Program-made: the position numbers and the translations under genes
Shown here: positions 1-64,000 of the stretch, piece by piece
Position numbering within the stretch: position 1 is the stretch's first letter
Layout of the letters: each line of letters begins with the position of its first letter
DNA from: Panopea generosa
Taxonomy: Eukaryota > Mollusca > Bivalvia > Adapedonta > Hiatellidae
Length of the DNA: 64,000 bases
NCBI GenBank assembly: GCA_029582155.1
Contig: CM055895.1
Span: 51,737,250 to 51,801,249, forward strand
Direction of reading: 5' to 3'
Notes under the pieces: model-generated
What the model was told of the DNA's origin: nothing
What the model saw: only the letters and a program-made list of their open reading frames with translations
The model's database searches: none

Positions 1-750
1 GGTAAGTGAGTTGTACGTGCTTACAACTTGCTTACAACGTACGATCTCCATGCGATTGCCACGTTATTGTACGGAGGCCGTACTTACACGTGCTGCTCAC
101 GTACTGTGTCCTTACTCACTCGCATGTTGTAAGTGCGTGGAAGCACGCACTTGCAAGTACGGCGGGTTGGGACCACGGCATAAATGGGCCAATTTTGAAA
201 AAAAAAAACAGGTAAATGAATAAAAAAATATATATATGTGTTAAAGTCTAAATTACACCATTATTTCTATAACATAACATAATTACCTAAATGTACTTTT
301 TTTTTTTTGTCATGCAAAAATCCATGATTTTTTTTAAGAGCGCTTTTAATGGCTCAAAACAACTGTTTTAGGGCGTAATGTGTTAGCATCTAAAGTTTAC
401 CCATTATTTAAATATAAATAAAATTCATTTAATTGCTCATTTACACATTTTATTAGAATTTATCAATAGATATTTTAATTACTTTTATTTTGGTGTATGG
501 CTAAGTCGTTTTTCTTATGTAGACTTTTGAACGATTTCCCTACTTCGTAATGGAAAAAAATTCAATTAAAACCTTTGTTTCCTTATTTATTCATAAATAT
601 ATAAATATGTACTAAATGAATGTTTATTTTCCTTTCTATGCTTTGCTATTGTATGTGATTCAAAAGCAGAGTTTTATTTTTACTGTTAAAATAGTGTATT
701 TGTGAAAAAAATACCTAACATCAGAAAATTTCAATTTGTGCCAAAAAAAC
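1..750. other. AT-rich sequence, no gene recognised
   Basis: The first 180 bases are less AT-rich and contain several related GTACGT, CTTACAAC and GTTGTAAG words in both orientations, like a decayed inverted repeat. The rest is AT-rich with short A and T runs. No coding region could be supported on either strand. Confidence 0.4.
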
Positions 751-1803
751 TGTAACGTCCGTCCCCCTGCCATATATTCTTCCAAAAAGATAAACAGAAT
801 AATACATTTACCTGTTGACATACATATCCATGTACTATATAAAAAAAAAAGTTAAATAAAACTTGATCTGAGCATATTTAAGGAAAATATACACTAAAAT
901 GTAAAATTTACATGTAACGTCCGTCCCCGTAACGTCCGTCCCCCTATATATACAAATGATAAATCTATGTTTTTATCATCTTTTCACATTTTTTTCACTT
1001 TATAAAAGTATTTTATGTTAGCAGTGTGATGTTTAGACTTGAATAAAAATTTAAAAAATAATATATATATATATATATTGACCATATTATAGACTTTCTT
1101 AATAAATTCATAATGCAAGATCAATGAATTGTGGTATTTAATAAAATTGTATAGCTACAATCTCATGGAAGAGCAAATTTCTTATACACATGTTTGTTTA
1201 GGAAACAAAAATTAAAAGAATTTGCATTTAAGTTGAATGTTTAAATTCACTTTAAAAAATAGGGGACGTACGTTACTTGATTTTTTAGTAGCAATGTACA
1301 ATTGATACAAACCCTCTAATTTAACTGAAAATGTTGAAATTAGCAATAGGCCATAAAATGATGTAATATTACATACATCCTGTCATTAACCCAGGGATTA
1401 TTAAAGATGGGGTGATCTATGGAGTCACTGTGTGCAGTATGCAGACAGAGGGGGGCAGTATGTCTCCAGTGTATATTACCACATGGTGTGAATGTAGTCC
1501 TTGGGGAAATTAGGAGAGCACAGTAGGATGTCAGGTAGATTGACAGTAGCATATTCCTTGTACAATATAGATGTAGACAAATATATTCCATTTGGCACTT
1601 CTTAAAAAGGTGAGAAATTCATATTTGTCCTGGGAACTAGAATGGGTAATGATGTTAAATGGGGGTAAAATGGCAGGTTGAATACACAGTATAATTAACA
1701 AAGTGGCATGTCAAAAATACTGCTCAACTTGGCTTCATCTAAATTTACTTTAAAAGGGTATGAAATAAAAATCTTATCATTCGTTTCTTATCGTGCAATA
1801 ATA

Positions 1804-2290
1804 GATGCAGAAGCTTAACGCGAGAAAGAAAGAGACAAAAAGCGCCGCCAAAGAAAAATTGAAGCTTAATAAGGTAATTATATGATTATTTTATTTTAAT
1901 ATCCCTTTATTCATCACATGGTTTATAAATGGACCATTCTTTATTCCTGATTTATAGGGTGTTTTTTAGCTCTACTGGCCAAAGGCCAGAAGTGCTTATG
2001 CGATGGCGCGTTGTCTGTCGTCTGACGGCTCAAGCATTCAAACGTGTTTGCTTGGAAACTGCTTGGAACTCCAGCTAAGAAGGCGCGTATCATTGAAAAC
2101 TTGTTGAAAATACGACATCACGGTCTCGCCAGATGTCAAGTCAGAGTCCCTCTGTACAGGCTGTGTTAAACCAAAAAATGACTCGAAAAAAACTAAACAC
2201 ACAATTCTCTATCAATGAATCTCTGAAGCAGAAATTAGGAAACCGAAAAGAGAAACAAAAATCCACAACAAGCATTGTTGCATCTAAATT
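1804..2290 (+). pseudogene. Decayed basic protein remnant, possibly transposon-derived
   Basis: At 1804-1871 one frame reads a highly basic segment (REKERDKKRRQRK) interrupted by stops and followed by GGTAAT, which could be a splice donor. At 2071-2109 a frame reads PAKKARIIENLLK. A shifted frame from about 2109 to 2290 reads a Ser/Gln/Lys-rich stretch. The combination resembles hypothetical bivalve proteins with an RERxRKRR-type N-terminus and a PxKKAxxxxxLL block. I recall these only as a transposon-like family and cannot name it. A dispersed repeat lies between the pieces. No intact protein is possible. Confidence 0.25.
1956..2060 (+). repeat. Bivalve dispersed repeat fragment (GGCCAAAGGCCAG type)
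   Basis: The segment has TTTTTAGCTC, then the palindrome CTGGCCAAAGGCCAG, then AGTGCTTATGCGATGGCG and GTCTGTCGTC. This order matches a very common bivalve interspersed repeat, which I recognise by its motif order rather than by a search. It separates the two blocks of the basic coding remnant. Confidence 0.5.
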
Positions 2291-2833
2291 ACATATGTAC
2301 TTGGATTAATTATATATTAGTTTAAAAGTTTTAGAATTTAGTAAAGGTTTGCTTAAAATGTAGTTTTAATATCATCTCTTTTAAATGTAACGTCCGTCCC
2401 CTTGTGCTATAGACAATTTTAAGTTCCTGTAAAATTACTAAAACTTGGACAAAAAGGGTATTGGATGCTGAAAACAAGTCCCATTATAATCAAATATTGT
2501 GTAATAGTATGACCAAGTATAACCAATAATTCAAACGGAATAATTTCAATGAATGCATGACAAAATCATGAATTAGCATATTTTAATTGAAATATATTAT
2601 AAAAATACTATTTTGAAATTGCTTTTTTTTTTTTAATTATAAGTAGCTACATTTCTTTTTCACATTACTTTTACTAAATAAGAATTGTATGAACTCAAAC
2701 AATTGTATCTCTCTTAGAGTGATGTTCAAATTTAATGTAACATCCGTCCCCTTATATTGTAACGTCCGTGCCCTGAGCCCTTATGTTGTACATATGCTAT
2801 TTATTAAAACTGACATAAAAGAGACTGTAATAA

Positions 2834-3590
2834 ATGTTCATAGTATGTTATATTTTTTACTTAGATGCTAACATAATTGGCCAATTTACTGTGCAACAGG
2901 CAATATGTATTGATGCCAAAGACTTGAACTCAAATATCCTCCGACCATATTACCTTATGAGAACTCACTGGGGTGCAAAATATTTCACCAAACTAGATGC
3001 CCGATCCGGTTACTGGGCCATCAAACTAGTTTCAAAGTCCTCCTATCTGACTACCTTTAACACCATATTTGGAAGATATCGTTATCTGAGACTACCATTT
3101 GGTCTGGTATGTTCTGGTGACGAATTCATCCGCAAAGTTGACGAAAGCTTTGAGGATCTCAGTGCCGTAGTTGCAATTGTCGATGACATTCTTGTGTATG
3201 GGAAAACGCGAGAAGAACATGACCTTTATCTAAGGGCAGTATTAGACTGATCACTCGAGAGAGGCATCCGCTTTAATGAAGAGAAACTCCAAGTAGGTGT
3301 CACGGAAGTATAGTACTTCAGACATTTGCTAACATCTGAGGGTTTTAAAGCAGAACCAGCCAAGGTCAAGGCTATTAGAGAAATGCCCTTTCCAACAAAC
3401 AAAGCTGAGGTAGAGACCATATTAGGGATGGTTACATATCTGTCGAGATATGCCCCAAATCTGGCTGAAATAACAAGTCCTTTGAGACAGGTGTTATCAA
3501 AGGATGTTGAATTTTCATTGGACAAACCTCAGGTAGAAGCTTTTAACAAGGTTAAACAGGTTATAACACGACCGGGTAGTATCTTGTCCT
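2834..3590 (+). pseudogene. Gypsy reverse transcriptase, broken
   Basis: The frame from 2834 carries ICIDAKDLN, FTKLDARSGYWAIKL (motif A aspartate), YLRLPFGL (motif B) and VAIVDDILVYG (motif C, catalytic DD). About eight residues normally lying between the YPMP-like stretch and KYFTKLD are missing. A stop ends this frame after residue 138, at 3248-3250. The connection and thumb continue to about 3590 (from 3326: GFKAEPAKVKAI and ILGMVTYLSRYAPNLAEI) with a second stop between. The catalytic residues remain, but the protein cannot be made as one chain. The first 13 codons before IIGQ are unrelated flanking sequence. Confidence 0.88.
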
Positions 3591-3960
3591 ATTATAAGAA
3601 ATCATTAACACTTAGAGATACAAGTAGATACAAGCAAGTTTGGCCTGGGTGCGGCCATATTGCAGGACGGCAAATCCATTGCTTATGCATCGAAATCCCT
3701 CACATAATCCGAAATTAACTATGCTGAAATAGAAAGAGATGTACGCCATTGTATTCGGGTGCGAGCGGTTCCACCAATTTATTTATGGGCGCAATGTGCA
3801 TGTCGAAACCGACCACTGCCGTTGATATCAATTTTCAAAAAACCGCTCTACGCCGCTCCCGCTCGTCTACAACGCATGTTGTTACGGTCACAGAGATATG
3901 ACCTTGAACTTAAGCATTTCTTCTCAAAGCAAAATCCCTATCGCAGACACCTTAAGTAGG
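3590..3960 (+). pseudogene. Gypsy RNase H, frameshifted
   Basis: This follows directly from the RT thumb. Pieces of an RNase H domain (an ILQDGKSIAYASKSL-like strand, then YAEIER, then HVETDH) can be read only by switching between frames. The last piece, from 3759, ends in LQRMLLRSQRYDLEL, the usual end of the Gypsy RNase H. At least two frameshifts and internal stops are present. Between 3960 and 4214 the linker to integrase is present but has no long frame. Confidence 0.75.
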
Positions 3961-4214
3961 AAATTTCTAAGCGACACCTATCCAGACCCTGACCTATCAA
4001 AAGGTATGGATTTGCAAGTCAACATGGTCATAAAATGCATGCCTGTAAGTGACAGAAAAATGCAATAAATCAGAATACACACAGAGCAAGATATACAACT
4101 GTGTACGCTTAAAACAGTTATCTTACAAGCTGGCCAAACTCTAGAACTCAATGTCAACCTGATATAGTTCCGTTCTGGACTTATCGAGATGAATTAACCC
4201 TAGTTGATGGAATT

Positions 4215-5298
4215 GTGATGAAAGGTCATAAGATAGTGATACCAAAATCCCTTCGATCAAACATGCTTGATATAATTCATCTCCGGCACTCAGGTACTGA
4301 TAAATGTCTGAAAAGGGCACGTGAGGTCATGTACTGGCCAGGAATTTCAAATGACATAACCAGTCTAGTGCTTAACTGCACTATTTGTGTACAGCATCGT
4401 AACTCTAATCAGAAAGAACCGCTGTGTACAACAGAGTTCCCTGATTATCCGTGGCAAATGATAGCCACTGATCTGTTCACCTGGGACAATAAAAGTTATC
4501 TTCTTGTAGTAGACTACTACAGCCGATACTTTGAGGTCAAAGAACTCCCAAATATAAAAAGTGTGACTGTGATTAATCGAATTAAGAGCATTCTTTCTGA
4601 CAATGGCCCATGCTACAGCTCACAGGAATTTTTCTCAGTTTGCTAAGGAATGGGATTTCAAACATGTGACTTCTAGTCCACATTATCCACAGTCAAACGG
4701 GCTTGCTGAGAAATATGTGCAAATATGCAAAATAATTCTCACAAAATCTAAGTCAGCCAAATCAGACCCATTGTTAGCATTTCTTGAATACAGAACCACA
4801 CCCCTAGACAGTGGGTACTCCCCGTCACAGCTATCAATGGGCAGACAATTAAGGTCAGTTTTACCTGCTTCAAAACATAAAATGATCTCACACAAGCAAA
4901 GGGGAAAAGATTATTATGAAAGGCAGGCTAAAACACTTCAGATCTTAAAGGTAGGGGATTCAACTAAGATCCAAAAACAAAACAAAACTTGGACACCAGC
5001 GGTTGTAACTGAAAAGCACAACGACAGGTCTTATTCGGTTAAAACCTCTGGGGCCGAGTATATGCGAAACGGGCGTCATTTATTGAAGACAAATGAACCT
5101 CATCATATCACTTACACCCATGACTTGATATTTGCACACCAACGGATATTGAAGTTAGCCTTTCAGTCGCTGCACAAAGAATCGATCCCACCACCTATCT
5201 CTGGAGATACATCACCATTACCACAACAGGATGAACATTCGCCCACCAAACCATATGTGTCGAGACTTGTAAAAAGAAAAATGATTGAATCAATGTAA
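4215..5298 (+). pseudogene. Gypsy integrase, one frameshift
   Basis: Frame one (4215-4646) carries the HHCC zinc-binding region (HLRHSGTDKC and CTICVQH) and the start of the DDE core (IATDLFTWDNKSYLLVVDYYS, first Asp; SDNGPCY, second Asp). The reading frame changes near 4610, and frame two (4603-5298) supplies HYPQSNGLAEKYV with the catalytic Glu and then a C-terminal DNA-binding region ending at the stop at 5298. All DDE residues are visible, so the break looks like one recent indel. No 3' LTR is evident downstream. Confidence 0.88.
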
Positions 5299-6121
5299 AA
5301 TGACTATCGGGTGCAAAATGAAGACTGGGTGTAATCATATGTCAAAATAGCATTGGACTATTACAAACAATATATAGTAATACAGTTTAAAAAACACCAA
5401 CACGTAAAAATCGTTAGTTAAAATTTAATACCGACGTTTCGGCATATCGCTTTAAACATTGTTTTTTTAAACAATATATAGGAAGTGCTTATATATACAA
5501 CTTTTAAGTAGTACATAGTTGCACTGCTTACAATACAATTTCTTGGCAACCTTTCTGGTTGCAAAAATAATATTGTTTATTGTATAACACTGATTATTGT
5601 TAATTCATTATGACACTTGTTATATCTCATTAATTTCCCGTGACCAGCAGATGACTTTAATAATATTATTATGAACAACTTTCGCACGCGTTTTAGCTAC
5701 AAGTGCAGTGACCTATATAGCGGAGTCTCTATCTGGAAATAAGCAGAAGACGATATTGTACAATCTACAATATTTTATTTACCAATTTAATGTCCAAATA
5801 CAGTTTTATTATATAATACATAAAGCATATCTCGAATACAAACAAATATTAGCTACCAGAAATGACATGTATTTAAATTCGTACAGTTAAATATTTTTTG
5901 TAAAGAAATCAAACTACTTTAACACAATTTTGAATTTTGACAATAAGTCATTATTTGGGGAAATAACGCTTGCAGTAAGAAGTACACTTATTTATCAAAA
6001 GTTATACATATGAATTAATTTCTTTAATTTGTATATTTAATGTAACTTCAGAAAACATACATGTACATTTCAGTAGTAAACATTTATTACCATAAAGAAT
6101 AGTTTATGATTAAGTAATGTA
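5299..6121. other. Non-coding, no LTR found
   Basis: AT-rich sequence between the Gypsy remnant and the Helitron. I looked for an LTR matching anything upstream of 2834 and saw none. The only notable item is the 84-base repeat at 5727-5810, listed separately. Confidence 0.4.
5727..5810 (+). repeat. 84-base direct repeat, partner at 7587-7670
   Basis: The segment starting CTGGAAATAAGCAGAAGACG and ending CAAATACAGTTT recurs at 7587-7670 with only a few substitutions. The two copies bracket the Helitron. On the minus strand the copy at 7587 ends TTTCCAG followed by GTATGTTG, a good splice-donor match, whereas the copy at 5727 lacks that donor. Confidence 0.75.
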
Positions 6122-7458
6122 TCATCAAGATTTTATTATACCCCCGACAAACGAAGTTTTGAGGGGGTATATTGGAGTCACCCTGTGGTCGGTCTGTCGG
6201 TCGGTCTGTCCGTTGCAATTTTCCTTGTCCGGAGCATCACTAGAAAAGTACTGGATGGAATTTCATCAAACGTCATACAATGGTAGAATATAATGACAGG
6301 AAGTGCAGTGTACAAGAAACATAACTCTATTCTTGCTAATTACAGAGTTATTGCCCTTTGATATATTTCCCTTGTCTGGAGCATTACTTTTAAAGTACTG
6401 GATGTAATTTCATCAAACTTCATACAATGGTAGAATATAATGACAGGAAGTGCAGTGTACAAGAAACATAACTCTATTCTTGCTTATTACAGAGTTATTG
6501 CCCTTTGATATATTTTCCTTGTCCGGAGCATCACTAGAAAAGTACTGGATGGAATTTCATCAAACGTCATACAATGGTAGAATATAATGACAGGAAGTGC
6601 AGTGTACAAGAAACATAACTCTATTCTTGCTAATTACAGAGTTATTGCCCTTTGATATATTTCCCTTGTCTGGAGCATTACTTTTAAAGTACTGGATGTA
6701 ATTTCATCAAACTTCATACAATGGTAGAATATAATGACAGGAAGTGCAGTGTACAAGAAACATAACTCTATTCTTGCTTATTACAGAGTTATTGCCCTTT
6801 GATATATTTCCCTTGTCTGGAGCATTACTTTTAAAGTACTGGATGGAATTTCATCAAACTTCATACAATGGTAGAATATAATGACAGGAAGTGCAGTGTA
6901 CAAGAAACATAACTCTATTCTTGCTAATTACAGAGTTATTGCCCTTTGATATATTTCCCTTGTCCAGAGCATTACTTTTAAAGTACTGGATGGAATTTCA
7001 TCAAACTTCATACAATGGTAGAATATAATGACAGGAAGTGCAGTGTACAGGAAACAACTCTATTCTTGCTAATTACAGAGTTATTGTCCTTTGATATATT
7101 TCCCTTGTCCGGAGCATTACTTTTAAAGTACTGGATGGAATTTCATCAAACTTCATACAATGGTAGAATATAATGACAGGAAGTGCAGTGTACAGGAAAC
7201 GTAACATTTATTGATTTCCATGAAAGCTTGTACACTGCACAATAATTAAAAAGACCGTTTTTAATTTTAACAAAACCATAAAAAAATTAACAATACAAAA
7301 AACTCAATCCATAACATTCTTTTTTATTAAGTATTTCTTTGTCTGGAGCATAACTTTAAAACTATTTGATATAATTTAATAAAACTTCATACAATGGTAA
7401 ACCATTTTCTGTCATGGCGGCGTTCGGGGGTATTCATCACCTTCAGTGATAGCTCTAG
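6122..7458 (+). mobile_element. Non-autonomous Helitron, pearl-like
   Basis: The left end follows an A and starts TC (6122, or 6125 as an alternative). A strong hairpin TATACCCCC/GGGGGTATA lies at 6137-6171, followed by a CGGT/CTGT tetranucleotide tract (6188-6214) and seven tandem core repeats. The right end has GGGGGTAT (complementary to the left hairpin arm), a terminal hairpin ATCAC-cttca-GTGAT (7436-7450) and CTAG (7455-7458) followed by T. This is the A|TC...CTRR|T structure of Helitrons. The tetranucleotide tract plus tandem core is the described layout of bivalve 'pearl' elements. There is no Rep/helicase coding, so it is non-autonomous. Confidence 0.85.
6221..7205 (+). repeat. 147-bp tandem repeat, seven copies
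   Basis: The anchor GGAGCAT begins at 6231, 6378, 6525, 6672, 6819, 6964 (as AGAGCAT) and 7111, a spacing of 145-147 bases. Units 1 and 3 share TCACTAGAAAAGTAC and AAACGTCAT. Units 2 and 4 share TTACTTTTAAAGTAC, GGATGTAAT and AAACTTCAT. The first four units therefore form two copies of a 294-base dimer. Units 5-7 are of the second type. A decayed eighth unit lies near 7345. Confidence 0.92.
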
Positions 7459-7670
7459 TTAATTCTAATTTCATTTAAAGATTCTGAAAACATTATTTAA
7501 GTTTTACACAAAAATAATAAACTTCTTTCTATCAACATAAAAAGTTACAAGTTAAATGAAATAAAAAGTAAAGAATTCAACATACCTGGAAATAAGCAGA
7601 AGACGATATTGTACAATTTACAATATTTTATTTACCGATTCAATGTCCAAATACAGTTTGATACTTGGAC

Positions 7671-8592
7671 ATGTTCAATCTTGATTTATATACGTTTCTG
7701 CGCATTCCAGGTGTTAAAAATGTATTTACAACAATTATCGCCATAAGGTCCAAAGAAGGAAATGTCAGTCTGGCTTCCTGTCAACTATTATACCTTTATT
7801 TAATTACAATCAAAGAAGCTCTTTGATCTCAGGCTTAAGGTGATTAAACATCTGATTTATTATCACAGTAAAAGCTGACTGAGATTTGACACAGATTGTT
7901 TAAAGGAGCTGGACAGTAGGTGTTAATATTTGGCTTTAACACTCAACACTTAGAGCAGTCCAACTATTTAACAATATGTACTTTTCTTAAGAGCAATGTT
8001 AAAATACTAAATTAATCAAGTATTGGACATGCAAAATTGAAGAAAAATCTTTTGATATAAAAATCATTAATAAATATTTATAAAATATTTAAATGCATTT
8101 TATAGTTTCTTTTTAAAATTTATTTTTAACAATTATGTATGGTTATGCAATATTCAATATTGTAAAAATATGCATCATAATAATATAACTATAAATTGTA
8201 ACATGCGTCATTTCATTAAGAAAACATGACTCTACTTGTAAACATAAAACCATGGGAAAGATGAATTAACCCTGCCATGAACTTAATCTTTGATCAGATT
8301 GTGTGTCAAACAGCTAATACAGCTGCCAGTTGCTGCAGTTAGATTACAATTATAGGCGTCAGTTTAAATGAAATGTGTTATTTTACCATTAAGCTTACAT
8401 AATAAATCCCATTGGTCAAAGTGTAATCCTCTCTGGGAATACACCGACAAGATGTTTAATTGGTAGTTTATTTTGAAAAGAAGGGACATGTAACAGTATT
8501 GTAACTCCGCCTTCTTCATGTCAGTTAATTCACTGATAAGCCTCTCTGATACCTCTGGTGATCAATCTTGTACAGACTCTCATACGGTATAC
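7671..8592. other. Non-coding, nothing recognised
   Basis: AT-rich sequence without open frames, known repeats or clear structure. Confidence 0.4.
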
Positions 8593-8777
8593 ATCTCATA
8601 GTGTTTCCCCCAGGATTGAAAATGGGCAGGGTACCAATTGAAAAAGGGCATTTTTTGGCGCGTACAAAATAATAGAAAAAAGGTCATTACTTTATTGCGT
8701 GTTGTGTTGAGCACCATTTTCAGCACTAATAACAAGTATGATACATGTATGTTTTTGTAAATGTATGAATCATCTTA

Positions 8778-8909
8778 AATAAGGCTATTACAATATCATG
8801 TATTAATAATACATGCTATCAAGGAACTATAGAAGGATATACTATAGTTCCTTGATGATATTGTAGTAGCATTATTAATAATACATGATACTATTGCAGT
8901 AGCCTTATT
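8778..8909. repeat. Long imperfect hairpin
   Basis: Arms of about 54 and 67 bases pair around a short loop. The innermost 14 bases are perfect (ATCAAGGAACTATA at 8818-8831 with TATAGTTCCTTGAT at 8843-8856). The outer ends pair as AATAAGGCTA with TAGCCTTATT apart from small insertions. This may be a foldback MITE. Confidence 0.75.
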
Positions 8910-9287
8910 ATTAATCAATTATAAAGTAATTAACTCAATAGTATTTGATAGTTCAAGTACCCTTATAAGATAAATATTATATTTACACAATGCTTTAATC
9001 TATGTTAAAAATTTGAACCGTTTTAAGTGGGGATTTTATTTGTTGAAATAAGATGCTGAGAAACCGGGAGTATCCAGCTAACCATTAATGTGCATTTCAA
9101 ATATATGTTTCTATCCTATATTAGAATAATATTGCCATAAAAATATAGTAAAGGAGTGTTTAAAAATGGACAACTTGTCATATTTAAAAGTTAATACAAC
9201 TGAGAAGTTTGCATTTTTAATGTTTGATTCTGTAATTTTGTCGGTGTCGGTGTATTTCCAAATAAATATAAATTTTATAACAGGAAA

Positions 9288-9416
9288 CATAAATAGTTAA
9301 GTCTTAAACATCGGTAATAAACGGGATGGCTATAACCGATGCACCGATTTTTTAGGATCCAAATTTTGAAAGTGCCGACTTTTAGATCGGGTTTCTCAAA
9401 TTTGTTAACATACGGT
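9288..9416 (+). repeat. Left flanking direct repeat of the DIRS element
   Basis: It begins CATAAATAGTTAAGTC, contains CTATAACCGATGCACCGA and ends AACATACGGT. The copy at 14100-14228 is almost identical; one A/G difference was seen. Confidence 0.9.
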
Positions 9417-9553
9417 CCGCCCTGCCCAAAGTTCTTTTCGAAGACCTTCCAGATACCTCGAAAACACCTGCTGGATATACAACAAACGGGGTTTGTGTAG
9501 AGACACAAGATATTCAAGGCCACACACCTGCGGTTACTGCAGGGGGACACACC

Positions 9554-11242
9554 ATGCCGGACTCTGTTCCTTCTCCAACAAAGAACAGGCCAGTGCTTCT
9601 CTCCACCAAACACCAAAAAACTCTCTACCCACACCCAGTATCCCCCGCCCTCCCAAAAAATAGTTTCATTGGGTCGGCACCAACTACGCCAGTACGGGTT
9701 GACGTATTGTCAGATCATCTATCAGGCTATCCCGGGTCAGACTATTTAATTAAAGGTTTTACAGAAGGTTTCCATTTAGGTTACACAGGCCCACGTCTGC
9801 CCACTTCATGCTCTAATCTTAAATCCTGCTATGAACACCCTTTAGTGGTGGACCTAAAACTGCAAACGGAATTGTCCGCAAACCGCATCAGAGGTCCTTT
9901 TTCCGTCCACCCTTTTCCCAATTTTCATGTCAGTCCAATAGGTTTGGTACCTAAAAAGGCGCACGGGGAATTCCGTTTGATACATCATTTAAGCCATCCC
10001 AAAGGTAGTTCCATCAATGATTTCATTGAATCCAGTCTGTCAACAGTCAAATTTGCCTCTTTTGACAATGCGTCTGCCTTGCTTCTGCAATATGGTCAAG
10101 GCTGTTATTTTGCTAAAACGGACTTGGATAACGCCTTCCGTTTAATTCCAATTCATCCCGATGATCATGACCTTCTAGGTCTCCATGTCCAAGGCAAATT
10201 TTACTATGATACATGCTTACCTATGGGTGCCTCCAGTTCATGTGCTATATTTGAAGCCTTCAGCACATCTTTACATTGGATTGCTACAACAAAACTTTCT
10301 TTACCAAGCTTGGTTCATATACTAGATGACTTCCTTTTCATCGGCCGTACATCGATCAGCTGTCAAAACCACCTTGAAAAGTTCCTGCAGCTATGTCACA
10401 TTATGGGGGTTCCCACCAAGCCAACAAAAACAGAATCGGCCAGGCAAATTATAACATTTATGGGTATAGAACTGTACTCAATAACAATGGAGGCACGCCT
10501 ACCTACGGACAAACTTATGAAACTAAAAACCCTTTTAACCCATCATGTGGGGCGTAGGAAAATAACTCTAAAGGAGTTACAGTCGTTAATTGGTCTTCTA
10601 AATTTCTGTTGCACAGTAGTTGTCCCAGGTCGCTGCTTCTTACGCAGGTTAATCGATCTTACTCTTAAGGTTTCGCAACCTCACAATCACATCACACTGT
10701 CGTCCGATAGTAGACGCGACCTAAAAGCCTCGAATTTATTCACACAACATTTCAATGGAAAAAACTTGTTACAACACCACAGATGGGTCTCAGCTAAAAA
10801 GCTGCATTTGCACACTGACGCGGCTGGTTCCCTTGGTTTTGGCGCCACATTCCAGACCAGTTGGTTTTACGGAATATGGCCGCTCTCCCTGAAATCTTTT
10901 AGTATTACATTCAAGGAGCTTTTCCCAATTGTTCTGGCTTTGGAAATATGGGGTCCGCTGCTAAACAACAAATGTCTAGTTTTACATTCAGGCAACTATG
11001 CAGTAGTACACATTATAAACAAACAAACGTCCAAAGACTCAGATGTCATGAAGTTGGTTCGGCGTTTAGTGGTAACATGCATGCAGTTTAATGTTTTGAT
11101 TCACGCCGAACATATACCTGGAAAGACTAACATTTTACCAGATCTTCTTTCACGTTTACAGGTCAAACAGTTCCTTCGGTTGGCTCCTCACATGGATGCT
11201 CTGCCCACAAAAGTACCGGACAAGTTGCTGCTTCTGCACTGA
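9554..11242 (+). CDS. DIRS-type reverse transcriptase/RNase H, 562 aa
   Basis: This open frame encodes the polymerase that copies the element's RNA. Residues 113-260 carry the RT: GLVPKKAHGEFRLIHHLS near 130, motif A FAKTDLDNAF (Asp190), motif B LPMGASSSC (223-230) and motif C HILDDFLF (Asp258, Asp259). A thumb follows (ITFMGIELYS; LPTDKL). RNase H starts near 418 (LHTDAAGSLGFG, Asp422; FKELFPIVLAL, Glu455). The third acidic position, normally in a T/S-D-N motif, reads HSGN with Gly480, a change consistent with one transition (GAC to GGC), so RNase H is probably inactive. The end HIPGKTNILPDLLSR is typical. The start is the first ATG, and the true N-terminus could differ. The 3' end overlaps the recombinase frame by about 112 bases. 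Confidence 0.88.
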   Translation: MPDSVPSPTKNRPVLLSTKHQKTLYPHPVSPALPKNSFIGSAPTTPVRVDVLSDHLSGYPGSDYLIKGFTEGFHLGYTGPRLPTSCSNLKSCYEHPLVVDLKLQTELSANRIRGPFSVHPFPNFHVSPIGLVPKKAHGEFRLIHHLSHPKGSSINDFIESSLSTVKFASFDNASALLLQYGQGCYFAKTDLDNAFRLIPIHPDDHDLLGLHVQGKFYYDTCLPMGASSSCAIFEAFSTSLHWIATTKLSLPSLVHILDDFLFIGRTSISCQNHLEKFLQLCHIMGVPTKPTKTESARQIITFMGIELYSITMEARLPTDKLMKLKTLLTHHVGRRKITLKELQSLIGLLNFCCTVVVPGRCFLRRLIDLTLKVSQPHNHITLSSDSRRDLKASNLFTQHFNGKNLLQHHRWVSAKKLHLHTDAAGSLGFGATFQTSWFYGIWPLSLKSFSITFKELFPIVLALEIWGPLLNNKCLVLHSGNYAVVHIINKQTSKDSDVMKLVRRLVVTCMQFNVLIHAEHIPGKTNILPDLLSRLQVKQFLRLAPHMDALPTKVPDKLLLLH

Positions 11243-12164
11243 ACAAATCCGTATCTCGCATACTGGGCCAGTCCCTAGCGCCTTCCACACAAAACAGTTA
11301 TCGGAACGCATTCAAACAGTACACCAGATTCCATTACACTTATTACCCCCTCCATGCCTTATTCCCCATCCCAGTATACAAAATGGCACAATTCATCGCC
11401 GTCTGCCATGACATGGGTCTTAAACCTTCGTCCGTTACATCCATGGTATCAGCATTGTCTTACTTCCATCGTTTAAACAAGTGGCATAATCCCACTAAAT
11501 CTTTCATCATTAAGAAATTGTTATACAGTATTCGGAAATCAAAGGCCATGGACAAACGTCAGGGGTTTACCCTTCCATTACTTCAAGCACTATTACGATC
11601 ACTTTCCAAATTGGTACAATGTCCATATGATCGGATATTGTTAACAGCCATGTTTTTAGTGGCTTTCTACGCGTTACTTCGCCTTGGGGAAATTACTGAC
11701 ACAAAAAACGGAGCTGTTAATATCATCCAGCGAGACAACGTTTCCTTCACATTTAGTAATTCCAAGGTTACTAGTGCTGAAATACGTCTCTCCCACTTTA
11801 AACACTCTCAAGGGCAAACAGCCGTTCTATCACTTACACGCTCAAAAACCAAATCACTTTGTCCGTTAGAGCTTTACTTCAATATTGCAACAGAAGTTCC
11901 TCCTTCTCTATGGGTTCCTTATTCCGGTTTCGGTCTGGTCGTCCAGTTACTTCGTCTTATTTCAGACGAATGCTCAAGCTATGCGTACAAGACTGTCAAT
12001 TAGACCCCTCAAAATACACAACACACTCCTTCCGCAATGGCGGCGCCACCTTAGCACATAGCATGCAGTTCTCTAATACTCAAATACAACGACTGGGACG
12101 GTGGAAGTCTCAAGCTTACACAAAATATTTACGCCCAAATCTTACCGCCAGTCCAGTTAAATAA
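11131..12164 (+). pseudogene. DIRS-type tyrosine recombinase, single frameshift
   Basis: The frame is open from 11131 (after a stop at 11128-11130), overlaps the RT end and runs to 12003. The core-binding domain reads SLAPSTQNSYRNAFKQY then MAQFIAVCHDMGLKPSSV. The catalytic domain has FYALLRLGEIT (first catalytic Arg). Near 11865 one base is missing (after TGTCCG), and the true frame continues from 11859 as VRALLQYC to 12164. That part holds HSFRNGGAT (HxxR) and GRWKSQAYTKYLR (Trp and the Tyr nucleophile). All five catalytic positions are present, so the copy is disabled only by the frameshift. The first in-frame ATG is at 11383, but homology starts upstream, so translation would need a non-AUG start or coupling to the RT ORF. 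Confidence 0.85.
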
Positions 12165-12192
12165 AGTTAATATCGTCATGTTTGACATTTCC

Positions 12193-12848
12193 GCTTGACT
12201 GTCTGAGGCAGCAAGCCAACGTCTCGGGTACTTTACTATACTACACAATATTCTTGACTGTCCGAGGCAGCAAGTTACAATAAATATAGCATGTAAAATA
12301 TCCTCCTGACGGGTGTGCCATTACCAGTGACTTGTTCTCTTACTGAGAAACTATTATATTCAGTAACTGTACAGCTATACAACATAAAAGTGTATGTGGC
12401 TTGACTGCCTGAAGCGGCAAGCGTATGGATACAACAGCCTTATTGTGTCGAGTGTGCTGTAAATTGTTAATGTTTTGCGAACTTTTCATGTGTCCAATTG
12501 TTCAACATTGTTTTTATACAGTCATTAGATGCTTTGTGTACAATATAACAATTAATCGACAGGCCAATGCAGCCATTGTTAAGACACCGGTAACAGTAAA
12601 TTTTTCGACGGCTGTTACAACTTTACTGATATCTACTTGTATATATTCTTATATATGAAATTATTATAGTCATATGCTCCTTTTCTCATATAAATGCATC
12701 TAAATGCCTATCGAGAGATTCATAAACATTGTTATTGAGGTATGGGCGTCACGTTACTCGATATGTATTTCACACAGATTGCGGATACTGTGGGTACAGC
12801 ATAATATTTTTTTTTATTTTTTTTTTTTTTCGACTGTCAGAGGCAGCG
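12193..12848 (+). repeat. Four copies of a short hairpin motif
   Basis: A 24-base imperfect palindrome with arms GCTTG/CAAGC and CTG/CAG around TCTGAGG occurs at 12193-12216. Variants lie at 12253-12274 and 12399-12422, and a shorter one (CGACTGTCAGAGGCAGCG) at 12831-12848. All lie in the same orientation downstream of the recombinase. The paired changes at 12399 (TGCCTGAAGCGGCA) partly keep the pairing. The rest of 12165-13245 shows no gene. Confidence 0.8.
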
Positions 12849-13245
12849 ATTATTCAGAAAAAGGTTCATAACCCATGATGCTGTAATATCTAGGTGATAA
12901 CTAAATGTTTTGTCCTACCTTGAAAACTACATTGTTACAATTGTACTTTGTTTTTATGTTATGGATTACTTCAAATGTATACTCTAACAAGTGTACTTCG
13001 GCTACGGGTACATATTCAATTTTGTTATTATATCATAATTTATGGTCCCTATCTTTGCATAATAAGTTTGAATATGTAGTTATGATTTATCAATCCTTTT
13101 AGTAATAATCGTCATATGTTCACAATGTAATGTACATGGCTTTACTTTACTACTTTTGATGAGTTTTCACTGACATTTCTTAAACTTCGCATCTGTCCCT
13201 GTGTATCTGGGCGGCGTCCCAAGTCACTTTAGTTCCTTGGTTCTT

Positions 13246-14106
13246 CTGTGGCGGTATTTTTTGCCCAGATATGTGGAAATTAGATTGCCCATTTTCATTT
13301 CAATATAGACTTTATTTTCTATATGTTTGAATTTTTGGCAAAAATTAAAATTGCCCATTTTTCAATTCAGTCTAGAGTTCCACCAGTGTAGTTTTCTATT
13401 TTCCCCATACATAGTTACACAGAGCCAGTGCTTAGTTGTGAACAGATGCACATAAATGTGTTTTATAGTTAGATAAAATGTTTTATGTCATTGAATAACA
13501 TTTGGGTATTGCGATGACGCATATCAGTTATGATAATGTATGTCTGTAAACAGCAGCCAATCAGAGAGCTGCCTTTAGTCACATGACCACTCTTAACCAA
13601 TCGGCATGAATCTTCATCATTCTTCTAAAATATTTTCAGCGTGAGATCACGCTCCTTTGTTGTGGTTCTATAAGACAAATATTTCGACTTTTTACAAACC
13701 ACCTCCTCCCTCTCCACCTCCTTTTAAGCGTTACTCTCTGGTTGGCTTAGAATTACGTATTATATTATTATACTTCATTATATTTCTATTTGTTCTCACA
13801 ATTTTTGCCTCCATATGTACTATTGATCTGTTATAGTTTGGCGGTATTTTTTGCCCAGATATGTGGAAAATAGGTTATCATGATTCCATTTGTTTGAATA
13901 TTTGGCAAAAATAAACATTGCCCATTTTCATTTCAATATAGACTTTATTATTTTTCTATATGTTTGAATTTTTGGCAAAAATTAAAATTGCCCATTTTTC
14001 AATTCAGTCTAGAGTTGCGTTTTCTCTTTCCACCAGTGTAGTTTTCTATTTTCCCCATACATAGTTACACAGAGCCAGTGCTTAGTTGTGAACAGATGCA
14101 CATAAA
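13246..14106 (+). repeat. Duplicated segment near the DIRS right end
   Basis: A block starting GCGGTATTTTTTGCCCAGAT and ending GAACAGATGCACATAAA occurs at 13246-13456 and again at 13841-14106. The second copy has about 50 extra internal bases and runs directly into the right direct repeat. The spacer 13457-13840 is AT-rich without a gene. Confidence 0.85.
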
Positions 14107-14887
14107 TAGTTAAGTCTTAAACATCGGTAATAAACGGGATGGCTATAACCGATGCACCGATTTTTTAGGATCCAAATTTTGAAGGTGCCGACTTTTAGAT
14201 CGGGTTTCTCAAATTTGTTAACATACGGTAGGCAACATCCGGGTGTTTTTCTTCTTCTATTTATGTACAAAATAAACCATTTTAAGTGGGAATTTTATTC
14301 TAACTTTGTTGAAATAAGATGCTGAGAAAACCCTTTACGATTTTATTGTTTTGCTTACTTGCATAAAGCCCTTACTATACACTGCGATCTAGTTATCTTG
14401 ATCCGATAAATGGTCGTGACACACTTTATTAAGTGTTTCGTTCCGATTGATTGCATACATACTACATAGACTTCACGTGATTGGGAGGTTCATGAATCAA
14501 TTGAAAGGTAATGCCGACACCTTTTTAAATCTTGTGAAAAACATTGTCAACACCTTCGGTTGCTAATCAAAACAATCGCACATGATGCGTGTGTGTACCG
14601 CTGGCTTCCTAGTTTGTTATAATTGGATAGCTTGAAATGAGAACCATTCTAATGGTTCCGCGGTCTATGAAAGAATAATATGATAATGCACTAAAAGCGG
14701 GAACCATGTGTTAATCGAGTGTATATGCATATTGGAAATTTCCTAACGACGCGTGTAGTGTCTACGGTCTGATTAGCCAATAAAGGAACACAGCGGGGAG
14801 GTACCGTTTATTCTTCACAGCGGTGTCTATCATTGTTTATTAAAAAGGGCACTGCGGGGCGGTTATTATTTAAGCGTGGCGGTATAA

Positions 14888-15355
14888 GGCATAGTGCCAC
14901 CATTGCAAAAAGGAAGTGCTTCCGTGGGGTAGTCGCATAATGGCGGTTGTAAATAATCCTCAATTCTTCTTCTTTAAAAATACATTTTCCTTATTTTAAT
15001 GCTCATTTTTTTATTTGAATGGCATTATTGATGTATTTTGAACATTTTGATAGCATTGTCATGTTTGAATTGTGAATTTAGAAAAAAAAAATGATGCTTG
15101 GAAATTGGGGTATGAATTCATGATTTCGGAAGTCTACTTTCACTTTGTCACCAGTGTACACACTGAGCAGAAAAAAATCTCTTATATGACACATGACCCC
15201 TACTTTTCTCATCATATTTTGATAGTGCAGAGGTTGACAAACAGTAAAATGTAGGTTTCACTTCTTTCATTTGGGACCCTCTATGAATGACAAGCCTTCA
15301 AACTTTTATTATTTACTATAGAATAAAGAGCAAAAATCAATGGTGGGGTTACACT
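14888..15355 (+). mobile_element. MITE copy 1
   Basis: About 470 bases starting GGCATAGTGCCACCATTG and ending CAATGGTGGGGTTACAC. The ends form an imperfect 18-base inverted repeat (13 of 18 match) in a TATA/TATAA target context. A 60-codon frame inside is conserved between copies only because the DNA is. Highly similar copies lie at 15911-16378 and 47152-47620. The superfamily is unclear. Confidence 0.8.
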
Positions 15356-15910
15356 TATAAGAGATACTTGAGTGAAATGGGGGTGATTTTCCAAAATGTT
15401 AATTGTAGGTAAAATAACCTCTTTTTTACACTCTCATAGTATTAAATGACAAATTGGAGACATTTACTTCATAAAAAAACACATTTTGGCAAGTGTATGC
15501 CTCAAATAAAGCATATATGTGCATATTTACATTGAAATTTCATGAAAAATCACAACATTTTGAAGCTTTTTTATTTTGGATGATTTAAATGTGCAATTTT
15601 TAGCATGTAAATTGTATTGAATAATGTATTTTGGTAAGATAATGTCTTCAGTGTATCATGAGACTATTTTGGTGTAAAAATTTTAATGGAATTAGGTAAA
15701 AAAAAAATTATTTTGCTAAAATTAGTCAAACACATCAAAATTGCATGTCGGTCAACATCTCGCGCCTGTATACAGTGATCATGTAAAAAGTGGTATTTTG
15801 ACAAAAGTTTCAGTATTTAATGCCTGCAACTTGGCAGTATTACTTCAAATTGGTAGTACTTAGTAAAAATGAGGTAATTATGAAATTAAAAAAAAAAGAG
15901 TTTCCTTATA

Positions 15911-16378
15911 GGCATAGTGCCACCATTGCAAAAAGGAAGTGCTTCCGTGGGGTAGTCGCATAATGGCGGTTGTAAATAATCCTCAATTCTTCTTCTTTAA
16001 AAATGCATTTTCCTTATTTTAATGCTCATTTTTTTATTTGAATGGCATTATTGATGTATTTTGAACATTTTGATAGCATTGTCATGTTTGAATTGTGAAT
16101 TTAGAAAAAAAAAATGATGCTTGGAAATTGGGGTATGAATTCATGATTTCGGAAGTCTACTTTCACTTTGTCACCAGTGTACACACTGAGCAGAAAAAAA
16201 TCTCTTATATGACACATGACCCCTACTTTTCTCATCATATTTTGATAGTGCAGAGGTTGACAAACAGTAAAATGTAGGTTTCTCTTCTTTCATTTGGGAC
16301 CCTCTATGAATGACAAGCCTTCAAACTTTTATTATTTACTATAGAATAAAGAACAAAAATCAATGGTGGGGTTACACC
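15911..16378 (+). mobile_element. MITE copy 2
   Basis: Nearly identical to copy 1 (differences include ATACATTT/ATGCATTT and TTCACTTC/TTCTCTTC). It sits about 555 bases downstream in the same orientation, with TATA on both sides. The spacer 15356-15910 is AT-rich, without a gene, and may be the body of another repeat. The right terminus of the hAT-like composite follows within 60 bases. Confidence 0.8.
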
Positions 16379-17501
16379 TATAAGAAAAGGGTAGGGCGGC
16401 ATAGAAAAAGGGCGGGGCCGCTTTAGGGGAAACGCTATCTCATAGTAAATACATTAGTTAAAGCACAAACATGTCGTTCTTATTTATAATCCAAAGCACC
16501 TCTTAACATTACAGTAGTGACTTATGTAGGTGACATAATGAATAATATTAATAATATTGTACGGTGTCAGTTTATTCTCATATGTTTAAACTGAACTATT
16601 TCTTTCAACTTTTTACTACAACTTAAAAAGTGAACCAAAATACAAGTAATATCTCCATAGCGTTGTCCTTGCATGTCAGTTAATATAATATAAAACTAAG
16701 ATATGTGTAAAATCAAATGCATTTACCATTACATGATTTTATTGCCGTTATGTGTACAACTGGATCGAGCCACAAAAAAACATTAGCAACTCGGATTAAC
16801 GGATGCATATGCAGCTGAATACACCGATTCTTACGCCTAAGAAATTAGAACTGTGTAAATCGGTTGTGTAGCTGGCTCGGTCAATCAAATGTTCAAAGAC
16901 TGAAAATGTTTAGTATCGTTTATCAACGTAAGGCCTGAAAGAAAACAAATTATAACAATAATAAGAGATAAGCATTACACAGCTGTATACTTCTTACGTT
17001 ACGTTTTATAACGGTCAATGTCAATCAAAAGTATGTATGATCCCTTACATATAGATACGGACCTGATATGATGTCAATGTGCAAACAAAAAACAAACAAA
17101 CAAAAAACAATAATTTACACTCGAGTTGAACCTTGAATATTGCCCTGGGACAAGAGAGATAACTCTTGTAACACACGTTTTGTACGATCGATACAAATTA
17201 CTAATTGACCTAAATAACTACACAAATTTACAATCTGACATTTACATGTATTGAAAATACCAATATGCTGGCAACATCGTTGAACGTTAGAAGAGCTACA
17301 CTGGAGAGTTGCATGTGAAGAAACTAGGGCAAATCGCCGCTCCCAACATCACAGTCAAAGAACACACACACACATTCTCGCCAATAAACCTTCAACACGT
17401 ACCTTATTACTCTTGACCAAGTAGCTAGATTTAAATAATCGTTTGGCGTTCGTTTCGTTTTCATTTTATCAAAAAATGCCCGGCTATTGAGTCGTAAATA
17501 A

Positions 17502-17526
17502 TCTGGTTCTCTGTCAGAGAACCAGA
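17502..17526. repeat. Perfect 25-base palindrome
   Basis: TCTGGTTCTCTG and its exact reverse complement CAGAGAACCAGA are separated by a single T. Possible protein-binding dyad; no function is assigned. Confidence 0.9.
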
Positions 17527-18475
17527 CTATCACACATGCGCAAAGCCACCCTAAATTAATGCGGCTGGTTCAAAACGGAGACAATTTACTCGAGTTAATA
17601 TCGTTTACATACGACTTTAAAAAAGCTAAACTGAAAACACTGACATTTACAGGTTGGGCATTATATCTGTTGAAAATGCCTAAAATTGTCATATTTCTTT
17701 GTACATGTACATTGAGAACACTGGAACGTTTTCATAATTCTGTTTGGATGACAGCGGGTACTGTTTGATGAAGCTATAACAGTTTAAAGATGCATAGTAG
17801 CACACTGCAACAAATAGACAGAATTGCCAAAAATGAATGAATGTCACTAAACTATCGAAATTGTGAAAAGCGAACAGGGCAACCACATATTTTCTTTACA
17901 TAATTGGACCAACATGGGAACAAAATACTCTTAGAATCATCGCTAATGTAGCCAGTGTTCCAGAAGTGCATTTCTCTCAATGTACAGCAGTACAAAATTA
18001 TTTGTGCGAGACGTATTAACAGTAAATCACTATGGTTACAATTCAAAAACAAATAATAGATTTCAGTAAATATAATGAAAGACTATACCTTCCTCAACTC
18101 TTGATGTTGATCGAATTTCAAAAGCGTTTGCTTTTACAAAAACAACATTATTTATCTTACCTGACAATATAACGAGTATTAAGATAAGAAAAGAATTGAA
18201 GAGGTTATGGATACCGACATGTTATTCGAGCTGAAATTTAAGCGAAATGACCAGCTCGTTTTCACTGCTTTTAATGAATGTTTCAGATATTCTTAGCGTC
18301 CTAGTCATATGGAAAAGTTAAAGTTATTAAACAAATAGCACTGGCAGCTTCTCAATGGATGAAAAGCCATTGCAAGGTAGTATAGCTGGCACAATAATGA
18401 CTTTTTGGGTTTTTTTTAATGCACGCCTATCAACCGCACAGCCCGCGTTGTAATTACAACATCGACGTTTAAGGC

Positions 18476-18497
18476 GGGGGGGGGGGGGGGGGGGGGG
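18476..18497 (+). repeat. Run of 22 G
   Basis: Uninterrupted G tract, able in principle to form a G-quadruplex. Similar tracts occur at 19279-19294 (16 G), 35144-35164 (21 G), 35721-35734 (14 G) and around 63716-63732. Confidence 0.9.
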
Positions 18498-18675
18498 TTC
18501 CGGTTGCGCAGGCGGGAAAGTCAAGTTAGTGAATTTTACGGTAACTAGTCGATGTTTTCACACAATTCGTTTTACTTAAACTTTATTTCGAAAATCGAAG
18601 AATGTCATCAGATGATCAGTTAAACAAACCTATAGTTGACGGAAGTTAAGCTGAATAATCATTTAATGAATGTGT

Positions 18676-18694
18676 GAGCACTTCTGAAGTGCTC
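18676..18694. repeat. Perfect 19-base palindrome
   Basis: GAGCACTTC and GAAGTGCTC flank a single T. No gene context supports a function. Confidence 0.85.
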
Positions 18695-19139
18695 CAAAAA
18701 TTGTCCAATTCGGTGCACCTTACAATCATCTTCTGTCTATTTTCAAGCAGACAAGTCCTGTTTTTATATAAGAACTTTCCGAGAGTAGACCATATGCAAA
18801 AAGACGGTCATTCCATGACGAATTATGAAGAAAATTTTAGTCCAAAGCAAGCGGATACTATACAACGCAGGGGTGCTATACAAATAAGAACAAACTGTTT
18901 GTCAAAGTTCCCGCTTTTTTCCGTTCTTCGTATCAATGATGTTTATATAGATATAAGTTCATACATTCTTGTTGTATATACATTCGTAAAATGAGTTAAA
19001 TAAGACATGTGTAATTTTAGTTTTCGAGCTTTACGAATAAGACTAACGTAGTTCCTTAAACTAACGTAGTTAACTCTGTCAAGTATACCTGTATTGAAAA
19101 CCGAAGGCAGCTAATCGCCAATGATTTTATCTCGAAAAT

Positions 19140-19801
19140 ATTCTCACTAGGGCAGGCGAAATTTAACATTAAAATTGCTCTATTTAAACACAGTCTACAT
19201 TTTCTCACAGATGAGATGAAAATTCTGTTTTACAATGCGTATATATTTCTAATACTTGATTATTGTTGTACAATTCGAGGGGGGGGGGGGGGGGAGATAA
19301 CAAAAGCTACATTTTTAAAATAAATATGTTACAAAAATGGCAAAAATCATTACAAATAAGCCGTTGAGACCACCAACAGCAGTGTTATTTAAACAATTAA
19401 ATTTGCTCTCTTTTACCGACAGATGCAAATATCATACTTCAGTACTTGTATATAAAGTTATGAGCTGTATTGCACCAACGTACATGTCGGACATATTAAC
19501 ATTTTCCCATAAGAAAAAAATTTGATCTTCGATCATCAATGTACAATGATGATGTTTTGCAAAGAAACACTCGCACTTCTAACTATTATAAAGATTCGTT
19601 TTCTGATTTAAGTAGAATGTATGGAATAATATTCCAGTTGATATTAGATCATTTTCTAAAATTTAGTCATTTAAATGTAAATATGAAAACTACTGTCTAT
19701 AATAGTAAATTTGTCTGTAATATAATACATGGGTTGTAATATTTAAAAATATAAATGGTATACATAGCATTATCTGACTTATAGAAAAGCAAATTGTGAT
19801 A

Positions 19802-19846
<45 letters not shown>

Positions 19847-19999
19847 ATTGGATTGATATGTATACCTGTTACATTATTTATATTGACATCTGCATTTTGA
19901 AGGCCATATGAAAATAGGTTGTATTTCGGATTAATTGTAAATCGTTGTCTGTATTATATGTCACTTTCGTTAAATAAAGATTTTATTATTATTATTATT
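19140..19999 (+). mobile_element. CR1/L2-type LINE, 3' fragment
   Basis: Frames at 19160-19275 read KHSLHFLTDEMKILFYNAYI and ILDYCCTI. After a 16-G run, the frame at 19337 reads FKQLNLLSFTDRCKYHTSVL and VYKVMSCIAPTYMSDI, a well-known C-terminal block of animal CR1/L2 reverse transcriptase ORFs. The shifted frame at 19539 reads SNYYKDSF. A 3' UTR with a (GT)n tract, GTTAAATAAAG and a terminal (TTA)n tail at 19981-19999 completes the end. The copy is 5' truncated and frameshifted. The poly-G run interrupts the coding part. Confidence 0.8.
19805..19844 (+). repeat. (GT)n microsatellite
   Basis: About 19 GT units inside the LINE 3' region. Confidence 0.95.
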
Positions 20000-22900
20000 A
20001 AACATCATTTATTAAATCCAAAATAACATAATACTGTACAGTTGTAGAGATATTTTATAATCAGATAATATTTCCGATTTCTAGTCAACGTATTGTTAAT
20101 TACCTCTCGACAGAATGATATTTCTACATTTGATTAGACAGTACCCCAAAAGTGATAAATAAAATAATCTGGAAATATTACTTATTTTATACTTACTATC
20201 TCTACGAGAAATAGTTGAAATGCGAATAATAATTAGTAAATAAAAGAATGAATTATTAAAACTACAATTATAATGGAAAATAAATGATTACCTTAGTTGG
20301 TGGTACGTTCTTAATAAATACCTTAATAAATTTATAAAAAAACAATATTAATAGCAAATAAATACATACCTTACGTGGTGGTACATTCTGGATAATGTAT
20401 ACCTGAATACCGATAAAATATTATGTCGTATTGCATTTCTGAACAACGTTTCGAGAACTGAACAATAGACATTTATTTTTGATTGTTAGAAAAACGCTTT
20501 TCCTTATTAGAATCAGCCGTTTAATTCAGTTGCATGTCACGTTTCTGTGTATAATAAATAGAAAACAAATAGAGACACCAAGTGAAGGTTTTGTCGTTTG
20601 GAAGATTGCTATTCTTTTAGGAATTTGAGAAATACACCCGTGATAAGTTAGATGCTGACCATAACGAATATACCACATGGTTTATAAAGTATTTGAATGT
20701 CAAAAGTCAAGTTATCCAGTAATACAATCTTCGACAGAACATTGAGTGTTGACGAATGTATTACCCTATACAGAGAAGAAAATAATGGAGTGAAATTTCA
20801 TCATCCATATGATCATAGATTGAACGTAAATGTAAGCGGTCAATACCAATCAGATATTCAAAATCATCTTAGATAATAAAATCATTTTAATTAAAATATC
20901 AATACTGGGAAGTAATTTTAATTTTATTTCCAAAATTGTGTTCGTGTTTTCATTTATTATTTTACTGTAAGCTTTTACATTTTGACTACCTGTCCAAGAA
21001 TATAAGAATAAAGTCTTATAGCAGGATATACTTGAACAATTTGATATTCAAAAACTATACCATATGCAATTTGTGTAGCCATTTCAGAGGACTAAAAGTT
21101 TACCACAGTGAAACATGGCTGTATTATTTAGTTCTCGGACTAATTGTTCACTGTAAATTAAAGCAAGTTCGTGCAGAAATGTCCAATAAAAAGTTATCAA
21201 TAAATAGTTGTATGAACTCTGTTTCGCGGGCATATTTGTAAATATTAAAGGGTTGGTCTAACGGGGCTACTTTTATTTACACCGTCTCAATTTATGATGT
21301 GACAATGTGAAAGAGCGAGGTTAAGTGCACTTGTAAACAAGCGTTCAGTGGCGAATGATTACTGGAGTGTTACCTGTTACCTGGTGAAAGCTCCAATACG
21401 TTACCATGGTGTAACTAGTTTTGTGTGTGTGACGTGTACTTATTTATTACCATTACTTTATTTATTACTCATGTTTATGCTGTTGAAGTGGTTGTTTTTA
21501 TCAAAGTTATGTCTCCTGCTCTACATGTGTTTTTCTCATATGTCTCAGATTGATAAAAAAAATACAGCAGACGACACCAATACATTCCGTCGTTTGTAAG
21601 CGCGTTTGCATATAAAATATCGACTTCCGATCGCTGTTTTAAATAATCATCGAGTACATTGTTTGAACCTTTTGTCTTCCATTTTATATGGAAACGAAAA
21701 CGTTACAGTGTATATACATTTCAAATAAAATGTCAACGTTGTATGGCAGATGCGCCTAGAAAATGCTGTGAAAGGATTTACATGTTTATATGGAACCGAA
21801 ATTAATGTAATATTAACTGACAAAACATAGAACTGGAACACTCCAACAAGATTCACATGTTCAGCCGATGTTGCTGATGCACAACGCCTTTCACCTGTAA
21901 ACGATTGGAGGAGATGAAGTCACATTGTGTATAGGTGCATTGTTCTGATACTACTGTGCAGTATTGTGAAGTAAAGAATATATAAATATCACATTCCTTG
22001 TGAGTGCATTATTGAAAAGTATGATCCTGAGAAAAAACATTGACCGAGGCAACGACGAATTCGATAATATTCTTCGACAATTTTCAAACGCGCTTTTACA
22101 AGAATGCGATATTTATTGTATTATATCGAAAACCGTAACGTGAGCAGTAGCATGTATACGCGGATGTGTGTCTATTGCTAAGGACGCTTGTTTCAGTCAA
22201 ATGTGGTCATGCATTTGGTGAACACAATTATATTATGTATAAGTTGAACAGTCATTTTACTGGTTAACAAAAATGGTCCATTTTTCCAAATGATATTTAA
22301 TAATCAAGTATTTGAAATATATCTATGATATAACAAAAATATACATTTTGGTTAGCAAATTTAAAAAAATGTTTTATTTTGATGGATGAAATATTTTTAG
22401 AAGTTTATGTTAAAACATTTTAAGATTGATCTCATGATATAAAAGAAATAGACATCCGGTTTTAATTCTATAAATTTATATTGAATAAACCGTTGTCTGA
22501 AAAATGCGTTGCTAAAAATAGTTATTTCGTAAAACCTTTGAATTCACCATTTTCCTTCCTCAGAAGTTCATGAAACAGTTATACATTCCTCTGTTCGGTT
22601 TGAAGAACAGCATTGTGTCTTCCCTGAAAACAAAATGTTTATTTTTCATTACTTGTCAGTTTATTCTCATCTGACAGATAAAATGACCAAGGCATTGTCA
22701 TAGCAATACTGTAAAACAAAGAGCGTTTCGTTATATTGATTTTTTTAAAGTTAAAACGTTAGAACCGTTCGCGCATCAAAGAATAGCATGTGTTATAATT
22801 TTGCCGGTCAATATTACCGGACATTATTAAAAATTATTGAATGATCGTTTATTGGAAAAGTCACATAGACTTAAACAGATGTCTAATGAAAACATAAACC

Positions 22901-24060
22901 GATGTATTCGACACCTGATACCTATACCGATCAAACATTAGATTCAAACTAAGATAATTATGTAAATCAATACGACATCGGATTAAATGGCACACACATG
23001 ATGTACTGTGCGGAATAATGATGAAATTCAAACCATTTCACATTTGTTTGCATTGCAAATGGACTCGCAAATGTAGCTTTATAAAGCATATTATCTGTGC
23101 AAACAGTATGAACTAGAACGCCGCTATAAAGAAGGGGAAATAAAACACTTTAAAAATATGGTTGCATAATGAGCAGTCGGACATTTCCACCATTCTTCCA
23201 TAATATTGTTGTGTAATGTGCCGTGTAACCGTCCCGATTTTGGGGAGGGTTTGTAGACAGATTTTCGATGAAGAATACTCAAGAGTTATTGACTCAATAA
23301 ACAAATCAAAACTATGTAATTGATGCAAAACAACGTCGATCACACATTCGTAATTGTAAAAGTTTAATTAAAAACATTAATACAAAATGATAATAAAATC
23401 TACTACGTTATAGTACATATACGTAACGTATGTAGCATGCGTCAAAATGAACCAATGGCAATAAGTGTGTATAACATTTAAACTTAATAGTGTTCATATG
23501 ACTAACTTCGTCAAAGAAGTCCGATTAGATGGTTTGTATGTTAATTTTGCCCAATATTGAAATGTTCAAAAACGCTATGAAATGAAAGGTAATGCTTTAG
23601 TTTTACAAATGTATTGTTATTACTTTTATCAGGTATATATTTTGCAGTAATAGTTTTAGCATTATGCTTATTAATATGTTGTGTTAAATTTTGAACTTTT
23701 TAAAAGTTGTGTTGCTTCAGACATGTTTATAAATATTTATATATAATGCCTCTATAAGATGTAAACATGTTTATTTTTGAATGTGTTTGTTGTAAATATG
23801 GTATGCTAGATAATTGCTCAATTATTTAATACTTTCTGTTATGTATGCCCGACTGACATTAAGGTTTATCGTATCTTGTGTCATGCATTAACGTATAAAG
23901 AAGCAGAGTTGCGAAATATGTTATATGGTCTCTCTGTATAACATTTCACGTTTAGGTTTTAAGAGGAAACTTTTTAAGACACCATTGACCCTAAATCAAG
24001 CTATTTTAATGTAGAATATTAATCTGTAGTTGCGAGTTCACCACAACGATTTGTTTCAAA
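20000..24060. other. Intergenic, no confident gene
   Basis: AT-rich sequence. The frames present are short and show no family resemblance. A 40-codon ATG frame at 22021 has protein-like composition but no supporting signal. No tandem array or terminal repeat was noticed. Confidence 0.35.
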
Positions 24061-24070
24061 CGTGCAAAGT

Positions 24071-24076
24071 TTTATT
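24071..24076 (-). terminator. Candidate polyadenylation signal of receptor gene 1
   Basis: AATAAA on the minus strand about 440 bases after the stop codon. It is the first canonical signal I noticed downstream, and usage is unknown. Confidence 0.4.
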
Positions 24077-24354
24077 CCAATACATGTAATCATTAAAATA
24101 TTGAAGTATTTAAACAAATCAGTAAAGAAAAATAATATCAGTATTTATATTGTATTGTCACATACGACAAAAACAGAAATAAACAATGGCCAAACTATTG
24201 TACATGGTCAACACTACATTTAGCTTAGTCATCTAAGGATGACGTACATGGATTTCGTACATTGATCAGAATCATAGGAATGACAATAATGCCATGACTT
24301 CGTGCATATATATTTTCACAGCATGAATTAAACAAGTGTACCAGGTGTAGAACT

Positions 24355-24450
24355 GTTACTCTTACTATCACTACCACTGCTACTCCTACTACTACTTCTA
24401 CTACTACAACAACTACTACTACTACCAATACTACCAGAACAACAACTTCT
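24355..24450. repeat. Imperfect (TAC/ACT)n tract in the 3' UTR of gene 1
   Basis: Trinucleotide repeats such as CTACTACTACTTCTACTACT start about 65 bases beyond the stop codon of receptor gene 1. On the minus strand this is a GTA/GTT tract in the presumed 3' UTR. It also creates a valine-rich shadow frame. Confidence 0.85.
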
Positions 24451-24514
24451 TCTTTACTAAACATAAAACAGCTCCAAAATATAAAACAAGGTATGTTCTT
24501 CCCAAAGTTAGGTT

Positions 24515-25813
24515 TTATGTGGAGCCGTTTTTCAGGATTGAATATATCATTACTGATACAATGCAATTGATAGCATTCATACAAACAAAACAGTAGATAT
24601 CAAACGTCTTTCCGACAAGTTTCCATGTTATCATTTTAATAGAAGTTCCATTGTCGTCGTTGGCCTGATTTGTATCTTTGATGTGGGTTTTATCAATTTC
24701 ATCAGTATTGTTTTCTTTTTCATCGTGTCTATTTGCTTCCATTTCAACTCGTGCAGTTTTCTTTTTAAAACATCGAAATCTTAAATATTTAATCAGTTGT
24801 TTTATCATCTTTGGAACATTCGTATCTCTTTCGTATACACGGAGGGATACAATACATAGAATCATGATACAAGTACTGTAAATCATCAAAAACAACAAAT
24901 AAAAGTACATGATCGCCATTGGACTAGAGCTTGATGGTACGTTGTCATTGACAATACCCATGTACACGATAAATGACAAAAACATGGTCACTGCTACTGA
25001 TAATCGCTCACCAGAGTTAGACGGCATCAAGAACACGCAGTTGTTTAATAAAGAGAGAAAGATGAGTGGCCAAACAATGTATACCTCGTAAAAAGTACTT
25101 CTTCGTTTGAGACGAAGCTGTAACCTGACGTATTTCTGTACATCGTCGGAAAACCGTGTGTAATTTATAAAAGAACTTGTTGCTAAGATATCCCACTCAC
25201 TGTTTTCTGTTAAATAGTTCGTGAAGAGGCGTTCATTTGTAGAATGCAAAATTAAATCAGATGCAAAAATAGCCCCTGGTGAGAGATCAAGTAAGCAGTT
25301 TTGTTCATCAAATGGGAAATAGGTAACATCTACCGAACATGTCGATTTCACCACCATTCCTGGTGACCAGCTAACGCTTCCGTCATATTGAATTACAGTC
25401 ATGAGTGATATATTTCCAATCTCCTCAATTTTCTCCGCTAATTGCAGTGGGTAAATTTGTGGTTTCCATACTACTTCTGGCGCTGCGTAGATGTAAGATT
25501 TACCGCCGTATGTTGTTTTATCCCATACAAGCCTCTCGTCCGTCCACGAAAAAGAAAAACTCATACTTGTGGAAATAACTCCAGATATTTGGTTGAAGTC
25601 ATTGAGACTGATTATATACAAAGACACTCCAACGTATGCAGTTTCACTTTGGTTCAAGACAGGGAGCAGATCCCTGTTATAACCGGTAAATAGTGTCGTG
25701 TGCAGGTTTTGCACCTGGGCCAAGGTTGCCGATAATGACGAACCAAAATGGGTTGATAGAAGTCCGACAACTATTGCCCATCGTAAAAGGGTGCCTTTAG
25801 TAAGCATCATCAT
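24515..25813 (-). CDS. nAChR-like Cys-loop receptor subunit, gene 1
   Basis: Ligand-gated ion channel subunit of the nicotinic family, 432 aa in one exon, acting in the plasma membrane as part of a pentamer. Visible parts: signal peptide 1-29; extracellular domain with loop D FSWTDERLVWD (Trp90), Trp116 and Trp149; canonical Cys-loop Cys159-Cys173 with 13 residues between; M1 about 241-263; M2 about 269-293; M3 about 298-323; a hydrophilic loop; M4 about 403-427. M2 keeps Glu at -1', Ser2', Thr6', Leu9', Val13' and Asp20', as in cation-selective channels. Loop C lacks the vicinal Cys pair, so it is not a classical alpha subunit and its ligand is unknown. N-glycosylation sites: 54, 134 and 217. 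A splice acceptor (CTCTCTTCAG) ends just before the ATG, and five more in-frame codons may come from the exon at 27120. Confidence 0.93.
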   Translation of the reverse strand: MMMLTKGTLLRWAIVVGLLSTHFGSSLSATLAQVQNLHTTLFTGYNRDLLPVLNQSETAYVGVSLYIISLNDFNQISGVISTSMSFSFSWTDERLVWDKTTYGGKSYIYAAPEVVWKPQIYPLQLAEKIEEIGNISLMTVIQYDGSVSWSPGMVVKSTCSVDVTYFPFDEQNCLLDLSPGAIFASDLILHSTNERLFTNYLTENSEWDILATSSFINYTRFSDDVQKYVRLQLRLKRRSTFYEVYIVWPLIFLSLLNNCVFLMPSNSGERLSVAVTMFLSFIVYMGIVNDNVPSSSSPMAIMYFYLLFLMIYSTCIMILCIVSLRVYERDTNVPKMIKQLIKYLRFRCFKKKTARVEMEANRHDEKENNTDEIDKTHIKDTNQANDDNGTSIKMITWKLVGKTFDIYCFVCMNAINCIVSVMIYSILKNGST

Positions 25814-27119
25814 CTGAAGAGAGAGAAAGAGGTAAAAGTAATATCAATACAATTATGTTTCTGTTCTTTTCACACAGTATAATAATACACTACATATTCT
25901 GGTTAAGTAAAATAGGAAAAAACAAGTTATCGTCCTTAAATAACTTAAAGCCGATAAGTTTAGTGAATACTGATTATAAAATTACAAGCAAGGCTATAGC
26001 GAATAAAATCAAAACATATTGCAACACCAATTATTAATAAAATAACTCTATATGCAAATAAAGATGAAAGTGTTTGCGGTATTTAAAGTAATTGAAACAT
26101 ATAAGTAATGAAAATAAGCCTGAATTTATATTCTGCTTTTGAATGTATTGATCATGTGTATTTTTTTTTAAATTCTCACATAATTCAATTTTGGAAATAT
26201 TGTTAATTATCGAATAAGTGTTTGATTTAAATATTTAATTATTGTATAAATCGGTTTAAAATTATTTTGATAATGAAAGTAAAATACGAGGTGTCTTCAC
26301 GGTATAGTGAGAAAGTGCTCATTTTTCTTCATAAATCATCGCAAGACGATGAAACTTTCAGAATTTGTAGATTTATGGATTTTTTAAAAATTGGTTACAA
26401 ACAATCGTTGTATTTCACGAAATGCTATCGCAACGGTAGTCAACGTAACCATGACCAGATTTTTTAAACGTTATACTAAAATGCGCAAAACACACAGTGC
26501 TACATTCATGTCAAAAAACATTTTTACCAAGTACATTTTAATACAAACATCTCACAATTATATTTGTTACATAAGACATACAATTGTAATTACATATTAA
26601 TACCCCTGAGACACACATTGATACTTAATACAAAAGTTAATCAATTATATTTAATGCATGAAGTATCTCATAATTCACATAACACATTTATTGTAATACT
26701 ACGATACATATTTTATTAATTCACACGAAACACAATTAACATCTAATACATTTAATGAAATGAAAAAACAACATAACGTCTATGGTACTATTTATTGGGC
26801 GGATATAGATTAAAGATGCTACAGAAATCAGAACTATTTGTCCAACAGGAGACGTTTGCAAAATACACAGGCACCATCACAGCATAAACATAGCCAATAT
26901 AGAGATATATCATATAATAAACACGAGACATACATACAAACAACGTGAGACAAAAACGGTATACTCTGGTGACGAGGTTTATCAGCTAAGTCTCTAATTA
27001 TATAAAATTGACAAATCGGTTTTATCAAAAAACCTTTTTTGAGATATGGGGTCTATCGTTTAATTCATGAGTAAATTGATGTGTTTATACAAAACAAAAA
27101 CGTAATCCGAATTTCTTAC
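25814..27119 (-). other. Candidate intron of receptor gene 1
   Basis: In gene sense it begins GTAAGAAAT (donor after GGGAG at 27120) and ends TTTCTCTCTCTTCAG at 25814, giving 1,306 bases with GT..AG ends. The interior is AT-rich with no coding sequence recognised. Confidence 0.6.
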
Positions 27120-27134
27120 CTCCCATTTCATCAT
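27120..27134 (-). CDS. Candidate first coding exon of receptor gene 1
   Basis: The minus strand reads ATGATGAAATGGGAG followed directly by GTAAGA, a strong donor. Joined to the acceptor at 25814 it adds MMKWE in frame to the large exon, extending the signal peptide region. The 5' UTR would run upward from 27135. Alternatively the exon is wholly untranslated and translation starts at the ATG triplet at 25813. RNA evidence would settle this. Confidence 0.5.
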
Positions 27135-27734
27135 AGGTAGTTCGTTTCTTCTTGTGTCTATAGACGTCTTTGATGTTGATCGTGTGTCTGGTTTAATGAA
27201 CGAGTTTGAACAATCTTGTAACCAACCGTGTTATCATACAAACCGGAACAACTAATAATTTACCAATAATGATTGGTATCTAAACAATAGCTATAACGGT
27301 TAAATAAATATGAATCAAGTATTGAATTGTTTAACAAGCACTTTAGCAACCTCAATATTGACGTGTAAAATGGGTTTGAACTAATGAGGTACCATCGAAT
27401 CATTAATGACAACATATAATTATTTACACAATTTCAACGGTTTAAATTCTCTGCTAATAAGCTTGTCATATCAATAATGGTACGACACACGTATATATTG
27501 TTTTTGTTAATGATTTTATTTTATATTACGCTTAACAAGGTCGTTTTCACTCTAAAGGTAAGAATTGTTTATACAAAAAGTGTAAAATTTGTGTTTCTCT
27601 GAGAAACAAATTGTTAAGTGATTCCTGTTTTGGTTTGTTTACATACGTTTTCCTAACATATGTGTGTCCATAAGCGCGCATGTTTAATGTAAAATTCTGC
27701 ATATTTTGTTGAAAAGCACTTACCTTCCATATAG

Positions 27735-28520
27735 CGCCGTAGATACTACAAGTGTGTCAGATACGTAAGCATATTTTATACAACTCCGCAGTTACAATCA
27801 GTGGTGTCAGAAACGTACCTTTAAGTACCTTTTATTCAGTTTCGTAGTTACCACCATTGATGTCAGATACGCAAGTATCTTTTATACAGCTCCGCAGATA
27901 CTGCTAGTGTGTCAAATACGTAAGTACGTGTTATTCAACTCCGGATATACAATCAGTTATGTAAGATACGTAAGTACCTGCTATGTGATATAAATTCGGA
28001 GATACAACCAGTGGTTTCAGATACGCAACCATATTTTATACGACTCCGGCGATACAACCAGTGGTGTCAGATACGCAACCATATTTTATACAACTCCGGC
28101 GATACAACCAGTGGTGTCAGATACGTAAATACCTTTTAAACAGCTCCTTAGATACTACCAGTAGTATCAGATACGTAAGTACATTTAATACAACTCCGTG
28201 GATACAACCAGTGGTGTTAGATACGTAAGTATATTTTATAGAACTCCGTGGATTCAACCAGTGGTGTTAGATACGTAAGTATATTTTATACAGCTCCGTA
28301 TACATAACCAGTGTTGTCAGATACGTAAATACATGTTATACAACTTCGCCGATACAACCAGTGGTGCCAGATACGTAAATACCTTTTATATAGCTCTGTA
28401 AATACAACCATTTTTGTCAGATATGAATGACCTTTTATTCAACTCCATATACACAGTCAGTGGTGTAAATACGTAAGTACCTGTTATACAACTCCGTAGA
28501 TCCAACCAATGGTGTCGTAT
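27735..28520 (+). repeat. 50-bp tandem array 1, about 16 units
   Basis: Units read approximately CTCCGTGGATACAACCAGTG then GTGTCAGATACGTAAGTATA then TTTTATACAG. The anchor GTGTCAG recurs at 27755, 28014, 28064 and 28314, mostly exactly 50 bases apart. The array lies about 600 bases upstream of the candidate first exon of gene 1. It is the reverse complement of the array at 60918-61810, so both have the same orientation relative to their neighbouring receptor gene. Confidence 0.92.
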
Positions 28521-28547
28521 ATGTACTGCATTTGTATTGTGTAATAG

Positions 28548-28670
28548 ATAGTGTTGGCTGCTCACGCAAGACGTTGCGTGTTCGATCCCCGCGCGACCTG
28601 ATGCCTCTCACAAAACAACTCTTAGTACTGGTTCTACCCAAGAAGCAAACTCGAGAGCGGTTTTTATAAC
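28548..28670 (+). mobile_element. tRNA-derived SINE
   Basis: A TGTTGGCTGCTCACGCAAGA head (A-box-like) is followed by GTGTTCGATCCCCGCG, a good B box, and then a body with TAGTACTGGTTCTACCCAAG. Reverse-orientation relatives of the TACTGGTTCTA body appear near 38300 and 44990. It adjoins tandem array 1. Confidence 0.6.
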
Positions 28671-28799
28671 TTAAAGCTTTTATCGCAATTGAGCTAAAAT
28701 AAATGAGTAAACTAGTTGTATTGTCAGTACCGTCACTTTTATAATACGACAATTTCTTCTTCAGACAGTATTTAAAATGTCGTCACACTAAAGTGTCAC

Positions 28800-28905
28800 G
28801 TTACAGTTATATATATGTGTCCTGTCCAGTCGCATTATACTGACATCGGGCCGATCTAGAACTATTCTCAATGTGCCGAGCTCCAAACAAAGAAAGTAAG
28901 TAAAC
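28800..28905 (+). repeat. Dispersed repeat fragment
   Basis: It contains GTGTCCTGTCCAGTCGCATT and ATACTGACATCGGGCC, wording I recognise from a common bivalve interspersed repeat. Family assignment is from memory only. Confidence 0.3.
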
Positions 28906-29403
28906 TAGAGTGCATTCAACTATCATCCGCACTGCTTATATGGTTGTTTGATTATTTAGTTGGGTATTACTTTATTAGATAGTTTAATGTTCATGGTTTG
29001 TTACTCGCAGAAGTCTGTAAAACGATATAGTACACATATTATCAGCGGTAGATACAGTGACATATTAGCATTACATGTACGGGTAATAACTGGTCTAATA
29101 TTGACGAATATTCCATTGCTCAAGTAATGGGCCCCCTCTTAGTTCGTTCTTTGAAATTGCTGAGAAACCAAAATCGGCACATTCTTCATTACAATGCATA
29201 ATAACATTTCTTGTAAAAGAAGAAGTGAAAGATCATATTGACAAATATTTATCTGATGAACACATTTTCAATGATATTTTATGTTTTTTTTAACATTTGT
29301 TTGCGTATTGGCACAATAATCACTTAACCTTGTACTATGATTGGTGCTTTTTTTCAAAAATTGGTACAATTTATTCACGAAACGACTCCACTACAATGTA
29401 ATA
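28906..29403. other. Non-coding, nothing recognised
   Basis: AT-rich sequence without features up to the right end of the second tyrosine-recombinase retroelement. Confidence 0.35.
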
Positions 29404-29474
29404 TAGGTCTTTGCTACACTCCTTTGATATAAATATCAATATGCTATAACCAGACGAGCTGTTTATTGAGATAC
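29404..29474 (-). repeat. B2 repeat of the split direct repeats
   Basis: It shares CAATATGCTATAACxAGACG and the flanking words GTCTTTG and TACACTCCT with 30283-30358 on the same strand. Confidence 0.6.
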
Positions 29475-30090
29475 AATGCAGTCTGAGATATACAAAAGAG
29501 CAAAGAGATACATTTTGTATATTCACTAAATTTTAAACAATAGAATTTTCTCCATATTTTCTTATGTTGAAAATTAAACAAAAGTACTGTATTGATAACA
29601 AATCTGGTACATATGCAATCTATTATTTTTTCTCTTTCATAGAAATGTCCATCCACGAAATGCTAAAGCAAAACACTTTACTATTCATACATATATTGTT
29701 AAAAAAAAAAAACAACACTATTTTGTAATATCACTTACGTTTAAACGATATTCACATCTCTCTCTACTAATGTTAAAAGTAGTTTTAACGACAAAACGAA
29801 ATTCTTTTTCTGATTAACTTAACTCGAACCGATTCGCCCAGGAAAAAACGGAGACAAAAACCATGTGAACTTAGTACGAAAAACTCTGGAAACCTGTACC
29901 CGTTTGTCAATCGCCGGATCGCTTGAATGTCGGGCCTCATTCATTGTGGATATATGGTTTGATATATATAAATAAAGTTTATATAAACATTTTACATAAA
30001 AACATTCCAAAGTATAAAAAAATGCCGAATAAGTTCTACAAAATGAAAAACGAACATGAATGAATTTAAATATAAATTTCTTAAAATGTT

Positions 30091-30358
30091 TAGATGTAAC
30101 GTGTACATAATCATCCGGTAGAATGGCAAAATAAATTTCTACACTTCTTTTATACATGTATTATCGCTTACATGACTAACTTTGTGTGCGCTAACTGACC
30201 AATACCACTGTATTGTACCTGGTACGTTACGCGAGAAGACAAATATGTCAAGCTATACTTACGAAACACGTGAAAAAGATAGTCTTTGATACACTCCTAT
30301 GATATTAACAACAACATTACACCAATATGCTATAACAAGACGAGCGGTTTAAAATACA
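30091..30358 (-). repeat. A2 and B1 repeats
   Basis: 30091-30281 matches 36216-36378 (TAGATGTAACGTGTACA start, shared TACGTTACGCGA, and a shared ACGAAACxCGTGAAA end). 30283-30358 matches 29404-29474. The two lie back to back, as expected for the internal B1-A2 junction. Confidence 0.75.
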
Positions 30359-30439
30359 AAAAGAGCGAACTGGAAGGAAAATCATGTTGACATTTCTCAT
30401 GTTTACACAACAATTACGAATTAAACGACTTGGAAACCT

Positions 30440-31462
30440 CCAATCTCCTCTCCAAGGAGTTGACAATATAGCCATCTTTGCTATTTTCACCCTTCCAACG
30501 CTCATGCCTCTTCTAACACCTATCATTTAACCCCGCGTTTGCTGCCATCGTAGCACCCTCTGACCTTAGAAAATGAATATATGTTCGACTCTCCAATGAC
30601 CTATTTTAACCTCGACACGAGACATTCCCTAGACCTGCATAACTGAGTGGTTTATTTTTTAAAAATAAGTCTACATTTAGTTGTTGGTCTGTAACAAGGC
30701 TTAAATAAAAACACATCTTCTGTGACTGATAAACAACATACTTCAAATTAACGTTTAAACATCGCGTACGGGCATGCTATTGTATCACCCTTCGACACGA
30801 CAATTTCATCACCTTTGCGTTATTGGTCAGTCTTACTTTTCCTAATGAAAATAGAAAAATAATCATCGTAAAACTTGATATCATTACAATGTTAACTTGT
30901 CAACTCATCAAATCTTAAAAATCCTGAACATGCTAATACTATCATACATAAATCTCTGATTACAAGAATATCATTACTTTCTGAATATTTTTCACATAAT
31001 ACAACTAGAGTTTCAGAAGTAATGGGTTCCTTCTTGTTCACAGGTTTGAAAATTGTCCTCTTCGAAGCTCCAACAAATTTGTAACGAACAGATTGTTAGT
31101 GGGGTTGGGTTAATTCTTCAAAGAGTGTGCCGACTTAATACTATACACAGTAGCAAAAATCACTGAACTTGACGTGCGCTTGTCCATTAATTCAGTTAGA
31201 TATAGCGCAATATGGATGGGCTATGCTGGAATGGCAGATCCGCCTTTTGAAGATATAGATTTGTCCCACTTTTTCCACAACAAGTATAATGCTTAATGTT
31301 TGTATTGTCAATCTTTGACATCACAAGAAATATCGCCATCTTAGACGGCAGTTTTTCGAAACTAGTGCTAGGTATCTCACTCTCCTGTATCTCATCGTCG
31401 ATGCAACTTTTCAATTTCAGGCCTGCACAAATAGAGAAAAAGAAATATGAATGTCTAAACAA
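30440..31462 (-). pseudogene. Tyrosine recombinase, multiple stops
   Basis: From 31462 the minus strand reads IPSTSFEKLPSKMAIFLV, then SKIDNTNIKHY, the N-terminal core-binding start of a bivalve DIRS-type recombinase. Further frames read VNKKEPITSETL, ILVIRDLCMIVLACSGFLRF (around the first catalytic Arg), IRKSKTDQ and, near 30530, LRSEGATMAANAG and KRHERWKGENSKDGY (the HxxR/Trp/Tyr end, with some catalytic positions altered). Several in-frame stops and at least two frameshifts prevent function. Confidence 0.75.
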
Positions 31463-31656
31463 ATAATCCTTTAACTCAGTATACCATATTTGACCATGCC
31501 ATGCTTCTTTAGTTTGACATACAAAATTAACGTGAGCTTATTCAGTTTTCTTCTCACCACCTGTAAATAAAGAGCCCGAAAACTTCCAAATGGTTACAAC
31601 TTCTACCCCTTACCACGCTTTGTCAGTTCCAAGGCTGAAATACAAAGACATCATGT

Positions 31657-33501
31657 CTAGATCAATCGTATTGCAATAAGATCAAAATGTAACGGTCTGC
31701 CATCAAATATGCCATTTCTGCCCCTACCACGCCTCGTCAGTTTGCCAGGCTGAAATACAAAAACATTGTGAACAAAATCTGATTTCATCTTACCATCTGG
31801 TAACAATAATGGAGAGAATGGGGCCGGCTTCCAGATTGATATAACTAAAGTACATTTACATTTCTGTTTCACGATTTTTCGTACATACTCGACTGCTAAA
31901 AACTGGCGGCGGAACAATCCAGTTATTTTTTCCCCGACCATTTGTAACAGAATGCGTCAATTCCTGATGTCCCTTGGCAACAATACTTTGAGTTAAATAT
32001 TTTACATTTAGAATTTTAATCATCACAAGCAAAACGGTCGCAAGTTTGGTCCCCATTTTTCTTCTAATATAAAGAAAAAGTCATTTCTAACCGACCAATC
32101 ATCGCTATTGGTACAACGGCTGAGGAAATCTGCCTCCGAGTTATCTGCTCGTGGCACCCATTTTTGGTAATAAACTCATATAACTTTTCTACACTATCGT
32201 CTACTTTAACTGCAATCTCTTGCAAATATGATTTTCTACTACCGACCTGCAAAATGGTCTCTACGTTCTTTTTATCTGTCTTAACAATAACTTTTTGCCC
32301 TTCCAGGCTCTTAATTGAACTGTGCAAAACTCTATGCACTGCCTCTAGCTCTCTCCACGTGGAACTTAAACCACTTAGTCTTCGACTAACAACCTACCAC
32401 TTGACAGTCTTCATTTCCATCAATAAATACTCCAAAGCCAGCTCCACTGGCATCGCAATAAACCACGCTCTGGTCGTCAGTTTCTTCATTCTCACTTTTC
32501 ACCAAAGTTTGACCAAGCTTCTCTCTATTTAATGACCGTATACTTTCTCTCCAAAACGTCATTTCATCCAATGCTTTGGAACTAACTTTTACCGGAGCCG
32601 CCAAGCTGGCACGACTTATAACACACTGGTACAGTGATCTTGTTTCTCAGTCTGACCAATTGCCCTATTACACTCAGCTGACCAACTAAACATGCACTTT
32701 TTCTAACAGGAACTTTGAGTTCCCTGTTACTTACTTTACCTATCAATTCTCATAAGAGTATTTCTGTTCTACCAATACGCTCTTCTGTCTCTACAAATGT
32801 GCCTTCCAAGGTGTTCCAAAGATAACCCAACCATACAATTGATTGGCATAGCGTCCAATGACACTAATCCTCAGCAAGAAGAAAATCAAAATCTACTAAA
32901 TCTTGATAATTAAATTCCAATGCTTTTAATGCTTCGTTAAAATACCATCTCCACCGAACCAATCATCAAGAAAGAGTATCACTTTATAACCAAGAGATCT
33001 CCATATTTTAACTGCAACTCTCAATAGTTTTGTGAATATAAGTCCCGCTGTGGAGTTCCCAAAGGCTAAAACGTTAAATACGTAGTAATAGGTAACGTTT
33101 TCAGTTTGCCAAGAAAAGTCCAAGTAAGTCCTATGATTTGGAAATACCATAATATGATGATATGCTCCGCTAATATCAAAATTAAACTCATAATCTCCTT
33201 TTGAGAAAAGTCGTATAGCAACTGATTGATCTTCGAAACAAAACATGTATTTAAAAAGCTCTTAATGTATATGTCTGCAGTCTAAACCAAGACGAGGCTT
33301 ACCTGACCTTCCATAGGCAATTGTGAGTGGATTTACTATGTAAGGTGCCTCCTTAACCTCGGAAATATAGCCCTTTGAGAGTAAGTTACTGATCTCACTT
33401 GTTACAAATGCAGGGTCATTTCGAACTTGTAACCTTGACTTACCACATATAACATAGCCACTTGCATCCGCACCTTTCCAGTGTACATAACAACTTACCA
33501 A
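31657..33501 (-). pseudogene. DIRS-type RT and RNase H, broken
   Basis: The RT starts at 33501-33262 (FVTSEISNLLSKGYISEV, PYIVNPLTIAYGRSGKPRLG). It continues in a second frame at 33246-32926 (FDISGAYHHIMV with the motif A Asp; FNVLAFGNSTAG, motif B; VILFLDDWFGG, motif C). RNase H follows at 32604-32386 (VVYCDASGAGFGVFIDG) and 32339-32064 (KVIVKTDKKNVETILQV). Past it, NNWIVPPP (31941 region) and CTLVISIWKPAPFSPLLLPD match the linker usually found before the recombinase. At least four frame changes are present. The 'FLDD' catalytic motif is kept. Confidence 0.85.
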
Positions 33502-33734
33502 CTGGTGTAATAACTTCTAAAACCTGCAATGTACTGGCTTTAATGCAGTCAAAATCTTCAACAATAGAATGCAACATATATCTCCTTATCTGATTATCCT
33601 TATTTGCATGACTTCTCTCCGGAATCACTGCCCTACACTCCATTTGCCGTATCCTGAACGCCCACGCCGGAAACACACACAAGGTCGCCTTCCTTGCGTA
33701 GACTGGTTCCATCCTTGTGGAGACTGGTTCCAAC

Positions 33735-33889
33735 TCTGCCTTGGTTACCTTGGCTCTGCGACGACGTAATAGTAGAAAACGAGTCTCAGTGTGCGGAATG
33801 CACGGATGTCCCCGATACCGCTTTTCTTATTTCGCTTTCCGGTCAGCTTTAATCTGAGCCCGATAAATCTTTTTCTCATCGTCGGAGTC
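33735..33889 (-). pseudogene. Distal part of the gag-like ORF, cut off by a hAT insertion
   Basis: It reads DDSDDEKKIYRAQIKADRKAK then a stop. The acidic-then-basic wording matches the end of the gag-like protein of bivalve DIRS elements. The proximal part lies beyond the inserted hAT element. With one copy of the 5-bp target duplication discounted, the two parts are in the same frame. Confidence 0.75.
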
Positions 33890-33894
33890 GTCGG

Positions 33895-35792
33895 CAGGGG
33901 CGGATCCAGGATATTTTCTCAGGGGGGTCCAAATTTGAATTTCATACAGTATTGATGTGGATGTTAGCCTTTTCATTTTAAAACATTTCCTGTTCTAACC
34001 GCGCGGTAGTTTCCATTTCTAAAACAGTATTTTTTTCTCTCTTTTCATTTTTTTTCTAATCCATATTAAACCGGTGTATTGAAAAGCCAAGCTATATTCA
34101 CACATAGGTCTAGACTTTTAATACCATTGCTTTAATTTTCATATTTTTTATTTTGTTTTTCATACTTATAGTTTGTCTATTTCAAAATCGAGTTTTAACC
34201 ACTAGGGTGTCTTCAAGTTAAGAAATGTATTTATTCTTATTGCCTAGATTTGATGGGTCATTCTCATTCAGCAATCTCGGATAAAAAGACTACGCTCGAC
34301 TCAAAAAGCATTCTATTGCTTGTCTTAATTAATCTCTGTACAATATCATCAAGTTCAAAATCCATTGAATGATGTAAATTCATCAAAGCCAGCCCAGCTA
34401 ATCTCTCCTCACGTGTATTGTATTGCACATGTAATTCTTTATTCTCCTGAGCCCAGAAAAATATCTCTTTTCTTCGCATGAAGTAATCGTTAAAACACAA
34501 CCTACGTGAATAAGTGTCTTCATATTTGGAAACATGTCTTCATCCACTTCGTTGTAAAGGGATATCAGGTCAAACTGTCAAACTGATCCAATTTATGACT
34601 TCCAATTTTTGACAATACCTTTTTCATTCTTTAATTTCCTTTAGTAAATTCTGGGAATAAATGCAGTCAAGATCAGTTTCCCAGAACATCAGCTTATTAG
34701 AAAGTCTAGTCAGCTCTTCTTCGCCAAGTTCAGTTATGATTGATGGTAATAAAGAGCAGATATAATATGTTGTATCTTCGATTTGGAAGCGAGATCTTAA
34801 CTCTTGGAGTAAATAATCAAGAAATGAAATGGACGAGGTATACTTGAAATATTCCTTTGGTTTTGTTGTGTTAACATTCGCTCTATGACGTTGTTTTGCG
34901 CGCCGTGGGAACTTTGATTTCTACTTCTAGGTCATTTGCAATTTGTGTGGCATCAGAGAAACAAGTTTCAAATTCGATGTTCACCTCTCTACGTATTTCA
35001 GATATTTTTTCAACATGATGATCAAGTATAAAATGTGTCAAAACACACATGCCTGTCTACACACTGGGTTTTACAAAATCCAAATAATTTCTTCTTCACA
35101 TATTCAGTGCCTTCCATCTCTAGGATATATTCAAGAAACGATTGGGGGGGGGGGGGGGGGGGGGTTAGGAGATTAATCAAAGAAAAGAAACACTGAGTAA
35201 ATGACATCAATCATTTTTTTCACTTGAGGTAATTTGCATGCTAAAGCATGAGATTGAGAACAAGACTTCCACAGTGAGTGTAGATGGCCAACTTGTTCAA
35301 TAGTTTAATTCGTCATTGACACCCCTGTTTTTCCGAATACATAGCCGCAGCCACATCATTAGCATGTTCACGTATTGCATCTACTGAAATAGCATTGCTT
35401 AGAAACGTTCCAACTATCTTTTCTGCTATAGCTTCACCAGTTGTTCTTTTTAACTGAATAAAGTTAAAGAACTTTTCCATTCCGACTGCAGATTTTTTTT
35501 ATATTGGATGGATGATATGTGCACACGGACATTAATACAATTATTTGTCGTTTTTTTTTACATTTAATGAGAATCGTTGTAGATCTACACGTAATTCATA
35601 TTCCTATCAAATAATAGTTAGATTCTATATCTTTCCACCCAGGTTGTGAGTTTATGTAGATCTAGTTTTATTACATTTTCACAGTAAATTTTACTATAGG
35701 TCTATATCTTTAAAATTCCAGGGGGGGGGGGGGGTTCAGAACCCCCTGACACCTCCCCCCCACACACACACACACCGCTGGATCCGCCCTTG
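33895..35792 (-). mobile_element. hAT transposon (hAT5-like), 1.9 kb
   Basis: The left terminus CAGGGGCGGATCCAG and the right terminus (reverse complement CAAGGGCGGATCCAG) match at 14 of 15 positions. The 5-mer GTCGG flanks both ends (33890-33894 and 35793-35797), a 5-bp target duplication as in the hAT5 group. The interior has a decayed hAT transposase on the minus strand, 21- and 14-G runs and a short CA tract. It is inserted in the gag-like ORF of a DIRS-group element, so it is younger than that element. Confidence 0.88.
34264..35480 (-). pseudogene. hAT transposase (ZMYM1-like), decayed
   Basis: Reading down the minus strand: near 35480 KFFNFIQLKRTTGEAIAEKI and DAIREHANDVAAAMYSEKQG (the RNase H-like core, in place of the usual YDGA block); a mid-region at 34880-34690 with EYFKYTSSISFLDYLLQEL and ITELGEEELTRL; then SCEEKRYFSGLRR and EERLAGLALMNLHHSMDFEL, the hAT C-terminal dimerisation block, ending at 34264. 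Stops and indels break it, including a 2-base insertion near 34400. The N-terminal zinc finger is absent, so this is an internally reduced, inactive copy. Confidence 0.8.
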
Positions 35793-35797
35793 GTCGG

Positions 35798-36165
35798 CTA
35801 AGGGATGCGCCTCATACGCCTGAACTACAAGCCACCCATTATCTGATATATCAGCTAACTTAATTAATTTTTGACGATAATTAACAATGTCAATACCTTC
35901 AGATATTTTAAGTTGCGCCGACGGCAGCGGTTCACATGGAGTGGTTTGAAGGACATCACGTAGATAGCCGTCTGCTTCCTTCAGTCTGTCCAACACTGCC
36001 TCGTTGACTGTGTTGTTCCTTGTTGCCCTTCTTATGAAACGTGTAAGAGTCGCACGGTGTCAATTTATGCTGAATTTTTGAAAGCTGAGACTGGGATATC
36101 TCCCTCTGCGTTGTCTGCATTCGTTCCTCGAAAGAAAACAGCTTTGAAGAAATAAGTTCTTCCAT
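35798..36165 (-). pseudogene. Gag-like ORF of the DIRS element, proximal part
   Basis: It starts MEELISSKLFSFEERMQTTQ, a coiled-coil-like N-terminus, then FHKKGNKEQ. A frameshift near 36005 moves to the frame reading VLDRLKEADGYLRDVLQ and YRQKLIKLADISDNGWLVV. This wording is typical of the first ORF of bivalve and cnidarian DIRS elements. The reading frame is cut at 35798 by the hAT insertion. Confidence 0.75.
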
Positions 36166-36215
36166 ACTGCTTAACAGTTAATTTTCGTTCGCCATGAGTG
36201 ACTGCACTGAAAAAC

Positions 36216-36378
36216 TAGATGTAACGTGTACAGAATCGTCCGGTAGAATGACAAAATGAATTTCTACACTTCTTTCATACATGTATTATCTCTTGCACGA
36301 CTAATTTTGGACTGAGTACGTTACGCGATAAGACAAATATTTCACGCTATACTAACGAAACGCGTGAAATAGATAATC
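36216..36378 (-). repeat. A1 repeat of the split direct repeats
   Basis: Direct-repeat partner of 30091-30281 at the 5' end of the element. It is shorter by about 25 bases because of an internal deletion after GACTAA. Confidence 0.75.
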
Positions 36379-38300
36379 TACTTTTATACCAATTATTGTC
36401 GATATATAAGTATGATATAAATTTATTAAATACCTTAAAGCCTCATTATACTTCCGAAATGCACAATTTTTGATAATAACAGAAATGATTGTAATTGAAT
36501 GTGTTTACAGTATTGCTAAAACCATTCCTGTAGACCCCTTAATAACTGTTTTTGAAAAAAGCGAGAAAATAAATAACTTGTGTATTTCTTAGACGATCGG
36601 ACCGAACTTTTAACTTTTGCTTACATTTTTGTAATTCTGTAATGACTCTGTTGCTTTCTGTTCTGTTGCCAGTGTTCGGAAGTACACACAGTGGTAGTGT
36701 GCGGATTAAGACCGTGCGTGAGATAAGGGGCTCATTAACAAGATTAGACAAGTTATGGCTTCACTAATATTGTGTATCGTGTTGGGTTTTCTTTTTTTTT
36801 TAAATGTATTGATGTCTGCAATAAAACTGTATCGAACATAGTACGCATTATTTTATTTATACACACTGAAAAACAATGAGTACGGAATACTAGTTTGGTC
36901 TAGTAACTCTTGCTCAGGATCCTCCCTTGAATATACGCGTTATAAATACTATCGCACGCGCTTTTACGTCACAAATCACTTTATCGTAGCCAATATTGAG
37001 AGGCTACCAAATGTGGTTTGTTTAGTACAGTTATTAAAAAAGAAATTTTACTTTTAATTTTATGTGGCCGTTTCGTCGCTTACGTGTATTAAATTAACTC
37101 GCGGGTTCCAGTTCATTAATACACTGAGGAGAATAAAGGGGATGTTCTTAAAAAACTATCTAACCGCAAGCGATTATTTGATTTTTAACCGCATCCCCTA
37201 TAGTTCCCATACTATGTTTCTCTCTGAAGTGAATTGATCATAAATTACCAACCGACGCGTTTCCGAACAAGCTTCGCAACTCCCCGTTTTCTGCCGAAGT
37301 TGTTTATCGGAAAGGGACGAACATTTATTTGTAAACAAAACCCGTTCTTAATTATGTACTTATAATGTGCTTCATATTTCTCTTGCAAAGTCTCTCATTG
37401 ATCAAATAAACATGTTTTCTATCATCTTGAATAGTAAAACTGACTTAAATTAAAATTAAAAACGACCATTTCGGAAGTTTAATGAGCCTTTATTTTTTTT
37501 AAATTACATATTTATATTTTAGATTTACTTGAGAGTGACGGATGAAAATGAAAATCTACAACATCGATTGCTTTGCAAGATTTGTTTTGCAAACGCTTTT
37601 AACAATATTTAGTCATGTTGCCATAACGTCCTTTTTTCCGAGTGTGCTAAGGACTCACGACTATGGAATCAACCACATCAATAGCAATTGATTTAGCCAT
37701 AGCTTCTGATACCAGGATCTACACTTAACACATCTGTACCTGTGTTGTGTGAGGAGGCCGGTAGAAACATTTAAACAAAGTGATAATTTAAGTTCGATTT
37801 TGGAAAAATATACTAAAGTGGTAAGCATTTCTGTCATATTTCTACCAAGATTACTCTGCAATATATTTTAAACGTTTGTCGCATTTGTAAATGAAACTTA
37901 TTAGTGACCAATAATAATCCCCATAGATATAAATACAATCATATATAAATACTTTATTGTGTAATACCGTATCCATCGTGTCGTTATATATGACTGAATA
38001 TCATCTGCATTGATTAAACAGCTCCTTTATACGATTGTAATACACCACGGGTGTATATTTGATTTGAGTAAGGGTATATACAATATTTCTGAATAATGTA
38101 CGAACTACACTTTCTAATTATCTTTTGGCATCGATGTACTGGAAATGTAGAGACACAAAATATCACTGAAACTTTATTGTTGTCAGTACTATTGAAATTT
38201 GAATTTAGCTGTTTTGTTTAAGTTTAAACATATAATAATTATTTTACATCGATTCTTAAACAATATATTACAACTTATATAAACCACGCTCGTCTTTCTA
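36379..38300. other. Intergenic, no gene recognised
   Basis: A few GC-richer patches (36880-37000, 37240-37300, 37620-37780) are present, but no frame resembles a known family and no splice pair is convincing. Confidence 0.3.
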
Positions 38301-38405
38301 GCTAGAACCAGTACAAAGCATATGCGGAAAAGTGTCTCGCTCAAAGATACAACACAAAACCGTTGAGGACTCTCCGGTCCAGGTTCGATTATCTACCATA
38401 GGACC
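38300..38405 (+). repeat. SINE-like fragment with a B-box word
   Basis: It contains AGAACCAGTACAAAGCATAT, then GCGGAAAAGTGTC, then GGTCCAGGTTCGATTATC. A related order (AACCAATACAAACACATGCG...AAAGTGTC...GGGTCCGATTGACC) occurs at 44988-45130, indicating one dispersed family. Confidence 0.45.
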
Positions 38406-38409
38406 ATGC

Positions 38410-40060
38410 GCTAATTTAACAAATCGATGCAACAGTGATTCAATATTTAATCAGAGACATTTTGCTACATACAGTCTGTATTGATAGTGTTGTGTAACTT
38501 TGCTGTGTTGCGTCCCTTGATGTTACTCTCCTATTTAGAAGGTGAGAAAATAATAAATCGTATGTTTTACGTTCGCTGCGCATGCCTGTTAGTTTTGTGT
38601 TTCTCTGCCGAAAAATCAAATAAAAACAATACACATTCCTATGTAGATATATCATTATACACTCGATACTAAAACAGATGTGACCGAATGCGGTACGTCA
38701 GTATGGATGTATTACATACCACAGATGAATGCTGAGTAATGGTCATGTGACTAGGTTTTAGATGAATGAAAAATCACTAATTTTGCTTTTGATCGGTTTA
38801 CATCTGTCTAATTTATTGAAGAGTTTTAGGAATAAAAAGAAGGAATATATCAAACTAAATTGTGTTACAAAGCCTACATATTTTTGTTTTAATAATAAGT
38901 AATAATATATATTGGAAGGTTGGATAATCTTGAGGTAACGTAGATAACGTAAAGCAAATAAAATATCCATTTCAACGATTGATATCGAAAGAAAAAGGAC
39001 GTAGTATATACATAAAGTTATGTTAACTTAAAATGTATTATCACATTAAAACGAACACACTTGTTTAATACAATAGCTGGAACAGAGACATGGAAAGTGT
39101 CTGATAAAATAGATAAAATTTCGTTATTCGTCAGACACGGCTACATGATCGGCATCTGTATTTGTACGGTCAATACAACAAATAGTAAGACTTGTATAAA
39201 TAACCTTTTATTATTTCATTTTAAAATCTATTTGATTTATTTTATTGTTTGTTTGTTGTGTTGTTTTGTGTGTGACTTATTTGTTGTTGTTTTGTGTGTG
39301 TGTTTTGTTGTTGTTGTGTTGTTTTTTCTTATTGTATTTTTGGTGGGGATGGGCGGGGTGGAGTTGATTGGATTTAACACAATGTTCAACTAGAAACAGG
39401 TAAACATGTATATATGGCATCAAGTGGTATTGCTGGACGATACATAAGGATGAATCTGAATAGAAACGACGTCTTTCCACAAGTAACTGACACACTTCTT
39501 ACATAACTTAGTTTGGCTCAAGCCCATGATCTTAGTGGTGAGAAATAGCACTTAAGATAGCGTCTTAAAAGAACAATGATTCTTATCAGATTTATTATGA
39601 GGTCTACCTCCACCAACAATAGTAGATGCTATATATAACCTGCGATGTGTTGAAAATGGCAATGAACCCAAACATAGTTAATTTATTAATCAAACGTGTT
39701 ATTTTAACTGTACCAAGTTCGTAATAAATATTGTAAGAACTTGTGGTTTAGCCCGTAAATTATTGATTAAACGCATTAAAACTAATTTAAACTATTAGTT
39801 AGTTTAATATTTCAGATAACAACAAATACACGGAAATATCACCAAATTAGAAAAGTCCATAAGGCTCGCAAAAGTAAATATTAAGTATATTTCTCCTACT
39901 CATTTTTCAATGCATTTTTTTTTGTTTTGAAGGTTTATAATTATACCATTTGTGTTAAATTACAATATCACAATCGCTTTGTAAGTTATGTATATTCGTC
40001 ATTTGTGCTGTTAATTTGTTTTTATATTCATTTAGATAAATTCGCACAGAAAGTTCTATA
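38410..40060. other. Intergenic, no gene recognised
   Basis: AT-rich. A TTG/TGT-rich low-complexity stretch lies at 39240-39330. No coding region is supported. Confidence 0.3.
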
Positions 40061-40063
40061 TAA

Positions 40064-40342
40064 GGGTCTGCTGCTAATATTGATGTCGCTAATGTCGCTG
40101 CTGCAGTTGCAGCAGTGGGCATTGGAGCAGGTTATAACATCGCAAAGTCATCTAATCAAAGACAAAGCAATAAGATATATTCATATGTATACACAGTATT
40201 GGTGTTATATGCTGTATTTACATTATCAATGGTTACGATTAATGTTTTAATAACTTATATCCCATTTTACCATGGTCACATAGATTGTTGTGTATTGCTC
40301 GCCTTTATTTGGACGATGTTCAATCAATTAGGACATGATTAG
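40064..40342 (+). CDS. Unrecognised open frame, possible membrane-protein exon
   Basis: After a stop at 40061 the frame is open to 40342. It reads ANIDVANVAAAVAAVGIGAG, a polar stretch SNQRQSNKIYS, a hydrophobic segment (VLVLYAVFTLSMVTINVLI) and a second shorter one (CCVLLAFIWTMF). There is no ATG near the start, so it would have to be an internal or terminal exon. TATAAG at 40058-40063 could serve as the acceptor. The composition is protein-like, but no family was recognised and chance openness is possible. Confidence 0.2.
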   Translation, partial: GSAANIDVANVAAAVAAVGIGAGYNIAKSSNQRQSNKIYSYVYTVLVLYAVFTLSMVTINVLITYIPFYHGHIDCCVLLAFIWTMFNQLGHD

Positions 40343-42810
40343 GCTATTTCAAAATTTAAAAAGGGACAAAAACGTACTACAATAATATAACCTATTAATG
40401 AATGTTAATACATATGTATATCTATATTATGAAAATGATGGGGACCTCTGGGTTTGTGATTCCAAATACGTCATTTCAACCAACGAGAAGAAAATGGAAT
40501 GGGAGGTCCAGTTACCGATATGAATATCTTGATTCTACGCCTTGGAAATCAAGTTGCTGTTTTGAACATTCGCGTTGTTCTTAAATAATTAGTATCAAAG
40601 AAAACAATTTAAATCTGTTTGTACCTTTTGTAGTGATAGTTCACATGCCATAACGTCCACCGTACATCACGAGTGTTATTTGTTAGTCATTACAAAACCA
40701 CCTATAAGTCAAAACGTCATGTAACCAGCTATCTTTATAATGTTCTAGAGGTTAATCAATAATTTGAAGCAATTTTCAATGCACGATGCACATTACATTT
40801 TGATGGCGACATTAGTTTGAACTAACGTAAAACGTATAACATGTTCTATCTTGTTATGCACAAAGGCACTGTTAATACACGTACCTTAATTTATGTTTTG
40901 TTAATGTTCACAGTGTAATCTAAATATATGTCATAGTTTTAGTATTAATATATGCAAGAACATCAAGCTTCTATTTAGATTAACCTGTGTGAATATATCA
41001 CCTTCATGAAAAACAACATCGTGTGATAATATTTACGTATAATAAAATACACAATATAGTCTGATTTACTTCGTTCTTTACCTGCAATATGTATGACATC
41101 TATATATAATACAATAAAATGTTGTTAATTTATTTATTCGAATCTCATCATTTGTAGAACAAAGAATATGTTTCTTTTAAATTTACAAAATATACATATA
41201 CGAATTCAATTCATTGCACAATAACTATTACGCTTAACACAAAGATCTCAGTATTTTACCGTAGTAATAAAGTTGATAGGCAGCGGACTCCAGACATAAT
41301 TATGAGCAAACGGCAAACTTGTGTTTATATGCAGAACTTACAGAAGATCAACTTGTATTATGACATTACAAAATTCATAAAAAAATATTCTGAATACGTT
41401 ATTTATGAACATATTATCATCAGCTGTCATAATTACATTTTCAAATTTAGCTGTCACACATACTAATTAAAATATACAATCAGTGTAGTTGACAATACAA
41501 ATATATCATATTAATTATACGAATATGCAATATATAATATGCATGTTTGGTATTATAAAAAAATTTCACAACTTACAGTTTCAATATCCACTTTAATTGC
41601 TTAAAAACTAAATCCTATCAATATTGTACTGAATGATGTCATATAATGTCTTTATTTCATAAACTAAACTTTACAACTCGCCACTTTTGTAGTTTCAATA
41701 GAAACATTTTTTTTATTTTTTCATTGAATGTATGTTTTCAAAGATTATTTTACTCTCTATCGTATATCTGTTGAGAGTAAAATGCAATATTTCTGATAAT
41801 ACTCCCAAAATGTACTATTTGGCTCTTTAGTTTCATCTTAACAAGATAATGTTATGTTCGTATGTATCTTGATCTACAAGAAATATATTGACTTGTGCAG
41901 ATTGAAAAAAATGTCTACCTAGTTTTGATGTTTTTATAGAACAAAGTAAACATTATATAAGTATTGAGTTATACTCACTTTACATGTATCCTACATCAAA
42001 GGCAAATAATATAAGTACAAAATGGATCATTATTAGAAATATATTTGAATAAATTATTATATATAATAAATACTGTTTGTCTTTTTTCTAATTTTGAGCA
42101 ATAGATTGGCCAATCATTACCACGGTACATCTGTGTAAGCATTTCATTAAGAATTGTTGGTATTATTAGTTATCTTCATCGTTTAAAAGTAAAACTTCTT
42201 TCACGTGTGCCTCTTTGTATAACACTTATTTTACGAGATATCTAGTGATATGTATATACAATTATTTATCCTGAAATGAAACAAAAAATAAAATATTTTC
42301 GTCAAAAAATTAAATATCGTTATTAAAATGTGTATACGACAGTATATAATTAAAATTTAGATCATTCTGTCATCAGTAAGCTACATATATTAACTCATGT
42401 ATATTGAATTTTAAAAAAGCCTACCAAACAGGAGACGCAACATTTGAAAGACAGAGCCATCACAACAATTCAAACACAAAAATATATATAGAAACAGTAT
42501 GATAAGGAGCATACAAACATATAGATGTTATGCAAACCTGAATCAATAAATTACAAAATCACTTCTGTGGGACTTAAATCTGCAACGTAACATTTTTATC
42601 CGCGTCATCACACCACAGAACGAGTTTCCGCGTGGCTATCTTTAAATACATATGGCAAGTATACGGTATAAAAATACAAATACATCTAAAAAAAAGTAAT
42701 ACTAGATGCAGATGTGTTTTGACGCATAATCCAAAATTGAGAAAAGAAAATCAAATGTACGAATTAACAGTCTCGCGGAATGCACATTAATCACGTGGTA
42801 TTAATGTCCT
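40343..42810. other. Very AT-rich intergenic DNA
   Basis: No gene, tandem repeat or terminal repeat recognised. Confidence 0.3.
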
Positions 42811-42827
42811 GATGACATACACTATAA

Positions 42828-43028
42828 ATGCGATTTTTTTTCTTTTTATGCATTGTCACAGCTTGCATGTTCAACAAACCGGACTCCGAGATTATAAAAT
42901 TCTCGAGTTCATACTTCAACCAACCAATCGAAAGGCATGTCTCTACTTGTTTTACCTCGGACCCTGCTTTAAATTACACGGTTCGCTTAGAAAAACATTG
43001 TAAATATGGAAAACATAGTCTTACTTAA
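42828..43028 (+). CDS. Weak candidate small secreted peptide
   Basis: A 66-codon ATG frame begins MRFFFFLCIVTACMFNKPD, a signal-peptide-like hydrophobic start, followed by a hydrophilic tail with two further Cys. An alternative reading is an acceptor (TTTCTTTTT...GTCACAG at 42861) opening an exon in the same place. No homologue was recognised, and the hydrophobic start comes from a T-rich tract, so chance is a serious possibility. Confidence 0.12.
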   Translation: MRFFFFLCIVTACMFNKPDSEIIKFSSSYFNQPIERHVSTCFTSDPALNYTVRLEKHCKYGKHSLT

Positions 43029-44980
43029 GCAGCTGCAAGAGGTCTTCTAACTCATTAGTGAATTTACATTTTGAATTCTGCTTACTAATAAATGAGTTTT
43101 AATTTTGAATTCTGCATTTGTTCTCTAATTACTTTATCTATCATCTCGTTTTCTGTTACAGTGAACCAATTTTTCTAGTCGCCAACAGAACTTACAACGA
43201 TATAAAGACAAGTTGACATATCAAGGTACAGATTAACTATGTAATTTAAAAATATGTTTGGTAAAAAATTATTTAAATCTTCATTTACTTGCAATACATT
43301 ACGATGTGTATCAGGCTCTACTTTTCACGAAGTATTTCAACTTCAGATTGTCCTCAACTCGAATGTTTGAAACTATATTATTTCATTTACATTGAATATC
43401 TCGCATATTATTCTTTACGAATGAGTTAAGATTTACTATGATTCAATTATGTGTACCCAATTAAATTGTAAAGAGTTCAGATAATAATTTAATGACATTG
43501 ATATTTTGAGTCGAAGAAAATCTCAGCTTGAGAACGTAAGTGAAACTGGACCAAGGCTTGTTGCATACATCATGTTGCGAAATAGTATGCAATTGCAATC
43601 TGAAAAAAATCGCTTTTGTTATATATTATCTATTTTTACAATCAGACAATTTATAACCTGGATTACTCTTTTAATGAGTTTTCTATATAAGAAACCGTAA
43701 TTATATAAAAACAAGAGGCACAAGACGGTCTGAGGACGCTCTACTGGTTCACAGGGGTCATAGTACTTCTTGAAATTTCAGAATATTGACCCTCTTAGGG
43801 AGTCGTCTTAACCCCTTATGTATAAATGCCACCACCACATCAATACTGAACAGAAACTTTAAATTATCATACCATTCATCTGTAAAAGAAAATATAGTCC
43901 CCGTACAGAACCATTAAACATCCAAGCTCCTGGATTTGTCAAAACTTTAATCACCCATTTATTGGGATTTTTATGAGCAGAAATGCTTTATATTTTAAAT
44001 AAAGAGTTTTTTTGTACACATGGATGCACAAATGAAAATTTTAGCTTTCCCTATAATATTCCTATGTACAATTCAAATTCCCCTTTCAGGGCTTCTATAC
44101 ATCCCAGTGTCCCTTGAGTTGTACAAACTTAGAACTCTTAATCCTAAAGATAATTTATTTCAAATATGGACATATTTGACTGACCCGTTGTTGAGATTTT
44201 TGAAAATGTTCAATTTTAACCATTTTGAGATCCCACCTGACCATTTTGGAAAGTCAATCCTTCTTATTAAACAAAATCTTATTTTAATAGATAATAAAAT
44301 CATAAATTCGTCAAATAATTAAATGTACGTATAGTTTCTTGCATATGGAATGTTATATCTTAGACTTTATTAAAGCCGTTGAACATTTTTAAATAAAGTA
44401 TACGTTATACACTGTTGAGCTAGACAACATATTGCATGTATTTGTCGCAATATACGTAACTAGTCAGAGCAGCAATTAATAATTATGTGCTGCTCAAATG
44501 TATGATAGATACACTGTTACATTTCACTAGATATTGCAATATCATTACTTTGGTCTGTTTTGGTCTAGGCATCGTTAAGAACCCTATTGAAAAGGTGAAA
44601 TTGTCTGCAAAACTTTGGAACAGTATTCGTGTATATTATTTAATTTCCTCCAAGAGAATATTAAATAAAGTATATATAGGTGAATGTTTCAATATAATGG
44701 TTTCTATCGGAGTAAAGTTTCGATGGGTATTAAAATTTTAAAATGCATTCCGTTGCCATAATATACATATTTCTATCAGTGTATAATATCTAAAATGATG
44801 TACATTCTAAAATATAGACATTATGACTATACATTAAAAATATTCAAAACTAATAACTGTATATGTGAAAATGTCAGCTGAATTTTCATAATTGGAGATA
44901 TATGTCTTCTGTTTAAAATTTATTTATTTTACGACTATTGTACAACAAGTTCTGACAAGTTATATAAATCCCACTCAAAG
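43029..44980. other. Intergenic, one repeat-like patch
   Basis: 43711-43810 (ACAAGAGGCACAAGACGGTC...GGACGCTCTACTGG) resembles a dispersed bivalve repeat with the wording ACAAGAGG...CGCTCACCTG. The rest holds only short unsupported frames. Confidence 0.3.
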
Positions 44981-44987
44981 TCCTGTT

Positions 44988-45130
44988 AGAACCAATACAA
45001 ACACATGCGGACAAAGTACAAATATATGCGGACAAAGTACAAACATATGCGGTTAAAGTACAAATATATGCGGACAAAGTACAAACAGATGCGGATAAAG
45101 TGTCCCCCGATCCTGGGTCCGATTGACCAT
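44988..45130 (+). repeat. 20-bp minisatellite inside a SINE-like fragment
   Basis: The unit AAAGTACAAATATATGCGGAC is present about five times (44995-45103), followed by AGTGTCCCCCGATCCTGGGT. The single-copy equivalent at 38312 shows that the internal segment expanded within this copy of the repeat. Confidence 0.75.
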
Positions 45131-45954
45131 CCGTTGTGTATCTTTTACAGGAACAAAATGTAAACGATTACCGAAATGTCCGAAATTATGTCTGTTTTAG
45201 ACGATACTTGTATTATATATCGGGTAATCAATGAATATCATGAACTATGATTGTCAGAAATGAATGGTTTGCACTAACACTGTTATCACACGCGTGGTAT
45301 TGTCATAATTTTATTTAGTACATCGATCACGGACAATTTAGAAAGAATGGTAAAATATTATTGTAATCTGTTTATTTTAAACATGTATTTAAGTAACATT
45401 GCCTTAAAAGTTATTTTAATCATTGCAACAGCAACATATTTCAATGAAAATAATATCACTTAATTATTTTTAAAACATTTTAAAATATATTACATTAATA
45501 TTATACATATACATAATAAGTGAAAATTGTTTGCAAAGTATATCGTAGAAATGATAATTAGATATACAATTTCATGTGTTTGTATTTTTTTCGAACACAA
45601 CTATCCAAGTTACAAGTAAATTTTATCAAAATCCGTTCATTTATAAACATATTGTAGCAAAATTCTACATAAATCGGGGACACCCGTCGTAACATGTAAT
45701 GTGTTGAATATGGTATAAAATCCCATTGAAATTGACAAATAATGCAACTGTTGTGTTTGTCATGCTAATGCTACATACTTTTTCAGTTATATGTGTAAAT
45801 TTAAAACATCAAACAAGATACCCATGTACACATGTGGCTTCATGCAATAACGTGTTAAGAGTCAAAACGATTCAAAAGTGCTTTTTTTGTCACATGAGTT
45901 ATTATTAAATACTCTGCAATTTAAGATGTATATTTCACAAAATGACATACGTAC
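45131..45954. other. Presumed sulfotransferase intron or intergenic
   Basis: AT-rich. I looked on the minus strand for the next sulfotransferase exon (PRVLNTH-like, GxxKNxF-like) and saw none down to about 39000. Confidence 0.3.
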
Positions 45955-46132
45955 CAGTTTTGGGATAAGAAGCCAATAAGATATCACTATTTCGAAACTG
46001 AAAATCCGGCAGCTCTCTATGTATTTCAACAATAGCTTCTGTTGGTTTTCCATAGTTTGACGATTGATATTTTCCTAGGTCGAGAATGGTAATTTTTTCA
46101 CCACTTTCATCACTAATTTTAAGCTCCGTCAT
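45955..46132 (-). CDS. Cytosolic sulfotransferase, first coding exon
   Basis: Sulfotransferases move a sulfonate group from PAPS to hydroxyl or amine substrates in the cytosol. This exon encodes 59 codons plus one base from the ATG at 46132: a polar N-terminus, then FQFRNSDILLASYPKTG. The last part is the PAPS 5'-phosphosulfate-binding motif (YPKSGT in most members). The exon ends ACTG followed by GTACGT, a good donor. The break inside the Gly codon of the motif is, from memory, a usual intron position in SULT genes. Upstream, TTTAGTTTGAAAAG before 46144 could be an acceptor. The remaining exons (about 240 residues) were not found on the minus strand within the window, so the gene is either very long-introned or a fragment. 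Confidence 0.65.
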
Positions 46133-46149
46133 TTCAACCCTCAACTTTT

Positions 46150-47085
46150 CAAACTAAATATAGATATATATTGAAATAGTGTAAGTAATATCTGGATGTT
46201 TTATGCATATACTAGTATTTAACAATATAAAACGAGTAAACGAGGTTAAGGAAAAAAAACAAGTTTATATATTAGTTTTGGGCATTTATTAGTCTGCATG
46301 AAATAGAGCATGTCACATTACCTGTCAATCAAATATGTCGTTAACGCATGTTATAAACATTTAATGTCACGGTCTCATTAAATTTAATTCAATTTTCTAC
46401 AAATTCATTTACACAATTATATAATATTGAAATATATGTTAGCCTTTTAATATACATTAGTTCAACATTTCTTACCTTTAAGTCGTTTATATCAGTGAAG
46501 TTGAAGAAAGTATTAAATATGTTGCGTTGTGAAACGTGATTTAAACTTAGTTTTTAACAGAGTTAACAATATAAAATACATTCACTATCAATAGTATTGA
46601 AGCTCCTGTATATTTATTACAGGTTAAATGACATACAAATGTTAACAAATCTTTACACTTGAGGCGAGTTTAAATACGTTCCTTTCAAGTTAAATGTAAG
46701 GACAACACAGGCTACATAATAGGTATAATAGATAACCCTGATTTAACCGCTAGATATATTCAAAATACTTAAGGCCAACTGCATTTCATGGTATATATGA
46801 AATGGAAAGGAAAGAGAAAATAAAGCATATTGCATATATTGAACGTAATATTCATAACCATTCATTAGCCCACAATATGCAAAACTTGAAACGAATTTAA
46901 TCAACAAATTAAGATGTTATACACATCTTTGCAACACCATTATCAAAATCAGTGTAAGACGCTTATTCCTCCACTTTACAGTTAATACAATGTATGTCAA
47001 CCGTTGACATATCTGTACATCTACCTGAACAATCAGAGTCAAAAATGTATATAAATGTCAGCACCGTTGAAGTTGGAGGTCAACC
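46150..47085. other. Intergenic, no gene recognised
   Basis: AT-rich sequence upstream of the sulfotransferase exon. Its promoter or 5' exon could lie here, but no signal stands out. Confidence 0.3.
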
Positions 47086-47151
47086 GTTATAATATATCGA
47101 TACACCGTTATATACCGGTGCGCCGCTATATAATACCTGTGCACCGCTATA
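47086..47151 (+). repeat. Short minisatellite interrupted by a MITE
   Basis: Units like GCACCGCTATATAATACCTG repeat three to four times before the MITE. Degenerate relatives (CCATCGCTATGATT, GATGCACCGTCACTTAT) continue after it at 47632-47730. Confidence 0.6.
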
Positions 47152-47620
47152 GGCATAGTGCCACCATTGCAAAAAGGAAATGCTTCCGTGGGGTAGTCGC
47201 ATAATGGCGGTTGTAAATAATCCTCAATTCTTCTTCTTTAAAAATGCATTTTCCTATCTTTAATGCTCATTTTTTTATTTGAATGGCATTATTGATGTAT
47301 TTTGAACATTTTGATAGCATTGTCATGTTTGAATTGTGAATTTAGAAAAAAAAATGATGTTTGGAAATTGGGGTATGAATTCATGATTTCGGAAGTCTAC
47401 TTTCACTTTGTCACCAGTGTACACACTGAGCAGAAAAAAAAATCTCTTATATGACACATGACCCCTACTTTTCTCATCATATTTTGATAGTGCAGAGGTT
47501 GACAAACAGTAAAATGTAGGTTTCACTTCTTTCATTTGGGACCCTCTATGAATGACAAGCCTTCAAACTTTTATTATTTACTATAGAATAAAGAACAAAA
47601 ATCAATTGTGGGGTTACACC
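47152..47620 (+). mobile_element. MITE copy 3
   Basis: Same family as 14888-15355 and 15911-16378, with only scattered differences. It is flanked on both sides by CTATA, supporting a TATA-type target duplication inside the minisatellite. Confidence 0.85.
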
Positions 47621-47900
47621 TATATTTTATCTGTCCATCGCTATGATTCTATTGATGCACTGCTTTAGTTTAACGGGGGAACGATGATTAATTAACGATG
47701 CACCGTCACTTATTTATCGGTCCACGGTTATCAAATAGCAGGACGAATCACTCCCCGCTATCTGTTTTACTAAATATTGACCCTAGTAAAGGGAGTACAT
47801 TGGCATTTAGCTCTCAATACGGCGTCATGAATAAACATCACAAATTCAAAGATATACATAAAATATTTATATTGATGAATGCAATGTGTATTATAAAGTT

Positions 47901-48056
47901 ATTTTACAGTGTTTTTGTACAATATGGGAATATATTATACGAGTATGTTTTGTGGTGAAAATCATATTGGACAAGACACCGTGTGCACCAATTCCAATAA
48001 GACTTTCACCACAATACGTACAATATATTCCCATATTGTACAAAACACTGTAAAAT
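47901..48056. repeat. Foldback, about 65-base arms
   Basis: The left arm ATTTTACAGTGTTTTTGTAC...GGTGAAAATCATATTGGA pairs with the right arm TCCAATAAGACTTTCACC...ACAAAACACTGTAAAAT around a loop of about 20 bases. A few mismatches and indels are present. A second copy lies at about 48711-48864. Confidence 0.85.
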
Positions 48057-49520
48057 GATATTTTTATTCTATACCCCATTCTAAAACAATTTATCAAGTA
48101 AACGAAAAAAAAAATCAAGATCCTTTTAAATAAATAAAACATGATGTTTTAAAGCCACGAGAGCTGCAGACGAAGGAAGTTGCAGATATCCGGGTCTTAA
48201 CGTTTCGAATGTCATGCGGGAAATTTTGTCGGTTGTTTGTTTTTATCGTTCAAATTCTATTAATTTATTTTCTTTTATTTTAGTCGCCATCTTGAATTTT
48301 AAACTGTACAATATAAAAGTTATTTGATCCAAAGAACTTCTACATATTGTACGGTCACGTGGTAATATCTGGGGTAGGCGACTGGCTATACACTTACAGT
48401 TTTTTTTAAATTCACAATTCAAACATCACAACGCTACTAAATTGTTCAAAATACATCAATAATGCAAAAAAAAATATTATTAAAACAAGGAAAATGCATT
48501 TTTAAAGAACAAAAGACGAGGATTATTTATAAACGCCATTATGCGACTACCGCACGGAAGCACTCCAATGTTGTAGTATGCCTACAATTGCCAATATACT
48601 ACATATAAATAATGCTGGTATGATAAACATTGTGTTTCTTCTGTTTTAAAGAAGGGGTGTTTTATGCAAATTAATATATTTCATTTCGTCTTTTGAAACT
48701 TTTAAAAATATTTTTCAGTGTTTTTGTACAATATGGGAATATATTATACGAGTATGTTTTGTGGTGAAAATCATATTGGACAAGACACCGTGTGCACCAA
48801 TTCCAATAAGACTTTCACCACAATACGTACAATATATTCCCATATTGTACAAAACACTGTAAAATGATATTTTTATTCTATACCCCATTCTAAAACAATT
48901 TATCAAGTAAACGAAAAAAAAATCAAGATCCTTTTAAATAAATAAAACATGATGTTTTAAAGCCACGAGAGCTGCAGACGAAGGAAGTTGCAGATATCCG
49001 GGTCTTAACGTTTCGAATGTCATGCGGGAAATTTTGTCGGTTGTTTGTTTTTATCGTTCAAATTCTATTAATTTATTTTCTTTTATTTTAGTCGCCATCT
49101 TGAATTTTAAACTGTACAATATAAAAGTTATTTGATCCAATGAACTTCTACATACTGTACGGTCACGTGGTAACATCTGGAGTAGGCGACTGGCTATACA
49201 CTTACAGTTTTTTTTAAATTCACAATTCAAACATCACAACGCTACTAAATTGTTCAAAATACATCAATAATGCAAAAAAAAATATTATTAAAACAAGGAA
49301 AATGCATTTTTAAAGAACAAAAGACGAGGATTATTTATAAACGCCATTATGCGACTACCACACGGAAGCACTCCAATGGTTGTAGTATGCCTACAATAGC
49401 CAATGATACTACATATAAATAATGCTGGTATGATAAACATTGTGTTTCTTCTGTTTTAAAGAAGGGGTGTTTTATGCAAATTAATATATTTCATTTCGTC
49501 TTTTGAAACTTTTAAAAATA
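47907..49520 (+). repeat. 0.81-kb tandem duplication, two copies
   Basis: 47907-48715 is repeated as 48716-49520 at an offset of 809-810 bases with roughly ten differences noticed by eye (for example TAATATCTGGGG/TAACATCTGGAG and ACCGCACGG/ACCACACGG). Each unit holds the foldback, a GC-richer block around GCCACGAGAGCTGCAGACGA, and an antisense diverged MITE. The high similarity implies a recent event. Confidence 0.9.
48409..48590 (-). mobile_element. Diverged antisense MITE (second copy at 49217-49400)
   Basis: On the minus strand it reads TAGGCATACTACAACATTGG, then AGTGCTTCCGTGCGGTAGTC, then GCATAATGGCG. This is clearly related to the 5' half of the 470-base MITE but with many substitutions, so it is an older insertion duplicated within the 0.81-kb unit. 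Confidence 0.7.
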
Positions 49521-50212
49521 AACATGGAAAGGTATTTGACAACTATATGCAACTATACATGTATCAGTAAAATTATATCAACATTTGACGAAAAATATTT
49601 TATTGTAATGTTTTGCATCAAACAAATTGAAAATGAAGACACTAATAAAAATCTGATATTATATTTCTTGACATGATTTTCGAAATACTATCGATTTTTT
49701 GAGACGCAGGGAGCACATTTAGAAATTGTAGGTTTCGAAACTGGACGTCAGTGGCATACACACAACAAATGTATGCCAGACGTGTAAAACAAATGATATA
49801 GATGAGTACATACAAGAGTGCAATCGGGAGTCTCACCCAGGCTGGAATTACCAAACTTTATGAAAACTATTTTTGTATGGAAAATAACAATATAGTGGGT
49901 TGGATCCAGCTTAACTCCCATCTGATATCTGGTGCACCCATTACAACACCAATGAATAATATTTAAGACATGTATGTGTACACTGATTGTACCTAGGCAA
50001 ATTTGCCTCAGTTTAGTAGTCGCAACTTACAACTTTCAAAAACCGTAGGAAATAGTTTCACATTTGAGTTCCGAATCTCCGATTATTCTAATTCAGTTTT
50101 GTGATATAAACAAGCCAGCTTGGACCTCATTTCGATACTATATAATAGTGTTATTGTATATTTCATTAATTACTTATTCTTTTTATATTCATTTATCTAA
50201 TAAGCCAAGCTT
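49521..50212. other. Intergenic, no gene recognised
   Basis: No family resemblance found in the short frames present. Confidence 0.3.
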
Positions 50213-50266
50213 CCATCACTGATTGCAGCCGAGGCGACCCGGGTTTGAATCCCGCGGGCTGCAAAT
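50213..50266 (+). repeat. tRNA-like segment with a B box
   Basis: GGGTTTGAATCCCGCG is a good B-box/T-arm, and GCAGCC and GGCTGC could pair as an outer stem. There is no full cloverleaf, so it is most likely a decayed tRNA-derived SINE rather than a tRNA gene. Confidence 0.4.
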
Positions 50267-50789
50267 ATTTTGTTCATTTCACTAGCAATACTATTTCTTC
50301 CTTACAATAGTCCATAAATGGAAACAGGTTTAAAAAGATAAAAAAACATTTGTCCATACTATATCGAGGACTCGGCGCAAGACTATTCTAACTCAAATTT
50401 CAGAAATTTACAGAAGGTTGAAAAAACTTTTTTTAGTTTTAATATGAGATTGATAATATTGTCTTTTCATAAACACATCTTAAAATACCATATAAATAAA
50501 CAACAACATCAGTATGTCATCAAATGTAATTAATTTTGATTTTATAACAAATTTATTAAGTTGGAATAGTTTTGCAAGTGAAAAGTATCATATTCTACGG
50601 CAATTGTTAACTATGCTAACTTGAATAAGAATGCTTGATAATAAATATATAAATGTTTGTTTACTTTTTATAACTCAAAAATATTACTTTATTCAGATAT
50701 TATCATATTTTTATTCAAATTAACACTTTTGGAGCATTTTTAGTTAAAAGGGGTGCATAAAATAGCATATTGAACTGCTGGATATCCAA

Positions 50790-51290
50790 ATTTCCACTGA
50801 CAATCACCACCCACAATACCGTCACACCTATCTACCTTTCTATCAAACTTACCATGACCTCATTACATAATACCATCTAGCCCTACCTTACCATCATTGC
50901 AAACTAAACCTTCTCATCCACAGTGCCATCCCTTACAACAGTGTCATTTACCACCTTCCAAGCAATTACCATCAACAAAAGTATCACAACGCCCACTGCT
51001 TTCACTTAATTTACCATCACCAACAATGTCCTCAATACCTGCGATACCCTTATAACCAACCCAACCTACTATATCATCACCACTCATTATGTGATTACTA
51101 ACTAGCAACCAAACTGCCACCATTTACCCTACCATCACTACTTACCAAGTAATTGTCACTCAGAATATTACCACATATTATACTGCCACTATTGACACCT
51201 ACAATACCATCACAATTTATAATGCGATTACCACCACTTGTATCATCTTTACTCACAATGTTATTACCGCCTACCCGGTCTTTTCCTACA
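50790..51290. repeat. G-poor (TACCATCAC)-like degenerate tract
   Basis: About 500 bases of imperfect ACCATCA, ATACCATC and CACCAC words with very few G on the plus strand, a strong strand asymmetry. It looks like a decayed trinucleotide/nonamer satellite. Open frames on both strands here are low-complexity artefacts. Confidence 0.75.
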
Positions 51291-54200
51291 TATATCATAC
51301 CTACATTCAGTCTTAACAGCATTTTTTTTCAATCTTGGTCTTCTTGTTTTTGTTCTCTTGATTTTCCTAGAACTGTTTTTATACCCTTTTGAATCTGATT
51401 TTCTCAATGTGGATACATAAAAATCATCATCATGGTTTAGTTTTCTTTCAAATGAAGTGAGTTTATATTCGGGTCACAAACTATATATATATATATATCT
51501 GAAACTAAGTCATCAGGTTCTAAAATATCATAATTTATATAAAAAAATTTAACAAAGATGCTGGTACATCATCACTAGATTCTAGTCTTCGATCACATGC
51601 TTAGTCCAGATTCAATGGATACAATGGTGTCCAGAGTTTCTTGTGCAGATAACAAAGTGGTGTCATGTCCATGTTATCATATGTGTGGTACCCATGTTTG
51701 ATTCAAGGGTGTCAATAATGGTGACAACTACAGGACCACTAGCGCTCATGCATGGCATTAAAAGCATAAATACTTTAAATATTTTATAGAATTTACTGAA
51801 ACTCTGCAATTCTGTATGTGTCAAGGTTTTAGATTCATTCTGCATACATTTGTTGATATATGTTAATATGTTGTTTTTACATGGTAAGGTACTCTGGTAT
51901 TTTCTTGTTTGGTGTCATTGAACCTTTGTGTGAAGTGGTATGCCATGAAAGCTCAATTTATCCAATCATTGATTTTCTAAAGAAACTTCCACACAATGTA
52001 CCACTATCAAGCATGGCTTTTAAACACTTGTGCTAGTCAACAATCCTATTTCATCAGAACACAACAGCCAAAGATATGACCTCCAACAGTCAAATACCTG
52101 ATAACAACTATCTAGTTTCATAATTGCTACAGCGCAAATCATTTTCAGGGAATTTAATGCATCATCCATGCACTGGAATGGAATATCAATATACTTCCTA
52201 TACCATAATTTAATATATCTGAAATAGGTGACCAAAATTTTTATTTCGAATATTTCTTTAAAACAGTTAATGTGTATCATTTAAAATACAGTCATCTTAT
52301 TATGAAAATCTGTTTCTTTGTTTTAATTTTAAAACTAAGAAAAAGGTTCTCTATGGTTTTCAGAATGTACCTTTATTATTTACTATTTGAAACTAGTCAA
52401 ACTATTTTAGATTGCAGTCTTAACATGAATTGCCAGGAATGATAATTGGAAATAAGTTTCAGATTCAATTTAAAACTTCATGACCAAAATGAAATTTTTG
52501 GAATTGATTAGCTCTTTAACCAATAGTAACTGTATGTTTAATATTAATCAGTCCCCTATAAAAGTCATTAAAAGGGATACCCCTGTCTGTGATATATCAT
52601 TTTGGACTGTTACTCTGAATTGATAATTCAGATACATCGAGATACAAATTACATTTTTGCTATTAAAAACCTACCTGTAAAAAAAATATCAGAGTGTTAG
52701 GATTTATGGAAAAGACAACTGAATGTCAGCTGCAATATGACATTCAAAATTCAATTTCTTCAAGTCACTTCCCAACATATTCAAAGGCGTCACAGTCCCA
52801 AAAGAACAAATTTCTTGGACAATATGGCTGGACAGGGATCTAAACTTCCAACCCATGGATTGACAGTAATATGCATTAACGGCTGAGCCAGCATAAGTGA
52901 AATAATTCTTTTGATAATCAATGAAGACATAACGCCTTGTTGAAAGAGGGTCTAAACGAAGCTTTGAAAATTTCACAAAATTATACAAAGTGGTTACAAA
53001 GTTGTGACAGACATGAAATTATAAACATAGTCTTTCACACATTTCAGTACATTTAAGTGATTTTTTATTTCAACATTGAAGTAAAGTATTCGGAATTCGA
53101 GCAAACATATCCTTGAATGATAGATGTATGTAATAAATTCTCAATGTTTTGTATAGTAATGTAAGTTGGCTATATACAGGCTGGACAATATATTGTTAAA
53201 GCGAATGAGCAGACTTGCAGACAGATGACAATTTTATAGTAAAAAATTAGGAAATTAAATGAAGGGTATCCATGGAAATTGAGTGTATATAAATTGGTAT
53301 CATTTTTTTCCTTTTCCAGAATTTAAACTGATTTAAGCCCTTAAACAAAGGTTTGATAGACAATATTTCATATTCTTACTAGATTCTTATCAAGTTATTC
53401 ATAACATTTAAGGTTTGAGTCTTCTCTTGCAGAGAAATCCTGTATGGAATTAAACTGTTATTTGTTTCCAAGTCAATGAACCAACAGTCATATTTATAAA
53501 ATAAGGTCAGGCTTAAACTTGCTATAATTAGCCCCTAAAACCCATATATCTGCTCTGACAAACCGTGTGAAACCAATACAGATCTCTTTCATTTGGTGCA
53601 AATTTGGAGGCAAATTTTACCAAATGATTATAACTTTATATTTTCACAAATGATTTTCCAAGGAGGCATTTTCATGAAAGTGTTAGGTTCCAGTTTGGGA
53701 AACAGTGAGTTTCAATGGTAAAATATAGACAAAAGCAATAAAATTTCACATAATCAATGACAGTTATATCTAAGCTGTCTCTAACAATTCCCAAATTATA
53801 TACAAATAAAAAAAAATGAAAATGACATCACAAAATGAAATTGTGATGTCATCTATACAAATTAGAATAGCTCTGTTCTTCAAATATAGAATTTTCAAAT
53901 GTAATTGATGTGTAAAGTTATTCTTATTTGAGTTAGAATAGTATTGCATTAAAACAAATTATTTCTAAAGTTTAAAAAAATTGCAAGACAATTCTAACTT
54001 AAGTTTTAACTTAAGCATACATCACCAAAGTAATAGTTATACAGCAGTGATGGTTTACGAATATTCCCATTAATATGACATGGCCACACAAATGTACCTA
54101 TTAGCCTTTCCGCTAGTTTACGTCAAACAAGGCTTTCTCAATAAACATGTCTATTCATATATAGCGGATCAGGGTGTTATTTATTTTTGCAATTTTCTGG

Positions 54201-54880
54201 AAGAGTGAAACATTTTCGTCCAGTTTTACGGAGGCATCCTAGTTTCAGTATACTTGAAATTAATCAGTAATGCTAAACCATTCGTGAATATATCGACAAC
54301 GACAGAGATTGTGTCATTAAACTTTAGTCTGTTCTTTTACCAGTATAGATTTTCAATTATTACCAAACAAACACTTGTGATTCTATACATGCAGTGGTAC
54401 TTCAAACGATCGCCGAGTTTGCTTTTGTCAACAATCAAAGCGAATATGATCATTAGTTGGTAACAACACGATTGACAATTGAACATTAACATCGCGTTCT
54501 TTTGTCACGATATACGTGATTGTAAGCTTTACTTGTAGACAAACGTTTTTCTTCTAAGGACAATTCAACAAAGAAATTACGTAAGTTACATTTTTCACTT
54601 TATCACAATTAAACCAAAATTTAGCCAATTTACTACACAATTGTTCTAGTATCTATTCTATAGTTAATTGGATAAATTTCGCGCGTTTATCGCAAAACTT
54701 GTCTATTTATTTATTTATTCTCTTTAATTCCTCCTGTTACAGAGATTATATGGTACATGAATACATTGCAAACACATGTACAAGATGACAAACATAACAT
54801 ATTTAAACAAAAAAAAAGAACCTTAGCAAATTGTAGTAGGCAATAATGAATAATTGCACGTTCGTTAGCTTGTCAGTGGC
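51291..54880. other. Intergenic, no gene recognised
   Basis: AT-rich. It contains a (TA)n tract at 51482-51500 and a perfect 12-bp inverted repeat (ATGACATCACAA/TTGTGATGTCAT, 53822-53852). No coding region is supported. Confidence 0.3.
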
Positions 54881-54889
54881 TATACCCAC

Positions 54890-54920
54890 CTACACACGCA
54901 CGCACGCAGGCACACACACG

Positions 54921-54971
<51 letters not shown>
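54890..54971 (+). repeat. (CA)n/(CG)n microsatellite
   Basis: Mixed CACG, CGCG and CACA repeats, mainly (CA) from 54931 to 54971. Confidence 0.95.
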
Positions 54972-54974
<3 letters not shown>

Positions 54975-55169
54975 AATACACAAATTCATACAGAAGACAG
55001 TAAACATTTGCTTGCAATGGCATGTAATGAAAACATGCACTGGCATCAAATGAATTTATAAAGTAATCAAATAATTGTTTCAATCCAAAGCATACATTTT
55101 GCAATATATTGAAATGTGTCTATGCAAAAGCTTGCATGCACAGCAGTCCTTTGATGCCTGGCCCAGCAA

Positions 55170-57333
55170 TCATCTCATCATATTTTCTTTGTCAATGTTA
55201 ATTAATTTGTGACCAATTCTATTTCCGTAACTTAAAAACACATAATTTATGAAGTCCTGACGGATCGGTTGCGTCAATGAGCACGTCGTTATTATATGTA
55301 AGTTTGCGTCGTGGTAAATTTTTTCACAGAAATTGCACAAACGCGCAATTTTCGGCTGAGTATCTGTCCATATTTTGCTTACAATAGTAGTCTCAATATA
55401 ATTGATTATGAAATTTGTCAGGTTATACTTATTAAGAAGCTTAAGATTATCAGGTACAAAACCTCTTTGTTTATTATCAGATCTATTAACAAACATGGAC
55501 AGACGGCTGTTAAAGATGCGTTTGCATAATATATCGTGTGGTAAGGTACATAGTTTTTTAAGAAATCCTAATTTACTTTTATCAATTTCTGATTGTATAG
55601 AATACCAACCCAGCATACTCAGACACATCACTGTTAACATGTTCCTGTCCTAGGTGAAATTCAGGGTACTGTCTGGCAAGCGATATGTCACCACAGACTA
55701 CAATATTGCTTTTAATGGGGTTAATTATGTATCTCCATCGAGAAGAGTAAATAATGACAATGTTTAACATCTGCTGCAAATTAAGAGGAGACATACAGGA
55801 GAGTGTAAGATCGTCTGCAAGAGTGCAATTACCAGTTTTATTACTTAAAATGTATTAAAACTCATTTAAGAGGCAATCTATAAAGAGATTGGTGATAAAA
55901 GTTAAGAGCATTCCTCCTTGACGGATCCCTTTTTTTATCATGAACCAATCCGACTTTATACCATTTATGAAAATACAACTGTTCATGTTACTATGAGCAT
56001 TTACAATTAGGCTCCATATCTTTCACTGTATACCAAAATTATGCAATTTATAAAATATTCCAGGTAACCTCAGGGTGTCAAAGGCTTGTTTTGTGTCTAA
56101 CAGGCATACATATACTTTGCTCCCTAGTTCTATATTGTAGTGTATATATTCCTGAAGGTTGAATGAGGCTGTAACTGACCCGCGATATTTTTTTATAAGC
56201 ATTTTGTTGTACATTTGGAAATGATATATTTTTATTTGTTATCCAGCTATGTAACTTCGTATGTATAATCTTTTCAAACAGCTTATAAATAAGAAGTAGG
56301 GGCGTTATTGGTCTGTAATTTTTTGTATCGGATCTGCTCTTCCCATTATTTTTAAATATTGGAATTATTAAACCCATTTCTATGTTTTCTTCAACAATTA
56401 CTTGATTAAAAAGTGTCGCTAAAGCTTTGAATAGAGATTGTCTACCAAGTTTCAAATGCTCTTTAATTATGTTATCAAATGAAGCAGCCTTTCTATTTTT
56501 TAAACTCGATACACCTTTGTGTATATGCTCGCCTGTTATATCTGCTTATAGTATAAGATTGTCATTATATGCTACATTGTCCTGCGTTGTTTTAGCAATT
56601 TTGCTTTCTATATCAGTTTTAAATTCCTCATCAAAATTGTCTGATTCTAGAGGTGAGTATACATTTTGATAAAAATCAGAAAAGCAGTCGCATATCCCAT
56701 GAGGGTCTCGTACTATACCTCTGACCGTTTCTATTTGTGAGCAAGTTGGAGATCTTTTTTTTTTCTTCTTCACAAGACTGCAAAACAATTTGTTATCGCA
56801 GTCTGCTGCTGTGTTTAGTTTATTATAAAATTTATTTTCTATGCTTTGTATGGCTTCTTTTGTATTTTGTAATTTGAGTAGGTTTCGAAATTTCTACCAC
56901 GTGCTTTACCCTCATCTATACATAACTTTCCAGCGGTGGTTGATCTTTGTGAGCGTTTTGTACGTCTTTTTCCCCAGTATGGTTTAGCATGTTTCTTATA
57001 TTTTGATTTCGACATAGTTACGTCAGCGGTTTTATTGATTATTGGAAGCAGATCATTGTAATATATATCTAAACTGTCATTTTCAATATTTTGTAATGCT
57101 GAAGATAGCTTGGATTGGTACAAGATATTTATATCTTCATTAATTTTATGCCACGCATTTTTTTCTGAATTTGGATTTTCTGGTATTGTATTAAATTGAA
57201 CGTTGACACTTATATAATACATGGGGTAGTGGTCCGATATATTGAATAAATCATCATCAAGTATCTTAATATGTGTAATAATATCTATGTTATAGTTGTG
57301 CACATAGATATTATTACACAAATTATTACACAA
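55170..57333 (-). mobile_element. Non-LTR retrotransposon (LINE) remnant
   Basis: On the minus strand: the end of an AP-endonuclease domain (NISDHYPMYYISV near 57250); a linker; then RT pieces GLIIPIFKNNGKSRSDTKNY with YRPITPLLLIYKLFEKII (56380-56270), VYVCLLDTKQAFDTL (motif A, about 56110), CTLADDLTL (motif C, about 55815) and a C-terminal part from 55640 (GWYSIQSEIDKSKLGFLKK and CNFCEKIYHDANLHII, a CxxC-H type zinc motif). Several frameshifts are present. The clade is not assigned. It differs from the CR1/L2-like fragment at 19.1 kb. It is 5' truncated near 57333, and no tail repeat was identified. Confidence 0.82.
57272..57320. repeat. Perfect 19-bp inverted repeat
   Basis: TGTGTAATAATATCTATGT and its exact reverse complement are separated by 11 bases, at the 5' truncation point of the LINE remnant. 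Confidence 0.92.
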
Positions 57334-57589
57334 ACCCTAACATAAACAAAGAACGTAGATCTACTGGTCCTCTTAACGTTATCTTTTTATATAATTTTAT
57401 AGATTTACTTAGTTACGTCTCGCTATCGGTGGAGCATCTTTTACATATCAGAAACGAAGATGTTATTAATGGTTGTTAGACTTTTATAGTACAAAGCATG
57501 TGTTATTGCATTGCAAAATAATTTAAATACTATTGTGTGTCATGAAAGCCAGAACGAAATTTGATTTTCTTTTTTCTCCCCTAAAATGT

Positions 57590-58700
57590 TTAGTGGTGCA
57601 TATAGTATTCGTAGTGTCTGTCCTTCCTTCTGTCTGTCCTTCCGTCCGGTATTTCGTGTCCGGTCTGTAACTTTATCATGCATAAATGGATTTTGTTAAT
57701 ACTTGCCACAAATGATCAACATAACATGACGACATGTCGCGAGAAAGACCCAAGCCCGTACCTCAAAGGTCAAGGTCACACTTTGAGTTTGTTTGAGAAC
57801 ACTTGAGTCTGTCTGTGTGAGATTTCGTGTCCGGCCTGTAACTTTGCCATATATATATGAATTCTATAGAAACCTGCTACAATTGATCTACATAACATGA
57901 CGATTTTGTGTCTGGTCTGTAACTTTGTCACCTATGAATAAATTTCAAAATCACTTGGCTCAATTCATCAGTATGACATAACAACGTGACGCGCGTAATA
58001 ACCACATCCGTACCTTAAAGGTCAAGGTCACACTTTGAGTTTGTTTGACAACACTCTGACGACGTGTTGCGCGTAACACCCAGACTCCCACTTCAAAGGT
58101 CAAGGTCACAATTAATCTTTGTTTGACAACACTTTCAGTCTGTTTGAAATGTTGTGTCCGGCTTGTAACTTTGTCACCTATGTATAAATTTCAAAAACAC
58201 TTGGCTCAGTTGATCAACATGACATGTCGCGTGTAAGACCTAGAATCTTTCCTCAAAAGTCAAGTCACTCATTCGATTTGTTTGATTTATCGTGTCTGAT
58301 GTGTTTGATATTTTGTGTTTGGTCTGTAACTTTGTCTTTAACTTGGCTCAATTGATTAAGATGACATGATGATGTATCACACGCAAAACCCAGACCCGCA
58401 CCGCAAAGACCAAGGTCACACTTTGAGTTTGTTCAACAACACTTGAGTCTGTTTGAGATTTCAAGTCCGGTCTGTAACTTTATTATACATTGGTGGATTT
58501 CAAAAACACTTGGCTCAATTTATCGATTGATCAACATGACATGATGTAGTGTCGTGTTAAGACCCAGAATTTTACCTCAAAGGTCACACTTTCAGTTTGT
58601 TTGATATTTCATGATGATGTGTCACCTGCATTTACCTGTAGAAATACCCAGATCTTAACATTAGATGTCAAGGTCAAGGTTACACAAACGTCAAGGTTAA
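57590..58700 (+). repeat. Degenerate tandem array with AAGGTCAAGGTCA
   Basis: A tract of GTCTGTCCTTCC-type tetranucleotides (57617-57655) is followed by divergent units containing CGTGTCCGGTCTGTAACTTT, CACTTGGCTCAATTGATCAA, ATGACGACGTGTCGCG and CTCAAAGGTCAAGGTCACAC. This is a dispersed repeat common in bivalves and other invertebrates. Perfect AGGTCAAGGTCA is at 57767-57778, 58019-58030 and 58097-58108. It ends about 250 bases before receptor gene 2. Confidence 0.8.
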
Positions 58701-58958
58701 ATATAAATGTAAAGAACATTAAATTGCTTGTCTAGTTTTTTTTGCTGTTGTTTTTTTTTTTTCTTTCTTTTTTATTTGTTCTTAAATTATACTTTTGAAC
58801 ATCTAAACAGCAACAAGACGTCATTCTGTATTTATATATAATTTATTTATCTATATTAGAAAAAAGTAAAATAATAAATAAACTATTTTGCAACATTTCC
58901 ATTTCTTTTCTTTTCATTTTTGGGTTTTATTTTTATATTTGTCATTCAAATATTCCAG

Positions 58959-60215
58959 ATGATGCCCAAAATGAATGACTGGCGGCAGACGATCCAACTA
59001 GGCGTATTGCTTGTTTGCTTTGACGTGTCATTTTCAGCATCACTAACCAAAGTTCAAAATCTACACTCTACACTTTTGACTGGTTATAACAAAAATCTAC
59101 TCCCACTTTTGAACTTCAACGACACAGTTTATGTTGGGCTAAACGTATACATAATAAGTCTGAATGACTTTGATGAACTTTCGGGAGTAATTTCAACCAC
59201 GATGGGTTTTTTGGTTACTTATATTGATGAGCGTTTGGCCTGGGACCCGTCACTGCATGGGAACATATCATATATCTATTTATCGGCAAATGCTATTTGG
59301 CGGCCACATATTTTCCCATTTCAACTTGCAAATGAAATCATCAGCGTCGGTGATGACTCGTTAATGATGACCGTGAATTATAATGGTACAGTTAACTGGA
59401 AACCCGGAATGGTTGTGAAATCGACTTGTTCGGTTGATGTAACATATTTTCCATACGATGAACAACACTGCATATTGACTCTTTCTGTTGGTGTTTTTTC
59501 AAGTTCAGATTTATTTTTATATTCTGCTAATGAAACACTTCAAATGTTGTTATATAGTGAAAATAGTGTCTGGGAATTATTAACGACCAGTTCCGTAAAG
59601 AATATTACAAATTCTGTTGTTGTAGAATTGCGTTTAAAACGGAGAAGCAAATTTTACGAAGTTTATATTATATGCCCACTGGCTTTTATTGCGGTGTTAA
59701 ATAACTTCGTGTTTCTGATGCCTTCAAATTCCGGTGAGCGCTTGTCCGTGACAGTGACGATGTTTTTGTCCGTTATTTTCTACATGGGTATCGTCAATGA
59801 CAACGTCCCAGCAAGCTCCAGTCCCATGTCGATCATGTATTTCTACTTGTTGTATCTGTTGATTTACAGTTCAGCTATAATGATTCTTTGTACATTTTCC
59901 CTTCGCATGTATAATCGAGAAACCGATATATCTGGAAGAATTAAACGGTTAACATATATATTGCGATTTCGGTGTTTTAAACAGTGTACAATACACGATA
60001 ATATTAAACATGATTTGTATAATGATCATGAAGGTGACAAAGATATATCGAAAGCAGAGGAAAATGTTTTAACTGAAACTGTAAACTGCAGTACTTGCGA
60101 CCAAACAGTAATTTCATGGAAACTAATTGGAAAAACATTTGACGTGTACTGCTTTGTTGTTCTTCTACTTGTCAACCTTACTGCATCGGTCGCCGTGACA
60201 ATTATTGCTTATTAA
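58959..60215 (+). CDS. nAChR-like Cys-loop receptor subunit, gene 2
   Basis: Ligand-gated ion channel subunit, 418 aa in one exon. The ATG at 58959 follows a splice acceptor (CAAATATTCCAG), so the ATG at 58920 lies in the intron and is rejected. Visible: signal peptide 1-27; Cys-loop Cys157-Cys171 with 13 residues between; Trp114 and Trp147; M1 about 233-254; M2 from Glu260; M3 about 289-314; M4 about 397-418. M2 residues match gene 1 (Glu -1', Ser2', Thr6', Leu9', Asp20'), implying cation selectivity. Loop D has Tyr (TYIDERLAWD) where gene 1 has Trp, and loop C is shortened and lacks vicinal Cys, so acetylcholine binding by this subunit is unlikely. Any upstream exon was not found. It is on the opposite strand to gene 1 and in the same orientation as pseudogene 3. 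Confidence 0.93.
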   Translation: MMPKMNDWRQTIQLGVLLVCFDVSFSASLTKVQNLHSTLLTGYNKNLLPLLNFNDTVYVGLNVYIISLNDFDELSGVISTTMGFLVTYIDERLAWDPSLHGNISYIYLSANAIWRPHIFPFQLANEIISVGDDSLMMTVNYNGTVNWKPGMVVKSTCSVDVTYFPYDEQHCILTLSVGVFSSSDLFLYSANETLQMLLYSENSVWELLTTSSVKNITNSVVVELRLKRRSKFYEVYIICPLAFIAVLNNFVFLMPSNSGERLSVTVTMFLSVIFYMGIVNDNVPASSSPMSIMYFYLLYLLIYSSAIMILCTFSLRMYNRETDISGRIKRLTYILRFRCFKQCTIHDNIKHDLYNDHEGDKDISKAEENVLTETVNCSTCDQTVISWKLIGKTFDVYCFVVLLLVNLTASVAVTIIAY

Positions 60216-60249
60216 CAGTTATACAAATACAAACGAGGTTGAAAGACAA

Positions 60250-60274
60250 AATAAATGTGTAAAAATGGAATAAA
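60250..60274 (+). terminator. Candidate polyadenylation signals of receptor gene 2
   Basis: AATAAA at 60250-60255 and again at 60269-60274, 35-60 bases after the stop codon. Confidence 0.6.
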
Positions 60275-60279
60275 AACAT

Positions 60280-60917
60280 TTTGTTGATCAGTGTAAGTTA
60301 TACAAACACTGAATATCTACTTATATGCGAAGAAGCATCGCCATGTGTTATGTCTAAGATTACAAGTGTGCTTTGATACAATAAACCAGGATTGAATCAA
60401 GACTACGTAATAGAGCATTGGACATTTATAACTATCATATTGTTTCGAAACTCTTAAAACAGTTAACTAATTTAATATTCTAGAGTAATATTTGTTTCCA
60501 AATAATTTTAAAATATATCCGACGTTACAAGCATCATCATATTTAAAACAAATGTTTAATAATGTATCTTAAAAACTGGTTTCCATGATTACCAATGCAG
60601 TAAAACCAATGTTGTCAGTAGCATAAACATTTATTCGGGGGAGAAAGATGTAAAATTAAAAATCTTCATTTACAACTAGGGAGAGTCAACACAAATGCGA
60701 GCGGTGAGGAAAAACACACAAGTCATTAAATAATCTGCTTCACAGGCTTGAGTAATCAAATGACACAAACGTTTAAGAAGATGGAAGAAAGAAAGGCATA
60801 ATGGCGATTAGCGAGGTAGACATATGAATGAAATGATAAACGCCAGCTGACTTGATTAAGGATAACGTTCATTGCAACAGTTGGAGATATATATCTGACA
60901 CAGGCGATTATATCTAC
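60280..60917. other. Intergenic, nothing recognised
   Basis: Sequence between receptor gene 2 and tandem array 2 without coding or repeat signals. Confidence 0.35.
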
Positions 60918-61810
60918 AGAGCTGTATAGACGTCATTAACGTATCTTACACCACTTATTCCATATACACAGCTGTATAAAATATACTTATGTATCTGACA
61001 CTATCAGCTGTATATACGGCGCTGTATAAAACATACTTACGTTTCTGAAACTACCGACTGTTTATATGGAGCTGTATAAAACATACTTACGTTGTTTACA
61101 CAACCGGCTGTATATACGGAGCTGTATAAAACATACTTACGTTTCTAAAACTACCGACTGTTTATATAGAGCTGTATAAAATATACTTACGTTGTTTACA
61201 CAACCGGCTGTATATACGGAGCTGTATAGAGTATAATTACGTTTCTGACACTACCGGTTGTGTATACGGAGCTGTATAAAATATACTTACGTTTCTGAAA
61301 TTACCGGATGTATATACGGAGCTGTATGAAATATACTTACGTTTCTGATACTACCGGCTGTATATACGGAGCTGTATAAAATATATTTACGTTTCTGACA
61401 CAATCGGCTTTATATATATAGAGAGAGAGAGATAGCTGTATAAAACATAATTACGTTTCCGACACTACCGGCTGTATATACGGAGCTGTATAAAATATAT
61501 TTACGTTTCTGACACAACCGGCTGTATATATATGGAGCTGTATAAAATATATTTACGTTTCTGACACTACCGGCTGTATATATATGGAGCTGTATAAAAT
61601 ATATTTACGTTTCTGACACTACCGGCTGTATATATATGGAGCTGTATAAAATATATTTACGTTTCTGACACTACTGGCTGTATATACGGAACTGTATAAA
61701 ATGTATTGACGTATCTTACATCATGTGTTTTGTCCACAGAACTGAATAATAGGTATTTCGTATCTGTTATCACCGGTTGTAGCAACGGAGCTGTAGAGCA
61801 GGTACTTACC
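60918..61810 (-). repeat. 50-bp tandem array 2, about 18 units
   Basis: Units read approximately GCTGTATAAAATATACTTAC then GTTTCTGACACTACCGGCTG then TATATACGGA. The anchor GCTGTATAA begins at 60971, 61021, 61071, 61121, 61171, 61271 and 61371, exactly 50 bases apart. From about 61430 the spacing becomes 50-52 through TATATA expansions and a GAGAGA tract. It is the reverse complement of array 1 at 27735-28520. Confidence 0.92.
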
Positions 61811-62797
61811 TTTCTATCATATATGAAGGTATTTAAACCAAGTTGATTGCGTATGTGTTAACAATAAAACTAGAAGAACGTTTAATTCGATTTAATTGTA
61901 TAATCCAGGATATTTATAGTTTATTATGTATTCTATACATTATATACGTAGAAAAGTTATTGACAAATTCATTGTAAATATATTGAACAAGAAATGTAAC
62001 CAACCTGCAGCAACACTATTTCTTAGATTAACACGTCTAAGGTTTAAGCATTTATTTTCTATAAAACAATAACGAGATCTCATATCTACAACAAATTCTT
62101 ACTTTTGAGGCTAGGCAATATACCTTGACATGTGTAATATAACAAAAAGCATCAGTTACTGTAGATATTTCACGTACGATGATGGTCATAACAAACTTGA
62201 TAGCAGAAAAGACAAACCGTATTGATTGTGTCGTTAGTGATTCGCTGGTAACTCAAGCTCGTTTGAACCCATCCAACACGTCAATATTGAAGGTGCTAAA
62301 ATGTTTGATTTATGTAAACATTTCAAGACTTTGTGAGTATTTATTTAACCGCTATAATTATTGTGTAGCTCTCATGTTTCATTGTTATGTATTCGTTAAT
62401 AGGGAGTGAATGTTTAACAACCTTAAGTGTATTTACCGATTTTTTAAAACTCTAGCAATTGATCAGATACAAGACTTCCAGTCAATGCGTCATAGACATT
62501 ACTCAAAAACAGCAGGAAATGAAACGTCACAGCGCGAGAATTTTATCTCGGCCCTAGGGTGAAATAGAAAGATCCAACTGTACAAGAAATAATCATTATT
62601 TGTGTGAAGTTTTTGAAGAATGCTTTATATATCGTGTAATAAGAATTGAAATATATAATAAAGATCTAGTTCAATTCTCTTTGTTCAATGTTTAATATTG
62701 TATCGTGTTTTCTTTACTAAAACAGAAAAAGTAGTCTATTTTGAGAAGAACAAAACCAAATGGTTTGTATTTATACAACCTTTACCTCTCTCCTCAG
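61811..62797. other. Region upstream of receptor pseudogene 3
   Basis: No coding exon resembling the candidate first exon of gene 1 was found. The end matches the gene 1 intron end (ACCTCTCTCCTCAG at 62784-62797). Confidence 0.4.
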
Positions 62798-63692
62798 ATG
62801 TTGATGTTTACTGAAGACATCTTTTCACGATGAACACTAATTGTCGCACTTCTATCAGCATATTTTGGTTCGTCATTATTGCAACCTTGGCAGAGTTGCA
62901 AAACCTGCACACGACACTATTAACTGGTTATAACAAGGATCTGCTTCCTGTCTTGAACCAAAGTGAAACTGCATACGTTGGAGTGACTTTGTATATAATA
63001 AGTGTCAATGACTTTGATCAAATATCTGGTGTCATTTCCAACAAATTACGGCAGAACATATTATACTTACGTTGCACCAGAAGTAATATGGAAACCGCAA
63101 ATTTACCCAATGCAATTAGCGGAGAAAATTGAGGAGATTGGAAATATCTCACTCATGACTGTAGTCCATTATGATGGAAGCGTTGGCGACCACCAGGAAT
63201 GATGGTGAAATCGACATGTTCGGTAGATGTTACCTATTTCCCATTTGATGAACAAAACTGCCTACCGGATCTCTCACCGTGGGCTATTTTTGCATCTGAT
63301 TTAATTTTGTATTCTACAAATGAACGTCTCTCAACGCTATGTTTAACAGAAAACAGTGAATGGGAAATCTTAGCAACAAGTTATTTTAAAAGTAATACAC
63401 AGCGATCATGTATTTCTGTTTTTTGTTTTTGATGATTTACAGTACTTGTACAATGAGTCTATGTATTTTATCCCTCCATTAAACCTGATTAAATATTTAA
63501 GAATGCAGTGTTTTAAAATGAAAACTGCACTAGTTGAAGTGGAAACAAATACACATGATGACAAGAAAAACATTACAGATGAATTGATAAAACCCACATC
63601 AAAGATGCAAATTGGACCAATGAGAACGACAATGAAACTCCTAGTAAAGTGATAACATGCAAACTTGTCGGAAAGACGTTTGATATATACTG
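62798..63692 (+). pseudogene. nAChR-like receptor, pseudogene 3 (paralogue of gene 1)
   Basis: It aligns with gene 1 from the acceptor and first ATG onward. The original start at 62798 meets a TGA at codon 12, where gene 1 has TGG. A base is lost near 62879, at the position of the gene 1 signal-peptide end. The extracellular part is readable (LTGYNKDLLPVLNQSETAYVG) until a deletion near 63030 removes the loop D region. A further one-base loss near 63187 shifts the frame. The Cys-loop (CSVDVTYFPFDEQNC) is kept. At about 63395 a deletion of roughly 85-90 codons removes M1, M2 and the start of M3. The cytoplasmic loop and the start of M4 (KLVGKTFDIYW) end at 63692, after which similarity stops. 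It cannot encode a channel. Confidence 0.9.
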
Positions 63693-64000
63693 GTTAACAT
63701 TCCTTCCAGCACTCTGGGGGTGGGGGGGGGGGATTTCAAAATTGGACAAATATCCATATGAAATGTCCCAATCGGACTGCAAAGACAAAGTCCAAAGCTT
63801 CAACTTCATAAATCACATGATCTATTTTTAGCTCGCAACACTTATAAGATTTAAATGTTATACGCATGTATTGTAGTTTGTTTATTTTAATGTTACATAT
63901 GTAATGCATTCGTACTATGGCGAAATCGATTTTTATTATCACTTTTGTATCAATGTTTCTTTAAAATTAAACAGTCACATTTTCTAGTGTGTACTCGACG
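63693..64000. other. Sequence beyond the pseudogene break
   Basis: It begins with a G-rich tract (GGGGGTGGGGGG, 63716-63732) and continues as AT-rich DNA with no similarity to the gene 1 M4 or 3' UTR, so the pseudogene is truncated by a rearrangement or insertion here. Confidence 0.5.

Follow-up and report, generated by a model that had tools for sequence, protein, structure and literature searches.

Within a 64,000-nucleotide stretch of the Panopea generosa genome (hereafter the window), an nAChR-like receptor gene and a receptor pseudogene lie in inverted orientation, each preceded by an array of closely similar 50-bp units, which raises the question of how the same repeat came to accompany both copies and whether it has a role there. 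The answer that we consider quite probable is that the array is a locus-private minisatellite that originated next to a single receptor gene and was a passenger in duplications at the DNA level; as such the mechanism is an ordinary one.

The gene, A1 (24515-25813, minus strand), has an intact 432-aa ORF with its coding sequence complete within one exon, and its PF02931 (E=2.7e-38) and PF02932 (E=7.9e-13) domains exceed the cut-off, as they do in a second intact receptor gene, A2 (58959-60215, plus strand; 54% to A1 in amino acids), that lies between the inverted arms. The closest solved chains (the best 60 of 168) are acetylcholine receptor subunits, and CSVDVTYFPFDEQNC in the A1 product (P0001) fits the Cys loop, a pair of cysteines with a spacing of 13 residues. 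An adjacent cysteine pair in loop C is the mark of an alpha-type nAChR subunit; CC is absent from P0001, and A1 is therefore not classed as an alpha subunit. Judged from these features, A1 encodes an nAChR-like Cys-loop receptor subunit. The pseudogene, A3 (62798-63695, plus strand, ATG at 62798), carries deletions, frameshifts and stops, and its coding sequence is divided among three reading frames, one piece containing 2 stops.

The A1 array (27729-28525, minus strand, in gene sense) comprises 17 units and the A3 array (60892-61815, plus strand) 19, partial units included, with full limits set by unit alignment that extend beyond the TRF cores (27737-28516, period 50, 15.5 copies; and 60962-61720, with TRF rows at periods 50, 100 and 150). 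A preliminary description of this DNA had placed the arrays 1.9-2.7 kb and 1.0-1.9 kb upstream of the gene and pseudogene, respectively, and had reported a shared sense in gene orientation and similar units, all of which we recover: the A1 array lies 1.92-2.70 kb and the A3 array 1.0-1.9 kb upstream, their sense is the same, and 7 of the 50 consensus positions distinguish their units. Cyclic alignment of the two units scores 76, a value reached by none of 300 shuffles (mean 18.3, sd 3.4), and self-BLAST returns inverted matches both between the arrays (best E 7.6e-91) and between gene and pseudogene (best E 1.4e-125). The array of A3 starts ~0.7 kb downstream of the A2 stop codon; despite this proximity on its 3' side, A2 was left out of the array-carrying copies. 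Between array and exon lies a further common element, here called the leader (A1, 27280-27411, minus strand, 75% to its A3 counterpart at 62229-62368, plus strand). Part of it resembles a tRNA B box; a SINE origin was rejected because its only genome matches, five in number, are the five array-receptor loci.

Two of these loci are those in the window, and three (B1, B2 and B3) belong to a second inverted receptor-plus-array pair, with one extra array-gene copy, that lies on the same contig at a distance of 49 Mb (C2:2.414-2.466 Mb, locus B). The preliminary description had proposed a search for array-gene pairing at other loci, and within this genome the pairing was found at locus B. Motif scanning of the 1.47-Gb genome, in three overlapping runs, placed every match (83/83, 57/57 and 30/30) inside the five arrays, reversed-motif controls giving 0, 1 and 2 matches, and DNA searches with either array returned nothing outside the window's locus and locus B. 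This exclusivity holds at the sensitivity used, at which a strongly diverged array elsewhere would be missed. The opposite distribution, an array family abundant across the genome and unlinked to receptors, was looked for; the family is not abundant elsewhere, and its matches are confined to five homologous places, as befits a locus-private minisatellite. In all five the array lies upstream of a copy of the same nAChR-like gene, on its 5' side only, in the same sense and with its near edge 1.0-3.0 kb away. The units are arranged head to tail at a period of 50, and their number differs between copies (17, 16, 19, 41 and 43, partial units included), as in a minisatellite.

Homology between the left (A1, B1) and right (A3, B2, B3) copies takes in the array, the leader, the coding exon and pieces of the 3' flank. 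From array to leader it is unbroken in B1-B3 (65%); between leader and exon, 1.4 kb of A1 and 0.34 kb of A3 gave no alignment. On the 3' side the inverted homology continues in pieces for ~4 kb beyond the gene to a left limit at ~20.3 kb, the A1 flank (20344-23494, minus strand) matching at 67-81% the A3 flank at 63837-66746, in window numbering that runs beyond the window end; within the window the A3 flank (63837-64000, plus strand) is homologous, inverted, to 23494-23332. Four comparisons, each spanning 12-16 kb of the DNA distal to the array, yielded 0 matches. The left part of the copied segment (16513-48399) is found again at C2:2414287-2443686 as colinear pieces of 84-94% identity with insertions, and A2, like some other stretches, is without a colinear match in the 100 kb compared from locus B.

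The coding-sequence tree contains the forks (A1,B1) at 99/99, a right group at 100/99 and (B2,B3) at 100/98, with B2 occupying just 17% of its columns. In the leader tree the left-right split stands at 100/100, with no resolution inside the right group; leader identity between types is 66-69%, and array consensus sequences differ at 0-1 positions within types and 6-7 between. Gene tree, leader groups and array classes all split left from right, and therefore array and gene were copied together. The proposal that gene and array were duplicated as one unit with inversion is accordingly borne out by the homology of array, leader, exon and 3' flank, by these concordant groupings and by the scarcity of the array elsewhere. 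Values of dS are 0.106 for A1-B1, 0.062 for A4-B4, 0.249 for A1-B3 and 0.275 for B1-B3. Both left copies are intact; the right copies are broken or fragments.

We propose that the 50-bp repeat arose once, in the 5' flank or an intron of the ancestral gene from which these receptor copies descend. Its birth would postdate the split of that ancestor from the other receptor lineages sampled, because the unit has no match at any of them. A module of array, leader, single-exon coding sequence and ~4 kb of 3' flank would then have undergone at least three DNA-level copyings: an inverted duplication giving the left and right types (dS 0.25-0.28), a later whole-block copy between C2:51.8 Mb and C2:2.4 Mb (dS 0.06-0.11) and, at a place in the order that we infer, a tandem duplication within the B block. 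The arrays, passengers since their birth, would have been altered by unit gain, loss and homogenisation.

Turnover of this kind is visible in the units. The order of best-matching units is largely colinear between A1 and B1 (rho 0.95) versus -0.21 between A1 and A3, since left and right arrays no longer correspond unit by unit, and each type has acquired positions of its own. Identity per 200 columns is 0.83-0.94 in the array versus 0.87-0.94 in noncoding flank for A1-B1, 0.85-0.94 versus 0.95-1.00 in gene-side flank for B2-B3, 0.79-0.94 versus 0.90-0.96 for A3-B2 and 0.73-0.91 versus 0.88-0.95 for A3-B3, figures in which units may be misregistered and in which some coding bases fall within the last three pairs at their gene-side ends. 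Per-position variability in A1 is uncorrelated with that in A3 (rho 0.18, P 0.22), B2 (0.17, P 0.23) or B3 (0.09, P 0.55). The suggestion that the array had been kept by selection while the pseudogene decayed does not survive these comparisons: the arrays diverge about as their flanks do or faster and share no constraint. From its sequence, the array looks like a passenger without function. Hairpins in the units were also considered, and single-strand DNA folding gave no consistent signal (z of -1.37 and -1.40 for right-type pieces, +1.38 and +1.60 for left-type, -0.30 and +0.12 for flank). Two observations sit less easily with a passenger. Every one of the five arrays lies upstream of its gene copy, shares its sense and keeps a similar distance from it, and the unit consensus, with a 12-14% difference between types, is seemingly more alike than the leader. 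Averaging across many units can explain the latter likeness.

Other accounts of the pairing can be weighed against the same data. Separate insertion of a dispersed or mobile repeat beside each receptor has nothing in its favour and next to no probability, given that copies at unrelated sites were not found, with no match beyond the five loci, and that the DNA from array to gene is homologous as well. Bivalves are usually highly heterozygous, and locus B might accordingly be an uncollapsed haplotype, an assembly artefact that would leave one inverted pair; this is very improbable for loci 49 Mb apart on one contig, whose colinear pieces are mostly just 84-94% identical (A1-B1 dS 0.106), with A2 and other stretches missing from B and an extra tandem copy present there, and the window's inverted pair stands regardless. 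A role for the array in controlling the receptor, as a cis-regulatory or promoter element, is improbable too, if somewhat less so. The unit consensus contains TATAAAA, and a donor-like AAG/GTAAGT (27718-27726, minus strand) at the proximal array edge, a putative splice site also present in B1, would turn the last units into a first exon, spliced to a CAG/ATG acceptor; in A1 a pyrimidine tract ending in CAG, predicted to be the 3' splice site for an intron in the 5'-UTR, abuts the ATG (25814-25835, minus strand), and a predicted acceptor occurs at the start codon or within a few bases of it in 11/11 copies inspected. The donor is found in the intact A1 and B1, the aligned position in the broken A3, B2 and B3 reading GTACTT, and random-window strands, 72 kb in all, contain 7/7 donors at a density of 0.028 per kb. 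However, this donor pattern was spotted after the fact, the donor sits in a degenerate last unit, and AGGTACTT, two changes off, occupies its place in some units and in the right copies. Upstream stretches scanned for donors of at least 6/7 contained none at C16, C3, A4, B4, A3, B2 or B3, two at C7 and one each at C2:92.1 and A2. Nor is any window of the unit conserved beyond expectation (lowest-variability 6-mer P 0.46, 8-mer P 0.32), array identity does not rise above that of the flanks, and the types share no constraint.

A further reading, compatible with a passenger, is that the arrays are recombination-prone edges that help to set where receptor modules break and duplicate. The 5' stop of homology at the array, together with private arrays at truncated-gene junctions, suggests that arrays may do so: inverted homology extends ~4 kb downstream of the gene and on the 5' side does not cross the far array edge, a private 34-bp array in B lies at the junction cutting B2 near codon 68-72, and a 52-bp array adjoins the truncated receptor A5/B5 near codon 250 at both loci. 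Four arrays without detectable kinship (50, 34, 52 and 46 bp) lie at or near module edges or truncation junctions in one subfamily, and GAT repeats bound duplications of sea-urchin Sp185/333 genes in the portion of PMC5103432 consulted. Against this, arrays are not rare (1/9 random 4-kb windows hold one of at least 150 bp), the junctions are few and non-independent, and the pattern could also stem from arrays arising by junction repair or from later loss of the far flank. We regard the reading as doubtful, and equally tentative is its extension, that private minisatellites seed the edges of receptor duplications, array birth and duplication both coming from one break-repair process.

Among more distant paralogues, C3 and C7 carry upstream arrays of different sequence (52 bp and 25/50 bp), which pure accident does not predict, though 1/9 random windows hold arrays too; the A4/B4 and C16 lineages showed none. 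The C7 array beats most controls as a match to the 50-bp array (P 0.004; second test P 0.003 and 0.007), but as a homologue it is unconvincing after correction, 21 unit pairs having been tested. For a general enrichment of arrays upstream of genes of this subfamily the numbers are too small to decide: at period >=15 and >150 bp, in flanks of differing length (about 2-6 kb), 3/10 lineages have an upstream array (A1-type, C3 and C7; none at A2, A4/B4, C16, C2:92.1, C2:71.99, C2:72.01 or C4) versus 1/9 random 4-kb windows.

The preferred account, a private minisatellite carried along with its gene, supplies a non-coding marker, unmatched elsewhere in 1.47 Gb, which indicates that molluscan-type receptors multiplied here as DNA modules, flanks included, rather than by retroposition; with the order of events obtained, the loci offer a small test bed for minisatellites following versus driving gene duplication. 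Among the titles and abstract openings listed in a literature search, none describes a minisatellite that moves together with nAChR genes. The molluscan nAChR expansion, in the parts of its description consulted (PMC6896357, BMC Genomics 2019), consists of intronless or intron-poor genes in tandem arrays, attributed to retroposition and tandem duplication, and the words 'repeat' and 'promoter' have 0 occurrences in the main text. The present genes resemble that expansion in their single-exon coding sequences, local clusters, broken copies and lineage-specific duplication, and differ in having a private minisatellite that accompanies copies made at the DNA level, both inverted ones and long-range blocks. 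In the sea-urchin Sp185/333 family, as presented in the sections of PMC5103432 used here, repeats are likewise orientated with the genes and lie at duplication edges; there, however, GA/GAT microsatellites flank both sides of genes and duplications, whereas here one 50-bp minisatellite, present on the 5' side only, marks with its distal end an edge of the duplicated segment, and repeats on both sides of a gene copy were not found. The same sections describe KIR genes as tandemly arranged with a minisatellite in the first intron, a likeness in that a minisatellite near the 5' end has been duplicated along with a gene family; unlike the KIR genes of that description, the receptor copies are inverted and dispersed; their minisatellite lies upstream of the coding sequence, in flanking or intronic DNA.

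Two intact receptor ORFs of the nAChR-like family, each encoding both Pfam domains, lie in the window (C2:51737250-51801249): A1 (24515-25813, minus strand), whose protein has its best named relatives in clams (Mercenaria, 43% identity; Ruditapes, 42%; Mactra, 41%), which points to a heterodont bivalve as the likely source, and A2 (58959-60215, plus strand). A third copy, A3 (62798-63695, plus strand), is a pseudogene. A 50-bp array is found 1.9-2.7 kb upstream of A1 (27729-28525) and 1.0-1.9 kb upstream of A3 (60892-61815), in the sense of the gene in both cases, and these positions confirm the arrangement given in the preliminary description.

That description proposed that receptor gene and array had been duplicated together as a unit and inverted, a proposal that survived a preset search for the array elsewhere in the genome (1.47 Gb, 39 contigs). 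DNA searches with either array as query matched the window and one other locus on the same contig (locus B, C2:2.423-2.456 Mb). Locus B repeats the pair, with B1 on the minus strand (intact, 91% amino acid identity, array 3.0 kb upstream) and both B2 (a fragment of ~70 codons) and B3 (a broken copy) on the plus strand, where an array precedes each of the two by 1.1 kb. The two loci share 28.6 kb of colinear aligned DNA (window coordinates 16.5-79.9 kb), broken by stretches without counterpart, including the one that holds A2. At mismatch limits of 3, 1 and 3, three array patterns, the second part of the first and the third mainly the remainder of the unit, gave 83, 57 and 30 matches genome-wide, respectively, all within the five arrays, although a much more diverged array would escape such scans; reversed-pattern controls gave 0, 1 and 2 matches. 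The five arrays probably share one origin, and the five of five array-gene pairings therefore count as one event, not five.

Array, leader (a segment between array and coding sequence), coding exon and 3' flank are all homologous between left-type (A1, B1) and right-type (A3, B2, B3) copies, and the proposed joint, inverted copying is supported and extended. The leader, which has genome matches only at the five loci, is 66-69% identical between types and 92-96% within them. Homology from array to leader is uninterrupted between B1 and B3 (65%); between leader and exon, 1.4 kb of A1 and 0.34 kb of A3 are unalignable. On the 3' side, pieces in 20.3-23.5 kb match 63.8-66.7 kb in inverted orientation (67-81%); the B1 3' flank shares a few short pieces with that of A3 and has no match with that of B3, and 18.2-21.8 kb of the window has no counterpart within the left arm of B. 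Past the far array edge on the 5' side, four comparisons, each covering 12-16 kb, revealed no inverted match. Taken together, the two sides indicate that the inverted arms start at the far array edge and extend ~4 kb beyond the gene.

In 11 of the 11 receptor copies inspected, a count that leaves out four further paralogue loci, the start codon has a CAG acceptor and pyrimidine-rich tract ahead of it (the tract of A2 is weak), and a 5'-UTR intron is thus likely. The predicted acceptor lies directly before the start codon in A1, B1, A2, A3, B2, B3 and the paralogues C16 and C3, and 4-7 bases before it in A4, B4 and C7; those in the window are at 25814, 58958 and 62797, and the other eight belong to the further copies. 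Because left-right homology takes in the intron side of the acceptor, we infer that the copies were made through DNA and not spliced RNA. The only 7/7 donor found upstream of A1 and B1 is at the gene-side array edge, and it may be there by chance, since the unit around it is degenerate and the corresponding sequence of other copies differs by two changes.

The coding-sequence tree is ((A1,B1),(A3,(B2,B3))), and leader and array classes give the same left-right split, with the right group unresolved. Judged by synonymous distance, the inverted duplication (0.25-0.28, measured on B3 only) is older than the block copy (0.06-0.11). The tandem copy looks later than the block copy, with gene-side flanks of B2 and B3 95-100% identical, an identity that gene conversion could also give. 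From a dN/dS of 0.40, A1 and B1 were probably both functional during at least part of the time since their split.

Mean unit distance is 0.24 within the A1 array, 0.21 within that of A3 and 0.29 between them. The main base differs at unit positions 20, 32 and 41, where the A1-specific base occurs in 15/16, 16/16 and 12/16 units and the A3-specific base in 14/19, 15/18 and 15/18; unit order is preserved between A1 and B1 (rho 0.95) and lost between A1 and A3 (rho -0.21). These type-specific bases and correlations show that units have turned over since the inverted duplication, and that A1 and B1 have seen little such change after the block copy. In none of four comparisons did the array clearly exceed its flanks in conservation, per-position variability had nothing common to left and right types, and no unusually conserved window stood out within the unit. 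The simplest reading is that the array is a passenger; a regulatory role is conceivable but unlikely.

Other repeats occur at and near these genes. Upstream of C3, a 52-bp array (also 104, 156; L036:3867-5241) ends ~200 bp before the coding sequence of this 53%-identical receptor and matched its own locus only in a DNA search; upstream of C7, a 25/50-bp array (L037:4327-4505) has weak, unconvincing similarity to the 50-bp unit. An array of 94-bp units covers 15.3 kb (L019:1 to L020:5349) shortly before the window. Within the window there are a 147-bp tandem array (6218-7205; 6.7 copies, 95% matches), two sets of direct repeats, both 97-99% identical (47891-48710/48700-49520; 14887-15362/15910-16385/47151-47624), and ORF pieces at 2834-5298 and 9386-12164 with reverse-transcriptase (PF00078, two pieces) and integrase zinc-binding (PF17921) matches; a piece at 11131-12003 had no Pfam match.

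Co-duplication of array and gene is an ordinary type of event, of which this is an unusually clear instance. The inverted homology has the 50-bp array at its 5' limit, a 34-bp array whose matches (45 of 45) fall in B lies at the point where B2 is truncated, and a 52-bp array (95 copies in A, 31 in B) adjoins the truncated receptor A5/B5 at both loci. This stretch beyond the window (C2:51807044-51811972 in A; C2:2462025-2463637 in B) holds the 52-bp array, the receptor fragment beside it, which begins at ~codon 250, and then a 46-bp array, which begins 166-167 bp past the end of A5/B5 similarity. Since 1 of 9 random windows of 4 kb also contains arrays and independent junctions are few, we only hypothesize that arrays mark duplication edges; the placement of the arrays at these receptor modules resembles the Sp185/333 pattern of sea urchins.
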